Assembly (NCBI GenBank): GCA_027604185.1
Contig: JADGKB010000023.1
Location: 62,001-126,000, forward strand
Length of the DNA stretch: 64,000 nucleotides
Direction: 5' to 3'
DNA from: Boothiomyces macroporosus
Lineage: Eukaryota > Chytridiomycota > Chytridiomycetes > Rhizophydiales > Terramycetaceae
Numbering within the stretch: the first letter of the stretch is position 1; each line of letters begins with the position of its first letter. A program made the position numbers and the translations under genes. Below, piece by piece: positions 1 through 64,000 of the stretch. A model generated the notes under the pieces. It saw nothing but the letters and a program-made list of their open reading frames with translations. It had not been told where the DNA came from and did no database searches.

Positions 1-2
1 GA

Positions 3-263
3 CAGTTTTCCAGGTCAGACACTCGATCGTCATTTGCTGATTTGGTCCCACTGCCAGATGCAGATATAGACGACTTTGTAGCCTTTACAACTCTATTTTT
101 CTATACACTTTTAACATATTCAGAACTGTTCTCAGACCTTGGAAACGATAGAATTTTGAATGAATTGAACAATCTGTCCAAAGAACCATTGACTCCCCTG
201 ATCCAACAAGAGGTATTTCTCTTGAAGAAACAGATTGAAATATTAAATGATGAGTACAGTTAG
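3..263 (+). CDS. 3' end of an unrecognised gene (partial)
   Basis: An open frame enters from the left edge and ends in TAG, giving about 86 residues with no ATG. The segment starts with a short Ser/Arg-rich stretch, has a Pro-Leu-Pro-Asp-Ala-Asp turn, then one hydrophobic helix of about 15 residues and a Lys/Glu-rich tail that looks helical or coiled. I do not recognise the family. An intron acceptor near base 12 (pyrimidines followed by CAG) cannot be excluded, in which case the coding part starts slightly later. It is followed after 63 bases by the next gene on the same strand. Confidence 0.5.
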   Translation, partial: QFSRSDTRSSFADLVPLPDADIDDFVAFTTLFFYTLLTYSELFSDLGNDRILNELNNLSKEPLTPLIQQEVFLLKKQIEILNDEYS

Positions 264-326
264 TAATATATTAGTAGTTCTTTGTTTTTTATCGACCTGC
301 AAAACGTCACCAAATTTTAATCAAAC

Positions 327-1205
327 ATGGACAATCCAACTATAGCTTCAGTTGTAGTAATATCTTTTACATTCATACTTTTAGTTTTTCAAGCTGGATA
401 TTACGCAAAGAGCACTTTGGAGCTAAGAATAGCGCCAGTCTTACTTTTTATACAATTAGTCTTGTGTGCTACAAGAGCAATTACATTATTGATTGAATTA
501 CTTATTCCTGGAATAAATTGTGTACTGTTGGGTGTACTGGGAATGGAAGTCTATGCAATATGGATCACAGCATTGGATATGGTGTTACTGCTGCGCGCAT
601 ACACGTTTATTCACTTCACAGTGAGCAACTCTTTGGTCTGGGGCTATACAATCATTTGCTCGTTGCAGATAGCGTTATCATTCAGTATTCAGACATTTGT
701 TGCATCCACTGCATACAACCTCCCTTTCGACCTCCCATACTGTACCATCGCGGCGAATTTCAATCCACAAACCTACACTCTAATCAACCGATGTGTGCTA
801 TACGGATTCTTTGCTTATCCGTTCTTGGCAAAAGCCTACCATGCGTATTTCAAGCAACCAAAAAAGTCTGATTCTAGGATGTGGGTCCAACTAGGAATCT
901 ACAATTCAGTCTTTACACTTTTGATAATATCAATTGAGCTGATTGCAGCTGTTGTTGGCAATATCTCTTGGTTGGTCCAGTGGCTCAACTTGTTTTTTGG
1001 ATGTGTCAATTTCATTGAAGCGAATCTCGTCCTGTTGATACTAGATAGCACAAAGAAACGAATCAAAAAGAACCTTGTCGCTACGAATACTATAAATGTT
1101 TCAGAGATCCATAAAACTAAAAGGAATGGGATTAATATTGACGCGGCAAGTCTCTACGACTCTTCAAATGGTGAATCCGTTGGCCAAGTTTGCTTTCCAG
1201 AATGA
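327..1205 (+). CDS. Seven-helix membrane protein, family A copy 1
   Basis: A single-exon frame of 292 residues from ATG. Seven hydrophobic segments can be followed (roughly residues 5-27, 36-60, 63-93, 104-127, 150-170, 185-212, 217-240) and then a basic cytoplasmic tail. It is a clear paralogue of the gene at 11612-12543: both share the LLIELLIPG stretch after helix 2 and the ASTAYNLPF stretch after helix 4. The arrangement suggests a receptor-like protein of the plasma membrane, but no known GPCR signature was recognised and ligand and signalling are unknown. The copy at 11612 carries an intron in helix 3 that is absent here (the codons for Tyr-Ala are contiguous), so an intron was gained or lost after duplication. 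Confidence 0.75.
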   Translation: MDNPTIASVVVISFTFILLVFQAGYYAKSTLELRIAPVLLFIQLVLCATRAITLLIELLIPGINCVLLGVLGMEVYAIWITALDMVLLLRAYTFIHFTVSNSLVWGYTIICSLQIALSFSIQTFVASTAYNLPFDLPYCTIAANFNPQTYTLINRCVLYGFFAYPFLAKAYHAYFKQPKKSDSRMWVQLGIYNSVFTLLIISIELIAAVVGNISWLVQWLNLFFGCVNFIEANLVLLILDSTKKRIKKNLVATNTINVSEIHKTKRNGINIDAASLYDSSNGESVGQVCFPE

Positions 1206-1327
1206 TATTCAAATATTGCTTTGCACCTAATTCATCACAGTAGTGGGCTGGCTAATAATAATGACGAACAATTTTCATTGTTTGTTTCCAAAATAAATAT
1301 TCTTGCTCTAATATTTAGTTTATTGAA

Positions 1328-1490
1328 ATGGACAGCGTCACATTAACATCAGTGTCTGTAATAGCAATTACATTTATTTTGCTTGTTGGTGAAGCCGGAT
1401 ATTTATCTCGGGATCTATTATCTGTCCGAATCGACCGATATTCTTATCTGCCCAACTCGTGCATTTACGCTACTAGCAAGCTTGAATATA
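1328..1490 (+). pseudogene. 5' fragment of a family A seven-helix gene
   Basis: The frame opening at 1328 encodes MDSVTLTSVSVI and about 37 residues nearly identical to the first helix of the family A protein at 11612. Near 1432 the frame is lost: the DNA still resembles the paralogue (a recognisable Ala-Thr-Arg equivalent around 1470), but in another phase, and homology ends where the methyltransferase gene begins. Helices 2 to 7 are missing. This is a truncated, frameshifted relic of a tandem duplicate of the gene just upstream or of the 11.6 kb copy. Confidence 0.75.
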
Positions 1491-1530
1491 TAAACAAACC
1501 ACGTGATGTTGCCATTTTTTATTTTTTTGA

Positions 1531-2169
1531 ATGGAAAATATTGAAGAATTGAATGCATCCAAGCTAGGCACTCTAGAATACTGGGACACCTTGTACCAAA
1601 AAGAAGTAGAAAATTTCAATGATTTTGGAGACGAAGGAGAGATCTGGTTTGGACAAGACTCTGCTGAACGCATGTGCGAATGGGTACAAGACAATCTCCC
1701 TTCTTCCACGTCAATTCTGGACTTGGGGACAGGAAACGGACATTTATTATTTGAATTACACTCTATGGGGTTTACGAATTTGCTTGGAGTTGACTATGCC
1801 CCTAATTCAATTGAGCTTTGTAAAACTATTGCAAATGATAAAGAGATGGAGATTGAATTCAAAGTAATGGATATCCTACAGCCAGTTGGTTTGCAGTTTG
1901 ACTTAGTGATGGATAAGGGAACGTTTGATGCGATTTCACTCTCAGAGATAAAGGAAAAGAAACCAACCGAGCAGTATGTAGAGAGTGTTGGCAGGTTGGT
2001 CAAACAAGGCGGATTGTTTATGATTACTAGCTGTAATTGGACTACAGAAGAGCTGCTGATTAGATTTGGAAGGGAATTTGAAAAATACGATTTGATTAAA
2101 TATCCAACGTTCACATTTGGAGGGCAACAAGGACAAACTATTACAAGTGTGATTTTCAAAAAGAAATAA
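1531..2169 (+). CDS. EFM4: eEF1A lysine methyltransferase, EFM4/METTL10 type
   Basis: A single exon of 212 residues. The SAM-binding motif I (ILDLGTGNG) lies at residues 62-70, followed by the acidic end of strand 2 (GVDYAP) and the family-typical DKGTFDAISL at 128-137. The SCNWT stretch near residue 168 is also characteristic of the EFM4/METTL10 (EEF1AKMT2) group. Length matches the family. These enzymes are cytosolic and methylate a lysine of translation elongation factor eEF1A; substrate specificity here is inferred from the family. The stop is only 7 bases from the stop of the convergent rhomboid gene. The start lies directly after the relic seven-helix fragment. Confidence 0.85.
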   Translation: MENIEELNASKLGTLEYWDTLYQKEVENFNDFGDEGEIWFGQDSAERMCEWVQDNLPSSTSILDLGTGNGHLLFELHSMGFTNLLGVDYAPNSIELCKTIANDKEMEIEFKVMDILQPVGLQFDLVMDKGTFDAISLSEIKEKKPTEQYVESVGRLVKQGGLFMITSCNWTTEELLIRFGREFEKYDLIKYPTFTFGGQQGQTITSVIFKKK

Positions 2170-2176
2170 AAAAATG

Positions 2177-2882
2177 TCATCTCTTTAATAGAGTCCATAA
2201 TAATCCACCTACACCGCCACCTAGATGTCCGGCATGGTCAATTCCAGTCTTTCTCCTTGTAATCAAGTTGTATAAATCATATGCAGCAACACCACCAATC
2301 GCTAAATAAGCCGGCATGGGGAATATCAATACCATTATTGAAGAGTGTGGATAAATCATTGCGTAAGAGACTGCCAAGCCGGAAATACACCCACTGGCAC
2401 CTAATGAAAACGCGGAATTATTAAAGAATATTGACGAAGCACTGGCTAGCATTCCAGATACGATATATAGCCCCATAAACCCTCTTGCGCCAAGGGTATG
2501 AATCATCTACATTAATATAAACTACAGTTGTCCCAAATTGGTACAGTACAAACATGTTTATACCCAAATGAATAGGCTGGTTGTGCGAAAAGTGTGAAGT
2601 TATCAGTGTGTGAGGGTATTCCAAAAAGTGAGAGTGTAGAGTAAAATGTTTGTACATGAAACGCAGCAAGGAAGAATCTATCGTTTTTATATTCTCTGCG
2701 TATACCCAAGTGAGGTATATCCCAGCATTTAAACCAATAATCGACCAAATAATTGTCTTTTCCGGGTTGTTCCTGGTGTACCTTTGAATAGTATTCAACT
2801 GTCGTTTTCTGAATTGATTTGAAATATTTCTTATTGAAGGAAAGGTTGGTTTGAATGAAAATGAGAATCGTTTTAGAAACAT
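2177..2882 (-). CDS. Mitochondrial rhomboid protease (PARL/Pcp1 type)
   Basis: Two exons (2526-2882 and 2177-2506) joined by a 19-nt intron at 2507-2525 give 228 residues. The catalytic serine is in GASG, the catalytic histidine in DHAGHLGGG, and an HLGINMF segment corresponds to the conserved histidine helix before the active serine. The N-terminus (about 30 residues, rich in Phe, Lys, Arg and Ser, no acids) looks like a mitochondrial presequence. PARL/Pcp1 rhomboids sit in the inner membrane and cleave transmembrane substrates such as dynamin-like GTPase precursors. Several hydrophobic helices support an intramembrane enzyme. Spliced phase is exact: the exon ends FGTT and resumes MIHTLGARG. 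Confidence 0.88.
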
Positions 2883-3967
2883 TTTTTGAGATTAGGAAAG
2901 AACGGAACGGATGCGGAAGAATAGGAAATCTATAATATCTCTGTATAACTAGAAGAGGTAACTCTAATACCCATTGATTGCAAAAGTTTTAAGTGCGTCT
3001 AAGTGGTTGATCATTCAAGTTGAATTTATAACTATCCAATACCAAGAATATCCTTCATCTAAATACAGCAATGTCAAAGATCGTAAAGGCCAAGTTGAAG
3101 GCAATTTCCAATGTAGCAAATAACATTCGTAATTTCAAAAGGTGGCAGCGAGGATTTCCATTGCGCTTTTAATTCATTCCAAAATCCATCTTTAGCCAAG
3201 ATACCATAAAGCAATATTTGTGATTTAGTGCGTTGTATTTGGTATCGTATGATCCTTAAAGAATCAAGAATTTTGGAAAAATCTGGGACAAATTCTTTTG
3301 TATACTCTATTTTGAACAGAAAGAGGATTTGTTACTTTCTATCCTGTCAACCGATCGATCAATGGTTCACTTTCCCATTTGTTTTCAAGGATATCCTTCA
3401 TTTACTCTTTGCCTTGATTATTTCAAGTACGGGGTCGAAACATTTGTGTTGGTCCGTCTAGGGCACGCTATAATTAAACTAAATACAGACCTCCAGCTCG
3501 GGAATAGATAGATCTTCAAGTTATCTTCAAATTCATATATTTTAGTCACGTGATCCCGGAGATTTATTTTCAAAAAATTGCAAAAAAACTTGTACTTAAA
3601 GCTGCATTATTGTAGAGGAATGATTTTCAATAGTTATTTCTCTCTATCATTACAGCAAGATAAGATTACAGTCTGATTGGCCCAGATTATAACGGTGTGC
3701 GCACAATGTTAATTCTCTGACTTCAGACTGTTACATTCTAATTTTACTATTGAGTTATGGTTATCATCTCTATTGAGTCTTCTCGATAGTATTGGATGAA
3801 TACGCAAAGGCGCTGGCAAGGGTTTCTGTAACCACATACGGGTCAGAATTCCTTTTGAATAATGATTACCATTTCAGTATGTTCGCGAGTCTGTAATTAT
3901 CTTTTAGCCTAATTCAAGTCATATGGCCATAGGTTAAAAACGTCATTCACCATTTTAATTAATTTAA
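2883..3967. other. 1.1 kb intergenic region, no secure gene
   Basis: It separates two divergent genes, so it should hold both promoters. A small frame at 3072-3173 (plus strand, 33 residues, Lys-rich, ATG to TAA) and open stretches near 3228-3511 were seen, but neither shows a family signature or consistent splice joins. They may be gene relics or chance frames. The rest is AT-rich without recognisable structure. Confidence 0.4.
3546..3553. promoter_or_regulatory. Palindromic E-box TCACGTGA
   Basis: The 8-base palindrome TCACGTGA is a full bHLH/bZIP-type E-box (CACGTG core). It lies about 415 bases upstream of the FAD oxidoreductase start and 660 bases upstream of the rhomboid gene. Function is inferred from sequence only; a match of this size can arise by chance. 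Confidence 0.3.
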
Positions 3968-5290
3968 ATGCTAGCTGCTACCCCAACCCCGTCTGCTTAC
4001 TGGCTAAAAGGAATAACCAACCCTAGACCAAATTCAATCTGGGCAAAGACAAATGTCGCTATTATAGGTGCTGGAATTACTGGTGGAAGTGTTGCATTAC
4101 ACCTGGCAAAATTAAATCCAAACATCAAAGTAACCGTATTAGAGGCTAGAGGAATATCTGGCGGTGCGACAGGTAGAAATGGCGGATTATTATGGCCAAG
4201 TATGCCAGATAGATGGAGCAACTTGGTAAAACAATACGGACTGCCAAAAGCCAAACAATTGATTGAATTCTCAATGATCAATGTAAGAGAAATCGAAGCA
4301 TTTTGCAATAGCTTACCTAAAGATGTTGAAAATCACCCCAAGTTGGAAAAGTTTCCCAATGGTGCTGTTCATTTGTTTACAGATATCAAGGAACTTGAAG
4401 AGTGGAGAAAGGAAATTGCTGAAATGAAGAGTGTTGGCGGGTGCTTGGATATTGGTATTTGGGACAAGAAGGAACTAGACCAGAGACTTCAAATCAAGCA
4501 AGATTTTGTTGGTGCTGTCCATGACCGTTTAGGTAGTCCAAGATTAACGATAGCTTACAGAGTCCGGCCTGCCTCTTTAGTTTACCATCTCATCAAAGAA
4601 GCTGGAAAGTTGTTTGATCAAGGAAAAGGAGAGCTGAATGTATTCACTGATACCAAAGTAGAAGCTGTTGAAAACGTTAAAGAGGGTCTGGAAATTAAAA
4701 CTTCAAAAGGAACCTTGCACGCAGATACAATCGTCTATTGCACAAACGCATTTACCAACGACTTGTTACCAAGCGCAAATATTACTCCAATTAGAAACCA
4801 AGTTGTTGTTACTGAACCAATTGATATTCCTTTTGATTTTGCTATTACCGCCAATGCCGGATATCAGTACATGTCTCCGAGGGAAGACGGTAGAATAGTT
4901 TTGGGTGGATTCAGATACTTGGCGCCAAACCAGGATGTTGGCCAAGCAGATGATGGTGTGCTTAACCAAACAGTGTCTAAAGCTCTTTCTAACCACTTGC
5001 CATCGCAATTTGAATCTTTGAAAAGCGTGAATATTGAAAATGAATGGGCTGGTATTATGGGCTGGACTACTGACCGATTCCCGCTAGTCGGACCAATCCC
5101 TCATCTGCCAAATCAGTATATTGTAGCAGGATTCTCTGGTCATGGTATGCCAAGAGCACATTTATGTGCAAAAGCAGCAAGTCAAATGATTCTTGGTGTG
5201 GATGTTGATGATTATTTCCCTGAATCTTTTTCAACTATTGATAGATTCGGAAAAGATGCTAGAAATATTTCGTTCAACTCGCACTTATAA
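3968..5290 (+). CDS. FAD-dependent oxidoreductase of the DAO family
   Basis: A single exon of 440 residues. The dinucleotide-binding motif GAGITGG lies at 34-40, followed by the second FAD contact region ending GGATGRNGG near residue 65-73, and a C-terminal FAD-binding stretch with FPLVGPIP and GFSGHGMPRAH. This layout matches the glycine oxidase / D-amino-acid oxidase fold, in particular the fungal and bacterial proteins that oxidise amines or amino acids. The real substrate cannot be told from sequence. No signal peptide is obvious. The stop codon is 10 bases from that of the convergent P2X gene, so transcripts must overlap. Confidence 0.85.
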   Translation: MLAATPTPSAYWLKGITNPRPNSIWAKTNVAIIGAGITGGSVALHLAKLNPNIKVTVLEARGISGGATGRNGGLLWPSMPDRWSNLVKQYGLPKAKQLIEFSMINVREIEAFCNSLPKDVENHPKLEKFPNGAVHLFTDIKELEEWRKEIAEMKSVGGCLDIGIWDKKELDQRLQIKQDFVGAVHDRLGSPRLTIAYRVRPASLVYHLIKEAGKLFDQGKGELNVFTDTKVEAVENVKEGLEIKTSKGTLHADTIVYCTNAFTNDLLPSANITPIRNQVVVTEPIDIPFDFAITANAGYQYMSPREDGRIVLGGFRYLAPNQDVGQADDGVLNQTVSKALSNHLPSQFESLKSVNIENEWAGIMGWTTDRFPLVGPIPHLPNQYIVAGFSGHGMPRAHLCAKAASQMILGVDVDDYFPESFSTIDRFGKDARNISFNSHL

Positions 5291-5300
5291 AGAATTGCTT

Positions 5301-6703
5301 TTATTGATTATTTTCTTGATTTGTTTGGATGATTGTATATTGAGACTCTCGAGGCTGCTGGTTCATTCTATCTTCTCGAAGATCTCCATTTAATCTTTTT
5401 TCCAATTCTTCTCTGTCCATAGTTTCAAGTCGCGCGGAAGCTTGTCGATGAATCTCTCTGTTTACCATTTCATTAAACAATTCAGTTTCTATTTTAGAAA
5501 GAAATACCTTCGAATTTAGCTTCGCTATAATTCTTTCTGTTTGGTAAAAAGTAAATCATGATATAATCGACTAGTACTCCAGCAATAGAAAACATGGCAA
5601 GTGCGGCAACCACGTTGTTAATGAATGCCAAAAAGTTGAAAATACCAATTGTTCCTGTTTGTGCAAATACAAATCTGACACCGTGGCGATCAAAAATGTT
5701 GTAAGAGCCGTCTGGATTGTACTGAATTTCAGTTAATTTGAAAAAAGATCGATCAATCATCACTGGGAGGTACTGATACAGTATATCTGATCCAGCGTTC
5801 TTGTACGAAATGGGTACTAAATTAAAAGGATATTACTAGAAACTATCAAACCCTCTGAACGAATAGGTTCATTTGGTGCCGCACTGTCCGCGTTAGATAC
5901 AGCATCAAAACTGAAATTTCCGTCGCCACAGTAACTGGCTTCCATTAACTGGGGAAAACTGACTATGTCTAGTGAAGTATTAAATGGTCTGGCTTGTCTG
6001 TAAGCACCATCATAGATCCCAAATCCTAATGCGCCACGGTCGCATGAACGGGTAATCTGTCCAGTCATATTCTGAGATGCGACTGTTCTAAATGCAGCAG
6101 AACCAAATGCAAACTTGCTTTGGACTCGGACACTAAATTAGCAAAAATTACGTATGGTCAATTTGAAATGTCAGTGATTCAACATCTGCCACATAATAGG
6201 TTTTTTTAGCTCCTTTGACGTTATTTCCCGAGCAGTCTCTTGTAGTGGGTATCGACAAATTACAACCAGTTGGGGCTGGAACGTTTGTAATGGAGACTCT
6301 TGTAGTAATAAATAATACTCCTTGTTCTCCTGCATATGGATAAACTATCTGGTCAGGCGTCCAAAATACACAACCGTCGGGGTTAAACGGGCCTTGAATT
6401 ATAAAGCATGTACCTGGGCTGCAATAGGTTGGAACGGTTGATGGGATTCCGTTCCCAAACCGGACAGTTGTTCTTACGCTACTTCCAACAGGCGAAAGCA
6501 ACTCCATATAACTCCCTGTCGTAACCTAATTTAGTATTTAATCACCATATTATAGATAATGAATGCTGTAATCAGAATTACTGCAGAATGGTAGATGAGT
6601 GCAAGTCTGTAATCCTTTACCACCACAATTTTAGCTGAGGTATAGCTAAAGCTCTTGATGCTACGGTCAGCATATTTGCTTACAATGAGACGACTTTGTT
6701 CAT
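5301..6703 (-). CDS. P2X-type ATP-gated channel, copy A
   Basis: Seven exons (6684-6703, 6546-6660, 6414-6525, 6152-6392, 5837-6132, 5508-5816, 5301-5488) give 426 residues; introns are 23, 20, 21, 19, 20 and 19 nt. P2X hallmarks: a first helix after KIVVVKDYR; an ectodomain with WTPDQIVYPYAGEQGVLF, matching the D-x-V-x-P...LF-V-x-T region of P2X; HGVRF; a second helix (residues about 325-350) and directly after it Y-S-E-A-K, the YxxxK motif that stabilises P2X channels. P2X proteins are trimeric cation channels opened by ATP; in protists several are intracellular. The 21-nt intron at 6393-6413 has no stop and keeps frame, so naive translation would insert seven false residues. The tail is 62 residues, charged. 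Confidence 0.88.
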
Positions 6704-6757
6704 TTCCAAATTCAAAAAAGCAAAAATGGAGGCACAGTCGAAAATTACAAAACAGCT

Positions 6758-8067
6758 TTATTCTGGTTTTGACACTTCCACGATAGTGTCTTTTTCTTTC
6801 TGAGCTCGACGGTCGACTTCTCTCTGGACGGCTTTGAGGAAATCTGCAGTTTCTAATGTTAGTGAATGCGACCTTCAAACTTGGCTTCAATGTAATTTCG
6901 TCTGTCAGGCAAGAAATGAATCATCAAAAAGTCAACCATTGATCCAGCAATAGAAAATAGAGCCAAGCCGGCAACCACATTCATAATGAAAGCAATAAAG
7001 TTAAAGATACCGATAGTTCCTGTTTGTACAAGAATGAATCTAATTCCGTGACGATCGTAGACTGTATATGAGCCATCCGCGTTATATTCAATTTGAGTTA
7101 ATTTGAAATACGATCCATCTATGTTTGCTGGCAAATACTTGTAAGTAATATCTCCTCCAGCATTACTGTAAGAAATTGGAACTGGGTATTAAACAATCTT
7201 ACTAGATACAATCAACCCGTTAGAGCGGATAGGTTCCCCTGGCCCAGCACCGTCTGCCGTTGAAACTGCATCAAAACTAAAGTTTCCTGCCTGGCAATAA
7301 CCAGCTTCCATCATTTGCGAGAAACTCACAATATCTAATGCAGTGTTAAAAGGCCGAGTAGTTCTGTAGTTATTGTCATATACTCCAAAGCCTAAGGGGC
7401 CTTTATCACACGAACGAACAATTTGCCCAGTCATATTTTGAGAGGCGACAGTTTTAAATGCTGCCGATCCAAAACCATAACTACTTTGTACTCTTACACT
7501 ACATTTAAAAGTAATTACGTATGATCGATTTGTATAGTGAGGGATTCCACGTCAGATACAAAAAATGTTTGTTTTACTCCTTTCACATTGATCCCTGAAC
7601 AATTTCTGGATGTTGGAATTGAAAGACTACAGTTTGTTGGAGCAGGGATATTTGTAATAGAGACTCTTGTGGTGATAAACAACACACCTTGTTCCCCAGC
7701 GTAAGGGTAAACAATTTGATCAGGAGTCCAAAAGATGCACCCGTCGGGATTATACGGCCCTGAAATCAATTAAAACGTACCTGGGGTGCAGTAAGACGGT
7801 ATATTTGTAGAAATAGGGAGGCCAAATTTGAGAGTAGTTCGAACCGATCCACCAACTGGAGTCAAAAGCTCCAAATAACTTCCAGAAGATATCTGAGTTA
7901 AGCAGTTATAACCATATTGTAAATAATATAAGCCGTAATTAAACACAGGGCAGTATAGTAAATAAGGGCAAGACGAAAGTCTTTAACCACCACAATTTTG
8001 GAAGACGAGTAACTCAGGCCATAGATACTAGCGTTAGTTTTTCTTACATTGATTTGATGTAATTCAT
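6758..8067 (-). CDS. P2X-type ATP-gated channel, copy B
   Basis: Seven exons (8048-8067, 7913-8027, 7781-7892, 7519-7759, 7203-7498, 6873-7181, 6758-6852) give 395 residues; introns are 20, 20, 21, 20, 21 and 20 nt. The first six exons have exactly the same lengths as in the tandem copy A (20, 115, 112, 241, 296, 309), so the gene was duplicated with all introns; only the last exon differs (95 against 188 nt), giving a shorter C-terminal tail. The same P2X landmarks are present: KIVVVKDFR, WTPDQIVYPYAGEQG, HGIRF, the second helix and the Y-I-E-A-K copy of the YxxxK motif. The stop lies 54 bases upstream of the copy A start. Strong lysines of the vertebrate ATP pocket are only partly conserved, so affinity may differ. 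Confidence 0.88.
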
Positions 8068-8321
8068 TTGTGAATATTTTTAGGTGAATCTGTCCTTTTT
8101 AAATATGGCATTCAAAGTGCAACGTCATTAACAACAATGCAACATAAGGAAACAATGTATTTTGAGATAAAGTTGATTCTCTAATCGTAATATACGAATT
8201 CTACATCAGTTGAACCCTCATGACAGTTCCTTTCGTGTTTCTATTATTTTCATTGGTGACAGACTTTTTCAAAATGTCAAATCGCGTTCTGTGATTGCAA
8301 TAAAAGAACCGTAAAAAAGAT

Positions 8322-10519
8322 TTATTGCAAATACATTTTCTTAAATTCAGTACCATATTTAGCGGAAAATGCCTTGGGTTTGTTCTTTAAAGTTGGCGTC
8401 AAAAGGTTGTTTTCCACTGAAAACGGTTCACTTTCGACTACAATATCTTTTGGAATTTCAATTCGCCGCATTTTCATCTAATTAAAGAAATAATTACCAA
8501 TACAGCCTGTTCTTTCATCCTTTCCATCAGCATTCCCTTGACTTTTGAGGACTGCAACAAGGTTTGATAATCACCTTCAAGCTGGGTTTCCTTTGCCCAT
8601 TCACTTAATAACTGTTTATCTGGAACAATAACAGCAATAAGGTAGGATTGAAGTGATTCACCATGAACATAGATCTGAGAAAAGTGTGGGCACTTTAGCT
8701 TTGCAGCAATTGAATTCAAAGCCACGAATTCTCCTTGAGAGAGCTTAATTACGTTGTACATGCGATCAATTATCTTTAGTGTAGAGTTTTCAAGGATTTC
8801 TCCAACATCTCCCGTTAAAAACCATCCGTCTTCAGTAATAGCCTGCTTAGTCTTGCCTTCATTTTTGTAATATCCAGCAACTACTCCTGGTCCACGAATG
8901 CAAATTTGCCCCCTTGGATTTGGTGAATCAGTCACCAAATATCCCAATTCTGGAATATCAATCAATTTATATTCAACAGAAGATAATGGTACCCCAACAT
9001 GGCTTCCGTAGGATTGGTCATAGTCTCCAAATTGAGTGACAAAGCCCCCAGCACAGGTCTCTGTTAATCCATAGCCTTGCAATACATTTGCGCCGAATAT
9101 AATTCGCAGATATTCGGTAACTGTTGGGTTGATTGGGGCTCCTCCAGAAACAATCAAACGAGTATTTCCACCAATCACTTTTTGGAATTTACTAAAAACC
9201 AACTGATCATAAATAGAATTATTCCTCAATCTTCCATTTTCCAGCATTACCTTTTTTCTTTTATATGATAGTTCATACAAGAGCTTGTAAAAGAAGGAAA
9301 GTGCTTTTGCTTTCTGCTGAATACGATCATGCAGCTTGTTGATCACCAGCGGTACACTAAGAAATATCTACAATGAGTAAAAGTATACGGAAGGTTTGAA
9401 CTTTTCCAAACTTTCAATCAACTCTGATGAAGTTCCATCAAAAACTTCAATTTGACAACCTTGCGATGCCATTGTATGCAAGTTTAATCTTTCAAACATT
9501 AGCGAGATTGGCATCTACCGTTAATGTGACATTACAAATGAAATATGCTTGTCACTATGCTGAATTCGATGCTTAATTGGGATAAGATCAAGTGTTCCAG
9601 CAGCTTGAGATACCAAGTTCCGATGTGAGATCATAGCACCTTTTGGTTCACCGGTAGTGCCAGAAGTGAAACATATTGTAAATATATCAGACGGTTGTGG
9701 AATATAATGGGTTTTTTGGATTGATTTCCCAATATCTTCAAGTTCCTTGAATGCTACTAGTTTCACGCCAACTAAATCCGCCTTGTCCCTATTCTCTTCA
9801 TCGATTGTATCCAAATCGCATAAAATTATTTGCTTGGGTTAATGCCGAGTTACTCTAATGCTATTTCCTTTAGCACAAGAATCTAATATCTTTTCCAAGC
9901 ATTTTGTTGAAGTGATGATGCATGTCAACTCTGTATGATTCAAGATGTAATGCAAATCATCACCATCAAAAGACTCATACAGCGGAACAGACACCAATCC
10001 AAAAGTTAAACATGCTCAATAAATGATCACTTACCATAGTCTGCAATTATCCATTCAATACAGTTCCCAAGAAATATTCCTACAAACTGATATGAGAACG
10101 TCTCACGGTTAACCTCCGACTTTGGCTTCAGCTTTACTCTGTCAATCAATCCCTTTCCAAATGCTTCAACTCGATCTGCAATCTTTGAAAAGCTGAATAC
10201 ACTGTCGTTTTGGCTTAAAAAAGGCTTATCTCCAAATTCCTTTACTGCATCCCAAAACAATTGATACGCAGTAGTTTTGTTTCCCAATGCATCCAGAAGC
10301 GGAGTTCCATGATATCTGTTCTTATTTCTGTAAATTGCGGATTCATTGGGCTTCCTAGTCCTCGTAGCCTGAATTAAAGAGCTGTTACCACCGCCTGTTC
10401 TCTAAATGCAGCTGGATGAACGTCTGGCTCTGGCTTGGAAGCCAATAAACTTATAACCACTGGATTACAGACTAATTACCGATTGCCGACCCTAAAATTA
10501 CTGACCAAGTGTCAAACAT
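8322..10519 (-). CDS. Long-chain fatty-acid-CoA ligase
   Basis: Eight exons (10480-10519, 10389-10459, 10035-10368, 9854-10014, 9536-9832, 9389-9514, 8498-9367, 8322-8477) give 684 residues, typical of eukaryotic ACSL/FAA proteins; introns are 20 or 21 nt. The ATP/AMP-binding motif [10 protein letters not shown] is in exon 5, the [12 protein letters not shown] motif (A5) and [10 protein letters not shown] (A7) are in exon 7. The reaction activates fatty acids to acyl-CoA with ATP for lipid synthesis or beta-oxidation. The N-terminus has a short hydrophobic segment (residues 5-20), which fits membrane anchoring as in other ACSLs. Acyl-chain preference and organelle cannot be read from sequence. 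Confidence 0.92.
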
Positions 10520-11611
10520 TCTGAGATGATTTCGAAAAAAGTTTAAAATAAAACAGCAAATATTAATACCACAATTCTTACAGGTGGACTCTGTAAACCC
10601 AAACACAACTGTATGTTCGCTGTACTATCCATAGTTGAAATGAATCGTGATTCTTGGCGAACATTGAGCCACATGACCATCTGAAACCTGTAGAATCAAC
10701 AATATCGGGTCAGACCATATGATAAAATCAGCAATACTGGGTCAAACTAGTTGTGTTATATCTGTAAATTTCATTAGAAGCAGATGGGATTGTATTTCTA
10801 GATATCTCAGGTATTGGTAAGACCGCGATACACTAATTTGTAGAAGCGGTAATTTTAGTAACTTTGTATTTAGACATTGTTCGAACTTGACGTTGGTTTA
10901 AATTGATATTCAAATTCATGCAAACTTGAATGTACAAAGAACAACAGGAATCCCGTTTCGTATTATGAATTCAGTTCTTTGAAATGTAATAGTGCAAGCC
11001 TAAATACTCGTCTTTCGGTAACCCCTAAAAGAAACGGAATCTAAACTAAACAATTTCAAATGCGGAAACCCCATCCCAATGATATTTCCTACCCTTTACC
11101 ATATTCCTGCAATTAAATTATTAGATTTGGTTGAATGCTTTGGAATAAAGCAAAATTTATCAGCGCTATTCTCGCATCTCAACTTTGCAAGGAAATTGAT
11201 ATTCTTCAATCATTGTACATTCCTGAATAATTTAGTTGCGGCTACTATTGTTGTCAAATAAGAAGCTTAATTGATTTTGAGGGTACAAAAATACAACTAA
11301 CGTATGACGTAGATCGCGATTCATATTTTGGTATGCTGGCATTTATTAAAACTAATGTATTATGATAGATAAATTATTACCGTACCTGATATATGTTTAT
11401 AGCAGCATTTTAGCTTAGTTGGCATCTGTTAGCACCATTGGTAGTAGAATATTTGTCATTTGTATAATTACCCTTCAAATCACAGTAACCCTTCAATCCG
11501 GGTAGCATCTACTAATATGGCCATTTCTTGACTATGGTTGTTTACTATGTAATGAACAATCACTCATTGTCTTTCATTTACAATGGAAATTGTTGTTGAA
11601 AATTTTTAATT
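10520..11611. other. 1.1 kb intergenic region
   Basis: It lies between the divergent acyl-CoA ligase and the second family A gene, so it should hold both promoters. A 60-codon frame at 11079 is the only open stretch and shows nothing recognisable. A small imperfect direct repeat is listed separately. No RNA gene was recognised. Confidence 0.4.
10695..10749. repeat. Imperfect direct repeat, two units of about 23 bases
   Basis: Two copies of a CAATAtcGGGTCAgAC-like unit occur at about 10695-10717 and 10727-10749, separated by about 9 bases (the second reads CAATActGGGTCAaAC). The shared GGGTCA core resembles nuclear-receptor-like or bZIP half sites only by chance. It sits 180 bases upstream of the acyl-CoA ligase start and may be a regulatory duplicate. 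Confidence 0.4.
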
Positions 11612-12543
11612 ATGGACAGCGTCACTCTAACTTCAGTATCGGTTATCACGCTTACTTTTATAGTTTTAGTAGGCGAAGCGGGATATTTTCTTCGGGATGT
11701 CAATTCTATGAGAATTGCTCCAATAGGCTTGTTTGCCCAGATTACACTTTGTGCCACAAGAGCTCTCACTCTCATGATTGAATTACTAATTCCTGGTGTG
11801 AATTGTGTGCTGCTGGGCAATTTGGGGATGGCAATTTATGGTACTTCATACTAATGTAAGCCCTTTGGATTACTTGTTTGGATTCTGTGTTGCTAATTCG
11901 AGCCAGAACCTTTTTGCAGTTCTCTGTCAGTTCGGAAGTGAATAAGATATATACAGGAGTATGTATTGCACAAATAGCGCTATCATTTGCTATCCAGCTA
12001 TACGTCGCGTCCACTGCATATAATCTGCCTTTCAATTTGCCATATTGTATCATTGTGGCCAATTTCAGCCCTCAAACAATCACTTTGATTAACCGGTGTA
12101 TTCTGTACGCATTGTATGCCTATCCCTTTATTGCAAAAGCATACGCTTCTAAAAAAGACACAACTACAAATGCCTCTTCCTCAGACTCTAAAATTTGGGT
12201 GTGGCTCGGAATCAATAATTGCATATTCACGCTTTCAATCATCGCAATTGAATTGGTGGCAGCCGTTGTTGGTAATATTCCCAGCTTGGTCAATTGGCTA
12301 ACTCTCTTCTTTTCTTGTGTCAACTTTATCGAATCCAACATCTTGCTTTTGATTGTCGATGATACAAAGAAGCAAATCAAACAGAACTCTCAAAACAAAT
12401 CTGGATCTGATGCTAAAACCCGCACTGCCAAGTCACTTGTGAATCTCAAGAAAAGTGCTCAGGGTATTGATCAACCCGGTGCTTCAGGCGCGGAGTCTGG
12501 AAATCCTGTTACCAGTAAGCGCCAGGCTGTTGAAGAAGATTGA
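11612..12543 (+). CDS. Seven-helix membrane protein, family A copy 2
   Basis: Two exons (11612-11840, 11861-12543) around the 20-nt intron gtacttcatactaatgtaag give 303 residues. The join restores MAIYALWITCLD, matching the uninterrupted MEVYAIWITALD of the copy at 327. Seven helices are visible and a 70-residue polar, Lys/Ser-rich tail follows. The helix 1 stretch MDSVTLTSVSVI is also found in the broken fragment at 1328. Function is unknown; the family is receptor-like in topology. The family is represented only by these two genes and the fragment in this window. Confidence 0.8.
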
Positions 12544-12925
12544 GGGGTAATAAAGTAAAATTTTGATTGACCTTTTCATTTATAAACATTGTATCCGTTA
12601 TCGGCTCGTTATTTCCCATTCAATCACAAATGATTACTATTGCGGCAAAATAATCACCAACCAGTCCAAAAAAGGATTTTTTCTTTAAATTAACATGGTA
12701 CAAACTTTGTGCGTTCAACAGTAATTTTCCGCGGGTAGTTATTCATTGAAAGCAACAGATGAGCGGGTTACAAATACCCTTGAAATTCCTGTCTGGTAAG
12801 CCCAATAGCATAAGCCTTTTAGTTATTTTGAAACAATCAATGTGAAACAGCCTTCTGTGTCCAAATGCGGCTGGTGGCACCTTTTTTGACTCATATAAAA
12901 CACACTGTTCGGCGAGAATTTCCAA
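12544..12925. other. Intergenic stretch, nothing recognised
   Basis: About 380 bases between two genes on the plus strand. It presumably holds the 3' end of the seven-helix gene and the promoter of the next one. No conserved reading frame, repeat or RNA gene was seen. Confidence 0.4.
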
Positions 12926-13768
12926 ATGGATTTTTTTAGACAAACCAAACTAGAAAAGAATTTGGTTCAGGTTGGAATAGTACCGGCAGCATATCCAAAG
13001 AAGGCGAAAATTCCACGACGAAGCGAATCGCTTTCAGCAATCACAAAAGGACACAAACGTTCATCTTCCATTTCTTCCGCAGAAGCAATTACCCCTGTAA
13101 ATATACAACCAAGACTATCGGAAGAGACACTGTTAATGATGCAGGATATCTTCAAAAGCGAAAACCCAAATACCATATTAAAATCGTCAGCCAATTTATC
13201 AAACTTGTCATTAGACCTACTTGTATATTCCAAATCAATTAATGACCAACCAAAAAAAGTATCATTCAGGACTCCCATTGCCTCCATATCTGAATTTTCC
13301 ACGTCGGATGATTCAGACGAAGAGTCATATGCTTCAGATGAAGAAAGTTGGCTAGATTCTCCAGATATCCTGCTGACTCCAAAAGGGATGCTATCCCCGC
13401 CTCCAGAAGAAGATGAAGAGTCTGTTGAGTCTGAAGACGAGGAATGGGACACTTCCCTTCCACTTTCTCCAGTTTCAAAGGAATCATCCATCGAAGAAAA
13501 CAAGGGATTGCCACTTTGGAGACCATTATCACCAGAATTAAATCACAAGGCATCCCCTGAACGAGGGAGATCTTCTCCAGACGTATATCGTCCATTATCA
13601 CCTTTACCACAATTCAGACCAATATCTCCTACGCCCTCACAAGAGGACGAGCTGAAACCGTTTAATACAAGAGAAATGCCCGACATATCCAGAATGATCC
13701 CAGATCGAACTATATCCATTGCTAAATCACCTACTCTTAGAAAACTGCGTGAACAAAATTTGATTTAA
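12926..13768 (+). CDS. Acidic Ser/Pro-rich protein with a PP1-docking-like motif
   Basis: A single exon of 280 residues without recognised domain. The N-terminal 60 residues are basic. KVSF at 111-114, preceded by Pro-Lys, fits the RVxF consensus by which regulatory subunits dock on protein phosphatase 1. Residues 127-173 are a long acidic serine stretch (casein-kinase-2-like sites). Three R-P-[LI]-S-P repeats (199-203, 222-226, 231-235) and several other Ser-Pro sites look like proline-directed kinase targets. The protein is probably disordered. A role as a phosphorylated PP1 adaptor is an inference from motifs. A long antisense frame (12967-13503) is a by-product of the biased composition. 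Confidence 0.7.
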   Translation: MDFFRQTKLEKNLVQVGIVPAAYPKKAKIPRRSESLSAITKGHKRSSSISSAEAITPVNIQPRLSEETLLMMQDIFKSENPNTILKSSANLSNLSLDLLVYSKSINDQPKKVSFRTPIASISEFSTSDDSDEESYASDEESWLDSPDILLTPKGMLSPPPEEDEESVESEDEEWDTSLPLSPVSKESSIEENKGLPLWRPLSPELNHKASPERGRSSPDVYRPLSPLPQFRPISPTPSQEDELKPFNTREMPDISRMIPDRTISIAKSPTLRKLREQNLI

Positions 13769-13784
13769 CTTAATATACACTCTT

Positions 13785-14609
13785 TTAATTTGGTTTTATT
13801 GGTCTTTCCCAATGAGGAATTGGATACCCTTCGACCGAGCCATCATTCCAAGGTCCTGTTTCTCCACAACCACCTTCACATTCACAAGTACCACCATACT
13901 CAACAGGCAGGCTGTCAGCATCCACATGCTGCAACAATACTTCCTTGTAATTCGATCCTAGAATTTCAATCTTGCCCATTGTCCTTGGATCAATCACCAT
14001 CTTCAAAATAGAGAATATGACAGTAAATATGTATGGTGCATTAATGATAACCATCTTTCCAAGTATTTCGGGATAATAGTCTGATGTAATTTTAGATATT
14101 TGGTCCAATCCCAAGCGTATATCGTTGAATTGGAACATTGAAACCCCTTCCACATCAATCAATTGAAACAAAGAGTCAACATGTCTATCGTGTTTCTTTG
14201 CGGATGCTTTACACCTATACTTTTCGCACTTTTCAATTTCAAATATATGGTTCTTCATGAACCTATCTTCAGTTGTTACTTTCTTTAGCTCCTGCATTTT
14301 CAAATTCTTTGTTGATTCGATTAGAATTGGCCTTCCTTCCTTGTCTGTCTTGTGGTAATACGCGGGAAGTAGTTTATATACCTGGTGAGCCTCTTCAAAT
14401 ACAAAATTATTGATTATATGCTGGACGTCAATTTCTTGTTTCCATTTGTCGCTCTCCAATAACTTTTGTTCTGCCAAGTCTACTTTTAAGCTTCTCGAGC
14501 GCAGGAATCGGAGTAATCTTGCGTCGTCATGTATTTCCGGATTGTACTTCTCTTTTTTAACAAGCGATTCCTTGATATCTTGCAATGCGATTTTTTCCTC
14601 GTCCAACAT
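13785..14609 (-). CDS. CRAL-TRIO / Sec14-like lipid-binding protein
   Basis: A single exon of 274 residues from the ATG at 14609 (the frame is open 21 bases further up but without ATG). An N-terminal CRAL-TRIO-N helical bundle with DDARLLRFLRSRSLKVD is followed by the lipid-binding core (RPILIESTKN, then LFQLIDVEGVSMFQF, then YYPEILGKMVIINAPYIFTV), closing with LPVEYGGTCEC. The order and spacing match Sec14-family proteins, which carry phosphatidylinositol or other lipids between membranes. The tail is unusual: CECEGGCGETGPW adds three cysteines in a short Gly-rich stretch, as also occurs in some fungal Sec14-like proteins. Lies 70 bases downstream of SMC3 on the same strand. Confidence 0.88.
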   Translation of the reverse strand: MLDEEKIALQDIKESLVKKEKYNPEIHDDARLLRFLRSRSLKVDLAEQKLLESDKWKQEIDVQHIINNFVFEEAHQVYKLLPAYYHKTDKEGRPILIESTKNLKMQELKKVTTEDRFMKNHIFEIEKCEKYRCKASAKKHDRHVDSLFQLIDVEGVSMFQFNDIRLGLDQISKITSDYYPEILGKMVIINAPYIFTVIFSILKMVIDPRTMGKIEILGSNYKEVLLQHVDADSLPVEYGGTCECEGGCGETGPWNDGSVEGYPIPHWERPIKPN

Positions 14610-14677
14610 CGAAATGAAAAACTCTGCCACACATTTTGAAATTAAGCAAAGTAAAAATATATTAGCAAAATCAACCC

Positions 14678-18572
<3,895 letters not shown>

Positions 18573-18813
18573 TTTCAGATCCTAAATTTTTTCGAGTTAA
18601 AAATTCTCGGACAAGTGCGAAAACTGTCAATGTCATTACTTGAAAGATAATAGAGCAATTACCCTAAAAATTTAGATGATCGCTGATTCTGGCGCATCCA
18701 CACTCCGCTGAAATTTTCAAATTGTTTGGACACCAGATTAGGTTGCAAATCAATTTTGAAATTTATACGCTCAATGATTGGCGAAATCAAAAGTTTTTGC
18801 ATTTTCCCTCAAA

Positions 18814-20543
18814 ATGACTGGAGAGGAAGTGGTCGTACCCACACCAACAGTAAAGTCACTGCGAATAACAGTTCGGCTAGATCAAGACAATCCAGCGCAG
18901 AATATATTCAATTTCGCTCAGCTAGTGAAGGAACACACAGAGTCAATTCAACAGAAAAATGCCCACATTATAGCGCCAACAACGACTATTTCAACCCTCA
19001 TTCAAAAGCCAGAGGAAGAACCTGAAGTAGAGGAAGTTGCTACTACCACCAGAGTACTTGAAACTAAATGTAGAAACGTAGACCAAAGTTCGATCCAGAA
19101 GATGACTATGATGTTGAAGACGATTTTATTGATGACTCTGAGTTATTTGATGGTGAAATGCAGGGTTTAGATGAGCCGCAAATCTGGGAATTTGGCTTCT
19201 TTGCATGGAAAGGATCTATTGAGACGCTTTTTCAGAATAGGTGCGTGACAACTAACCCAGCGATAAAGTCAAGCTCAAAAAATCTGAATTGCATACTGAG
19301 GCATCTGCTATAGTCATACCTCCAGAAAAGCAAGATGAAGAAGAAAAAGATGAAGAGAAAGATGCGGAAAAGAAAGGCAGTCCAAAGAAGGTTGTAAAGA
19401 AAAGAAAGTCCATTAGTAAGACAGATCCTCAAACTCCTGTACCAGCTAAAGCTACTGAAGATGGCAAGAAAACTCCTGGTAGTAAAAAGCAGGAAAAGAA
19501 AGCCAATGGGTCGGAAAAGAAATCTACAAAAAAGACCAACAAATTGCAGGAATTAACCAGTCCAACCTCTGGATCTAATATCATTAAACAGTCAATTCCA
19601 AGTGTATCAGACGCGGTAATGGACTATTTAATCGACAGACAAATATGCCCAAGCCAGTTCTTGAAGAATTGGAGCAGCTTCGCATTAACGCAGAAAAGGC
19701 CGACTTTACTGTGAAAAGCAAATTTCCTCCAGAGCTCAAACCGTATTTCATTCAAGCTGTCAATGTCGCATTGGATTACAACGTGTTGAATGCTGATTTT
19801 TGGCAACATGTTACAACTGTATTACCCTACAATACGTTCACCATGAGAGTATTATGTATTTAATTCAGAAATTGGCTAGCAGAAGTGTATATGAAGATAG
19901 AATATTAAGATTTAAGAACGAACTTGCCGATTTGTACAAGCAATTGGAACAACTAGTGAATAAACTCGTTCAAGAGCAATCCAGCGCAGAGCCAAAGACA
20001 CCAAACGGAGAAAACGTACTCTTTATCTAACTATATAGGAGAATAAGAAATTCAAATTCACCGACCACGTCAAGTTCCTATTTTGGAATATTTTGTGTAT
20101 GGAATGGCAAATGGCAGACATAGATAATGAAATGAAGTAAAAATTCAACTTACATTAGGCGACTGAATAAAGAGGATCCGAAATTCACAGAAGGAGCTGT
20201 AAGAAAAGCAGTTTATCAAACCATGGTCTCTTTTTGGCCTCCTGGTACAATTGACGGAACAGTACTTTCAATGCAATATTCAGTGATAAAAAAGAAAAAG
20301 GAAAAGGCTGCCGAGAAGACTGGCGGATTCCAATTTCCAGAAACAACGCCTTACGGAATAATGAGAGCAGATACCTTTTCAAAGATAGTTACAAGGAAAA
20401 GAAAAGATGGTGATTCCCAAGAAACGCCAAAGTCAGCCATTCCATCTACACCTACAAATATTCCAGAAACACCTACAGAAAAAAAACGCAAGATTATTAT
20501 TGATATGAGTTTAGATTCTGAAAAGAAGGCCAAGCTTGCGTGA
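18814..20543 (+). CDS. Ubinuclein/HPC2, HIR histone chaperone subunit
   Basis: Seven exons (18814-19053, 19074-19240, 19261-19615, 19639-19848, 19869-20015, 20039-20136, 20159-20543) give 533 residues; introns are 20, 20, 23, 20, 23 and 22 nt. Exon 2 encodes the HPC2/ubinuclein (HRD/HUN) motif: FDPEDDYDVEDDFIDDSELF, then FGFFAWKGSIE. The middle region after MPKPVLEELEQLR, with LPYNTFTMRKLA and FWPPGTIDG, matches the ubinuclein middle domain. A Lys-rich linker separates them and the C-terminus has several Thr-Pro sites. Ubinuclein binds HIRA and histone H3.3/H4 for replication-independent chromatin assembly in the nucleus. The name is inferred from these motifs. Confidence 0.85.
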
Positions 20544-20601
20544 GGTGCCTTTACGTCATAAATTTTTGGCGTGTTTCAATAAAGTTCAGTTTAAACTTAT
20601 A

Positions 20602-22792
20602 ATGACTGAAGTTAAACCGCCTTCTTTATCAATTCCAAAAAATGTAGAGTTTGAATCTAGAGATGAAACTACTGTTCCACGAACGGAACCAACCGTCAAA
20701 TTCAACTTGAACTACCAAAATAAGAAACAGACCTCAATATTCACAATGAAACCAAATAATATCCGAATAGCGCGAACTCCAAATACAATTAGCGCAGAAT
20801 CTTGTATTATCCTACTGGGTCAATTACACGAAGGACTATCAAATTTGACAGAAGTCATTCCCGATTTGGAAAAGGTTCAAGGGCAAATTCTGGAGATAAA
20901 GGTATCTGCGGTTAATTGGAGGAATCTATGATTGCACGCCAAGAAGATTTAGATATGCATTGTAATTCGGAAATAATGTCTGGCCAATTACCGCCAAAGA
21001 CACCAGCAATGAAACTGAAGTTGGATGCTGAAACACCGTCCACACCTGCTGCTCATCATCCATTTACTCGGCCAGATTCTAGTCAAGTAACTTTAGAGCA
21101 TTGGATATACGACCTGCAAAAGAATGTCTGGTTAATGAACGACAAATGTTTAAGGTATGAAAATTCAAATACAACCATTCTGAATTCAAATTCAAGAAAG
21201 AGAAAGCTGATTGATTTGAATGTGGAGGTAAACACCTCTTGGGTCAATTTAATGCTGAATTTGGGGAATATCTTGGCACAGGAACAAGATTCAAAACAAA
21301 AAACCACTTCAGCCAACTTGAATAAATTGGCTGTTGCCACAGGCATTACCGACTGGCAAGATTTGGAGCCCAGTGATGTTCAAAAGTTATACATGCAGGG
21401 TGAAAAGTATCTCTTGGGATGTGGTGTCCCACAGTCTTTTGACCTTGCTTATAAGAGATATCAAGTAATTTTGGATTAAATTAGTCAGCTTCAAACCTGA
21501 ATTACCCTGAAGCTACCAACATGCTTGGTGTAATGAATGAGTTTGGGATTGGACACGACAAAGATATGGCGGCTGCAGTAAAATATTACACTCTTGCGAG
21601 TAACCAAAACAATGCTGATTCTATGAATCACTTGGGAAGACTGTATGAGACAGGCAAAGGGTGTGAAGTTTCAACCAAAACTGCGTATGCATTGTACAAG
21701 AAAGCGAGCTCACTGGGACAATTAGATGCCACCAACAACTATGGTAATACTGAATGCTAAATGTAGCATATATGTTGGAACATGGGATAGGGTGTAATCA
21801 AAACCTACAGCTAGCGATAGAAACTTACAAAATAGCTGCAGGAAAAGGTTATGCGCGAGCTCAGAATGCACTAGGAAATTGCTTTTATAAAGGGGTTGGT
21901 GTGAAAAGGGATTACTTCCAAGCAGTTGCAAACTACAAGCTTGCTTCTGACCAAGGCTATCCGGCAGCCCAAAACAACCTTGGAATATGTTTTGAAGAGG
22001 GACACGGCGTTCCAAAAGACTTGTCACAAGCAAAGTTATACTATAAAAAGGCAGCAGAAAAGAAACATGCTAATGCGACCAGTAACCTTGGATTCATTCT
22101 GGTGCTGGAAGGTAGTTTTATGGAAGCGATTCAGCAGTTTTACTTGGCAAAGGCTCTTGGAAGGTATTTTAAAATTAAAAAAAGTGTTGAAGCTTGCTAT
22201 CACTTGGGATATTTGTACGAAACTGGATGCGGCGACTCAGAAGGAGTAATTCTTCATCCAGATGTTGACATGGCTCTAAGGTTTTACGATGAAGCATCAG
22301 TTAAAGGCCATGTGAAATCTATCCTTCGGCAAGCGTCTATACTAATTTGCGGACCGGAAAGATTGGTAAACATACCGAAAGCAATCAAATATTTATTGGT
22401 TGCAGCTGGCCCAAAACCCATATCAATTGACGCTGAACGAGACGACAGCCAAAATTCCAAAATGAACAAAACTGGTAGCGCAGATGCTCAGAATATTTTG
22501 GGAGAGTTGTGCGAAATAGGTTTGCAAGGAAATCTCGACGAATCGCCAGATGTAAAACAAGCAGTAGAGTGGTATAGACTTGCAGTGAAACAAGGGCATG
22601 CTCGGGCAATGTTTAATCTTGCTGCCCTATACGAAGCTGGCCTAGAAGTTTCGATAGACATGGAAAAAGCTGTTAAACTGTACAAAGAGGTAATTTGAAG
22701 TAACCAAGGCGGCAAAGAGAAATAATACGGAAGCTATTCAAAGGCTTGTGGAATTAAAGGACTTGGGAATTGTTAAAAATATTAATCTTTAA
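20602..22792 (+). CDS. Sel1-like repeat protein
   Basis: Five exons (20602-20901, 20922-21464, 21485-21743, 21767-22689, 22709-22792) give 702 residues; introns are 20, 20, 23 and 19 nt. The N-terminal 280 residues are polar with no recognised domain; the remainder is a chain of Sel1 repeats (A..LG..YE.G.GV..D...A..YY..A) from about residue 265 to 690. Such solenoids are adaptors, for example in chitin synthase activation (Skt5/Chs4) or ER degradation (Hrd3/SEL1L). There is no signal peptide, so an ER-lumenal role is unlikely. Its last 11 coding bases overlap, in opposite orientation, the end of the MFS gene. Confidence 0.85.
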
Positions 22793-24160
22793 TAAAAAAT
22801 GATAAAACTACAGCTAGAAAAGATAGGAAGCTACCAAATATAAAATCTATCCATGGAATATGATACAGAACTCCTACTTTCCACAGACCGCCAGCAATTG
22901 CAGGGGAAATTATGTAAACCAAGGCAGTCATAGTGGTAGAAATCCCATGAACCAGCCCAAGATGTCGCTTTTGTGATTCGGTAATCAACAAAATAATTGA
23001 TAAATAACTAATTGATTCACACAGCCCCAAAGATATCATTGTACAGATTACCAAGATGGATCGTGAATTTAGTGCATACACCATGAATGGAAAAACCAAG
23101 TGTAACGGGATATACAGCGACATTCCTAGCCTATATACCTTAATAGGAGATTGGTAAAATTTAACGAGAGGGGTAAAAAGTAATAACTGACTAGTCAATT
23201 TTGCTCCAGCTAGAAACGCAAACGATCCTGAAATGTAGCTGGCATCATATCCCAATCCCCCATTAGCTTCATCCGCCGAAAAGTACAGTGGTATTCCTAC
23301 TTTGTAATTAGTATTCACAAACGCGATAATACAATATAATAAAAGGATAAGAAAGGTGTTTCGATCAAAAGTGATTGGCTCTGGATTCGATTGTGTATTT
23401 ACCATAGCCTCATCTTCGTCGATATTATTCTCACCCTCGTCGATAACACGCTCACCTTCTTCGATTCGTCCTGTATTGCTTTCGTAAGTGCCACTCTGAT
23501 TGGATTCAACATCCACTTCATCTTCAACTGCCGTATAACCAGGAGGTGTGGTTGGCAGAAAAGATCCCAGAAAGAATGCAACGCAAACAATACCACTACC
23601 AATCAAGAGGATTGCAAGAAAGGGAAATGTACAAAATACACCTTCCGTACAACTAGATCGAGGAGCAAATATCCCACCAATTATAGGTCCAATCATTCCT
23701 GTAATTCCAAAAACACCACCGTAGATTGCATATCCCCACGACCTTGTATGTAAATCTGTTGCCAAATCCCCAATCATTGCTTTTGCGATAGTTGAATTTG
23801 ACCCAAATATACCTGCAAGAAATCTGCACATTGCCAGTTGCCAGTATTGAGAGGCAAATCCGATTCCAAGGGTTGTAAAGAAACACGCACCCACTCCCAA
23901 CAATAGTATGGGCTAAATTAAACCAAACATGCCTTTCTGGGATATATATCCGACAGCCTTCCCCACATCAAGTTTGTAAATAGCATTGGTGTGTTGTAAA
24001 ATACTCTAATTAAACCCAAGTAATTTCCAACGTCTTGTTCCGGTATTCCTGGTATCATATGCTTGATCATGAAGGGATATAATGGTGTTAGGATCGCATC
24101 CAAGAGTGTTTCTGGGATTACTGTGGCAACCAGAAACAAAATTTGGATTTCACTTTTCAT
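22782..24160 (-). CDS. Major facilitator transporter (ZIF/YCR023C-like), copy 1
   Basis: Two exons (23933-24160, 22782-23912) give 452 residues with about twelve helices. The join is made by the 20-nt intron gcatgtttggtttaatttag, which starts with GC; it restores the MFS motif around GRLSDIYPRKPILLLG. A long acidic loop (residues 180-215) separates the halves. Its paralogue at 62422-63900 shares the N-terminus (LIPE-like start, LYPFM) and the CRFLAG.FG.NSTIAK region. Fungal relatives of this group include zinc-induced-facilitator-like and tetracycline-resistance-like carriers; the substrate is unknown. The end overlaps the Sel1 gene by 11 bases. Confidence 0.85.
23913..23932 (-). other. 20-nt GC-AG intron
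   Basis: Minus-strand gcatgtttggtttaatttag lies between codons AGA AAG and CCC ATA CTA. It has the standard length, a TTAATT element and an AG end, but a GC donor. No GT-based alternative near here restores the frame and the RKPILLLG motif. Confidence 0.8.
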
Positions 24161-24397
24161 TTAATTTGCAAAGTCATTCACCAAGTTGAAGTCCTTCCAC
24201 GTTCCTGACCAATTCAGTATTAAGTTTAATTTCGGAATAGTTCAGCTGATGTCCAGGTCACACTTGCGATTGTTGTAGTTTCAATTATCTCGAGTGTTAG
24301 AACCAAACTCAAGATCATGTGCTTGATGAACAGAGAATGTGGTGCCTGGAAATGATTTCTCGGGGCAGAGACAACTCTGGACCGAATGTAACTTTAT

Positions 24398-25771
24398 TCA
24401 ATGAGAGTAGGCATTATCCAAGTCTTTTTCCAAGGATTCTTGGAGTGGGCTCTTTCCGCTAAAAGTGTCTGGAATAATTTTCAGACACAAATGAGTAATG
24501 ATACATATAAGAGTTGCAGAACCCAATCCATCGAATTCAATGTACTGTCCAAATGTGATTGCTTTGCCGTTGGCCATACCTGCCCCTAAAACAATCGCGA
24601 CAGCAGCAGTAATCAAGTTTGCAGAATCGCTGAAATCAATTTTGTTTTGAATCCAAATGCGTGCGCCAGTTGCTGCTACTAGACCGAAAAGAATAATTTC
24701 CAGTCCTCCAATGACACCTGAAGGGATAGTAGAAATCAGAGCAGCAAATTTAGGAATGAAACCAAGGAATATAGCAAAAGTAGCTGCAACGCAAAATACC
24801 AAGGTAGAGTAGATTCTAGTCACAGCCATTACACCAATGTTTTCAGCATACGTAGTTAAGCCAGATCCTCCAAAAGAGGAAGATAATATACAAGCAACAG
24901 CATCCCCTAAGAATGCTCTACCCAATACAGGAAGAAGTTCGGTGTTGGTAATAACACTAACAGCTTTGACATGTCCCAGGTTCTCTGCAACTTGAATGAT
25001 AACTACTGGTGCAATAGTGGAAACCGCTTTCCAGTTTAACGTTGGAGTATAGAACTTTGGAGGCCCAACCCATGCAGCACTTTTCAAGGCATCATAACTA
25101 ATTGCGTTGTGTCCAAGGGCAGAATCAAAGATTACTGCAATAACAAATCCACCAAAAAGACCAAAGAGAACAGGTAATCTAGAAAAGAAGCCTTTGGCGA
25201 ATACAGATACGCATGCAATGATAATAGCAGTCACTGTAGCTTGCCAAGCAGAATCAGCGGTCATGCTAGCATCATTTACAGCAGTCACAGATAGATTGAG
25301 ACCTATAGCAATGATAATTGATCCGGTAACAATAGGCGGCAAAATCTTTTCTATCCATCTATATCCAGAAAGCATAACAACTAGTGCAACTGCAGCATAT
25401 AATATTCCTGATGCCATGATACCACCCAATGCATCTCCAATATTTGGATTTATCGTACCTAATTGAGCATCAGTAAACCCAGTAGCTACTCTGACTACTC
25501 CAACAAAGGCAAACGAGCTTCCCAAGTAAGATGGCACTCTGCCTCCAGTAATTACATAAAAGATCAATGTGCCGATTCCAGAGAAGAATACAGCAGTATT
25601 AATATCAAATCCAATCAGGAATGGAGATAAAACTGTTCCGCCAATCATGGACAGTAAGTGCTGGAAACCAAGAATAACAGTTTTGCCATAAGGTGGTCTT
25701 TCATGTATACCTATAACATGAGCCTTTGATTCCTGGTAAGTTGGAAAGTATTGAGTAAGTAGGTCTGCCAT
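24398..25771 (-). CDS. Uracil/xanthine permease, UraA/RutG (NCS2) type
   Basis: A single exon of 457 residues, about 14 helices. The start HERPPYGKTVILGFQHLLSM is the typical opening of bacterial UraA/RutG pyrimidine permeases, and QVAENLGHVKAVS is the equivalent of the NCS2 signature with the substrate-binding Glu/Asn-Gly pair. The protein should import uracil or related nucleobases by proton symport in the plasma membrane. Fungal NCS2 carriers known to me are of the longer UapA type, so this bacterial-like form without any intron may have been acquired laterally. Divergence of 237 bases separates it from the MFS gene on the same strand. Confidence 0.88.
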   Translation of the reverse strand: MADLLTQYFPTYQESKAHVIGIHERPPYGKTVILGFQHLLSMIGGTVLSPFLIGFDINTAVFFSGIGTLIFYVITGGRVPSYLGSSFAFVGVVRVATGFTDAQLGTINPNIGDALGGIMASGILYAAVALVVMLSGYRWIEKILPPIVTGSIIIAIGLNLSVTAVNDASMTADSAWQATVTAIIIACVSVFAKGFFSRLPVLFGLFGGFVIAVIFDSALGHNAISYDALKSAAWVGPPKFYTPTLNWKAVSTIAPVVIIQVAENLGHVKAVSVITNTELLPVLGRAFLGDAVACILSSSFGGSGLTTYAENIGVMAVTRIYSTLVFCVAATFAIFLGFIPKFAALISTIPSGVIGGLEIILFGLVAATGARIWIQNKIDFSDSANLITAAVAIVLGAGMANGKAITFGQYIEFDGLGSATLICIITHLCLKIIPDTFSGKSPLQESLEKDLDNAYSH

Positions 25772-25989
25772 TCAACTGGGATTGTTGGAGTTTATCTTTT
25801 TAAAGGCAGAATTCTTATCAAACTGGGCGTGGGTCCTCCGCAATCAGCAAGTCACTGCTGTGAAACAAGATTAAAAAGCCCAAAGGTTGATTAGCACAGT
25901 TACTCTTAGTGATCAATTACTATAGCATTGTTGCTGCTTTCATTCAACCGCTACGCAGCTTGAAATTGCATTAATAGGATCTTAAAGTC

Positions 25990-26271
25990 TCAATTTGCAA
26001 ATGAGGCAATTTTTTTCTCACTGCTTGTTTTGGAAACAGCGAACAAAAAAAGCATGTTCATCCTGTGCAGTAGGTTTATCGAATTGAGCATAGCATTCCA
26101 TAACTGATTATATACACGACATTCATTTGAATTGAGGGACGAATAACTTGGACAATCATGTTGTAATCGTGGAAAATAGTTGGGCAGATCAATATCTGTA
26201 TTGAATTCGATTGTGCCTTTACCATTTGGTGACACGAACATCTGCGGATTGGAGATGATCAGTACGGGCAC
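25990..26271 (-). other. Open frame after the ankyrin gene, status unclear
   Basis: An open stretch of about 90 codons without a good ATG start (MFVSPNGKGTIEFN is the first internal Met). Codon choice looks natural but no domain is recognised. It may be a detached 3' part of the ankyrin gene upstream, from which it is separated by in-frame stops near 26310, or a relic. Confidence 0.25.
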
Positions 26272-26359
26272 CGTATTCCCCCAACCCTTATCTGTTCTTC
26301 CAGATACATGGACTATTTGGCCCCGTTATCAAAATGTTTGGCAATCGAATACAGGACGC

Positions 26360-27420
26360 TTACTGAATACACTTTATTAGCATTTTGGTAAAAAATATTG
26401 GGGAATTGATGATAAAAAGCATCAGCATCGTAATTACTTCTGGCAATATCCACAGTGGTTCTTTCAAATAAGAATCCAGCACTCTTGAATCTCTTAGTAA
26501 CTTGTACACCAAATCGCATCGACCATCACTATAAGCCAAGTAAATGATGGAACTCTTTTGGGCGTTTGGATCAACCCTATTGTCTCCAAGCAGTAACGAA
26601 ACTACATCGAAATGCCCGCCTTGAGTTGCCCACAATAGAGCCCCGTTTTCATTTGAAGCCGGATTCACTCTTGGGTCTTTTATAAGTAGCTCTACTACTT
26701 TCAAGTGTCCACAGTGACTCGCCCATCTAATTGCAAAATTGTCAGAGTGTGCTGGATTAAACCGGCCGTCTTTTAGTAGCAAATCGACTATTTGATCATG
26801 GCCATTGACTGCAGCATGTGTAATTGGATCAGTTATGAATTCGTTGGTACTTAGTCTTTCTTAGAAACAATTTACCTTGAATCTTGTAAAAGCAACTGCA
26901 CAATCTCGGAATGGTTATTCATGCAAGCTAAATTAATGGGCTTGTATTCTTCTCCACAATTAATATCTACATTTTCTACATCCATCAAATGTTTAAAGAT
27001 ATCTACATGGCCAAACTTGGCTGCCCAGCGAATTAGTAAATTATCTCCGTATGCCAAGTCAAATTTTGCTTGCTTTATGATTATTAATGCTATTTCGGCA
27101 TCATACAACCCGCAATTTACTATTTCAGCTAGAATTTTGAACAGAGTGGATGAATCAACGTGGTGAATAGACCTAGATATTTGACAGGTATGTCCTTTTC
27201 TTACCAAGTAAACAAATTGCTCTTGGTTAATTGCTGTATCCAGCAGTTTCATATATTTTGACAAATCGTTGGTGTCTCCGATACTAGTTTTGTATGCTTC
27301 CCAAGTCAGACAAGCTTGTGCTGGTATATTGATATCCTTGCTGCTGAATCTCCAATTATGATATTCTTCGACATTCAAGTATATAGAAATAAACCGCTGC
27401 TCATTCAACAGTTTCTCCAT
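26360..27420 (-). CDS. Ankyrin-repeat protein, 3' end uncertain
   Basis: Two exons (26876-27420, 26360-26855) joined by the 20-nt intron gtaaattgtttctaagaaag give 346 residues. Residues from about 125 are ankyrin-like repeats with a particular consensus (AIRWA..GH.DVV.LLL.D.RV.P), like those in large chytrid and amoebal repeat families. The last repeat reads DLVYKLLRDSRV, after which this frame turns hydrophobic and improbable. The overlapping frame 26313-26519 continues with more natural sequence (FERTTVDIARSNYDADAF). Either a small intron here is not recognised or a one-base frameshift has broken the 3' end. Function unknown; such repeats bind proteins. Confidence 0.65.
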
Positions 27421-27728
27421 TTTGGCAAAGTTTCAGAACAGCAACTCCCTTATGAATACTCAGGTGATTATAATGAAAGTTCACCAGTGCAGCATTGGTG
27501 GTGGCTTTCTAGTTGGATTTCATGCCAGTGAGTTAATGACCTGAAGTATGGGCAAACCTCATTGGCTGCATTTTGAAAAACAACTTGTGCAATATGAGTG
27601 GAACCATTAACCAGTGATAAACACAATAGGGCACCCCACTCCAATTTACCACCTGGCAAACCGCATATTAATTAACGGAAATCGTCCCGCACAATTTTCG
27701 CCTAATTAAAGTGGAAAAAAGTTTTTGA
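27421..27728. other. Gap between divergent genes with possible ankyrin relic
   Basis: The minus-strand frame 27468-27659 includes LEWGALLCLSLVNGSTHIA, which weakly resembles the GALLWATQGGHFDVV repeat of the ankyrin gene, but lacks an ATG and cannot be joined to it. The stretch must also contain the promoter of the biotin gene. Otherwise nothing was seen. Confidence 0.3.
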
Positions 27729-29920
27729 ATGTTTAGGATTCATATCAGAGCCATCCATGTCCCTACATATGTAATCTTTGGGGCAAACACAGATGTGGGG
27801 AAAACCATTGCCAGTGCTGCGCTTACTTTTGCATTCAAAGCAAATAATCCATCATTCATCAAACCAGTTCAAACGGGTTATCCAGTGGATAGTGATGCAC
27901 GATTTATAAAGAGTATTGTCGGTTCAGCCAGTATTAAAACATTATTCAAATATACGGATCCAGTTAGCCCGCATTTGGCAGCAATTCAAGAATCCAGGAT
28001 TGTAGATGATGATGATTTTGTTGGCAAAGTAAAGGAGGAAGTTGGATTATCACAGGACCAAGCTGGTGTGGTGTTTATTGAAACCGCTGGAGGTACTATT
28101 AATATAATTTAGGTGTGAATTCACCAACTATTAGTGGGACACTTCAAGGTGAACTGTACAAGCGATTTGGCTATGATGCGATATTGATTGGTGATTCGAA
28201 ACTTGGTGGGATATCTACCACCATTAGTGCCTATGAATCATTGCTTTTACGAGGATACAAGATTCCATTGATTTTAATGTTTGATTCCAATTACAAGAAT
28301 CATGAAATTATCGAAAAGGAATGCAAAACCAAAGTAATTCTGCTCGAACAGCCTCCGTCTAAACATCAAGATTCAGAGATAGACATCAAGAACATGGTCT
28401 CCTATTATCAAAGACAAAATCTTGATAGAATAGTAGAATTCCTAAATGACTACCATAAAAACAGGATTCATGATTTGGAAGAGATGAAAAGCGCAAAGGG
28501 CGTGTGGTGGCCATTCACCCAGCATGACTTGGTTAAGAGAGTGATGGTGGTTGATTCCGCTGTTGGTGACAAGTTTTTTGTATACGAAAATGGAAAGATT
28601 AAACAACTATTTGATGGTTGCGCTTCTTGGTGGACTCAAGGTACTTGAATTTAATATCAAGGATTGGGACATGGAAACACAAAGTTAGCTCTTGCTGCTG
28701 GTAAAGCAGCTGGCCGTTATGGACACGTAATTTCACCAGAAACAATTCACGAACCAAAGCACTTGCTTACCCAAAAACTCCTAGAGCTTACCAACAACCA
28801 CTTTTCCAGAGTATTTTACAGTGATAATGGATCAACAGCAATGGAAGTTGCTGTAAAAATGGCATTCAACACGTTTATTAAACGAAACCAAGAGAAATTG
28901 CCTACTGATAGTCTAAAAATTATTGGAATTCAAGGTGGTTACCATGGAGATACTATTGGAGCCATGGACTTGTCTGATCCAAATGTATTTAATTCTAGAG
29001 TAAGTTGGTACACGGGAAAGGGAATGTGGTTTGATGCACCAGTTTGGGAGCTTTCTCAAGGAAAACATATAGTCACCAATATTCCGAATCACGAGCCGGT
29101 ACAATATGATCGTCTGTCAGATATTTTCGCAGAGAGTCGTTCAGATTTAAAAGGTTATTACAGAGAGTTGATTATTTCGAGATTAAAACAAGCGACAGAG
29201 GATGGTATGGTGTTTGGATCATTAGTACTAGAGCCAGTAGTTCTTGGTGCTGGAGGAATGTTGTTTATTGATCCATTGTTCCAAAGAACGCTGGTTGAAG
29301 TTGTTCGTGAACCACAAACTTGGAATCCTAAATCACCACCTATTCCAGGTAAGCTATATTTAATTTCAGTCATTTTTGATGAAATCTTTGTCGGAATGTA
29401 CCGTTTAGGCAATAATTTGCCTTCAGTGTCTCCACTGCTCGGAGTACAACCTGATATAACTAGTTTTGCAAAGTGCTTGACGGGAGGGCTACTACCACTT
29501 GCTGTTACTTTGTCAACTGATGAAGTTTTCCAATCTTTTAGAGGCAACACCAAAATGGATGCGCTATTACACGGCCACTCGTACACGGCACACCCAGTTG
29601 GCTGTTCAGTCGCACTAGAAAGTTTGGAAATATACAAGAATCTTAAAGGTAACGAATGGAATCCAAGTAAAATCCTGCAACTAAGTAAACTGAACAAAAT
29701 CAAAAGAGTGAATGCTCTTGGAACTGTCCTGGTCGTGGAATTAACCTCAGCTGAATCTGGATATCTTAGCAACGCAGCTGGTGATTTTGTAAAGAATCTA
29801 TATGAGAATGGTGTCTTTGTCCGTACTTTGGGTAACGTTGTTTACATTATGGCCAGTCAAACCACTGAAACTAAAGTCATGGATGAAATGTTGGATTTGA
29901 TTGCCTCACTTTTGAAATAA
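27729..29920 (+). CDS. bioDA: Bifunctional dethiobiotin synthetase / DAPA aminotransferase
   Basis: Four exons (27729-28092, 28113-28640, 28662-29348, 29370-29920) give 709 residues. The BioD half has Walker A GANTDVGKT at 18-26 and ETAGGVNSPTISGTLQ across intron 1. The BioA half has WWPFTQHD, SWWTQGLGHGN across intron 2, PVIFDEIF across intron 3 and the PLP lysine in SFAKCLTGG. The fused enzyme makes 7,8-diaminopelargonate and dethiobiotin, two consecutive steps of biotin synthesis; in fungi and plants it is commonly mitochondrial and the short basic N-terminus (MFRIHIRAIH) would fit. Intron 3 (21 nt, no stop, in frame) is hidden in the open frame and was placed only because it splits the conserved PVIFDE motif. 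Confidence 0.94.
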
Positions 29921-29952
29921 ACCTGTAATTTTTAAATTTATTGAGAAAGCTT

Positions 29953-30978
29953 TTAATTCTCTTCTAGTGAAGTAAGAAACGTCAATTCATCAGGAGGTTG
30001 GGAACTTTGATTTTGTACCCGCAAGCTGTCTCGGTTTCTTTTCGACGAAGGAGTGCTAGGGGTGTAGTTACTTGATCCACTATTTCTGGCAGTGCCTGAT
30101 CCTCTGCTGGACCCCATTGCGATATTTTGCAAAAAGTACATCTTGACTGAAAATAATACATTGCAAAACGCCAACGTTCCATGTATCAAGTTGGTCAATG
30201 CCCCAACCAACAGTTCTGTAGCTGTAGCACTTTGACGAACAGCTTGGATGAAAAAGAACGCCAAAGTACCAACCCAAAAGATTAGGAAAACTAGAATAGA
30301 CAGAAACGCCAAAACGCTTCGGTATCGCAGACTCGATATTGCTTTTTTATCGTTTGCCATTGCGAACAAGTGCAGACTCCTTTTGTGGAATTTCACTAAT
30401 TTCGACATGACAAATAATGACTGTATAACTACGTGTAAAGCTACATATGCAATGTGAGCAAGAAACGAAAACCCCATGTACTTGATTAGTAGATAATTAC
30501 CTGCGATAATCCTGGTGACGGAGTGCCGAGAGAGTCGATATAGGGACCAATCAAACTGCTCCAACCCAATAGGAGATTTATGAAAATAGAAGCTATTTGA
30601 ATCTTGTTAACGGTCTGTTCTGTCAGGTTTTCAAATAGATTGAGGATAACACGTAGTACCTCGTATTCAATCAAATCTGTAAACGAGTTGTGACAAAAGA
30701 ACATTAGTCCTAATAGCCAAGTAAAGAAATTGGTGCTGCTTTTAGTCATTATTCCTATGATATTAAAGACGAGAGCGGTGATGGATGCTATATTTAAGCA
30801 AATAAAAAGGATTTGGTATCTGGCTAGTTTCGTTCCAATGAGTTTCCAGATGTAATTTCCGAGTACAATTAAAACCAGCACGATATTTATTCCCGCCCAT
30901 ACGAAACCTTTGTTAGGAACACTTACTGAAGGTGTATAACGTTCGTATTTGGTCGTCAGAGAGTCCAAAACCTACCAT
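29953..30978 (-). CDS. Seven-helix membrane protein, family B copy 1
   Basis: Three exons (30927-30978, 30501-30907, 29953-30480) give 328 residues; introns are 19 and 20 nt. The 52-nt first exon encodes MVGFGLSDDQIRTLYTF and ends in phase 1 exactly as in copies 2 and 3. Seven helices follow. Shared marks are EYEVLRVILNLFENLTE after helix 3, YVALHVVIQSL in helix 5 and SVKMYFLQNIA at the end of helix 7. The C-terminal tail is Ser-rich with many possible phosphorylation sites. Topology resembles a GPCR, but no class signature was recognised. The gene stops 33 bases from the convergent biotin gene. Confidence 0.8.
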
Positions 30979-31244
30979 ATAAAAAGGGACGAAATGACAC
31001 GAAAAATTTAATAGAATGGTACCCCAAATTTATCAGAATTTTATATCTTATGGATTTACACCTGTAGCGGAAATTATCGGAAATAAGATCTAGAAGAATT
31101 GGTGATTGAAACGTTTTTGATGATGAGCATTACCTCAATAGGATGGACTGTTACCACACCATTATAGGTCGTCAATACTACCATAGATTTAATGGTAATT
31201 GTACTGAAGAACGGTAAGTCTCATTTTAGTATTATGCAACTGGG

Positions 31245-31531
31245 CTACAAGCATTTATTATACTCTTCCTTTATCAATTCGTAATTTTCATAAAGAAATT
31301 CAAACTCTTCCAATGTGAAAGTGATGCCCTTTTGAGTAGGCTTCATTTCCCCGGTTGCTTTGTCCTTGTAATAGTTTCGCAAGTCAATCGTTGGTTTGCC
31401 AGTAAAAGTTGAAATGGTTACTTTCTTGGACGGGGCGATCTCAAGCATCCATTGCTTTTGTTTTTCTAGGTTAATGCGAATTGACTCTCTGGATCTTCCT
31501 TTACTGGCTCTTGTTTTCGCTTGAATGTCAT
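31245..31531 (-). CDS. SUB1: PC4/SUB1 transcription coactivator
   Basis: Two exons (31486-31531, 31245-31465) around the 20-nt intron gtcaattcgcattaacctag give 88 residues. A basic N-terminus leads into the PC4 fold: KVTISTFTGKPTIDLRNYY, then GEMKPTQKGITFTLEEF. These are the conserved strands and helix that bind single-stranded DNA. PC4/Sub1 acts in RNA polymerase II initiation, elongation and genome stability in the nucleus. The GTC donor is rarer than the usual GTA. The gene sits between copies 1 and 2 of the family B array, on the same strand. Confidence 0.88.
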
Positions 31532-31808
31532 TAGATGTCCGAAAAAAAGTAAGGAATTATGCACAAGAAAATCCAGTATTAAAGAAATTTTACAGCAAGA
31601 AAACGGCTTGGGATGGCCACAATATCTATCTATTGCCTTTACCGCATAAGGAATGAATCGGTTGGAGAGGTAGGTCAAAGGTGATTCTAATACTAACAGA
31701 TGAATTGATCGAATTCATGAAATCTAAACTATTATATTACTAATTCATGATCTACTATATCGAATAATTGATACTTCAGCTCAGCAAAGGACTGTCTAAT
31801 AAATATAT

Positions 31809-32780
31809 CTAGACTTCTTCCGATTCAATAGAAGCCTTCCTTCCAGAATATTCCGAGCTACTATAAACAATACTGTTGGATGTACCAGATTGCTGTAGAG
31901 CATTCCGCGGTTTATAACCTGACATTGCAATGTTCTGCAAACAATACACTTTGACCGAGAACAGATAATTCGAAAATGCTAGAGTTGCGTGAATATAATT
32001 TGATAGTCCGGCATCTAGTTTTAACAGCGTGTTTTCACTGGATTGGATAAAGAAACATATCAGTGGTCCCAACCAAAAGATCGCAAATAGTATAATCGCA
32101 AGTATAGCATAAAGGGATCTTTTTCTTAGATGCTTGATGGAATTTTGGTCGTGAGACATTGAGAACAGCAGCAAGCTTTTCTTGTGGAATTTAATCAGCT
32201 TTGACATGACCACTAGAGACTGAATTACTACATGCAAGGCTACGTATACCAAATGCAATATAAACGAACCTCCCATAAACTAGATTAAGAAATAGTACCC
32301 ATCCAAATACAGGATCTGCTTTTACGCCTTTCGAAGTATAGTATGGTCCAACAAGGCTCCCCCAACCTAGGACTAAATTCACTACCAGACTAGCAACTTG
32401 AATATTATCTACTCTTTTTTCAGTCATGTTATCGAATAAATTCAAAATTACTCGCAGTATTTCGTAGGCTATTAGATCAGTTAGAATATTGTGTACAAAA
32501 TACATGGCACCGAGCAGACAGAGTATAAATGTCAAATCCAACGAGATCAACAGTCCAATAAAATTCATAGCTACCGACAAGAGCGACACGAGATTCAACG
32601 AAATAAAGAGGATGTGGTACCGAGTTACTTTTGTTCCGCATACTTTCCAGCTAAATCTTGCTAAAATGATAGTTGATATTATAATATTAATTCCTGACCA
32701 TATAAAACCTATATTTATGTGCAAGTACTCGAAATGTATAATGTTTCCACTTGTTGGTCTGATATACCAAATGCTTCCAT
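31809..32780 (-). CDS. Seven-helix membrane protein, family B copy 2
   Basis: Three exons (32729-32780, 32299-32708, 31809-32279) give 310 residues; introns are 20 and 19 nt at the positions used in copies 1 and 3. Exon 1 encodes MEAFGISDQQVETLYIS. Helix 3 ends AYEILRVILNLFDNMTE, helix 5 has YVALHVVIQSLVVMSKLIKF and helix 7 ends SVKVYCLQNIAMS. The tail is short and Ser-rich. Receptor-like by topology; ligand and partner are unknown. Exon 2 is 3 nt longer than in the other two copies. Confidence 0.8.
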
Positions 32781-32864
32781 ATAAAGGCTGGAGAAAACAA
32801 AGTACACGAAAAAATTCAACACAGGGGAAGTTGACAATCCCACCACATATTTATTAATATAGAG

Positions 32865-33925
32865 CTAGTAAAACACGTTTTCAAATGAATGCGAGATGCT
32901 TTCGTGGATATTAGAATTACTTGATAGCGTCCCAGAACCAATATCGATAATCTGGAAACCACTTTGGGTAGATTTAGAAATGAATATACTACTGCTATCT
33001 CTCCTGGAATGACTAGTGATGCTATTCCTGATAGAAGAGGTTCTAGATCTGGTATTATTGAGGACAATGTTCTGCAAACAGTATACTTTGAGTGAAAATA
33101 AAAAATTGCAGAAAGCAGAGTTGCCTTGAATAAAGTTTGATAGTGCATCAATAAATTGAGGTTGACCCTGAATGTTCTTGCTATGTATTGATTTCTTTAT
33201 GAAAAAGAAGATTGTTGACCCAACCCAGAATATCGAAAACGCGAGAATAGACAAGAGAGCCAAAAACGTTTTCTTTCGCAAGGTCGTCCTTGCTTGCATA
33301 CTGTTGTTTAGGCTTAAAGAAGAGCTCTGCTGGTGAAAAGTAACTAGTTTTACCATGATAACAAGTGATTGAATAATTACATGCAGAACTACGTATATCA
33401 AGTGGAGGAGAAATACTAAACTAATGTACTTGTTAGTCTATAGTTACTGTTCTAATTACAGAAGGTACATTGTCCATCATGTACAAGTAAGGGCCAATGA
33501 CACTTCCCCATCCCAAGACGAGATTCAGCACTATCGCGCCGATTTGAAGGTTTGAAACAAAAGTATCTGATAGATTATCAAACATATTCAATATTACACG
33601 TAACATTTCGTATTCCAGTATATCTGTCAGTGTATTGTGGAAAAAGAACATTAAGCCAGTCAACCACATGAAAAATGTGAGGTTACTGTTCAATGCTATT
33701 CCAATTATATCTGTGATTAACGCTATTAGTGATGTTATATTGAGTAGAATGAATAATATTTGATAATTTGTCAACTGGTTACCGTAGTATTTGTAGATAT
33801 AGTTTGATACTAATGCCAAGCTGAGAACAGCGTTTACCGCTATCCATACGAAACCTGAATTAGTTGTTCTTACTGATATCATACATTGTTAGAATTTCCT
33901 CGTCGGTTAGGCCAAACAGCACCAT
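32865..33925 (-). CDS. Seven-helix membrane protein, family B copy 3
   Basis: Three exons (33874-33925, 33448-33854, 32865-33428) give 340 residues; both introns are 19 nt. Exon 1 encodes MVLFGLTDEEILTMYDI, matching the M..FG.[ST]D...T.Y pattern of the other copies. The family motifs EYEMLRVILNMFDNLSD, YVVLHVIIQSL and SLKVYCLQNIV are all present. The C-terminal tail of about 70 residues is rich in Ser and Arg. The three genes are oriented alike, spaced by tens to hundreds of bases, and clearly arose by tandem duplication with their introns. Confidence 0.8.
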
Positions 33926-34081
33926 AGTAAAACACGAAAATTTTTAATCGTTGGGGCAAAGTGAGACAAGCGTTTTTCTAATTCCTTCTTTTCAATATTA
34001 CTCTAGAATGATTCACCTCTTGCGGCTGTAAAAGTGCCACGTAGACTCGCCAATAAAAGGGAGCAAAATTTCCTTCCTTTA

Positions 34082-34987
34082 ATGCTATTCTTGTTGATTC
34101 TTGAAGCGACAGCTAGACATCAGAAGGTACTATTAAAAGATATCCAAACGCTTACACTATACAATGGTAAATACACTACCGGACAAAGATCATCTGCTGT
34201 CCCGCAATTGAAATGCGTTGGAGGTGATGCTTGCAGGTACAAGGAATACCAACCAGAGATAATGCAATGCGAAAACAGAGGGTTTGATGGTCGAGACTAT
34301 CAATGGAAATGTACCAGCGAATTGGACGAAAAAGTTAAACTCCGAGACACAACAGTGACTTGTGAAGGGTATTCTTATGCCGACGACCCTTACGTACTGG
34401 TTGGCTCTTGCGGCGTAGAGTATACTCTATACAAAACATCAAAGTTCAATCAACCAAGCTACAATACTTACCAAGATCATGATTACCAACCAAAAAAGAC
34501 AACGCATACTGGATTTTCTATCTTCAAACCAATCAAATCTTTTATCGGCTTTCTCTTGTCTCTGTTCATTATATTTGTCATCTTTTCATTCTTCAACTCT
34601 TTGATTCGCAATTTGTTTGGTTCAACAAACAGCGGGGACGGGGGAACTGGCGGAAACGATGGTGGTAGTGGCGGGCCAGGTGGATATTACAAAGAAACCC
34701 ATTCAAATCAGCGTCCATGGTATGATTCGTTCTGGCCTGGGTTTGGTGCTGGTAATCTGTTCAACTGGTGGTTCAACAGCAGAAACAATAATACGTATTA
34801 TAGCAGACCTGCCTATACTTATGAACGACCAAGACCAACTACTACTGAATACACTTCCACTAGTTATACTACTACCAGGGAATCTACAGGCTTTGGTGGA
34901 ACGACTAGAAGGGGAACGTCCAGTAGCAGTGAATCAAATTCAGGGACAAGACAATCTACGGGTTATGGAGGAACCAAACGTCGTTAA
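34082..34987 (+). CDS. SARAF-like regulator of store-operated calcium entry
   Basis: 301 residues from the ATG at 34082; the short hydrophobic start (LFLLIL) is a minimal signal peptide. The lumenal part has KDIQTLTLYNGKYTTGQRSS, CVGGDACR, WKCTSELDEKVKLRDTTVTC and DDPYVLVGSCGVEYTL, all hallmarks of SARAF/TMEM66. One transmembrane helix (about residues 162-182) leads to a Gly/Ser/Thr-rich cytosolic tail with FWPGFGAGNLF. SARAF sits in the ER membrane and damps STIM-driven calcium entry in animals. An alternative start at the ATG 34007 with a tiny intron (17 nt, gtaaaagtgccacgtag) would add about 20 residues and a longer signal; this cannot be decided here. Confidence 0.85.
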   Translation: MLFLLILEATARHQKVLLKDIQTLTLYNGKYTTGQRSSAVPQLKCVGGDACRYKEYQPEIMQCENRGFDGRDYQWKCTSELDEKVKLRDTTVTCEGYSYADDPYVLVGSCGVEYTLYKTSKFNQPSYNTYQDHDYQPKKTTHTGFSIFKPIKSFIGFLLSLFIIFVIFSFFNSLIRNLFGSTNSGDGGTGGNDGGSGGPGGYYKETHSNQRPWYDSFWPGFGAGNLFNWWFNSRNNNTYYSRPAYTYERPRPTTTEYTSTSYTTTRESTGFGGTTRRGTSSSSESNSGTRQSTGYGGTKRR

Positions 34988-35029
34988 TTGGAAATAAATG
35001 CTTATTTTATGTTTAACAGAATTCGTGTA

Positions 35030-35782
35030 TTAAAATGAAGTTCCCAATAGATTAGTCTCCAAATGAACAGACATTGAGCTGTCATTATCTACATTATCGT
35101 CATTCCCAATAATCCAAGTGGCAGAAATAGTCGGAGGCTCTAGGTAATCATAATTCTCTTGCACAGGCAAGTCAGTACTATCGTACATGGTTGGTGCAGA
35201 TTCTGTTGATAGTAACAGTTCTCTTTCTGGCTCTATTCTTTTGTACGCTAAATATCTACTTAATCCCAGTGTAATTAACAGCACCAATCCCCTAGATAAA
35301 ACTATTTGTTTAACGACAAAAAGTGAATGAGAAACAAGTATATCCAGTTGTTCAATGAATGCAAATATCGACCATAAATTATCGACACTGATAAAAAAGA
35401 GGTATTGAGAATCCAATACAAGTGAGAATTGAAAGTAGTATCTGAATAGCAGCACTATAATTGAATTTGTTTGGTATAATATCATTCCTAATTCGCTGTT
35501 TAGGATATTGCTGGTGAACGCTACGATAGGATAAATCATGAATAGCAATGGTGCAGTGCAGAGCGGTCTTTTTCCTTTTAAACTAGCTCTAGTCAGTAGA
35601 CTGTATAATCCAAGTAAATGGCCAATATCCAAACAAACCAGTTGCAATTCAATATTTGTAAATAGTAAGCTTGTAGATAATAGAGATGATAGTAATACAA
35701 GCAAGTATGAAATTCTGTTTTCATGATTGAATACTAATATCAAGGATATAATGTTGCAGGATAACATGGCAATTGAAATCAT
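35030..35782 (-). CDS. Multi-pass membrane protein of unknown function
   Basis: A single exon of 250 residues with six or seven closely spaced hydrophobic segments up to residue 185, then an acidic tail of about 65 residues (SAPTMYDSTDLPVQENYDYL). No family signature was recognised and it does not visibly belong to families A to D. Topology would fit a small receptor or carrier. The stop is 42 bases from that of the convergent SARAF gene. Confidence 0.6.
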   Translation of the reverse strand: MISIAMLSCNIISLILVFNHENRISYLLVLLSSLLSTSLLFTNIELQLVCLDIGHLLGLYSLLTRASLKGKRPLCTAPLLFMIYPIVAFTSNILNSELGMILYQTNSIIVLLFRYYFQFSLVLDSQYLFFISVDNLWSIFAFIEQLDILVSHSLFVVKQIVLSRGLVLLITLGLSRYLAYKRIEPERELLLSTESAPTMYDSTDLPVQENYDYLEPPTISATWIIGNDDNVDNDSSMSVHLETNLLGTSF

Positions 35783-35867
35783 TTTGTTTTACTTTTTTTA
35801 GTTCAAAATTGGTTTCAGTTTTGAAAAAAGGATTATGTTTTAAATTTACAGCTAAAAGAATATATTA

Positions 35868-36959
35868 TTACAAATCCCCAAATTCATTGACAAATTTGTT
35901 GAAAGATAAAGTTGCGGTGCAGGAAACAGGATGCAGTGTGGCATCAGAATCACTAATATTAAACCTTTGTTTCAATTCAGCAGTGTTTACTGGTCCAGGT
36001 TCATCATCCCAACACTCTTCATCTTCTGTATCTGCCCCGCCTGCCATTCGCCAAATAAGACAAGCAGTCTTGTGAAATGCAAGTGCTGCTCTATTTGGCT
36101 GAATTGATTCATCATTGTTTACAAAATATAATGGCATTTCTCCATTTTTATCCATTATTTCTCTGTTAGGAAATCTCCGTTTCTTAGTAGCACGAACAGC
36201 CTTTAGAGAATCAATATTTTCAACCCATTCTGCATGTTTATCACTTGTAGTATCATTGGCTTCATTGACTATTTTTACAACCAGCCTTCCATCAACTTCA
36301 TCTACATAACTTTTTAGTTGGTCAAATGAATCGTGACAATTTTTGCACAGTAATAAACCATTCTGAATTTGGTGTTTGTGTTGCAATCCGCATCTTGTTA
36401 AAATTGCATTTTCGTCATTTGAGACAGCAATCTTCTGAGAAATGATATGTGCACCATCAAGTGGTTTAATATTCCAGCAGAACAAACACACACCGTCCCG
36501 TTTTTTAACACTGTCTCTTAAGTTTGTATGAGTCAGTTCTTGTGGTTCTTTTGTACTTTTGGAAGACTGTTCTTTTGGCTCTTTTGTAATACTTTCGGCA
36601 GAGCTTGGTCTTGATGAAGCTGGCGTGTGACAACTTTCATTGTCTGAATAATTCTTGTGAAATGCAGCAATGTAGAAATTGAAGAGTCTGTCAATAAATG
36701 TGGGTGTATAAAGTGTGCTCTTTAGCAGATTCTCTGGTGATAACTCTAGTTCTTTTTCAACCTCTTCTTGGCTTTTGTTCAGCAATTCATATAATGCCTG
36801 CACATCCTCTTCCAATCCTTCCAGAATGATGCCCAGTAAAAACCCCAGCTTGTTTGATAACTCCCATTTTCCTCTCTTCCTGCTTTCTGGAATAACATTT
36901 TCGTCCAGCTGTGCATAGCATTCTTTCAACTTTTGCTTGGTCCTACTCCTAATGTCCAT
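35868..36959 (-). CDS. HNH-domain protein (HNH_2 type)
   Basis: A single exon of 363 residues. The N-terminal third is helical and charged with a Ser/Glu/Lys-rich low-complexity linker (residues 112-140). The HNH core follows: RDGVCLFCWNIKPLDGAHI (CxxC and the first His), then NGLLLCKNCHDSFD (Asn, second zinc CxxC and last His). Such HNH_2 proteins are widespread in fungi, often in many diverged copies; a nuclease role is plausible but not shown, since many fungal members lack demonstrated activity. C-terminal KTACLIWRMAGGAD is typical of that fungal group. No transposon ends were seen near it. Confidence 0.78.
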   Translation of the reverse strand: MDIRSRTKQKLKECYAQLDENVIPESRKRGKWELSNKLGFLLGIILEGLEEDVQALYELLNKSQEEVEKELELSPENLLKSTLYTPTFIDRLFNFYIAAFHKNYSDNESCHTPASSRPSSAESITKEPKEQSSKSTKEPQELTHTNLRDSVKKRDGVCLFCWNIKPLDGAHIISQKIAVSNDENAILTRCGLQHKHQIQNGLLLCKNCHDSFDQLKSYVDEVDGRLVVKIVNEANDTTSDKHAEWVENIDSLKAVRATKKRRFPNREIMDKNGEMPLYFVNNDESIQPNRAALAFHKTACLIWRMAGGADTEDEECWDDEPGPVNTAELKQRFNISDSDATLHPVSCTATLSFNKFVNEFGDL

Positions 36960-37238
36960 GAGAAAACTGGAAAATTTTAAGCTCTCTGTAAGACTTTGTG
37001 GCTGAGAATGTGTTGGAAAAACTTCGTGTGGCTTTTAATGTGGCAAATAGAAGAATAGAATATTTGTTTTAACCAGTGCTCCATCTTGATATTGAGATGA
37101 AATTTTGTGTGAGAGGTCTCGTATAAAAGATATAAATGAAAGGGGAGCAGATAAATTTGAAATTATAGATGGCTCAATTAGTAATATCCATCAACAGAAT
37201 TAGTGTCTAGTTGGACTTTTTTTAAATACACGGTAAAC

Positions 37239-38081
37239 TTATTCAAACATATTGTTTATTGGGATGACTGGTCTAATAGTAGGAGCTGAAACTTGCCGAA
37301 CGTAAACAGGCTTTATCATTGCATTCTTCTTTTTGCGATTAAATAGACACTGTTTGCGGAACCTGACTTTTAGTTTCTTTTTCTTGTTTGACTTTAATGC
37401 GGATGGTAATGAAATGTCGTTATCTGGCTTCCTTTTCATGCTAGCCACTATTAATTGGTTTGAATAAATGAATGATGAGAGGTCTAATGTGGCAGCTAAA
37501 TATAACGCATCAAATGGTAGCAGACCAAAGTAAGTCAAGCCTGCTACCAGTAGTAATGCTACACTCGATAGTGAAGTTACTATAGATATGTACTGAAACT
37601 TTTTTTGATTTGTAACTGATAGATTCCTATACAAAATAATAATGAATCCAAAATGCATCCCAACATTTACGACTGCTATCAACACTCCAAACAGCGAATA
37701 CAAGATATTCACTGGTTGGTCGTCGCCGATATAATGCAACCACTGTAAAAAATTAATTCCTGCAATTACAATACTTAGTAATGGGAGAATCAAAAGAATA
37801 TAGTACCAGAACCCCTGCTTGATAAAAGTAGTTATCCTATTAATGTAACAAATCTCGTACGATATAATTCCAATAGCTTCTGATAAGCTCTGCACACCCA
37901 TTGAAAATAACTGTGGTGTATTATTGCTATTGTACACTGTAGCTTCCAACCAAATAATTAACCCGAGCATTGCTGAAAACAAGGGAAAGGAAATCTTGTG
38001 GAAATTAAATACTTGGGAATAATTTATATTTCCAATATTAATTCCAGCAACTGTGAATATTATTACTTTGTAATTATTCAT
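37239..38081 (-). CDS. Multi-pass membrane protein, receptor-like, singleton
   Basis: A single frame of 280 residues with about seven hydrophobic segments up to residue 213 and a strongly basic tail (KSNKKKKLKVRFRKQC). It has no clear relation to families A to D in this window, although helix spacing is similar. An in-frame 18-nt segment in the first 30 residues (gtatttaatttccacaag) looks like an intron and could be removed without changing the frame, so the N-terminus may be six residues shorter. Function unknown. Confidence 0.6.
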   Translation of the reverse strand: MNNYKVIIFTVAGINIGNINYSQVFNFHKISFPLFSAMLGLIIWLEATVYNSNNTPQLFSMGVQSLSEAIGIISYEICYINRITTFIKQGFWYYILLILPLLSIVIAGINFLQWLHYIGDDQPVNILYSLFGVLIAVVNVGMHFGFIIILYRNLSVTNQKKFQYISIVTSLSSVALLLVAGLTYFGLLPFDALYLAATLDLSSFIYSNQLIVASMKRKPDNDISLPSALKSNKKKKLKVRFRKQCLFNRKKKNAMIKPVYVRQVSAPTIRPVIPINNMFE

Positions 38082-38258
38082 TTTAATTGGTGACGTTTTT
38101 TATCCTGAAATTAACAATAGCTCTGACTAGTTGTAATTCAGTAGTGTTGAATATTAATATTGAGCCCATACCTAATAGAGTAATACATGTTAATTCTAGT
38201 TATATCAACTCTAGTTATTGGCAAACACAAAGTCAAAAATCATGATTCAAATTTGAAA

Positions 38259-39367
38259 ATGTTCATTTTCATTCCCTTCAGAATCACCCAGTCTCGTTCT
38301 TGCTCAAGGTGATAATCTAGCAGTTGTTTCATCTGGTTCAAACATTCCCAGGTACGTTACATTTAATACAAGTGCGAGTATCGGCTCTACTGCAAGTCAC
38401 TCTACATCCAGTCAACCACCAACGTTAGTTCCTAATTACAGTAACAAGCCATTTTTATACGATGTACTAGTGGGTGGTACCATTGGAAGTGTAGTACTTA
38501 ATGTAATCATCTTGCTAGCATTCATTTCATTCTATCTCAAAACCAACAGTGTAAAGAACAAACACGTCCAAATCGTCAAAGTTAATCAATCCATCAAATT
38601 CAGTGCACAATTCTAATAGTACAAGGAAACTTTTGTCTGATTTCCAAGGACCTGCTGCAGATAGTTCTTTAACTCCCAGTGAAATCCTATCAAGAATGGA
38701 GCTATTAAATCAACCGAAAACCATTAGTCCGATAAAAGAAGGATTGTGGACAACCTCAGTGGATCGAATATACATTTTTGCGAATTATCAGGGAATCGAT
38801 CAATTTGGAGAGTTTATAAAGTATTTCTACTTTCCAAAAATGCTGTTCAAAGTACGTTTTGGCTAATTACAGGCCAATAATGATTTCGAATATGATGGTT
38901 GTGTGCCTGTAAAGAGGGTGATGAAATTATAGTCAAATTGCACCAGTATAATGGATACTTTTTGGAACAAATGAAACTACGAAACAGAGTGGTAAATTTC
39001 GTATTGGCTGTTTGCCATTACCAGCCCATACTCCTCAACTTGTACTTGTTCATTGCCCTGAGATAGAAACTGAAATTCCTTTTGAATCAGAATTCATAAA
39101 AGCAAAGAATATCTTTCCAACAAAGTGAAATTCAAAACTGTGCAAAGGTACAAGTCGCTCAACCCTACTGAGTTTGTGTTTAGCGGTAACTTTGAAGGGC
39201 TCAATCCAGTAGACAAGATGCTCATTTGTGGATCACAGGATATGATGGTGTTTATTTACTGTTATCTCGAACAAGTTGCGAATGAAACGTGGTCTTTTAT
39301 CGACGCGGTAATGATACCGCCAGATTACCAAATCTCCAGGGATAATTATCCCATGTATGAACTGTAA
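38259..39367 (+). pseudogene. Broken or unresolved gene for a single-pass membrane protein
   Basis: Coding-like sequence runs through the region but changes frame repeatedly. Segment 1 (about 38281-38600) has a secretion-like start (SLVLAQ), a Ser/Thr-rich stretch and one helix (VLVGGTIGSVVLNVIILLAF). Segment 2 (38603-38848) reads LTPSEILSRMELLNQPKTIS; a good 21-nt intron ends it at 38849-38869. Segment 3 contains an acidic DEGDEIIVKL-like stretch if a 17-nt intron is accepted, and segments 4 and 5 lie in further frames, ending at 39367. No ATG heads segment 1 cleanly. Either several small introns are unrecognised or the gene is decaying. The order (lumenal Ser/Thr part, helix, SH3-like patch) would suit a fungal membrane sensor, which is speculative. 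Confidence 0.4.
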
Positions 39368-39462
39368 ATATATTTCCATTGGTTTTTCCAATACGCGCCG
39401 CTAATCTTGTGATTCAATGTTTCCTTTTGCGTTGGATCTTGTGAGCAAATTTTTTCCAATTA

Positions 39463-40815
39463 ATGGACCTTTTGAAAAAATCTCCAACTGAATTCATTGA
39501 ATTCCTGCGATCAAACAACATCCAAAAGTTTTATTTCGTTACTGAAAACAACAAGTTTGTAGCATCGCATACTGTGCTTCAACCAATCGCAGATGTCCTG
39601 TCAGATTTAAAAATTTCTGACGACTATGATCAACATGAAGGCTATTTCGCACAGATTGGACCAAAGTCAGGAGTGCTGCAATCTGCTGCTATTCACAAGA
39701 CTTTCCGTGGACCTGGTGCTGGCGGAGTTCGTAACTGGGTGTACGATAACATGAATGACTTTTTTAGAGATGGACTACGTTTAGCAAAAGGAATGGGGCA
39801 TAAAAATGCACTGGCAGGAATCTGGTGGGGAGGCGGCAAAGGTACATGAATTTAACACAGGTGTTATGGCACGTAATACTGGTAAAGGACTTGCACCAAC
39901 AGATGATGCTAAATTACGTCAAATTGCATATGAAGAATACGGTGAGTTTATGACTAGCTTGCATGGCTGCTATGTGACTGCTGAAGATGTTGGGACCAAT
40001 GTTGACGACATGAAAGCAATCTTTTCGAAAACTAGACATACTACTTGTATTCCTACTGAATTGGGTGGTTCTGGCAATCCTTCTATTGCGACCGCAAGAG
40101 GGATAATTAAAGGACTGGAAGCCGCCTTCCATCATTGGGGTAAGTGTTCGTTTATCCAGGCAAATCTTTAAAAGGCTCAACAATTGCAGTGCAGGGAGCC
40201 GGACATGTCGGCATGCCTGTAATACACTTTTTATTTGAAGCTGGAGTTGCTAAAGTAATTGCTTCTGACGTGGATGCCCATCGAGCTGAAGCTATCAAGA
40301 AGGAATACACTGGAAAGAACTTTGAATTGCACATTGTAGACAAATCTGACTATTCTATTTTATTTAAAGATGTGGACGCAGTGTGTCCATGTGCTACGGG
40401 TGGTATTTTGAACCCTACCACCATTCCACAAATTAAAGCAAAGATTATTTGCGGAGCAGCAAATAATCAATTGTTGAATATGAAAGTAGACGATGTACTA
40501 TTGCACAATCTCGGAAAGATTTATGTCCCAGATTTCTTGGTAAACCGAATGGGGATTGTTAACTGTGCTGATGAACATATGGGCATCATTGATGACGACC
40601 CTAAACTTGATATGCATCTGGGTAAAGACTGGGGCAACTCTATTTTCAATCTCACTCTGCAAGTGTTGAAGGAATCAGCTGCTACTGGCAAGACCAGCCA
40701 AGCGATCGCAGTTGCATTGGCTGATCAACGATCATTGGAGGTTAACCCTTGTTATGGGCACAGATCATTACAGATTATAAAATGGTTAGTTAAAAGCAAA
40801 GAATGGAATCAATAA
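39463..40815 (+). CDS. Leucine/phenylalanine dehydrogenase-like enzyme
   Basis: Three exons (39463-39841, 39861-40139, 40160-40815) give 437 residues; introns are 19 and 20 nt. The catalytic lysine lies in GGGKG across intron 1, the catalytic aspartate in VTAEDVGTNVDDM, and the NAD fold in IAVQGAGHVG. These are signatures of the bacterial-type leucine/phenylalanine/valine dehydrogenases rather than of glutamate dehydrogenase. The reaction is NAD-dependent oxidative deamination of a branched or aromatic amino acid. About 65 extra N-terminal residues precede the usual domain. The two ultra-short introns show the gene is resident in this genome, though the family may have come from bacteria. Confidence 0.9.
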
Positions 40816-40926
40816 ATAATCTCTTCCGTCACTAGAATTTGATAGATAACACTTGGTTGATTATTTGACTGCTGTACCTTGGAGTAGGATAAAAAGTGAA
40901 TAATGCGGTATGGCACAATTGTTGCC

Positions 40927-41834
40927 ATGACATCAGCCAACACAGACAACACATACAAGGATAGAATCACACTAGATAACCCAACAGGAATTATATCTCT
41001 ATTAGTTAATATTGGAGCATTTTCACTGATATTATTTGTAATTATCCAAACTGTCAGAAGGGTTCCCCAGAAAAAAACAGCTAGATATCTACTTACAATC
41101 GCTTTACTAAACTTTATACAGCTAATTATTTATAGTATCTACGGGTATTTTATTCTTGAGGGTATTATATTTCGAGTAGCAACAGTATTTTCCTCAATCC
41201 TGTCAATGTCGATTGGACTACTCAACATAGAGATATTATCAATCTTTAAATGCCTAAATGAGAAAATCACTAGTTCTTTTATCAGGAAACTGCGGATTGT
41301 ATTCATTTGTATTTCAGTATTGCTACTTTCCCCCGTACCTGTCAATCTTTTCATGGGAGGGAATATCCCAGTGATACTAGAATATGTAATTGGGATTAAT
41401 TCTAGTTTGATAACATAGGCTCACTTATTCATGCTGTCATTATTATTATATACGATAATTTTCAAGCAATATATCTTACTCGTCTGGTTTATCGATTCAA
41501 GAAGAGTAAAGGACGATCAGACTCTGCTGAAAGGAATTACAGAGTCACTCTTACCTTAAATATTACGCTAGTATGTATAGATTGGATTGGCATCTTTCTC
41601 TTTTCGTATGAAATGTTCTTTAGTCCAGAGCACTCGGTATTTCTGTTGGTTACGTCCGTGTTATCGATTCATGCTTCATTCATGATCATTGTGTTTCTTC
41701 AGTTGAAAAATCTAACATTGGTAGGAAGTAAACGAAAGATCCCAATAGCACAAGAAGCCATAAATAACTACACTACCAAAGATATCACAGTGATAGAGGC
41801 AAAGAAAGATGAGACAATGAAAATTGTATCATGA
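40927..41834 (+). CDS. Seven-helix membrane protein, family C copy 1
   Basis: Two exons (40927-41385, 41406-41834) around the 20-nt intron gtaattgggattaattctag give 295 residues. The ATG at 40927 was chosen because paralogues start with M, a few polar residues and ITLDN; an in-frame ATG at 40903 would add eight residues. Family marks: LLNIEILSIFKCLNEKIT after helix 3, IYDNFQAIYLTRLVYRFKKS after helix 5 and SIHASFMIIVFLQLK in helix 7. Receptor-like topology, unknown ligand. Confidence 0.8.
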
Positions 41835-41866
41835 ATATATTCAAAGTCATTCTTTATTTTTTTAAG

Positions 41867-42700
41867 ATGTCATCCAACAACACATTTGACTACATCACTT
41901 TGGACAACCTTACGGGTGTCATATCCACATTGGCCTTTATTGCCGCTAATTTATTCATTATATATGTAGCATATCGGATATGGGCGGATATATCTCAGCA
42001 GTCACTTCTCAGGAGGCTGTATTTCATGCACACCATCAATTTCCTTCAACTTACAATATACGCCCTGTACGGATACATATTGCATCCCAGGATATACTTT
42101 AAAGTCGCCTCACTATTTTCTTCAGCTTTATCAATCTGCATAGTCCTATTAAACCTGGAAATCCTGGCAATATTCAAATGTCTTAATGAAAAAATAACGA
42201 GTGAAATAATTAGGAGATGCAGAATCGGGTTTATCGCATTCTCCGTCTTTGCCCTCTCACCAGTTGCTGTAACACTATTTTATGACGTGGAACCTCCAAT
42301 TCTCAAATACTACAGTGAAATTGGTTCACTACTACACGCTGTGGTAGGAATAATCTACGATAACTGCCAAGCAATCTACCTAACACGACTAGTATATGGT
42401 TTCAAAAAGTCCAAAAAGCAGGCGACGGCAAACAACTACAAAGCCATTGTATTACTCAATCTCATAACTATTTTGATTGATTGGGGAGGAGCATCGCTGT
42501 ATATGTATGTCCTTTACTTTGAAACATCCAACCACTCAAAATTTCTCATAGTTGATACTGTGATTAGCTTTCATGGATCATTTATGGTTATCGTTTTTCT
42601 TTTATTGAAAAAGCTGGCTTTGGTCGGAGTCAAGAAGAAAGAAACCGCACACATCAAGAAAACATCAGATAATTTTGAGACGGTAAAAATGGTAGCCTAA
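41867..42700 (+). CDS. Seven-helix membrane protein, family C copy 2
   Basis: A single exon of 277 residues from the ATG at 41867, which aligns with the starts of copies 1 and 3; the frame is open from 41831, overlapping the stop of copy 1. ITLDNLTG, NLEILAIFKCLNEKIT, IYDNCQAIYLTRLVYGFKKS and SFHGSFMVIVFLLLKKL are the family motifs. At the point where copies 1 and 3 have an intron (before IGSL/FTSL) the codons here are contiguous (KYYSEIGSLLHAV), so this middle copy has lost it, or the flanking ones gained it. Confidence 0.8.
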   Translation: MSSNNTFDYITLDNLTGVISTLAFIAANLFIIYVAYRIWADISQQSLLRRLYFMHTINFLQLTIYALYGYILHPRIYFKVASLFSSALSICIVLLNLEILAIFKCLNEKITSEIIRRCRIGFIAFSVFALSPVAVTLFYDVEPPILKYYSEIGSLLHAVVGIIYDNCQAIYLTRLVYGFKKSKKQATANNYKAIVLLNLITILIDWGGASLYMYVLYFETSNHSKFLIVDTVISFHGSFMVIVFLLLKKLALVGVKKKETAHIKKTSDNFETVKMVA

Positions 42701-42813
42701 TAAAACCTATCATTCCATTTCAGATTATGATATTTAGCGGTACGTACTTTGAAAATCCGCAGTATTTGTAATTCTTGGCAGTTTACTGTTGATGTCATTC
42801 TTTTTATCAAGCC

Positions 42814-43686
42814 ATGTCAACTTCGCTGTATGTTATTACATTAGATAATACAGTAGATATAGTATCAGTAATTGTGTATATATTTGGAAACGCATTAATT
42901 CTGTATGTATTGTACCGCATAGTGGCAGATGTCAAACAGAAAAACATGTCAAATAGATTGTATCTGATGCAAGCAATCAATTTCATTCAATTTCTAGGAT
43001 ATGGACTTTATGGATTCGCATTGCACCCTCGCATATATTTCAAAGTAGCCGCTTTGTTTTCGTCCATGTTGTCAGTATGTATTGGCCTACTGAATATCGA
43101 AATTTTGGCTATATTCAAATGTCTCAATGAAAAGATTACGCCGAAACTCATCTTGTTCATGCGGACATTCTTTATCGTGATATCAATATTGTTGCTCGGG
43201 CCAGCATTTATTGTTGTTGGGTTAGATCCCATACCTCCAACTTTGGATTGGGTGATTAATAATTAATTCTAGCTGAACGACTTTACTTCGTTGCTGCACG
43301 CAGTTTTGATGATCATTTACGATAATATCCAAGCAATGTACTTGACTCATCTTGTGTATTCATTTAAAATGTCAAAAAAACAAGAGACTGCTGCCAATTC
43401 ATACAAACGGGCGGTAATATTAAACTTGACTTGCGTGTTAATTGATTGGACTGGAGCAGCATTGTATTTGTACGCTATTTACTTTGACTACTCGCCGCAT
43501 TCCTCGTTTTTAATTATTGATTCGATACTTAGCTTCCACGCTTCCTTTATGGTACTTATATTCTTGCAACTTCAAAAATTAGCTCTTTCAGGGGTTGGAG
43601 TCAAAAAGTCAAAGCCAAAGCCAGTTACTGTGGTGGAGAATACAGTAGCTCCTGGCGAAGCTCCTACAATACCATCACTTGGATAG
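42814..43686 (+). CDS. Seven-helix membrane protein, family C copy 3
   Basis: Two exons (42814-43251, 43273-43686) around a 21-nt intron give 283 residues. ITLDNTVD, NIEILAIFKCLNEKIT, IYDNIQAMYLTHLVYSFKMS and SFHASFMVLIFLQLQKL are shared with copies 1 and 2. The tail is short with a Pro/Val-rich end. The gene ends 100 bases from the convergent phosphate transporter. Confidence 0.8.
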
Positions 43687-43786
43687 CAATATATCCGCTT
43701 GAGACTAATAAAGCCATTGAAACACGTACTTTTAGTTCTTCACTTGAATACAATAGTTAAGTTAGATAAAAGTTTATTTAAATCGT

Positions 43787-45325
43787 CTATTCATAGTCGC
43801 CAAGTTCTTCCAAGGTCTTTCCGTTGGTTTCCGGAATCAAGAAGGTGGAGAGGATACCTCCAGCCATAACACCAGTGAAAATGTACATTAATGGTTGGAT
43901 ACCAGCACCAGAGTTGACAGGATCGAACAATTGAGCAGCAAAGATGGCTCCCAATTTACCGGCAGCAGCAGAAATACCGTGACCGGATGATCTTACATGA
44001 GTTGGGTAAGCTTCGGCTGGAACAATGAAAGTGGTGGAGTTTGGTCCAAAGTTGAAGAAGAATTGTGCCAAGCAATAGAGAATGACAAAGGTGGTGTTTC
44101 CGCCTGAGCTGGTGAGCCAGTTGAATTGGGAAGCCATAATAGCGAATAAGATAGTAAGGATGACGAAACCTCCCATTTGAAGCGGCTTACGTCCAACACG
44201 GTCAACAGTGGCAACACAGAAGATATAACCAAGAGCACCAATCAAGTTGACAACGGCGGTACCTTTTGCAGAAGCCCACACGTTTTCCCATGGAATTTTT
44301 TTCTTGTCTGCTGTAGGTACAAAGCCCATAGTTTTTACAATGGTAGAAGTGTTCAAGTTAGTTCCATAGAAACCGATATCAAGCAAGAACCAGGACATGG
44401 CAGTACCAATAAGAACTTTAAGGTTGCCCCACTTTCCAAAGTATTCTTTCAATCCTTGCAAGTATGGTTTGCGTTGAGCAACTTCACCGTGTACATTTTC
44501 AGCAGCTTCAACATTTCCACCCTTCAAGAACTGGTTGGCAGAAGCAGCACCCTTTGCAACATCACCTTCAACGTCAATAGCGAAACGTGGGGTTTCTGGG
44601 ATAGTGAGACGGTAGTAGACAGCGCACAATGCTGGGACAACACCGAAACCAGCCAAAATACGCCAGACGTAATCCAAATTAGTTGGATCAGCAATAGCAG
44701 AGTCTTTAAAGGCCATCAAAGCAAAGATTGCGACAACAGTTCCCAAAACGAAACCAACACCTTGCATAGCAAAAACCAAGGCAATCATAGTACCACGGTT
44801 CTTTGCAGATGCGAATTCAGAAGTAATAACACCAGACACTGGATAATCACCACCAACACCAACACCAAGAACAAATCTCCAGAAACCAAGGATGGCAGAA
44901 ATACCAAAGTTCTTGGTTGCAGGTTGGGCAGCAAGAGCACAACCAATAGCACCGACAATCAAGATGATCAATTCAACACCGTACATCTTTTTTCTTCCAT
45001 AAACATCACCCATGATACCGAAAGCAAACTGTCCTACCAAGTTACCCCATGAAGACATTGCCTTAACCCAGGCAGCTTCGACACCAGGAACATTGCCGTT
45101 GTTCTTTCCTTGAGCATAGTAAACATATCCGATAATAGAAACAATCAAAGAGATAACAAAGTTGTCATATGAATCAGTCAAGAATCCAGAACCAGCAACT
45201 AAAACTGCTCTCCAGTGAGCAGCAGTCCAGGAGGACATGTCAAGTTCGGTAAGAGCTTCCTTTCTAAGAGCTTCTTTATCGTCAATTTGAACGATTTGTT
45301 CGTCTTTCTTTTGGATTTCAGACAT
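43787..45325 (-). CDS. PHO84: Inorganic phosphate:H+ symporter, PHO84 type
   Basis: A single exon of 512 residues with twelve helices. Fungal Pi-transporter marks: DSYDNFVISL in helix 1, GVGVGGDYPVSGVITSEFA in helix 4, a central acidic loop and FLLDIGFYGTN in helix 7, where Trp, Asp and Tyr contact phosphate in the solved fungal PiPT structure (here the Trp precedes as SWFLLD). Import of phosphate across the plasma membrane is expected. Codon choice is more biased (AAG, GGT, CCA, ATC) than in neighbours, suggesting high expression. A second copy begins at the right edge of the window. Confidence 0.93.
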   Translation of the reverse strand: MSEIQKKDEQIVQIDDKEALRKEALTELDMSSWTAAHWRAVLVAGSGFLTDSYDNFVISLIVSIIGYVYYAQGKNNGNVPGVEAAWVKAMSSWGNLVGQFAFGIMGDVYGRKKMYGVELIILIVGAIGCALAAQPATKNFGISAILGFWRFVLGVGVGGDYPVSGVITSEFASAKNRGTMIALVFAMQGVGFVLGTVVAIFALMAFKDSAIADPTNLDYVWRILAGFGVVPALCAVYYRLTIPETPRFAIDVEGDVAKGAASANQFLKGGNVEAAENVHGEVAQRKPYLQGLKEYFGKWGNLKVLIGTAMSWFLLDIGFYGTNLNTSTIVKTMGFVPTADKKKIPWENVWASAKGTAVVNLIGALGYIFCVATVDRVGRKPLQMGGFVILTILFAIMASQFNWLTSSGGNTTFVILYCLAQFFFNFGPNSTTFIVPAEAYPTHVRSSGHGISAAAGKLGAIFAAQLFDPVNSGAGIQPLMYIFTGVMAGGILSTFLIPETNGKTLEELGDYE

Positions 45326-46008
45326 CTATAATATGCAATTGTGAATAAAGCCTGGGGTTAAATACTTTTTTTTGTCGAACATTCAGTTCTCGAATAGGAA
45401 AAACGTTTTCATTCTCTTGGTGCAAACAGGTTGAAACGTTTTCCTCATCGCCTTTTTAGGATGCGGTAAGGATAGGTTCCATATGTGGCGCCCTACTCAA
45501 CTTTGACATGTATGATAATGCGATCAGGCAATTTATAAAAATCACAGGCGCATTTTGACATGAAAATTATTTCCGGTTGCAGTTTTTATTTCTATAATTT
45601 ATGAATGGCTAGTTTTTGCGATATGAATTTTCTTGCTGTCTTGTGCCCGGTTTTTTGAAAACGTTTTTTTTCTCAAATTCCCCGTTGTCCATTTGAATCT
45701 TGATTCTAAAGAAATAAATCAAGACACTAGTACACCGCGTACAGATCATTTTGCTCTCTTGAATGCATGTTCTCGTCCAGCAAGTTTTTGAGGATTTTCG
45801 TTGAACTATTCATAGATTTTTGTGATTTGTGAAACCCACGTTTTCCTTGCCAGCTGAATCGAAGATAATTTGGATCTCCAACCAAAAGAATATTGTGATC
45901 TAATAATTATAAACTCAGGCTTCAAATAAGCCCATAGGACAGTGGAAAAAATCGGAATAATTATGATTTAGTAATTATAACACCAAACTCAATTGCAATC
46001 ACAAGGAT
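45326..46008. other. 680-base intergenic region upstream of PHO84
   Basis: It contains the PHO84 promoter and the 3' end of the convergent-side PTPS gene. Several AACGTTTT-like blocks occur (about 45403, 45436, 45660 and 45840), one as CCACGTTTT, which resembles a weak Pho4 site (CACGTT). Otherwise AT-rich without a recognised gene or RNA. Confidence 0.4.
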
Positions 46009-46493
46009 TTATTGTTCCCCCATATAAGTAACCACGTTGTTGTCCGTCTCGTGCAATACGACTTTGTACAACTCGTAGTCTCTGTCTTTTGGAAGGACTT
46101 TAACCATCTCATTCCAAATAAAGACCGCAACATTCTCTGCAGTGCTATATTAACGCCAGATTACCTGGTAGTCTCTTTAAAATAAGGTACATCCTTGTCG
46201 ATATTCTTGTGGTCCAACTGATCGTGAATAGCTGCCTCCATATACTCTCTCAATTCAGTGAGGTTCATGACCATTCCATTTACTGGGTCAATATGTCCTC
46301 TAATTGTAACATGGACTGTGTTAGTATTGAATACCAGTGTAATTATGGCCTGCGATTAAGAATTATTACCGTGGCCATTTGGAGAGTTACATTTCCCAAA
46401 TATTTCCAAATTCTCTTTCTCTGACAAGTGAGGAGAGTGCAACCGATGTCCTGAGCAGAATGTTAAGGTTCTAGTGATATAGCTGATAGGCAT
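46009..46493 (-). CDS. 6-pyruvoyl-tetrahydropterin synthase
   Basis: Four exons (46370-46493, 46335-46349, 46165-46315, 46009-46144) give 141 residues, the family length; introns are 20, 19 and 20 nt. Exon 2 has just 15 nt. Zinc ligands are in CSGHRLHS and GHGHNY, the active-site Cys in [14 protein letters not shown] and the catalytic triad elements in LDHKNID and STAENVA. The enzyme converts dihydroneopterin triphosphate to 6-pyruvoyl-tetrahydropterin in biopterin synthesis, but bacterial-type homologues serve queuosine. The GMVMNL stretch favours the eukaryotic PTPS form. Confidence 0.92.
46335..46349 (-). other. 15-nt internal microexon of PTPS
   Basis: The exon gccataattacactg encodes HNYT and parts of two flanking codons and carries a zinc-binding His of the enzyme. 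It is shorter than either intron beside it (20 and 19 nt). The three exons join to [14 protein letters not shown], exactly the conserved PTPS motif. Confidence 0.85.
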
Positions 46494-46831
46494 TAAAAGG
46501 GGAAAAATAGAACGCGGTAAGATTAAATTACGTGGAGTAGAGGATGGACGAAAAGGAATAGTAACCTATTTAATCTACGAATCATCAATTTATCGCGAGC
46601 TTTCAATACCCCCTCATGGCACTTCCGGCTCGTTCTTGAAATATCTGGCACAAATTAGACTATATTACAGACGCACACAAGTATAAATGGTGGTGATAAA
46701 GTCAAATGTAAATACATAGATTGAATGGAAACCATGAGTCAGATAGTTCAATCTGGTCATCCAACTCATCAGTTTGAAGCCTATAAATTTTTGACAAAAT
46801 TTTTTGCCTGCGACGATTATCTCGAAGACTA
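46494..46831. other. Divergent promoter region PTPS / histidyl-tRNA synthetase
   Basis: About 340 bases between two divergent genes. No open frame or repeat of note was seen. The TTTTTTGCC stretch just before the synthetase start is AT-rich and could be the transcription start region. Confidence 0.35.
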
Positions 46832-48391
46832 ATGACATTTGCAAATTTAAGTGAATTGGAAGCGCAGATTGAAGCGATCAAAGACCAAAAGAAATTGGTG
46901 AAAGGCGATAAAGAAAAGGAGGCTGCATTGGCTCTACAATTGAAAGAGTTGAATGTCCAAAAAGCTCAATTTGGAAAATCATCAGAACAACAAAAAAACA
47001 AAATCACCGTCAAAGTGCCAAAAGGAACCAGAGATTTCAATGACAAGGAAATGGCTGTCCGCGAACACATGTTTGACACCATCAAGTCGTAATTGTGGGT
47101 TTAACTTAGTGTCTTCAAGAAACATGGTGCAGTCACTATAGATACGCCTGTGTTTGAACTGAAAGAAATCTTGTCTGGAAAGTACGGCGAAGATTCAAAG
47201 TTGATTTATGACTTGAAAGATCAAGGTGGGGAAATTTGCTCTCTCAGATACGATTTAACGGTACCATTCGCCCGCTTCTTGGCAATGAATAGGGATTATC
47301 AAAATATCAAGAGATATCATATCGCCAAAGTGTATCGTAGAGACAATCCATCAATCAACAAGGGGAGAATGAGAGAGTTTAATCAATGTGATTTCGATAT
47401 CGCTGGAACTTATGAGCCTATGGTGCCAGACGCTGAAGTTATCAAAGTCGCAGTTGAAATCTTGGAAAAATTGGATATTGGCTCATTCTTTGTCAAAGTA
47501 AGTATTGCTAACTTAGTTGAATAACAGAAAAATTCTAGATGGTATGTTCCAAGTCTGTGGGGTTCCCCAGGAAAAAATTAGAGCAATCTCTTCTGCTGTG
47601 GATAAATTAGATAAAATGTCTTGGGAAGACGTCAAGAAAGAAATGACGGAAGAAAAAGGACTAGCACCTGAAGTTGCAGACCGCATTGGGAAATATGTCT
47701 CACTCAAAGGAGGAGCCGACTTGTGTGAAAAATTGATTGCAGACTCTACATTGTACTCTAATGCCAGCGCAAAAGCGGGTATCGATGAAATGAAAACTCT
47801 CTTTGTCTATTTGGATATCTTTGGAATTACTGACAAGGTAGTCGATGGTTTATATAGATTTCATTCGACCTGTCATTGGCAAGAGGTTTAGACTATTATA
47901 CCGGTGTAATTTATGAAGCTGTGTTCAACTCAACCAGCGAGGAAACTAGCGGTGTTGGGTCAATTGCAGCTGGTGGACGTTACGATGGATTAGTAGGAAT
48001 GTTTTCTGGTACTGAAGTTCCTTGTGTCGGTGTCTCTATCGGTATTGAAAGAGTATATGCTATTTTGATGGCCAAACAGTCTCAGAGTGTAAAAACCACC
48101 TCAACTGAGGTTTATGTTTCTGCCGTTGATGGGCAATTGGCAGAAAGAATGAAGATTTGCAAAGAATTGTGGGATAACAACATCAACGCAGAATTTACCT
48201 ACAAAGCCAGTCCAAAGATTAAAAACCAGTTGGCAACATGCGAAAAACAGCAGATTCCATTCGCAATCATTATTGGAAGCTCTGAAGTTCAGCAGGGTGT
48301 GGTTAAGGTCAAGGAACTGGCTACTGGTACTGAAGAATCAGTTTCCAGAGCTGAAATGGTTTCATATTTGAAGGCTAAACTTGGAAAATAA
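46832..48391 (+). CDS. HARS: Histidyl-tRNA synthetase
   Basis: Four exons (46832-47088, 47110-47497, 47517-47837, 47858-48391) give 499 residues; introns are 21, 19 and 20 nt. An N-terminal WHEP-like helical hairpin (residues 5-50) precedes KVPKGTRDF. Class II motif 2 is [20 protein letters not shown], the histidine-binding site is [14 protein letters not shown] (restored by intron 3), and motif 3 is GVSIGIER. The C-terminal anticodon-binding domain ends at SYLKAKLGK. The enzyme charges tRNA-His; one eukaryotic gene often supplies cytosol and mitochondria, but no second start with a presequence was found here. Confidence 0.95.
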
Positions 48392-48426
48392 ACTAGTGTG
48401 TTTTAGGCAAATCAAATTTATAAGAA

Positions 48427-51400
48427 TTAACAATTTGGATTTTTGGCACTTTGTTTACCTGAAGATGGCCTGGAACTGAATCCAATCGTCAAATCCTAAT
48501 AATTAGCTAAAGTTACCTCCAATTGATACAAAGGACAGAACAGCCATTCCGCCAATGCAGACTGCTGAAGAGTGTTTGTAAATTGCTCAAGTCCAATTTT
48601 GTCCCCCAACTGCGCATTATCAAGCACTTCATGAAGCCTTCTGGATGGATAAGGATTTTCAAACTCTGGATTGTTATCAATTCGGTTTGAAGATGGTACA
48701 ACGTGGATGAAATGGTGGAAAATTGAGATGATCTGCTCTCTAGTACATTGTCCATTTTCATCTTGAAGGACTTTGAAGGCTTTTTCTAGCCCATTCTGAG
48801 CAATCTCATCACTACAACAGCAGAGCATAAAGTTTTTCACATTAAACGATGGTCCTGGTGGGGTAAATTCGATTGGTGGCTGTTGTTCCTCTTCCAAGTC
48901 TGGAGTAGTTGATGGAGAATCCTTTGGTTCTGGAGGTTCAACTACTTCGGGAGGAGCTAGTTGCGGTGGAATCTCTGTTGGACAGGCAAATAGATCTAGA
49001 TTAGCGGCGCTTTACCAAGTAGGGCGACTTTGAGTTTGCCTGCCCGGTCAAATGTGCGTTTGGTTACTACTGAATGTTCTTTTTCGAACCATAGCCTGAG
49101 TTTTAAAAAGTCATCTCTGGAGCAAACTCCATTCTTGTACGACTCTAATTTTTGTGCTGCTGTGTACATTTCTTGAATTGGGCTTTCGTCGACTGGTAAC
49201 AACCTGGCATGGAAGAGCAAAAATTTCTGCCAGTTCACAAACCCCGTGTCAAATGGATCAAGAATCTGCAGAACTTGTTGGATTTGACTTTGGTCAGCAT
49301 TAGCATATCCTTCTGGTAAAGTGTCCGTTGATTGCGACATTATCGCTGTTTTCGTTAAGAAATCGGTAAAGCATTTTACAGTAATGTGGCCAGAGGGAGC
49401 CAACGTGTATAAATTTTTTGCTATATTTCTTAACTGCAATATTGTGAATTGGTCAGGGACTAGAATTAGTTATTCATTACGAGGTTTTTCTGCTGGACTT
49501 TCCGGTCTAGGTTCAGGTTCAGGCTGCAAGACCAGCGTTGAATAATCTATCGACAACCTGTCACCCTCCAACAATATTAAATTTGGCAATTTTGCTTCTG
49601 CTTCAATCGCTTCTTTGATTAAATTGGCCAAGTCTTTGGCAGTTTCAATTTCCGTTTTGTATCGCACATTTATCCATTCATCTAATTGCAGATAAACTTC
49701 AACCGCCTTATTTCGCAATTGCTTAAGGGATTCCAAGCCATGCATTTTAATCTTTTCACATCGCTGTCGGAGAATTACCTCTTCGGTTTCCACTGCTTTC
49801 TGACACTCTACAATATTTGGCTTTTCAGTTTCGTCTACATCATTTGCCAGTTACCTTTTTCAACGTTATTCGACTTTTTATCTTTTGGAGGATCAGGAGG
49901 TGTAACTTCAAGTGAAAATTCAGAAGTGGCTAGAGCTTGATATAAGAAATCTAAAGCTGCCTGAATTTCTGCAAAGTTCGTACTCTCTGGGTCTAACGTG
50001 AATACTTCTTTTTCTGCCTGAGGAGGAGCAGGTTTTGCCGCCGCTTCAATAGCTGCTTTGGCTGCGGGTGCATTCTTTGATGAACCACCTTTTTCTTTTG
50101 CTGTTTTAGCGGGGGTTTTTGTTGTTTCTTTTGTTGTTTGGCTCTGTACTACATCTTTTCGATGAGAGGAAATTGCTTCACTGGCTGCAATCATTGGCCC
50201 TCCCACTTCAATTGGTGGGTTAGCCGTTGCAGCAACAATTGGAATTTTTATCAGGCTTTTAGTTTGTTCCGCAAACGGAATCATATATGCATCCTTGAAA
50301 TAATCCAGTAAAAACTGTCGTGTAGATAAATATTTATCTGCTTCCGCTTGGATCATTGAAATATAAATATTTGCCAAAATGTATGATTGATCCTCAACCC
50401 ATCGGTCCTCGATAATAGAAATTCTTTCCGATTCAGCTTCATCTCTTCGCTTATCTGCAATATCCCAAAGTTTTTCTCTCAATTCTTCCACCCTTTGATG
50501 CAGTTCAGCTTTGACATCGGGATCACTTCTAAAGTCTTCCTCAATTGCGTTGTATTCTTGTTGGAATGTTTCTATAAGATCTTGCTCGTTGTCTGGCCGT
50601 TTTAAAAATTCAGAGAATTTGGCTTTAGTATCGTAAAAGTATTTGTATGAATCTTGCTTCAGCCTTCTAATCGAGCGGAAAGTAAATTTCAAAATTTCTG
50701 TATATGTGCTTTCAATGGTGTTCCATCGGTTCATCAAAATTTCTGCCAATTCTTTTGAAGGTAATTTTCTTCCAGCACTAGTTGTTTTCCGGACGATATG
50801 AGTGCTAATTCGTTCCACAGGTTGGATCTCAGGCACAGAAGATCCAAGCCCTAAAGTTTGCAAAGCTGCTTCGGATCCTAATTTAGATTTTTTTGGAAGA
50901 TCTGCATCAAAGATAATTTACCTCCTCCGACTTTTAATGCTGCACGTTTTGCTTCGCTCGGACTTTGTATTCTATCCTTCCTTGCAGAGGATGTATCTCT
51001 TGGTTTGATGGCCAGGTCCATTTCTGATTGGAAATTTGAATTTGCTTCCAACTTTCCAGCTTCGCCTTCTTCCGCAATTGCATTTTCCTTTTCTTTTTCC
51101 TTTTCATTTATTTTTGAAATGATTGGGTTCAATACCACTTCTGAAGCCTTTTTTACTTCACCTTCGTCGACATTCGCATCGATAACCTAAAAATTACAGA
51201 AAATGGTACTCTTAGCGTTTTGAATTGTCCAATCCATTCTTTAAGAGGGTCTTCTTCTTCCTCGAAAGCCGCTAAATGATATTGCAATTGGTTCATTGCT
51301 CTCGCTTGATCCTCTTCTTGCACTAGACGCTCAAAAGTGCCAGGTTGATCAGTAGGAGGCGGATTGTATTCGATATGATACCTTTTGTCCGTGATCGGAT

Positions 51401-53874
51401 CTGCAAATTTTCCAACAGCACGCTTAACAGCAACTTCATTTGATACGTTCAATAGTAATACTGCATCTAATCCAGATATTGGCGCTGAAACACTAGATTC
51501 GTTGCTGTTATCGTATGGCGCTACTAATGATCGATTTTTCGGACCTGAATTTCCCTTTTCCTTGGTGCGCTTCAAGTCCCCTTTCTTTATTGGTTTTGGG
51601 TCCTCATATCTACGTTACTATTTATTTACCCAGAAATTTCCCTTTCCAAGAGCTGTGCCTGTTGACGGGTTTTTGGAAAGTCAACTAGTACGTAGCCACC
51701 TGGCTTTTCAGGTTCTTGGCTCATTGCTTCTACTACTAAAGAAACCAGCAATGAATCGTCAGGGCTTAAACCTTCCATCATTGTCAATTGAAGTCTGGCT
51801 CCAATCTGTTGTTTTGATAATTTCTTATCACCAGATGAAGGCTTTTCTTTGACTTTCTTTACCGTAATATCGGCAATTGCGATTGCTTCTTTAACTAGGT
51901 CATCCAATCTAATAACTTTCATGTTGTAAGTTGTGGCAATAGCATTTGCAAGTGTTTTTTTACCGGAATACCTTTTTCCAATAATGGCAATTCTTAAGGG
52001 CACTGCAGGAAGCGGAACTGTTTGATGCGCCTGAGGGGGTTGCGATGTTAATTTAATAACATCTTCAACTGCTTGAGCCAATATATCATTCTTTTTAACC
52101 AAGTTCCTGCATTAAAATAGATTACTCTTCAACGGCCGCCCAGTTTCCATTATAATTTAGATATTCGTTGAATTCCTCCTTGTCTAATATTTTAACTGCT
52201 TCAGGCACTTCGACATCTTTCGATTCATTGGCGTCCTCATCCATGGTTTTTGGAATACAGTCCATTTCGAGAGGGATTTCTTTGTAACTTTCCAAATTAA
52301 CGGAATTAACAAAAATTGTCTTCCAGTCTCTCATTATTTTAGGAGGCACATCTTTCTTGTCATTTAGCACTTTGAAATCCACCACCTGCATTAAACGAAT
52401 TTACTTTAAAAGATAGCTGTAGAATTTGCTCTACAATTTTTTCCACAAACTTTGTGTTCCTTTCGTGCTTTAGAGCTTTCTTTTGATTCATAATTTCGCG
52501 GTGCTGTTCAATTTGCATAAAGACGTGTTGACGATATTCTCCCTGAGTGTTTAAATATAATTGATGTTCTCGCTCCAAAGCTTCTTCATACTCTTTTTGT
52601 CGCTGAGCGGCATATTGCTGTTCACGATAAATATAGTTCTCGTGTATTACTTCCTTTTCGTGTCGGATATGAAGTAATCTACATTAAATGATATTACTGC
52701 TCGGCAATTCTTCTCTCTTGCTTTGATTGGCGGAGCAATTTGCCTTGAATCAATTCATCAAGTCTTTCTTTTTCAATAGACTGCTGAATATTTTGACAGG
52801 ACAATAAAATCTTTTTGCGCTGCTTCTCTCTTTCTTTTCTTGAATTTTCAGTTTCTTGTCGATGTATCTGCTATTAATATTTGTTACTCTAATCTTTTCA
52901 ATATACTGCTTTGTTTCTTCAGCAGTGTTGAAATTTGGATCGTTGACTATTTTTCGAAGTTCTTTCAAATGCAGTGAAGGATCCATATTGGATTTTGTCT
53001 TTATAAATTGAACAACATCTGATTTGGAATCTCTTGTTTCTATCAAGTCCTCGTTTGAGTCTACTTTTTTCAATTCTCCTGTAAATAGCCGATGCTCAAA
53101 AGTCTCTATTCTATTGCTAATATCCTGAATCATTTTAATCTGGATAAGTGCAGTCTTACATCTGGGATTTTGGCTTTTCCAGGGATAGGCTTTACTATTT
53201 CTAAATCTGAAAGTGCAGACATTGGTTTCGCGACTGGCAGCTCTACTTTTGGTTTTGGTCGAGCTGTTGCTTTCGGAATAGGTGGGAGTTCCTTTTTCTT
53301 CATTTCAACCACCAAGCCTGTTGATTTTTTGTATTGAAACTCTGCCCTTTTTAAATTTGACTTTAGTATTGTCGCAAAGTGATCTACTGAATGCAAATCA
53401 TATGGTAGAACCGGATTTTCTTTAATGTTCAAATTAGTTGATTCCCCTTCTATATTAGTAACTCTTACCAACAGGGGATGATGGATACGAGTCAAACTTT
53501 GGTTTCTTTTTGAATATTTTCTTTGACTGGGTAAAGTGGTCTTTTGGAAGTATCTCTAGCGCGCTCTTTATTTGATACAGCAGCTTGGTGGTGCTTCCTG
53601 GTTTATTATTTATTAAATCCAAAGCAAATCCTCCGGATAATTTAATCCCAAGTTTCTGTCTAAGAGTGCTTTCTAATGAAATGTAGTTTTTAATAAGTAC
53701 TTCAGTCGCATTGCCTGGGAGGTAGTGCTGTTCGAAATCGTCTTGAACTCCAAGTATAGACAGCAATTTTCCAAAGTTGTATCCTGTACTAAATTCTTGG
53801 TCCAATTCCGTGGGGTTGATCGTTGCAGGAAACCCCACGTCTTGTTTTAACCATTGGGTTAGTATTTTAGACAT
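48427..53874 (-). CDS. SPEF2: Sperm flagellar protein 2 homologue (SPEF2/KPL2/CPC1)
   Basis: Fourteen exons give 1728 residues (human about 1820). Exons 5'->3': 53469-53874, 53160-53449, 52888-53139, 52698-52867, 52405-52678, 52124-52385, 51630-52104, 51210-51609, 50922-51186, 49855-50901, 49481-49834, 49016-49459, 48517-48995, 48427-48495. The CH-like domain starts MSKILTQWLKQDVG; coiled coil follows; an adenylate-kinase-like domain has Walker A IGKRYSGKKTL; EF-hand-like and helical regions close the protein. SPEF2/CPC1 is part of the central pair apparatus of motile 9+2 axonemes (C1b projection), so the organism should make a swimming stage. Thirteen introns are 19-23 nt. Confidence 0.93.
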
Positions 53875-54116
53875 GGTGAAAGATTTACGCGTCGTTCGTT
53901 TGGAGAGATGAAGCATTCAATACCAAACCCTCTAAATGATGCTTGTAAACTATATTCGCCTTATATTACCATGGTGGTTCCGTTCAGCAATATTGGGGAT
54001 GAAATTATAGTAGCTCTCTAATACGACTTTAAATCTGTCTCGCCTTCAATAAATCTCTGTCTCGCCTTCAAATTGATAAAGATATTCTTTGGACAGGGCT
54101 CAATGTTTTTACCAAA

Positions 54117-54637
54117 ATGGAAATTGATCGAGACTGGATCAACCAAACAAGGCTGTTATTCTGTAAAAGAAACGAATTCCCAGAGACGAAAAATATGATC
54201 AATTCCGACGGGACTTTGAATCAAGAATATTTCCAGCCTCCAAAGGGAATGGTATTAACGGAGCCGATTGTCAGGCAGTGGACAGAGAAACAAAAAACAC
54301 AGTTGATTCAAGGAATAGCGGAGCATGGGATAGGGCAATTCAGAAGAATTTCTCAAACTCTATTACCAGAGTGGGTATTTATTTACTGATCGAGACACCG
54401 CAAGAATTAAGACTAAAAACTATTCGATTAATCGGAAGGCAGAATCTTCAGCTATACAAGAATTGGAAGGGATCGGAAGAAGATATCAAACGGGAATACG
54501 AACGGAATAAAGCGATTGGGCTAAAGTTTGGCTGTTGGAAGAATAATTGCCTTGTGTACGATGACGACGGAAAGGTATTGAACGAATTGAAAGTATTTGA
54601 ATTTCTAACTGCAGGCCAACAAAAAGCAGAAAACTAG
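54117..54637 (+). CDS. SANT/Myb-domain protein
   Basis: Two exons (54117-54374, 54395-54637) around the 20-nt intron gtatttatttactgatcgag give 166 residues. A SANT/Myb-like helix set (VRQWTEKQKTQLIQGIAEHG, FRRISQTLLPEWTPQELRLK) follows a conserved YFQPPKGMVLTEP leader. The rest is charged (KNWKGSEEDIKREYERNK, FGCWKNNCLVYDDDG). Similar small SANT proteins occur in flagellated eukaryotes and fungi, but I do not know a function. It may bind DNA or chromatin. The gene starts 240 bases from the divergent SPEF2 gene. Confidence 0.7.
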
Positions 54638-54704
54638 TATATAATAATATAATTCCTACCAAAGGATAAACAATTTATTCTCCAAATACTCTCTTGTATT
54701 CAGC

Positions 54705-55830
54705 TTAGTCTATATCTTCGTCAGAATCAAATTCTTCATTGGCAGTAGGTGCTGCAGAAGGCGCCATCGAAACCTTTCCGCTTGCGCTGGTTTCTGTTCT
54801 GATCTTGGTTGTTCCAGGCTGTTTTGGATGGTCAGACCATCCCTCATTGAAAATGTAGGAAAATACATTTAAAATACCCCCCAAATTAATACTGATATTC
54901 ACCAAGATGAATACCCAGTCTGGTCTGTAATCAAACAGATGGCCAACAACATCTACGGTTAGTTAAAACTATACATGGAACGGTTCCGGACCATTGCATA
55001 AAATCTATGGTTAATTAGAAAGTACAGTTGATAATGTAGAACATTGTCTTTTTTACTGTTCTTCGCTTTAGCTCAGCTTTCCTGTCAATCTTTGGCAGAG
55101 CAGAAGGCTTGCCATCAACGGTTGAAGGCATCATTTCAGACTGCGCAGTTGCCATTGTTAAACTGTCAATCTTTTTAATTACAAGAAAGAAACAGATGGC
55201 CGTAATGTTGAACAACCCTACTTCAACACAACCCATAATCCAAGCCAGTGCTTTAGTTCCAGTGATTTTAAAGTAACACCTACTGTTAACGCTCTATAAC
55301 CAATATAAGCATGGGCCAGAAAATGGAGCACCAATAGCGGCAAAAACAAATGCAAAAACGGAACACATTGCGATAATTTTCCAATCCCAAGCTCCAGTAT
55401 TGAAATGCCAATCTCTGCAGATTGTCAGGTAGCTATTTACAGCTATAGAGGTAGTAATGGCCATATTCAAAAAAATACCAAAAGCGACGTAAGCTGCCGC
55501 CATTTGACATCCTAAATTCTGAGGTCTCGTATGTCCCCAAATCAACCCATACCCTTGATTATTCATATGGCCAACATATAGCATTATATCTGTAATCGCA
55601 ATGTACATGGGGAACCGCACTTGTGCTGGGCAACTCCCTCTTAATCTATATCTATTCCATGCTCGATAGAGAATGTATAACGAACCGAGGAATCCAAGCT
55701 GCATCAGTGGCCATCCTATTCCGTACCTAATTCAGTTTACCAAATACACATAATAATATCCCGGCATCGGAACCATCATAATTGTCGGGTCATCCCAATC
55801 TGGAGTGTCTTGCAATGCGTATTGAGACAT
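54705..55830 (-). CDS. Seven-helix membrane protein, family D copy 1
   Basis: Five exons (55748-55830, 55301-55726, 55026-55279, 54975-55004, 54705-54952) give 346 residues; introns are 21, 21, 21 and 22 nt. Exon 4 has only 30 nt. Family marks: LQDTPDWDDPT at the start, PMYIAITDIMLYVGHMNN in helix 2, WGHTRPQNLGCQMAAAYVAFG before helix 3, TGAWDWK before helix 4 and NISINLGGILNVFSYI in helix 7. Seven helices, then an acidic tail. It has introns near the N-terminus and in the GTVPY region that the two sister genes lack, and lacks one that both have. Receptor-like, function unknown. Confidence 0.8.
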
Positions 55831-55989
55831 TTGAGCTTTCGACTGATAATCTTGAGAGAAAAAAGTAAATCCTGTATGCCCGTGAAAAACAATCATCATT
55901 ATGTCATCACAATCATAAACAATGCTCACCTGCAGAATGAAACAATCAATTATCAAATAAAGCAAATTTATTCTGAAGTAGCGACGCGG

Positions 55990-57001
55990 TCATGTAATTT
56001 GTGTAGAGACTACCGGGTCTTTCTGTTCTTTCATGGTTGGCGTGTCATGGCTGATGCTTTTTGAATCTTGCTTGGTATCAGTGAATCCCTGATTAGCGAT
56101 AAAGCTAAACGCGTTTAATATTCCTCCAACGTTAATTGATATGTTGACTAGCACGAATACCCTGTGGTCAAGATAATTTACCATGTTGGTCGATACTCGA
56201 ACAGATGCCCTATCGAGTAAGGAATGGTTCCCGTCCATTGACAAAAGACTAGATTAATACTGATTACAATAAATGATATAAGGTCTAATCTTCTTTACCG
56301 TCTCCTTTTTCAGAAAGATCTTCTTTTCTGCTTTGCCTTGAGTTCTAGCTGATATAGAGTCTACTTTGCGGTATATGAAATAGAAGCAAAATAGGGTAAT
56401 ATTAAATAATGTAACCTCGACAATTGTAAATAGCCATGCAAATAAATTCACCCCGTCGATTTTGAAATAACACCTAAGTCAAGACCAGATACCAGTAATA
56501 GCAAGGACCGGAAAAAGGAAAACTGATACCGGCCATTATCAACGCGAATACTGCACATCCAGAAATGAGTTTCCAGTCCCACGAGCCTGTATCAATATAC
56601 ACTTCTCTACAGACATTCAAATAAATATTTGCCACATAAGAACAAGTGATACACATGTTGATAAATACTCCAAAAGTAACAAATGCCGCCGCAGTTTGAC
56701 AGCCGATATTGTCCGGACGAGAATGACCCCATATTACTCCGTACATTTCGTTATTCATATGCCCAACGTACAATAATATATCGGAAAACGCCATATACAT
56801 TGGAAATCTAACTTGCGGTGGAGGGTTTCCAGTCGTAAATACTCGTCTTAACCCCCGGAATACTATATACAGCGAGCACAAGAAATTAATCTGCATCAGA
56901 GGAATACCAATTCCATATACATAATAATATCCTGGTATTGGAACTGGCTGGATCGTTGGATCATTCCAGTCAGGAGTGTCTTGTAGTGGAAATGACGACA
57001 T
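55990..57001 (-). CDS. Seven-helix membrane protein, family D copy 2
   Basis: Four exons (56493-57001, 56268-56473, 56182-56248, 55990-56161) give 317 residues; introns are 19, 19 and 20 nt. Exons 1 to 3 have exactly the lengths of copy 3 (509, 206, 67). The family marks LQDTPDWNDPT, FPMYMAFSDILLYVGHMNN, WGHSRPDNIGCQTAAAFVTFG, TGSWDWK and NISINVGGILNAFSFI are present. The C-terminal tail is short and charged. The ATG at 57001 was chosen to match the sister genes; the frame is open further upstream. Confidence 0.8.
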
Positions 57002-57347
57002 TGTCAATGAAGTGGAAGAACTTAATAAACTCCTTTTAAAATTGAAAAACGTGGGCAATTCATTTAATTATAGATCGAGGCTATATATTTCCAGGAGCGA
57101 AATTATCAGAGTTCAAATCAAGCGTTGCTTACTTTTTGCATATACATGACAGTAGCATGGCTATATAATACAGAGATAGCGACTGTAATATTGCCGAATC
57201 GCACTCGCAATTGTCTTTCCAAAACTACAGGCTGTTATGCAAGGAATCGCGACAGATGGATTACGTTGGTAGCAAACATACTTTTAATAATTGACGGTAC
57301 TCATTAATGAAAGAATCTGTCGAGATTTCCAGTTAGATTATCGTAAG
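57002..57347. other. Intergenic stretch within the family D array
   Basis: Roughly 345 bases between copies 2 and 3. A 60-codon plus-strand frame at 57125 shows no family signal. This is the promoter region of copy 2 and downstream region of copy 3; nothing else was recognised. Confidence 0.4.
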
Positions 57348-58363
57348 CTATTTATTCATTGATTGCACCTTTGTTACTGGACTCTCCTTTGCTGATTTTA
57401 CCTCTACGGATGTGATGCTCCTTGGTTCTACTTTATCGTCAGAGACCCCTTGATTGCTAATGTAACTTTTAACATTCAGTATTCCACCGAGATTAATAGA
57501 GAAACAAACTAGCGCAAATACCCTACGATTAAATCCACCTACCACGTCGGTCTGTAATCGAATAAATGGCCTACTATATACGGAACAACTCCAAACCACT
57601 GGAAGAAAACTACCGTTAGCTAATATTACAGTAGATAATGTACGGTCGAATTTTCTTTACCGTTTCTCGTTTCAAAACGGATCTCCTTGCCATGGTTGCT
57701 CGGGATGCTGTAGATATAGAGTCAACTTTGGCGTAAATCAAATAGAAACATATAGCGGTGCTACCAAACAAGGTGGCTTCTACCACAGTAAATATCCAAG
57801 CAAACAGCTTCCCGCCATCTGCTTTCAAATAACACCTGCATTATCAAAGCTTACCAGTAATAGCAGGGGCCTGTAAATGGAAACCCAACTCCTGCCATAA
57901 TGAGCGCGAATGCAGAGCATACGGTTATTAATTTCCAGTCCCAGGGCCCAGTATCAATATAGATATCTTTGCAAACATTGAGGTATATACTCAAGACATA
58001 CGAGCATGTAATAGACATGTTCAAGAACACCCCAAATGACACAAAGGAAGCTGCAAACTGACACCCAACATTCGCCGGTCTGGTGTGTCCCCAAAGAAAC
58101 CCATACAACAAGTTATTCATATTACCAACATACAATAACAAGTCTGTGATTGCTGTATACAAGGGAAATCGTACATGCGTTGGGCAGCTACCTCGTAGAT
58201 AAAGTCTCCGGAAAACGCGAAAGACTATGTAGGCACAGCACAGGAAATTTATCTGACACATTGGTATAGCTACTCCATATACATAGTAATATCCGGGGGT
58301 TTCAATTAGTTGTATTGTAGGATCATTCCAATCGGGAGTATCTTGCAATTGGAATGACGACAT
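57348..58363 (-). CDS. Seven-helix membrane protein, family D copy 3
   Basis: Four exons (57855-58363, 57630-57835, 57543-57609, 57348-57522) give 318 residues; introns are 19, 20 and 20 nt at the positions of copy 2. The family marks LQDTPDWNDPT, FPLYTAITDLLLYVGNMNN, WGHTRPANVGCQFAASFVSFG, TGPWDWK and SINLGGILNVKSYI are present. Helix 5 to 6 loop carries VLKRETVKKIRPYIIY, shared with copy 2. The conserved WDW, GC and RP residues would be candidates for structural roles. Ligand unknown. Confidence 0.8.
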
Positions 58364-58445
58364 TTTGTAAAATGATATTAAACAATATTTTTGGTGAAAT
58401 GGTTCAGTAGGCTTTGTGGGCAAGTAAGCAAAATTGAAGTATTTA

Positions 58446-59881
58446 TTACCAAGAATTCATCATGAATTTTTGCACTGCTGCCAAAGCTTGATATTGGACA
58501 TCAGTATTCTTGTGGGCCATTAACCCCATTACAGCAGTTTTACCGCCAGTTTCAACCAAAACACTATTTTAATCCAATGTTTACTTTTTCGCATTGTTTG
58601 CGTATTTGCAATATTGTCCCAAGTCATATGCTGCGACAGACAACACTGTCGGGTCCTCACTAGTTTTGATAATGTCTACCAAAGTTCTATTATTAATATG
58701 AATCAACTTGACCAGTTCGAATTGGTTATCATTCAGTTTGTTGCTATTTAGTTTCCAGAATTGTTCCGATAGGTGTGGAGGTGACCATTCAAGTCTCCTT
58801 GACAATACTTCGGTAGAATATTCATCAAACGTACTGGCGTTAACTAATGTTTACGATAAAGAAGCGACGTGGTGAGATAATTCTTCTCTGACATACATCA
58901 AATCTTCAGTTATTTCTGGATCTGACCATTTACGGACAGACAGGGTTTCAATAACACCCAATAGCTTGTGGCCCAACATTGGAATAATATTCTCTGTTGG
59001 TGCATTGATGAGCATATTCTTGAATGTAGAAATTACGATTCTTACTACCTTTTCTTTGATTGCCGATTTAGCAATATCTCTCAATACTGGTATAACATGA
59101 TATTTCCTAATGTAAAGAATAAATTACTTTTCCAGATCGGCAGCTATTTCCTTGACAAATGACAGCAACCAGATGGAATAAATTGCTTGGTACTGAACTT
59201 GCGGTGACTGTCCAGCCTTGTTCAAGATGTTCAACAGCCTGAATTAGTATTATAGTACGCTAAAACACCATCGGCCTGTTTAACAAATTCTTTTCTATAC
59301 ATATTAATTGCCAAGAGGGATTGCAAAAATTGCAAGCAGATGTCAACAACATTTGAATTGGTACTGGCCAACTGAAATACGACCCAAGTAAATAATTCGG
59401 TAGGATCAGCTGGGTAAGAAGAATGGGATTCTCCCAATAAGAATATCATGATCTTTGCCGCTTTCAACTGAATATACTCGTCTTCCTTTGACAATAGTCT
59501 GGTATTAGCAACAGATACTTGTTGAATAAACTGAATACAGACTGATCAGCCAAAAACAATTGCGCAACTCCATCTTGCTGAATAAAATCATCAATCAAAA
59601 CCAGAATCGATTGCAGTGTATCGACCCGCGACAATTTGTTCAACAAAGCAAGGAATAGGGTAACGTACTGCTGTTTATCTGTAGTTCCGATTTCAAATTG
59701 TCGGATGAGTGTTAATTCTTGCTCATTAATCAGAGATGCTTTTTGATATCCCTTGGTTAAGAAAGCGTACTTCCCAAGGAATCGTTCGACTCTTAATTAC
59801 ATTGGTCTGATCCAAGAGATAATCGTTGTGGCTGCTGATGAGCGGTGCGTCGATGCTGACATCCTCTTCCTTTTCTGCCAT
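58446..59881 (-). CDS. VMA13: V-type ATPase subunit H
   Basis: Seven exons (59771-59881, 59519-59751, 59259-59498, 59128-59238, 58855-59106, 58585-58833, 58446-58563) give 437 residues; introns are 19, 20, 20, 21, 21 and 21 nt. The start region VIKSRTIPWEGYQKASLI spans intron 1 and is typical of subunit H; the C-terminal domain has RRLEWSPPHLSEQFWK and DPTVLSVAAYDLGQYCKY; ending GLMAHKNTDVQYQALAAVQ. The protein is an all-helical HEAT/armadillo-like solenoid in V1 that silences free V1 and couples the assembled pump that acidifies vacuoles. Confidence 0.95.
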
Positions 59882-59942
59882 TGCGCGATTTGATTATTTA
59901 AAATCAAGAAAACCAACTGTAAAAAGAAAATGAAAAAAAAGT

Positions 59943-60356
59943 TTATTGAAGATTGTACAGTTTATCCGCATTCACAGTAAAGACAGAAGAAACCCATGAA
60001 TCAGTGTCTCTGTATCTCTTTCCTTCAAAGTGTATTTCCGCTGTTCTTCCGTCTTTCCCTTCAACTGTAAAAGTCAAATCTGCTACACCTTCTGGCACAC
60101 TACAATATCCTTTAACCCGATTAAATATCGATTGCTTGTAAACCAATCTGTTTCCCAATACTTTGGATATCTCTGGATGAGCTTCAATAGCGTAAATAAT
60201 TCCTCTGAATACAGCAGTGTTACTTTTCTGGTTTGAAGTGTTGTTGAGAATGGTGTTGATCCAGAATGCACCGGCTAAAAAGGTAAGTGGACCAGCAACT
60301 ATTGGACGTCTGAATTGAGCCAAAAATCGTTTAAATAACGGAGGCGGTGTGTTCAT
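59943..60356 (-). CDS. COA1-like mitochondrial assembly factor
   Basis: A single exon of 137 residues. A basic, acid-free N-terminus (FKRFLAQFRRP) precedes one helix (AGPLTFLAGAFWINTIL) and a soluble domain with HPEISKVLGNRLVYKQSIFN, ending in a beta-rich part (ADLTFTVEGKDGRTAEIHFEG). This is the layout of COA1/TIM21-fold proteins that help cytochrome c oxidase assembly in the inner membrane. The assignment rests on fold-level features, so it is moderate. It is the nearest upstream neighbour of the V-ATPase gene on the same strand. Confidence 0.7.
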   Translation of the reverse strand: MNTPPPLFKRFLAQFRRPIVAGPLTFLAGAFWINTILNNTSNQKSNTAVFRGIIYAIEAHPEISKVLGNRLVYKQSIFNRVKGYCSVPEGVADLTFTVEGKDGRTAEIHFEGKRYRDTDSWVSSVFTVNADKLYNLQ

Positions 60357-60390
60357 GATTTTATTTTTGTAAAAATTTAAATTACTCTAT

Positions 60391-61054
60391 TCAAAATTCC
60401 TCATACTCGACAGATAGCCCGCAGCTACATTTCAGTATATCTCCGTCTTGCTGATAGTCGTGCTTGTGTTCTTCTTCCAGTTGGCGAGAATTCCACAACG
60501 TCGTTCTGGTTTTCTTTCTCAATTCATTCATTTGCTTCTTATGCTTCTTTACTTTCCGCTCCTCTTTGATTTTCTCTTTCTTTTCAAATTCCTTATCTAG
60601 CATTTCTTCCGATCCATACTTGTTGAATGCAAATTGCTCTACTTGCTTGCGGAGGTACAGCAGCATATTCGAATAGGTTGATTTATGCGGATTTGGCTTG
60701 ATCCAAACCGGAAGTTTCTTTTGGTCCCGCAATTCGCCTTGATTAGCTTAACTTACTCTCAGTTAAAAGATAATCCTGTCGGCACTCTGTTTTCGTTAGC
60801 AGGGAATATAATTCTGGCTTTTCCTTTTTACAATTCAGACATACTTGTTCCTTGTAGTACTTGTAAATGTTTACGTCAATATCTATTGATTCGCAGTGCT
60901 GACACTTTAATCCTTGTTCAACAAGCTGGACTTGCTCTTGTTCATTCTTTTGTTCAGTTTCCTCTTGCGGCAACAGGAATCCTCCTCTGGTATCTTCCAT
61001 CGTCGTCAAATCATATTCACAGTATTTCAAGTCAATTTTTCGTTTTTTGAACAT
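60391..61054 (-). CDS. DNA repair protein XPA/RAD14
   Basis: Two exons (60757-61054, 60391-60737) around the 19-nt intron gtaagttaagctaatcaag give 214 residues. The zinc finger is CQHCESIDIDVNIYKYY with a second pair CLNC; LLTKTECRQDYLLTESEL matches the DNA-binding domain, with its last residues restored by splicing. The C-terminus has the HxH...CxCG part (EHKHDYQQDG, LKCSCG) also known in XPA. XPA verifies and holds damaged DNA in nucleotide excision repair and contacts RPA and TFIIH. Shorter than human XPA (273), mainly in the N-terminus. Confidence 0.9.
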
Positions 61055-61101
61055 TTCGAAAAATAATTATGCAGCCAAGGAAAATTAAAAGGAAATAGGG
61101 T

Positions 61102-62205
61102 TTATTTTTCAACAGTTATAATGGCATCATTTTCAGTGGTAGGAGGGCGGAACTCTAGGTTTGTTGGTTGCAAATCTATAATGGTTTCGTCCTTGTCCTT
61201 CTTTGGTCTAGCGATGGTCTTGCTTCTGTCCCGAAGGAAAAAGTAACCGTTCTTGGCATCCGCTGCAATATCTGAAAAGTTGAATGCATCCAGGAATCCA
61301 CGCACGGGGTTGGTTTGCTTTCCTTCGACTACAAACGGAGTTACTTTGAACGCCCAATAATGTACAATGGTAGCCAATGCCATTTCTATGCAGATAATCA
61401 AACTGGTCAGATACATTGAATATTCATTAACATTCACAACATTGTTTCCTTGAATATATCCAAAGTACACAAAGCCTTTTATCACCAGCACTAGCCAGAA
61501 CTGAACGAAAATAACTGCTTTGACAGAGAGGAACTGGAATAGCGTTCCCTCTCGTTGAATTTCGTGATGAACTGTAACGTAAAATGTGATTAAAGCGTAC
61601 ATGGCTATTGTAACAGAAGTCGCATTGAAAACCTCATAGTAAAAGTGTGCGTATCTATAACTGTTTGAATCTACACAGAATTTCCCCATCCACTCTGCAA
61701 TCAAAGAGATGAAGGTAAAAGTGATTCTTACTACAATATACTGAACCACTCCTGCCCTACAGTATCCAATAAACCGCCTATCTCCAGGATTGTAAGTAAA
61801 ACATAACAGCGGAAACGGTAATCGTTTATCATCACTGAGCATCAGTTTACGCTTCAGCTCGTCTTCATTTTCAGCTGCGTATTCCAAAATTAAAGAGAAA
61901 AAGTTCCATACAATGAATGCTTCATAGCAACTAGATATTACAGCCAAATAAACAAACGACTTGATTGAAAAGTAAGACAGAGCAGCACAGATTGCATAAA
62001 CTGGTACCATAAACAGAATTCTTGTTATTGGCCTCTGGAACCGGACGTAATTGTAGTTCTTCCAGTGAGTATACATCAAATTTACTGAGAAAGCAGTTGC
62101 AAAGAGGGCACATCCTGCACTGGCGGCAAAGCCTTCTCTCCATCTAGGATCGCTATAGACTATTTCATTAGGAGTATCTGGGGGGCAAGTAGAGTTCCAA
62201 AGCAT
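61102..62205 (-). CDS. TMEM184/Ost-alpha family membrane protein
   Basis: A single exon of 367 residues from the ATG at 62205; the frame is open 75 bases further up without ATG. About seven helices. Family landmarks: QRPITRILFMVPVYAICAALSYFS, CYEAFIVWNFFSLILEYA, GVVQYIVVRITFTFIS and FVQFWLVLVIKGFVYFG. Members (TMEM184, Hfl1 in yeasts) act on vacuolar or plasma membranes; Hfl1 links vacuole membranes to Atg8. The C-terminal cytosolic tail (RDRSKTIARPKKDKDETII) may hold an Atg8-interacting stretch near NLEFRPP, which is speculative. Confidence 0.88.
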   Translation of the reverse strand: MLWNSTCPPDTPNEIVYSDPRWREGFAASAGCALFATAFSVNLMYTHWKNYNYVRFQRPITRILFMVPVYAICAALSYFSIKSFVYLAVISSCYEAFIVWNFFSLILEYAAENEDELKRKLMLSDDKRLPFPLLCFTYNPGDRRFIGYCRAGVVQYIVVRITFTFISLIAEWMGKFCVDSNSYRYAHFYYEVFNATSVTIAMYALITFYVTVHHEIQREGTLFQFLSVKAVIFVQFWLVLVIKGFVYFGYIQGNNVVNVNEYSMYLTSLIICIEMALATIVHYWAFKVTPFVVEGKQTNPVRGFLDAFNFSDIAADAKNGYFFLRDRSKTIARPKKDKDETIIDLQPTNLEFRPPTTENDAIITVEK

Positions 62206-62421
62206 GGATATTTTGATTACTTGGGGCTTAAATATGGCAAACAAAAACAGTGGCGCACTTTGTGCATTTCCAAATTTCAAAGAGAGTCAAAGAGCACTGC
62301 CAAATATGCTCAAAAAGACTGGGATAAGATTGGGTACAAAAAACGTGTGCCAATGTAAATAAATGTATAAGTGAAATAAAGCTGGTGGAAATTGTAGCCC
62401 CAAAATTTTGACATTGATCTA

Positions 62422-63900
62422 TTAATTTCTATGGAGATTAGCTGCAAACACTCCTACAGCTGAAATGCATGCACCTAATATAAATACTAAGCCTGGCATT
62501 TTCATACTAACACCTAGTTCCCACACTAGTCCACTAATGGCAGGGGAAAATGTTCTGGCAAGTGCGGAAAGTGTACTAGCCAATCCATGTGCAAGGCCTA
62601 GATTTTGCGGAACTTGGGATTCTGTGATTAATAGCATAACAGCAAGGTATGCTAGAGCTTCTGAAATCCCTATGCCAATCATGATCAATAATATTACAAT
62701 GAATCGCAGCTTTTCAAGACTAGATAATATAGTGATTAATAAAAACATGGGTATTAAGAGTAGCATGCCGAATTGATATGTTGTTTTAGGAGTTTTGAGG
62801 AATTGCAGGAACCGATCGAAAAAGAATAATTGTGTGATGAGTTTCGAGCTTGCGCTGATGGTAAACGACAATGCCGTGTCTCTGGAATTCATTTCTATCC
62901 CGCCTGACTGTTTCGAGGCAGCGAAATATAGAGGCAGCGCGGTAACATAGCTCATATTGACATAAGCGATAAGACAATATAGTAATATTGGAGTGAGTGT
63001 TTTCCATGACAGAAATATAAACTTTGGTGCATGAAGCGGCTCTTCTTCGTCGTTTTGATCTTGCTCCATTGGCATTTCAACTTCTGATCCTGTCGTAGTT
63101 CTCCTTTTGGGTTGGTAGCTATTAATGTCCACCATACTGTCATTCAAACTGTCTGATAATTCAATTTCAAAAGAATCCAAATTGTCTATATCATCCACTT
63201 GCTCATAGGTATTTTTCTCAATCAAATAGAACTTGATTATGAAAAAATCAATCACTGCCAATGCCACTCCGATATAGCAGGTTAATAGATAAGGATATCT
63301 GAATTAGAATGTTGGTCTACCTCCCAAATAAACCATTTTTATCGAAAACCCCTGGATACAAGTCAGCTGGATTCGCTAGTAACCCTCCCAGGAGTGGTCC
63401 CAACATCTGAGTAATACCATAGACACTTCCGTAAAACACATATCCCCAAGTTCTACTCCTTTGGTCTCTTGCTTACATTACAGACGAATTACCAATATCT
63501 CCAATCATCCCCTTCGCAACGGTTGAATTCGCTCCAAAGAATCCTGCCACGAATCGGCACATCCATGTGAGAGCAAAAGATTGACTGAATCCCAATATCA
63601 AAGTCACAATCGCACACGCGATTAATCCCATCAGCAGTATTGGCTAGATTAACAAGTACTCACTTTTCTTCCATACTTGTCTGACGCTCCTCCCCAAACC
63701 ACATTCATTAGAAACAGCGGAAGGTAAAATGCCGATCCTAATAATCCTGCATGGTATCCAATAGCAGACTCTGGTTCGTTGGGTAACAAGAACCGCACCA
63801 TATATGGAAACAACGGTATAATCGTTCCATCTATTACTGCCTCCGGTATCAGCGATGTGAGCAGAATTATGATTTTGTATTTTACATTTGGCGAAGCCAT
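62422..63900 (-). CDS. Major facilitator transporter (ZIF/YCR023C-like), copy 2
   Basis: Four exons (63664-63900, 63493-63643, 63321-63471, 62422-63298) give 471 residues; introns are 20, 21 and 22 nt. Twelve helices. SDKYGRKPILLMG spans intron 1, the same place as the GC-AG intron of copy 1 at 22782. An apparent in-frame TAA near 63477 lies inside intron 2; splicing gives MIGDIARDQRSRTWGY, matching the paralogue. A long acidic central loop (residues about 205-255) is as in copy 1. The copies share the C-terminal half (LLITESQ, LAHGL, SPAISGLVWELGV). Substrate unknown. Confidence 0.85.
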
Positions 63901-63965
63901 TGGGATTCAAAAAGCAAAGCGTGAAAATAGTAAAAACTGATACACTTTATGTAACCACAAAAGAC

Positions 63966-64000
63966 CTATTCATAGTCACCCAACTCTTCCAACGACTTGC
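63966..64000 (-). CDS. C-terminus of a second PHO84-type transporter (partial)
   Basis: The last 35 bases on the minus strand read KSLEELGDYE and TAG, nearly the same as the KTLEELGDYE end of the phosphate transporter at 43787. The rest lies outside the window. Only 65 bases separate its stop from the MFS start. Confidence 0.75.
   Translation of the reverse strand, partial: KSLEELGDYE

Follow-up and report, generated by a model that had tools for sequence, protein, structure and literature searches.

Does a nuclear genome of the fungi carry spliceosomal introns of uniformly about 20 nt? The question was raised by a 64-kb window, meaning the whole stretch of Boothiomyces macroporosus DNA analysed here, in which the original prediction had placed 99 introns, 98 of them of 19-23 nt and 43 of exactly 20 nt. 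It had also claimed a nuclear, opisthokont origin, which agrees with the host, a chytrid fungus (Rhizophydiales, Terramycetaceae) with a nuclear genome of 15.2 Mb. Our final gene model contains 121 introns in the window. A total of 109 are 19-23 nt long (22 of 19 nt, 43 of 20, 31 of 21, 7 of 22 and 6 of 23), and the two introns at the ends of the predicted set (2507-2525 and 63644-63663) were recovered. Another 12 calls fall outside 19-23 nt, and the protein comparison covered one of these, a 40-nt call in SMC3. Judged from the sequence, the main length class of introns is 19-22 nt. We put the probability that these segments are U2-type spliceosomal introns at about 0.93.

In terms of method, the GT..AG termini were fixed in all gene models. 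The length prior of the final model was learnt from a flat-prior run, so the tests against chance were run separately. The same prior applied to extra loci gave 84 introns of 19-23 nt out of 100. The flat-prior gene finder, where all intron lengths from 12 to 300 nt were equally allowed, produced a sharp peak at 19-22 nt over 264 kb from 21 contigs.

A short GT..AG segment can always be cut out to keep a frame open, and chance might thus account for the calls; decoy dinucleotide pairs do yield 182-200 calls each, and one SMC3 call proved false. The decoys nevertheless show no comparable length peak. With no splice motif and a flat range of 12-60 nt, GT-AG yields 244 calls, 144 of which measure 19-22 nt. 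The corresponding fractions are 18/196, 18/197, 21/186, 15/200 and 13/182 for the five decoy pairs, whose commonest single length holds at most 12 calls. The GT..AG termini are therefore specific when compared with these other dinucleotides. The peak also persists without coding information. Strong-motif GT..AG pairs in the 264 kb number 36, 31 and 11 at 19, 20 and 21 nt, over a background of 2.2 +/- 1.7 pairs for each length from 30 to 100 nt. Although short introns served to train the matrix, it leaves the total length free. Raw length counts of GT..AG or GTA..TTTAG alone carry little signal. Across the whole genome, the pattern GTAATT-N(0-30)-CTAAC-N-TAG has 52 matches, not necessarily all independent as some strings recur (one three times). 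These include 27 of 19, 14 of 20, 3 of 21 and 1 of 22 nt, with the other 7 scattered over 26-45 nt and 5 in all in the backward control. In all, 45 of the 52 matches of this strict pattern are 19-22 nt long. The class forms a single narrow peak below about 25 nt, seen both in the window and in 20 further contigs, and across the genome by the pattern. Together with the SMC3 junctions, most of which are backed by independent proteins, these results leave chance barely credible as an explanation.

For SMC3, alignment to ten fungal proteins supports 13 of 14 intron calls (Table 1). Of these 13, 12 are single introns measuring 19-22 nt and the other is a 40-nt pair. The refuted call of the model, at 15056..15076 on the minus strand, encodes LENQME, which is conserved in the SMC3 of Boothiomyces sp. 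Once spliced, histidyl-tRNA synthetase has 499 residues, the same length as the deposited Terramyces protein, with 94% identity over 100%. The gene with the 15-nt exon gives a product matching Pfam PTPS at residues 5-139. The model can also miss introns: the one read by eye in V-ATPase subunit H corresponds to a 7-residue insertion relative to the solved V-ATPase H (6xbw). Protein alignment is gap-free across junctions in SMC3, histidyl-tRNA synthetase, TOP2 and a METTL2-like gene. For the product of the CPC1/SPEF2-like flagellar gene, the scan covered residues 1 to 730 of 1696. Scans of the 64-kb window for tRNAs and Rfam families gave no matches.

Table 1. Position and support of the intron class, genes and single elements in the window
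Feature	Position	Strand	Details
Called introns of 19-23 nt (n=109)	254..63663	both (.)	final gene model
SMC3 gene	14678..18572	-	aligned to ten fungal SMC3 proteins
40-nt SMC3 interruption	18377..18416	-	two abutting 20-nt GT..AG units; protein alignment
Leucine-dehydrogenase-type gene	39463..40815	+	introns of 19 and 20 nt
15-nt internal exon	46335..46349	-	flanked by 19- and 20-nt introns
Histidyl-tRNA synthetase gene	46832..48391	+	introns of 21, 19 and 20 nt
CPC1/SPEF2-like flagellar gene	48496..53916	-	15 called introns, 14 within 19-23 nt
V-ATPase subunit H gene	58446..59881	-	six called introns of 19-21 nt
21-nt intron GTTGATTCATATTAATAATAG in V-ATPase subunit H gene	58687..58707	-	read by eye, missed by model

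The introns begin with GTA(A)TT, carry a YTRAY branch motif and end mostly in YAG. In most introns the branch A occupies +14 to +16 and precedes the intron end by 5-7 nt (chiefly +14/+15 and -6/-7). Among the 399 introns of 19-23 nt, 323 have a branch-like motif, compared with 28% after interior shuffling. As the last 8 nt enter into the caller's score, the set called without any motif gives the cleaner test. In that set, the motif occurs in 69 of the 85 introns that measure 19-23 nt vs 24 of 167 of 61-300 nt, and a GTA start in 74 of 85 vs 72 of 167.

The genome contains U1, U2 and U6 snRNAs, with U1 scoring 68.8 bits, 0.7 under the Rfam cut-off of 69.5 (E 3.3e-16). The U1 5' end, the branch-binding stretch of U2 and the ACAGAGA of U6 have what we take to be the canonical form. 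The U2 snRNA includes GTAGTA, and the branch motif is complementary to it. Genes for SF1, U2AF65, Slu7 and Prp18 are present as well. A search for RED (RED_N) found no match in the genome and none in any control genome either.

Read from DNA, the segments might also reflect translational bypassing, elimination of DNA or indels in the assembly. Such a non-spliceosomal origin is highly improbable, given that motifs complementary to U1 and U2 sit on the coding strand, that the snRNAs exist in the genome, and that the introns occupy all three phases (165/144/108), with 299 of 417 lengths not multiples of three. The multiple-of-three calls lack an in-frame stop in 50 of 118 cases, and such calls can be false, as one in SMC3 was. 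Intron density is about 1.8 introns per kb of CDS.

The short class dominates, but "uniformly" needs a qualifier, since longer interruptions exist. Of the 454 calls of the flat run, 133 measure 61-300 nt and are thinly spread, and many long calls remained under both penalty settings of the gene finder. We considered whether they bridge two short introns. This holds for part only: 50 of the 133 start or finish with a unit-like short intron, while random strong-ended segments begin with one in 16% and end with one in 21% of cases. A minor class of long introns may exist besides the short class.

Four interruptions of 40-57 nt can be divided into two or three abutting introns of unit length with zero exon between them, joined at AG|GT (19+19+19, 21+19, 20+20 and 21+22 nt). 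The genes that hold these arrays are METTL2-like, TOP2, SMC3 and MCM7. The four were chosen because they split, and these four were compared with proteins. In SMC3, a 13-residue stretch aligns gap-free once all 40 nt of its interruption are removed. Exons of 5 and 15 nt are also present. The apparent 39-nt "pair" of L016 (2276-2314) was discarded because its latter half is coding, judged from DEAH-helicase sequence.

Each of these interruptions could instead be one ordinary intron with a composite look, in which the first 5' site is joined to the last 3' site; we rate this at slightly less than an even chance. The mRNA is the same by either route, and the deposited METTL2-like protein of B. 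macroporosus fits the loss of all 57 nt. Zero-gap motif pairs number only 4 at threshold 7; 2 of them belong to a single triple and 1 was rejected. The 60 possible gaps from 1 to 60 nt together hold 47 pairs, and a count of 4 is also seen for gaps of 9 nt and of 15 nt. Among the flat-run calls, only 1 of the 12 between 36 and 46 nt splits, and only 1 of the 17 between 54 and 66 nt. On the other side, 400,000 trials with random segments, given strong outer ends, divide 40 nt into 2 units (score >=3) in 1.0%, 43 nt into 2 units (score >=7) in 0.05% and 57 nt into 3 units (score >=3) in 0.003%. The genome-wide pattern likewise has no excess at 26-45 nt over the backward control (7 vs 5 in all). 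A genome-wide search for tandem introns with units of at least 21 nt returned 2 matches resembling direct repeats and 1 in the backward control; it is uninformative for units of 19-20 nt.

The other reading takes intron concatemers as a distinct element of gene structure. The spliceosome would accept only about 18-23 nt, longer intervening sequences would survive only as back-to-back arrays of units, and each unit would be removed singly by pure intron definition. We advance this tentatively and rate it at less than an even chance, because most long calls are left unexplained rather than bridged. Four arrays in about 0.3 Mb would correspond to perhaps of the order of 200 genome-wide.

As for the splicing of the short class, the presence of exons of 0, 5 and 15 nt leads us to propose that recognition relies on intron definition alone. 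Intron definition had been claimed from the start, and these exons strongly suggest it, on sequence grounds. U1 would pair with +1 to +6 and U2 with about +10 to +16, with only a few bases between. With so little space, it is likely that U1 is exchanged early for U6, or that the two bind one after the other instead of together. As 3' site, the spliceosome would take the first AG past the branch point without a pyrimidine tract, and the lariat loop would measure about 14-16 nt. Some longer interruptions would be concatemers whose units could be removed singly and in any order, with an identical final mRNA.

The prediction had presented a candidate for an undescribed feature, but the literature cited here already describes the ultrashort class itself in heterotrich ciliates, mikrocytids and nucleomorphs. 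Its list of shortest classes, Stentor and the nucleomorph, was incomplete, as the 16-17 nt introns of the mikrocytids Mikrocytos mackini and Paramikrocytos canceri, parasites with a highly reduced spliceosome, also belong there (PMC10245619). The heterotrich ciliate Stentor coeruleus has introns of 15-16 nt with the branch A at position 10/11, and Slu7 and Prp18 are listed as not found in it (PMC9505925). Stentor and the chytrid share GT-AG, AU-rich introns of a narrow length class with a near-fixed branch A, but the chytrid introns are about 4-5 nt longer, with a clear YTRAY motif, and both step-2 factors were detected. Uniform tiny length and conserved sequence recall the mikrocytids; the chytrid's intron density, in contrast, stands against 224 introns in M. 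mackini (PMC10245619). Of the spliceosomal components searched for, SF1, U2AF65, Slu7, Prp18, U1, U2 and U6 were all found, and RED gave no match either here or in the controls. Chlorarachniophyte nucleomorph introns of 18-21 nt (PMC10245619) are similar in their almost equal length but belong to a relict endosymbiont nucleus, unlike this fungal nuclear genome. Those of Paramecium bursaria, with a median of about 24 nt (PMC12862383), are also ultrashort, but slightly longer and in a ciliate. In the stwintrons of ascomycetes, a splice signal of one intron is split by a second, nested intron, and splicing is consecutive (PMC9024468). The four arrays resemble them as composite intervening sequences that would be spliced consecutively, but consist of complete units abutting at AG|GT rather than nested ones. 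Our literature search found no report of ultrashort spliceosomal introns in fungi; genomes of related chytrids have been described in a paper outside that search, so an earlier report may exist. What is new here is the abutting unit-intron arrays without an exon and, as far as our search goes, the occurrence of ultrashort introns in a fungus.

Boothiomyces macroporosus was isolated from soil on pine pollen. Extreme intron minimisation is now placed in a soil-isolated fungus that retains Slu7 and Prp18, so the loss of those step-2 factors seems not to be needed, and likewise parasitic genome reduction. A parasitic, relict or ciliate nucleus seems not to be required for such tiny introns. Gene finders place them unreliably, as in the deposited METTL2-like model of B. 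macroporosus, where an 18-nt intron is kept and the next, of 19 nt, is read through to an early stop. As a fungus with listed isolates, it lets one ask how U1 and U2 act within about 15 nt, and also whether there can be a maximum size that a spliceosome accepts.

In terms of length, introns in the Boothiomyces macroporosus genome (216 contigs totalling 15,203,306 bases, with the window at C23:62001-126000) accumulate at around 20 nt, as the original prediction had claimed, and this is borne out by several runs and controls. We used a two-strand gene finder with GT..AG introns of 12-300 nt permitted under a flat length prior, and a training set of 264 kb (the window and twenty 10-kb stretches of other contigs). 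With this prior and no splice motif, 24, 35, 11, 10 and 5 introns were called at 19, 20, 21, 22 and 23 nt (n=305), all other lengths having at most 5 each. When lengths were restricted to 12-60 nt, again with no motif, GT-AG placed 144 of 244 calls at 19-22 nt, against 13-21 of 182-200 for five decoy dinucleotide pairs used in place of these termini. With the six pairs in competition, GT-AG obtained 129 calls, 87 of them at 19-22 nt, and the decoys 21-44 each, with 1-5 at 19-22 nt. Motif scores by themselves, with coding information unused, also peak at 19-21 nt. Furthermore, a strict whole-genome pattern permitting 15-45 nt gave 52 matches, 45 at 19-22 nt and 7 at other lengths; the backward control gave 5. 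The final model (n=470) has 88, 161, 112, 27 and 13 introns at 19, 20, 21, 22 and 23 nt (401/470) and 51 above 25 nt; these lengths depend on a prior learnt from the flat run, of which the control runs are independent.

After training, the flat run (n=454) made 245 calls at 19-23 nt, 52 at 26-60 nt and 133 thinly scattered across 61-300 nt. A unit-like short intron stands at the start or end of 50 of these 133 and at both in 13; in random strong-ended segments the values are 16% at the start and 21% at the end. The remaining long calls are probably false joins, and some may be true long introns.

As for protein support, alignment of SMC3 (14678..18572, minus strand) to ten fungal SMC3 proteins puts 13 of 14 intron calls at junctions that are gap-free against some or all of these proteins. 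The call at 15056-15076 was rejected as a false one, since the residues that it encodes are conserved. The splice called at the first junction (18539-18557) matches the seven complete rows that are more distant, and the two Boothiomyces rows disagree. Two of the 13, at 17442 and 17298, lie within a weakly conserved coiled coil and 15110 within a variable stretch, so these three are supported mainly by the Boothiomyces and Terramyces rows. Identity of this SMC3 is 97% with Boothiomyces sp. JEL0838, 86% with JEL0866 and, over 68%, 74% with Terramyces. The histidyl-tRNA synthetase (HisRS), with three introns removed, equals the deposited Terramyces protein in length, at 94% identity. In the leucine-dehydrogenase-type gene both junctions fit, with two one-residue gaps adjoining the second, and in V-ATPase H (58446..59881, minus) the gene-finder model overlooked one 21-nt intron.

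Four interruptions longer than 25 nt were selected because they split, and each consists of complete GT..AG units abutting without an exon between.

Abutting intron arrays (L007, L009 and L036 are other stretches of the genome, in their own coordinates)
Gene	Length and units	Location	Strand	Protein evidence	Unit scores
METTL2-like	57 nt = 19+19+19	L007 8632-8688	-	HNAWDNV conserved across	9.3/10.8/11.0
TOP2	40 nt = 21+19	L036 2308-2347	+	ADNK/VRDP gap-free vs DNA topoisomerase 2-alpha	6.1/7.5
SMC3	40 nt = 20+20	window	-	protein alignment	4.8/6.8
MCM7	43 nt = 21+22	L009 89-131	+	no junction gap vs mcm7-B	7.9/7.8

The chance of such splits is 0.003-1%. The SMC3 pair has the weakest motif scores of the four, and the MCM7 alignment is an N-terminal piece starting at residue 11, with a modest E of 4.5e-11. 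Among flat-run calls, most of them putative, 1 of 12 at 36-46 nt and 1 of 17 at 54-66 nt split. No non-splitting intron above 23 nt was seen in SMC3, HisRS, the METTL2-like gene or the N-terminal part of TOP2.

Very short exons are also present. A 5-nt exon of TOP2 (L036 2141-2145), flanked by a 21-nt and a 19-nt intron, restores RPDTYIG, and the window PTPS gene has one of 15 nt. A putative 3-nt exon, ATG, was called at L016 9131-9133, with a 21-nt and a 22-nt intron on either side; within that model (9083-9155, plus) ATG recurs at the flanking exon ends, a pattern as from short target duplication. Separately, short direct repeats at L038 1501-1542 and L039 1501-1548 (unit lengths near 21 and 24 nt) resembled tandem introns in the pattern search.

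Sequence features were tallied for the 399 fully flanked introns of 19-23 nt. GTAA starts 213, and acceptors are TAG (242), CAG (102), AAG (50) or GAG (5). In 323 there is a YTRAY-like branch motif, compared with 28% when the interior is shuffled. Counted from the 5' end, the branch A mostly occupies +14 (130 introns), +15 (129) or +16 (31); counted from the 3' end, it occupies -6 or -7 in 269. As the last 8 nt contribute to the caller's score, the count was redone on the set called with no motif, where 69/85 have the branch motif at 19-23 nt versus 24/167 at 61-300 nt. GC is 0.30 in introns versus 0.39 in flanking exons. Phase counts are 165/144/108 over the 417 introns measuring 17-25 nt, 299 of which have lengths not divisible by three. 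Density is 1.8 per kb CDS, whereas an excerpt of PMC8476143 gives 4.5 for the chytrid Gonapodya.

The genome contains U1, U6 and two copies of U2, whose pairing stretches look canonical. Genes for Prp18, Slu7, SF1 and a U2AF65-like protein are present, the last scoring 230.7 bits as a six-frame match, under the NCBIfam cut-off of 310.3, with three RRM stretches once spliced. Spliced models of these four genes include 13 introns measuring 19-24 nt, plus putative calls of 33 and 50 nt. Slu7 and Prp18 are reported missing from Stentor, with its 15-16-nt introns, in a passage of PMC9505925; their presence here indicates that a short branch-to-acceptor distance need not accompany their loss.

Deposited proteins differ at some of these sites. 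The METTL2-like B. macroporosus protein (HK103_005920) is consistent with removal of the 57-nt stretch; it retains an 18-nt intron as VLFYNQ and reads through the next, of 19 nt, to an early stop. The JEL0838 SMC3 has a differing N-terminus and misses ten residues beside a tiny intron, and that of JEL0866 misses four beside the first. Other junctions of these proteins are correct. These errors suggest that gene finders are unreliable at locating such introns.

B. macroporosus is a chytrid (Rhizophydiales, Terramycetaceae). An excerpt of PMC11210171 lists isolates obtained on pine pollen (soil) and on pollen (an aquatic sample), which suggests a free-living life. The window holds a CPC1/SPEF2-like flagellar gene. 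Two adjoining P2X-receptor-like genes (5301-8067, minus) have six called tiny introns each, the first gene matching Pfam P2X_receptor. By eye, 29953-33925, 40903-43686 and 54705-58363 look like tandem groups of about three similar multi-pass membrane proteins each, and the single model at 27729-29920 (plus), with introns of 20, 21 and 21 nt, resembles a dethiobiotin synthetase-DAPA aminotransferase fusion.

The evidence is best read as spliceosomal intron definition acting on a minimal substrate. U1 and U2 would probably bind one after the other, and arrays would be removed unit by unit. The original prediction spoke of a candidate for an undescribed feature, which stands in part: the ultrashort class is already known outside fungi, and as far as literature searches reach we found no description of it in a fungus, or of abutting arrays. 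Finally, the dehydrogenase at 39463-40815 (plus) has its best solved relatives annotated as leucine dehydrogenases, enzymes known from bacteria. If the gene is of bacterial type, the two tiny introns inside it would imply intron gain after transfer.

Follow-up and report, generated by a model that had tools for sequence, protein, structure and literature searches.

Predicted introns of 19-23 nt in the nuclear genes of a Boothiomyces-like chytrid fungus

Are the 19-23 nt GT...AG segments in the genes of this window (the whole 64,000-nt stretch of DNA analysed here) spliceosomal introns, and do they form a single size class? The SMC3 encoded in the window was 96% identical to that of Boothiomyces sp. 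JEL0838. The sequence thus marks the window as nuclear DNA from a chytrid closely allied to Boothiomyces, which bears out the initial annotation as nuclear opisthokont DNA. Isolates of the genus were obtained on pollen from soil and water (PMC11210171, excerpt). The segments in the chytrid genes are probably introns handled by the major (U2-type) spliceosome through intron definition, and they appear to rank among the shortest introns on record.

The intron lengths were determined with a gene finder using a flat length prior of 12-200 nt, with AG obligatory, GT favoured and GC permitted at a penalty; decoy runs were the same with base-swapped signals. The upper bound of the flat runs was 200 nt and coding introns alone were visible to them. 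In the window, 81 of the 125 called introns were 19-23 nt long (15, 34, 23, 3 and 6 at 19, 20, 21, 22 and 23 nt, respectively) compared with 2 of 120 with decoy signals; the corresponding figure was 72 of 122 in an earlier flat run, the matrices of which had been less trained. A simple motif scan of the window had its maximum at 19-21 nt (10, 14 and 13), and the same scan of Markov-1 sequences resulted in about 1 per length. With the 200-kb genome sample (20 x 10 kb from ten other contigs, kept out of training), 214 of 396 flat-prior introns were 19-23 nt long. Taken together, 295 of 521 real and 13 of 518 decoy calls were within this range, 124 and 57 of the 295 being exactly 20 and 21 nt long, respectively. 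The real calls were below the decoy calls in all remaining bins up to 200 nt, i.e. one narrow size class without longer introns was found within the 264 kb covered (of 15.2 Mb) and up to 200 nt. The initial annotation's claim of 19-23 nt introns was supported in the window and likewise in the sample, and its outer coordinates were those of the first and last flat-run introns (Table 1).

Of the 27 introns backed by homology the flat run found 18, and of the 3 contradicted by homologues it called none; the window total is therefore probably about 120, and the earlier count of 99 introns is plausible. Two length-informed runs of the window resulted in 142 and 143 introns; the decoy version of the latter yielded 106, which indicates overcalling, and the length-informed counts were therefore not relied on. 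By extrapolation, the genome would contain 16,000-24,000 tiny introns. As the decoys have to span reading frames that the real introns interrupt, they probably overstate the background, and a few longer introns could hide beneath it. Candidates of 57 nt (30603-30659) and 72 nt (33711-33782) resembled coding sequence when compared by eye with their paralogues.

In four genes (SMC3, histidyl-tRNA synthetase, the biotin fusion and V-ATPase subunit H), homologues backed 27 of the 30 introns predicted by the 142-intron length-informed run. After removal of the tiny segments, the coding sequence agreed with the homologues in the alignments. All 27 supported introns were 19-22 nt long, with the reservation that one pair could be a single 40-nt intron. 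The predictions at 17669-17686, 15056-15076 and 28334-28351 were contradicted by the homologues and rejected as false.

Table 1. Genes with homology-supported introns and further flat-prior introns of the window. HS, homology-supported; FP, flat-prior gene finder.
Feature	Position	Strand	Evidence and remarks
SMC3 gene	14678..18572	-	14 HS tiny introns; alignment to homologues
SMC3 19-nt intron	18539..18557	-	HS
SMC3 20-nt intron	18397..18416	-	abuts 18377..18396 (or one 40-nt intron); homologues contiguous across both
SMC3 20-nt intron	18377..18396	-	back to back with 18397..18416; homologues contiguous across both
SMC3 20-nt intron	18286..18305	-	HS
SMC3 21-nt intron	18203..18223	-	HS
SMC3 21-nt intron	18119..18139	-	HS
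SMC3 20-nt intron	18003..18022	-	HS
SMC3 21-nt intron	17442..17462	-	HS
SMC3 22-nt intron	17298..17319	-	HS
SMC3 21-nt intron	16859..16879	-	HS
SMC3 22-nt intron	15910..15931	-	HS
SMC3 21-nt intron	15702..15722	-	HS
SMC3 20-nt intron	15290..15309	-	HS
SMC3 21-nt intron	15110..15130	-	HS
Fused dethiobiotin synthetase / DAPA aminotransferase gene (biotin fusion)	27729..29920	+	3 HS introns; aligned to PDB 4a0g
Biotin fusion 20-nt intron	28093..28112	+	HS
Biotin fusion 21-nt intron	28641..28661	+	HS
Biotin fusion 21-nt intron	29349..29369	+	HS
Histidyl-tRNA synthetase (HisRS) gene	46832..48391	+	3 HS introns; aligned to PDB 4g85
HisRS 21-nt intron	47089..47109	+	HS
HisRS 19-nt intron	47498..47516	+	HS
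HisRS 20-nt intron	47838..47857	+	HS
V-ATPase subunit H gene	58446..59881	-	7 HS introns; aligned to 6xbw_P
V-ATPase H 21-nt intron	58564..58584	-	HS
V-ATPase H 21-nt intron	58687..58707	-	HS
V-ATPase H 21-nt intron	58834..58854	-	HS
V-ATPase H 21-nt intron	59107..59127	-	HS; one-residue gap at junction, uncertain by one codon
V-ATPase H 20-nt intron	59239..59258	-	HS; one-residue gap a few residues off
V-ATPase H 20-nt intron	59499..59518	-	HS
V-ATPase H 19-nt intron	59752..59770	-	HS
19-nt intron	2507..2525	-	FP; first of the initial annotation
21-nt intron	4533..4553	+	FP
19-nt intron	5489..5507	-	FP
20-nt intron	5817..5836	-	FP
19-nt intron	6133..6151	-	FP
21-nt intron	6393..6413	-	FP
20-nt intron	6526..6545	-	FP
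21-nt intron	7182..7202	-	FP
20-nt intron	7499..7518	-	FP
21-nt intron	7760..7780	-	FP
20-nt intron	7893..7912	-	FP
20-nt intron	8028..8047	-	FP
20-nt intron	8478..8497	-	FP
21-nt intron	9515..9535	-	FP
21-nt intron	9833..9853	-	FP
20-nt intron	10369..10388	-	FP
20-nt intron	10460..10479	-	FP
21-nt intron	11215..11235	+	FP
20-nt intron	11841..11860	+	FP
20-nt intron	19054..19073	+	FP
20-nt intron	19241..19260	+	FP
23-nt intron	19616..19638	+	FP
23-nt intron	20016..20038	+	FP
20-nt intron	20902..20921	+	FP
20-nt intron	21465..21484	+	FP
23-nt intron	21744..21766	+	FP
21-nt intron	22164..22184	+	FP
20-nt intron	26856..26875	-	FP
20-nt intron	30481..30500	-	FP
20-nt intron	31466..31485	-	FP
19-nt intron	32280..32298	-	FP
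20-nt intron	32709..32728	-	FP
19-nt intron	33429..33447	-	FP
19-nt intron	33855..33873	-	FP
21-nt intron	38352..38372	+	FP
23-nt intron	38603..38625	+	FP
19-nt intron	39842..39860	+	FP
20-nt intron	40140..40159	+	FP
20-nt intron	41386..41405	+	FP
21-nt intron	43252..43272	+	FP
20-nt intron	46145..46164	-	FP
19-nt intron	46316..46334	-	FP
20-nt intron	46350..46369	-	FP
21-nt intron	48496..48516	-	FP
20-nt intron	48996..49015	-	FP
21-nt intron	49460..49480	-	FP
20-nt intron	49835..49854	-	FP
23-nt intron	51187..51209	-	FP
20-nt intron	51610..51629	-	FP
19-nt intron	52107..52125	-	FP
19-nt intron	52386..52404	-	FP
19-nt intron	52679..52697	-	FP
20-nt intron	52868..52887	-	FP
19-nt intron	53450..53468	-	FP
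21-nt intron	55280..55300	-	FP
20-nt intron	57523..57542	-	FP
20-nt intron	57610..57629	-	FP
19-nt intron	57836..57854	-	FP
19-nt intron	60738..60756	-	FP
23-nt intron	62429..62451	-	FP
22-nt intron	63299..63320	-	FP
21-nt intron	63472..63492	-	FP
20-nt intron	63644..63663	-	FP; last of the initial annotation

All the 295 introns of 19-23 nt started with GT and ended with AG, which is partly by construction as the finder demands AG and prefers GT. The usual 5' consensus, GUAAGU, has G at +5; in these introns the position was G in only 18% and U in 43%. The branch matrix was seeded with the U2-complementary motif, a poor match being allowed at a fixed penalty, and the last motif from position 9 onward was taken. 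By this rule, NTAAY was present in 249 of the 292 introns of 18-24 nt and missing in 43. The branch A was at position 14 in 121, 15 in 86, 16 in 30, 17-19 in 8 and below 14 in 4 of the 249 introns; in 245 it lay no earlier than position 14, and it was mostly 5-6 nt before the 3' end. GT, the YTAAY-like branch motif and AG followed in fixed order. The intron-definition reading of the initial annotation fits these data, because the branch motif almost adjoins the 5' splice site. The 5' and 3' spacings around the branch A were nearly independent (Spearman -0.15, p = 0.02, n = 243), with a variance of 1.05 for the sum versus 0.69 + 0.55 for the separate spacings. This near-independence suggests two packing floors.

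The U1, U2 and U6 snRNA genes were found in the genome, U1 with 68.8 bits, just below the Rfam cut-off of 69.5. Their recognition motifs were canonical: U1 starts with AUACUUACCUG, U2 contains GUAGUA, to which the YTAAY-like branch motif is complementary, and U6 contains ACAGAGA. The search of the genome for U12 snRNA gave no match, and the control genomes were likewise silent. Genes of SF1, Yju2 and Slu7 were present, as was Cwc25 with MGGGDLNLKKSWHP, its glycine motif being intact. A U2AF65-like gene scored 230.7 bits, below the cut-off of 310.3, and sub-cut-off matches to this family were obtained also in 2 of 14 control genomes. Isy1 was without its usual N-terminus, the gene model being uncertain at the first junction; this N-terminal change is common to relatives whose intron sizes are not established.

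Approximately the first 8 nt of an intron are taken up by the 5' splice-site helix, and some 5 nt immediately ahead of the branch A by the branch helix. If the two helices are packed end to end, the branch A falls at position 14, by an arithmetic based on general helix lengths and not on a structure of this spliceosome. The introns would then be at a physical minimum, with the 3' AG just beyond the branch site; deletion bias would shrink them to the two floors, where selection would halt the shrinkage. With less weight, the altered Isy1 N-terminus might accommodate so small a lariat loop (14-16 nt). As a tentative proposal, less likely than not, the whole intron complement of this non-parasitic fungus may have shrunk to the minimum of the major spliceosome, the length being set by independent floors of 14 nt (5' splice site to branch) and about 5 nt (branch to end). 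Loss of the Isy1 N-terminal arm would have retuned the spliceosome for a 14-nt lariat loop, in convergence with Stentor and in several Rhizophydiales (Globomyces, Kappamyces, Gorgonomyces). In that case these Rhizophydiales would carry tiny introns too.

A single length ruler, by which the spliceosome would measure about 20 nt in total and the branch site and 3' AG would be placed accordingly, is rather unlikely. The total length is sharp, with the 124 of 295 introns at exactly 20 nt, and the weak anticorrelation of the spacings (rho -0.15, p = 0.02) leaves room for such a ruler. However, the variance of the sum is near that of nearly independent spacings, and the sharp edge is the branch position 14, not any single total length. 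We regard it as somewhat less probable again that the tiny introns are real and a class of ordinary longer introns (above 200 nt, in UTRs, under the decoy level or in unsampled genes) was missed. The flat runs ended at 200 nt with coding introns alone visible, the sequence covered came to just 264 kb out of 15.2 Mb, and the decoy level was probably overestimated; against this, all bins of 24-200 nt were under the decoy level, and 27 of 27 supported introns were 19-22 nt long in the four genes (one pair could be 40 nt).

As the excision was deduced from the coding frame and the homologues, the segments might also be removed from the DNA, like the internal eliminated sequences of ciliates, or bypassed in translation. 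Such a route is very improbable in view of the fixed order of GT, branch motif and AG, the presence of U1, U2, U6 and splicing proteins in the genome, and the organism being a fungus, not a ciliate. It is hardly credible that the introns are an artefact of assembly frameshift errors or gene-finder tuning: the length-informed run does overcall (106 decoy versus 143 real), but the flat prior separated 81 real from 2 swapped-base decoy introns in the window, and PDB and GenBank homologues align through the junctions.

Uniform tiny introns have published parallels, described below as in excerpts of the cited papers. The introns of the heterotrich ciliate Stentor coeruleus are uniformly 15-16 nt long (PMC9505925). 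As in the chytrid, tiny GT-AG introns are uniform genome-wide, the branch A is nearly fixed (5 nt before the end in Stentor) and the Isy1 N-terminus is non-conserved; Stentor has kept all snRNAs, and U1, U2 and U6 were found here. In contrast, the Stentor A is at 10-11, compared with mostly 14-16 in the 19-23 nt introns of the window, a strong branch consensus is lacking whereas the YTAAY-like motif is clear here, and the Cwc25 glycine motif, intact here, is absent (PMC9505925). The obligate parasite Mikrocytos mackini, a mikrocytid, has 224 predicted introns of 16-17 nt, likewise very uniform, and transcript data show their splicing, though not of every copy (PMC10245619); for the 15.2-Mb fungal genome many thousands are estimated. 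The Bigelowiella natans nucleomorph introns of 18-21 nt (as cited in PMC10245619, PMC12316389, PMC5014332) are nearly equal in length to those of the window, but belong to a relict endosymbiont nucleus instead of an ordinary fungal one. Paramecium and Nyctotherus likewise have ultra-short introns only, which at about 25 nt are longer than the window's, and in Paramecium strong pressure acts on lengths divisible by three (PMC5014332), whereas 21-nt introns are common here (57 of 295).

With heterotrichs, mikrocytids and nucleomorphs in print with similar or smaller uniform introns, the initial annotation's suggestion of an undescribed kind of feature was not supported; its list of the shortest classes, with Stentor and the nucleomorph, lacked the mikrocytids (16-17 nt). 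The literature search gave no report of introns this short in a free-living fungus. The new element appears to be the host, a fungus with, by extrapolation, thousands of such introns.

The published systems of uniform tiny introns that the search found belong to ciliates, to parasites and to a relict nucleus, and a chytrid with predicted 19-23 nt introns would be a good place to test the minimum intron size. A culturable fungus with canonical U1, U2 and U6 motifs would make the limit directly testable in a yeast-related lineage, structures of the yeast spliceosome being available. Such genomes escape any intron survey that sets a minimum length; one large survey left out introns below 30 bp in all species (PMC10639083, excerpt).

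The 20 + 20 nt pair of SMC3 recalls two introns working as one, as in stwintrons, the spliceosomal twin introns of fungi (PMC8469720); stwintrons are nested, whereas the SMC3 units lie side by side. The region 18377-18416, with two adjacent 20-nt units, was not classified as a stwintron and may be a single 40-nt intron. A deposited Boothiomyces SMC3 model is fused with the adjoining gene, which may hint that gene annotation is impaired.

The motif scan of the window gave a peak at 19-21 nt, with 10, 14 and 13 matches at the three lengths, whereas Markov-1 sequences gave about 1 at each length. The gene finder was applied to both strands with coding statistics, matrices for donor, branch and acceptor, and a length prior that was flat at 12-200 nt and therefore favoured no length (the flat run). 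In the decoy control, A and T as well as C and G were swapped in every splice signal. The real signals placed 81 of 125 introns of the window at 19-23 nt, whereas the decoy signals placed 2 of 120 there. In a sample from elsewhere in the genome assembly of the organism (20 stretches of 10 kb on ten other contigs, outside the training set), 214 of 396 introns of the flat run were of this size; window and sample combined resulted in 295 of 521 with the real signals versus 13 of 518 with decoys. The class of 19-23 nt introns, proposed by the initial annotation from the sequence alone, was confirmed.

The combined class consisted of 79, 124, 57, 25 and 10 introns of 19, 20, 21, 22 and 23 nt, respectively. 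In all remaining bins of 12-200 nt the real count was lower than the decoy count. The decoys probably overstate the background, since they have to span frames that real introns break, and a few longer introns could be hidden beneath it. A small excess at 38-43 nt in the motif scan and the flat run of the sample hinted at a further class near 40 nt; this class was dropped, as 29 decoys versus 14 real introns were determined at 38-44 nt. No depletion of lengths divisible by three was seen, 57 of the 295 introns being 21 nt long. An in-frame stop was present in 35 of 47 introns of 21 nt and in 103 of 169 introns of 19 and 20 nt, from which nothing was concluded since the finder favours stop-bearing introns.

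Gene models of the two length-informed runs, the prior of which favoured certain lengths, were useful for proteins but overcalled introns (143 real vs 106 decoy in the later run); no count rests on them except 30 predictions of the earlier run, in four genes, that were checked against homologues, using alignments read by eye and computed junction positions. The homologues agreed with 14 of 16 predicted introns in SMC3, 3 of 3 in histidyl-tRNA synthetase, 3 of 4 in the fused biotin gene and 7 of 7 in V-ATPase subunit H, where a gap of one residue fell on the junction of one backed intron and a few residues off the junction of another. Two SMC3 predictions were judged false because conserved residues would be removed, and one in the fused biotin gene was false by alignment to its homologue. 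The 27 supported introns were 19 nt (3), 20 nt (9), 21 nt (13) and 22 nt (2) long. The flat run recovered 18 of them and did not call any of the three false predictions, so its counts are about one third too low. The totals are estimated at about 120 introns in the window and, extrapolating from 214 per 200 kb, at 16,000-24,000 in the genome. In SMC3, homologues also ran contiguous over a 40-nt unit (Table), which was a single case.

The donor was AG|GTA(A), U being most frequent at +5 (43%) and +6 (57%). The branch anatomy was determined with 292 introns of 18-24 nt taken from flat runs on the sample and on the window (an earlier run with less trained matrices). The branch motif was YTAAY-like, and NTAAY was present in 249 introns when the search started from position 9 and the last motif was taken. 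With the first G as position 1, the branch A was located at position 14 in 121 introns, 15 in 86, 16 in 30, 17-19 in 8 and below 14 in 4. The gene finder restrains only the distance from branch to intron end, and the edge at 14 was thus not imposed. That distance was mostly 5 nt (118) or 6 nt (94). The two spacings were nearly independent (Spearman -0.15, p = 0.02, n = 243), with variances of 0.69 and 0.55 and a variance of the sum of 1.05. By a slightly looser rule, 24 of the 27 supported introns contained the motif, with the A at 14-16 in 23, at 18 in one and below 14 in none.

The 5' end of an intron, about its first 8 nt, is used by U1 and then by U6, and the roughly 5 nt preceding the branch A pair with U2. 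Together, 8 and 5 nt place the branch A at position 14, the same as the observed edge, which suggests a packed layout. The helix of the 5' splice site would abut that of the branch with zero spacer, and an AG just beyond the branch helix would close the intron. We propose that the length may be set by two floors rather than one ruler, and that the sizes would be narrow because deletion bias runs against these floors. A similar argument appears for mikrocytids in passages of PMC10245619.

The assembly (G000) contained U1, U6 and two copies of U2 snRNA, all with the usual recognition motifs; the U1 match, 68.8 bits, was just under the Rfam cut-off of 69.5. SF1, Yju2, Cwc25 and Slu7 were found. 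The U2AF65-like gene scored 230.7 bits, short of the cut-off of 310.3, which may reflect exon-by-exon matching of genes, and two of the 14 control genomes also gave matches to the family under the cut-off. No match to RED or U12 was detected in G000, the control genomes being equally silent, which makes the absence uninformative. Loss of distance-sensing or short-intron factors was considered; Slu7 is present. Cwc25 starts MGGGDLNLKKSWHP, with Gly2-4, Trp12 and Trp24, residues named in excerpts of PMC9505925, intact. In contrast, the glycine motif is lost in Stentor according to the same excerpts. The loss reported there is thus not needed here, a result that does not bear out the idea that tiny introns in general require loss of the glycine plug.

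Isy1 of Spizellomyces, Fimicolochytrium, Chytriomyces and Polychytrium starts MARNEEKAQSMLYRF, whereas that of G000 (model) and Boothiomyces JEL0838 starts MAPKTLAQKQE; the start also differs from MARNEEKAQSMLYRF in Globomyces, Kappamyces and Gorgonomyces. M.RN near the start was seen in at least 62 among the 120 matches listed of 364. Some deposited starts may be wrong, as one Batrachochytrium and one Geranomyces model begin late, and the first junction in G000 is unsure, with model and JEL0838 protein differing there by three residues. A non-conserved Isy1 N-terminus is common to Stentor (excerpts of PMC9505925) and G000; judged from predicted proteins, the changed N-terminus in a tiny-intron host is a lead only.

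The window corresponds to C23:62001-126000 of G000 (15.2 Mb, 216 contigs). The identity of its SMC3 protein was 96% with Boothiomyces sp. JEL0838, 85% with Boothiomyces sp. JEL0866, 74% with Terramyces (over 68% of its length) and 55% with Globomyces. As Boothiomyces belongs to Chytridiomycota (Rhizophydiales, Terramycetaceae), the opisthokont assignment made initially was right, the host being a chytrid fungus. A table in PMC11210171 gives soil and water as the sources of the isolates of this genus, obtained on pollen.

Tiny introns are in print for several groups, as given in portions of the papers cited: 15-16 nt in Stentor, where the branch A lies at 10-11 (PMC9505925); 16-17 nt in mikrocytids and 18-21 nt in nucleomorphs (both PMC10245619); as short as 23 nt in Trichomonas (PMC12316389); and about 25 nt in Paramecium as well as Nyctotherus (PMC5014332). 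The kind is therefore already known, and the novelty would lie in the host: no report from any chytrid or free-living fungus was found in the open-licence PMC literature. Titles and abstract openings there gave none for Boothiomyces, Terramyces or Rhizophydiales, by which absence is not proven, and portions of PMC13391722, PMC11210171, PMC12075339 and PMC3569864 contain no mention. A broad intron survey excluded introns <30 bp (PMC10639083, in part). At most SMC3 junctions, the deposited Boothiomyces proteins lacked the intron segments in the alignment, so the annotators' models seem to splice them, and the feature may be present in databases yet undescribed. On sequence evidence, the predicted introns most probably belong to the ordinary major-spliceosome type, with an extreme and uniform size, in an unexpected host.

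Table. Coordinates of features in the window and in contigs (C) or a locus (L041) of G000.
Position	Feature	Observation
5301-8067	Two similar adjoining genes	Tiny introns; first matches P2X receptor (PF00864)
13785-18572	SMC3 and CRAL-TRIO models	CRAL-TRIO gene separate, neighbouring SMC3, at 13785-14609
15056-15076	SMC3 intron prediction	False
17669-17686	SMC3 intron prediction	False
18377-18416	SMC3 unit	Two adjoining 20-nt GT...AG units, no exon between (or one 40-nt intron)
27729-29920	Fused biotin gene	Dethiobiotin synthetase and DAPA aminotransferase, like enzyme 4a0g
28334-28351	Fused biotin gene intron prediction	False
29953-33925, 40903-43686, 54705-58120	Gene clusters	Predicted proteins alike within each cluster, multi-pass (by eye)
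48427-53874	Long gene	Many tiny introns
C80:60682-60874, C178:9607-9797	U2 copies	Differ mainly in 3' half (by eye)
C49:3542-3652, C100:5137-5247	Cwc25 (Cir_N) matches	Equal-scoring, perhaps haplotype copies in the assembly
L041 1434 onward	Isy1 model	

The Rfam scan of the window resulted in no matches at the gathering cut-off, no tRNA was found in it by ARAGORN, and the Pfam scan of one cluster member (54705-55899) gave no match. To our knowledge, the P2X receptor family is missing from most fungi. The enzyme 4a0g is presumably from a plant, and the long gene may resemble the flagellar protein SPEF2. The deposited SMC3 of Boothiomyces JEL0838 (1478 aa) carries a fused CRAL-TRIO (PF00650) protein, and this fusion is likely an annotation chimera.
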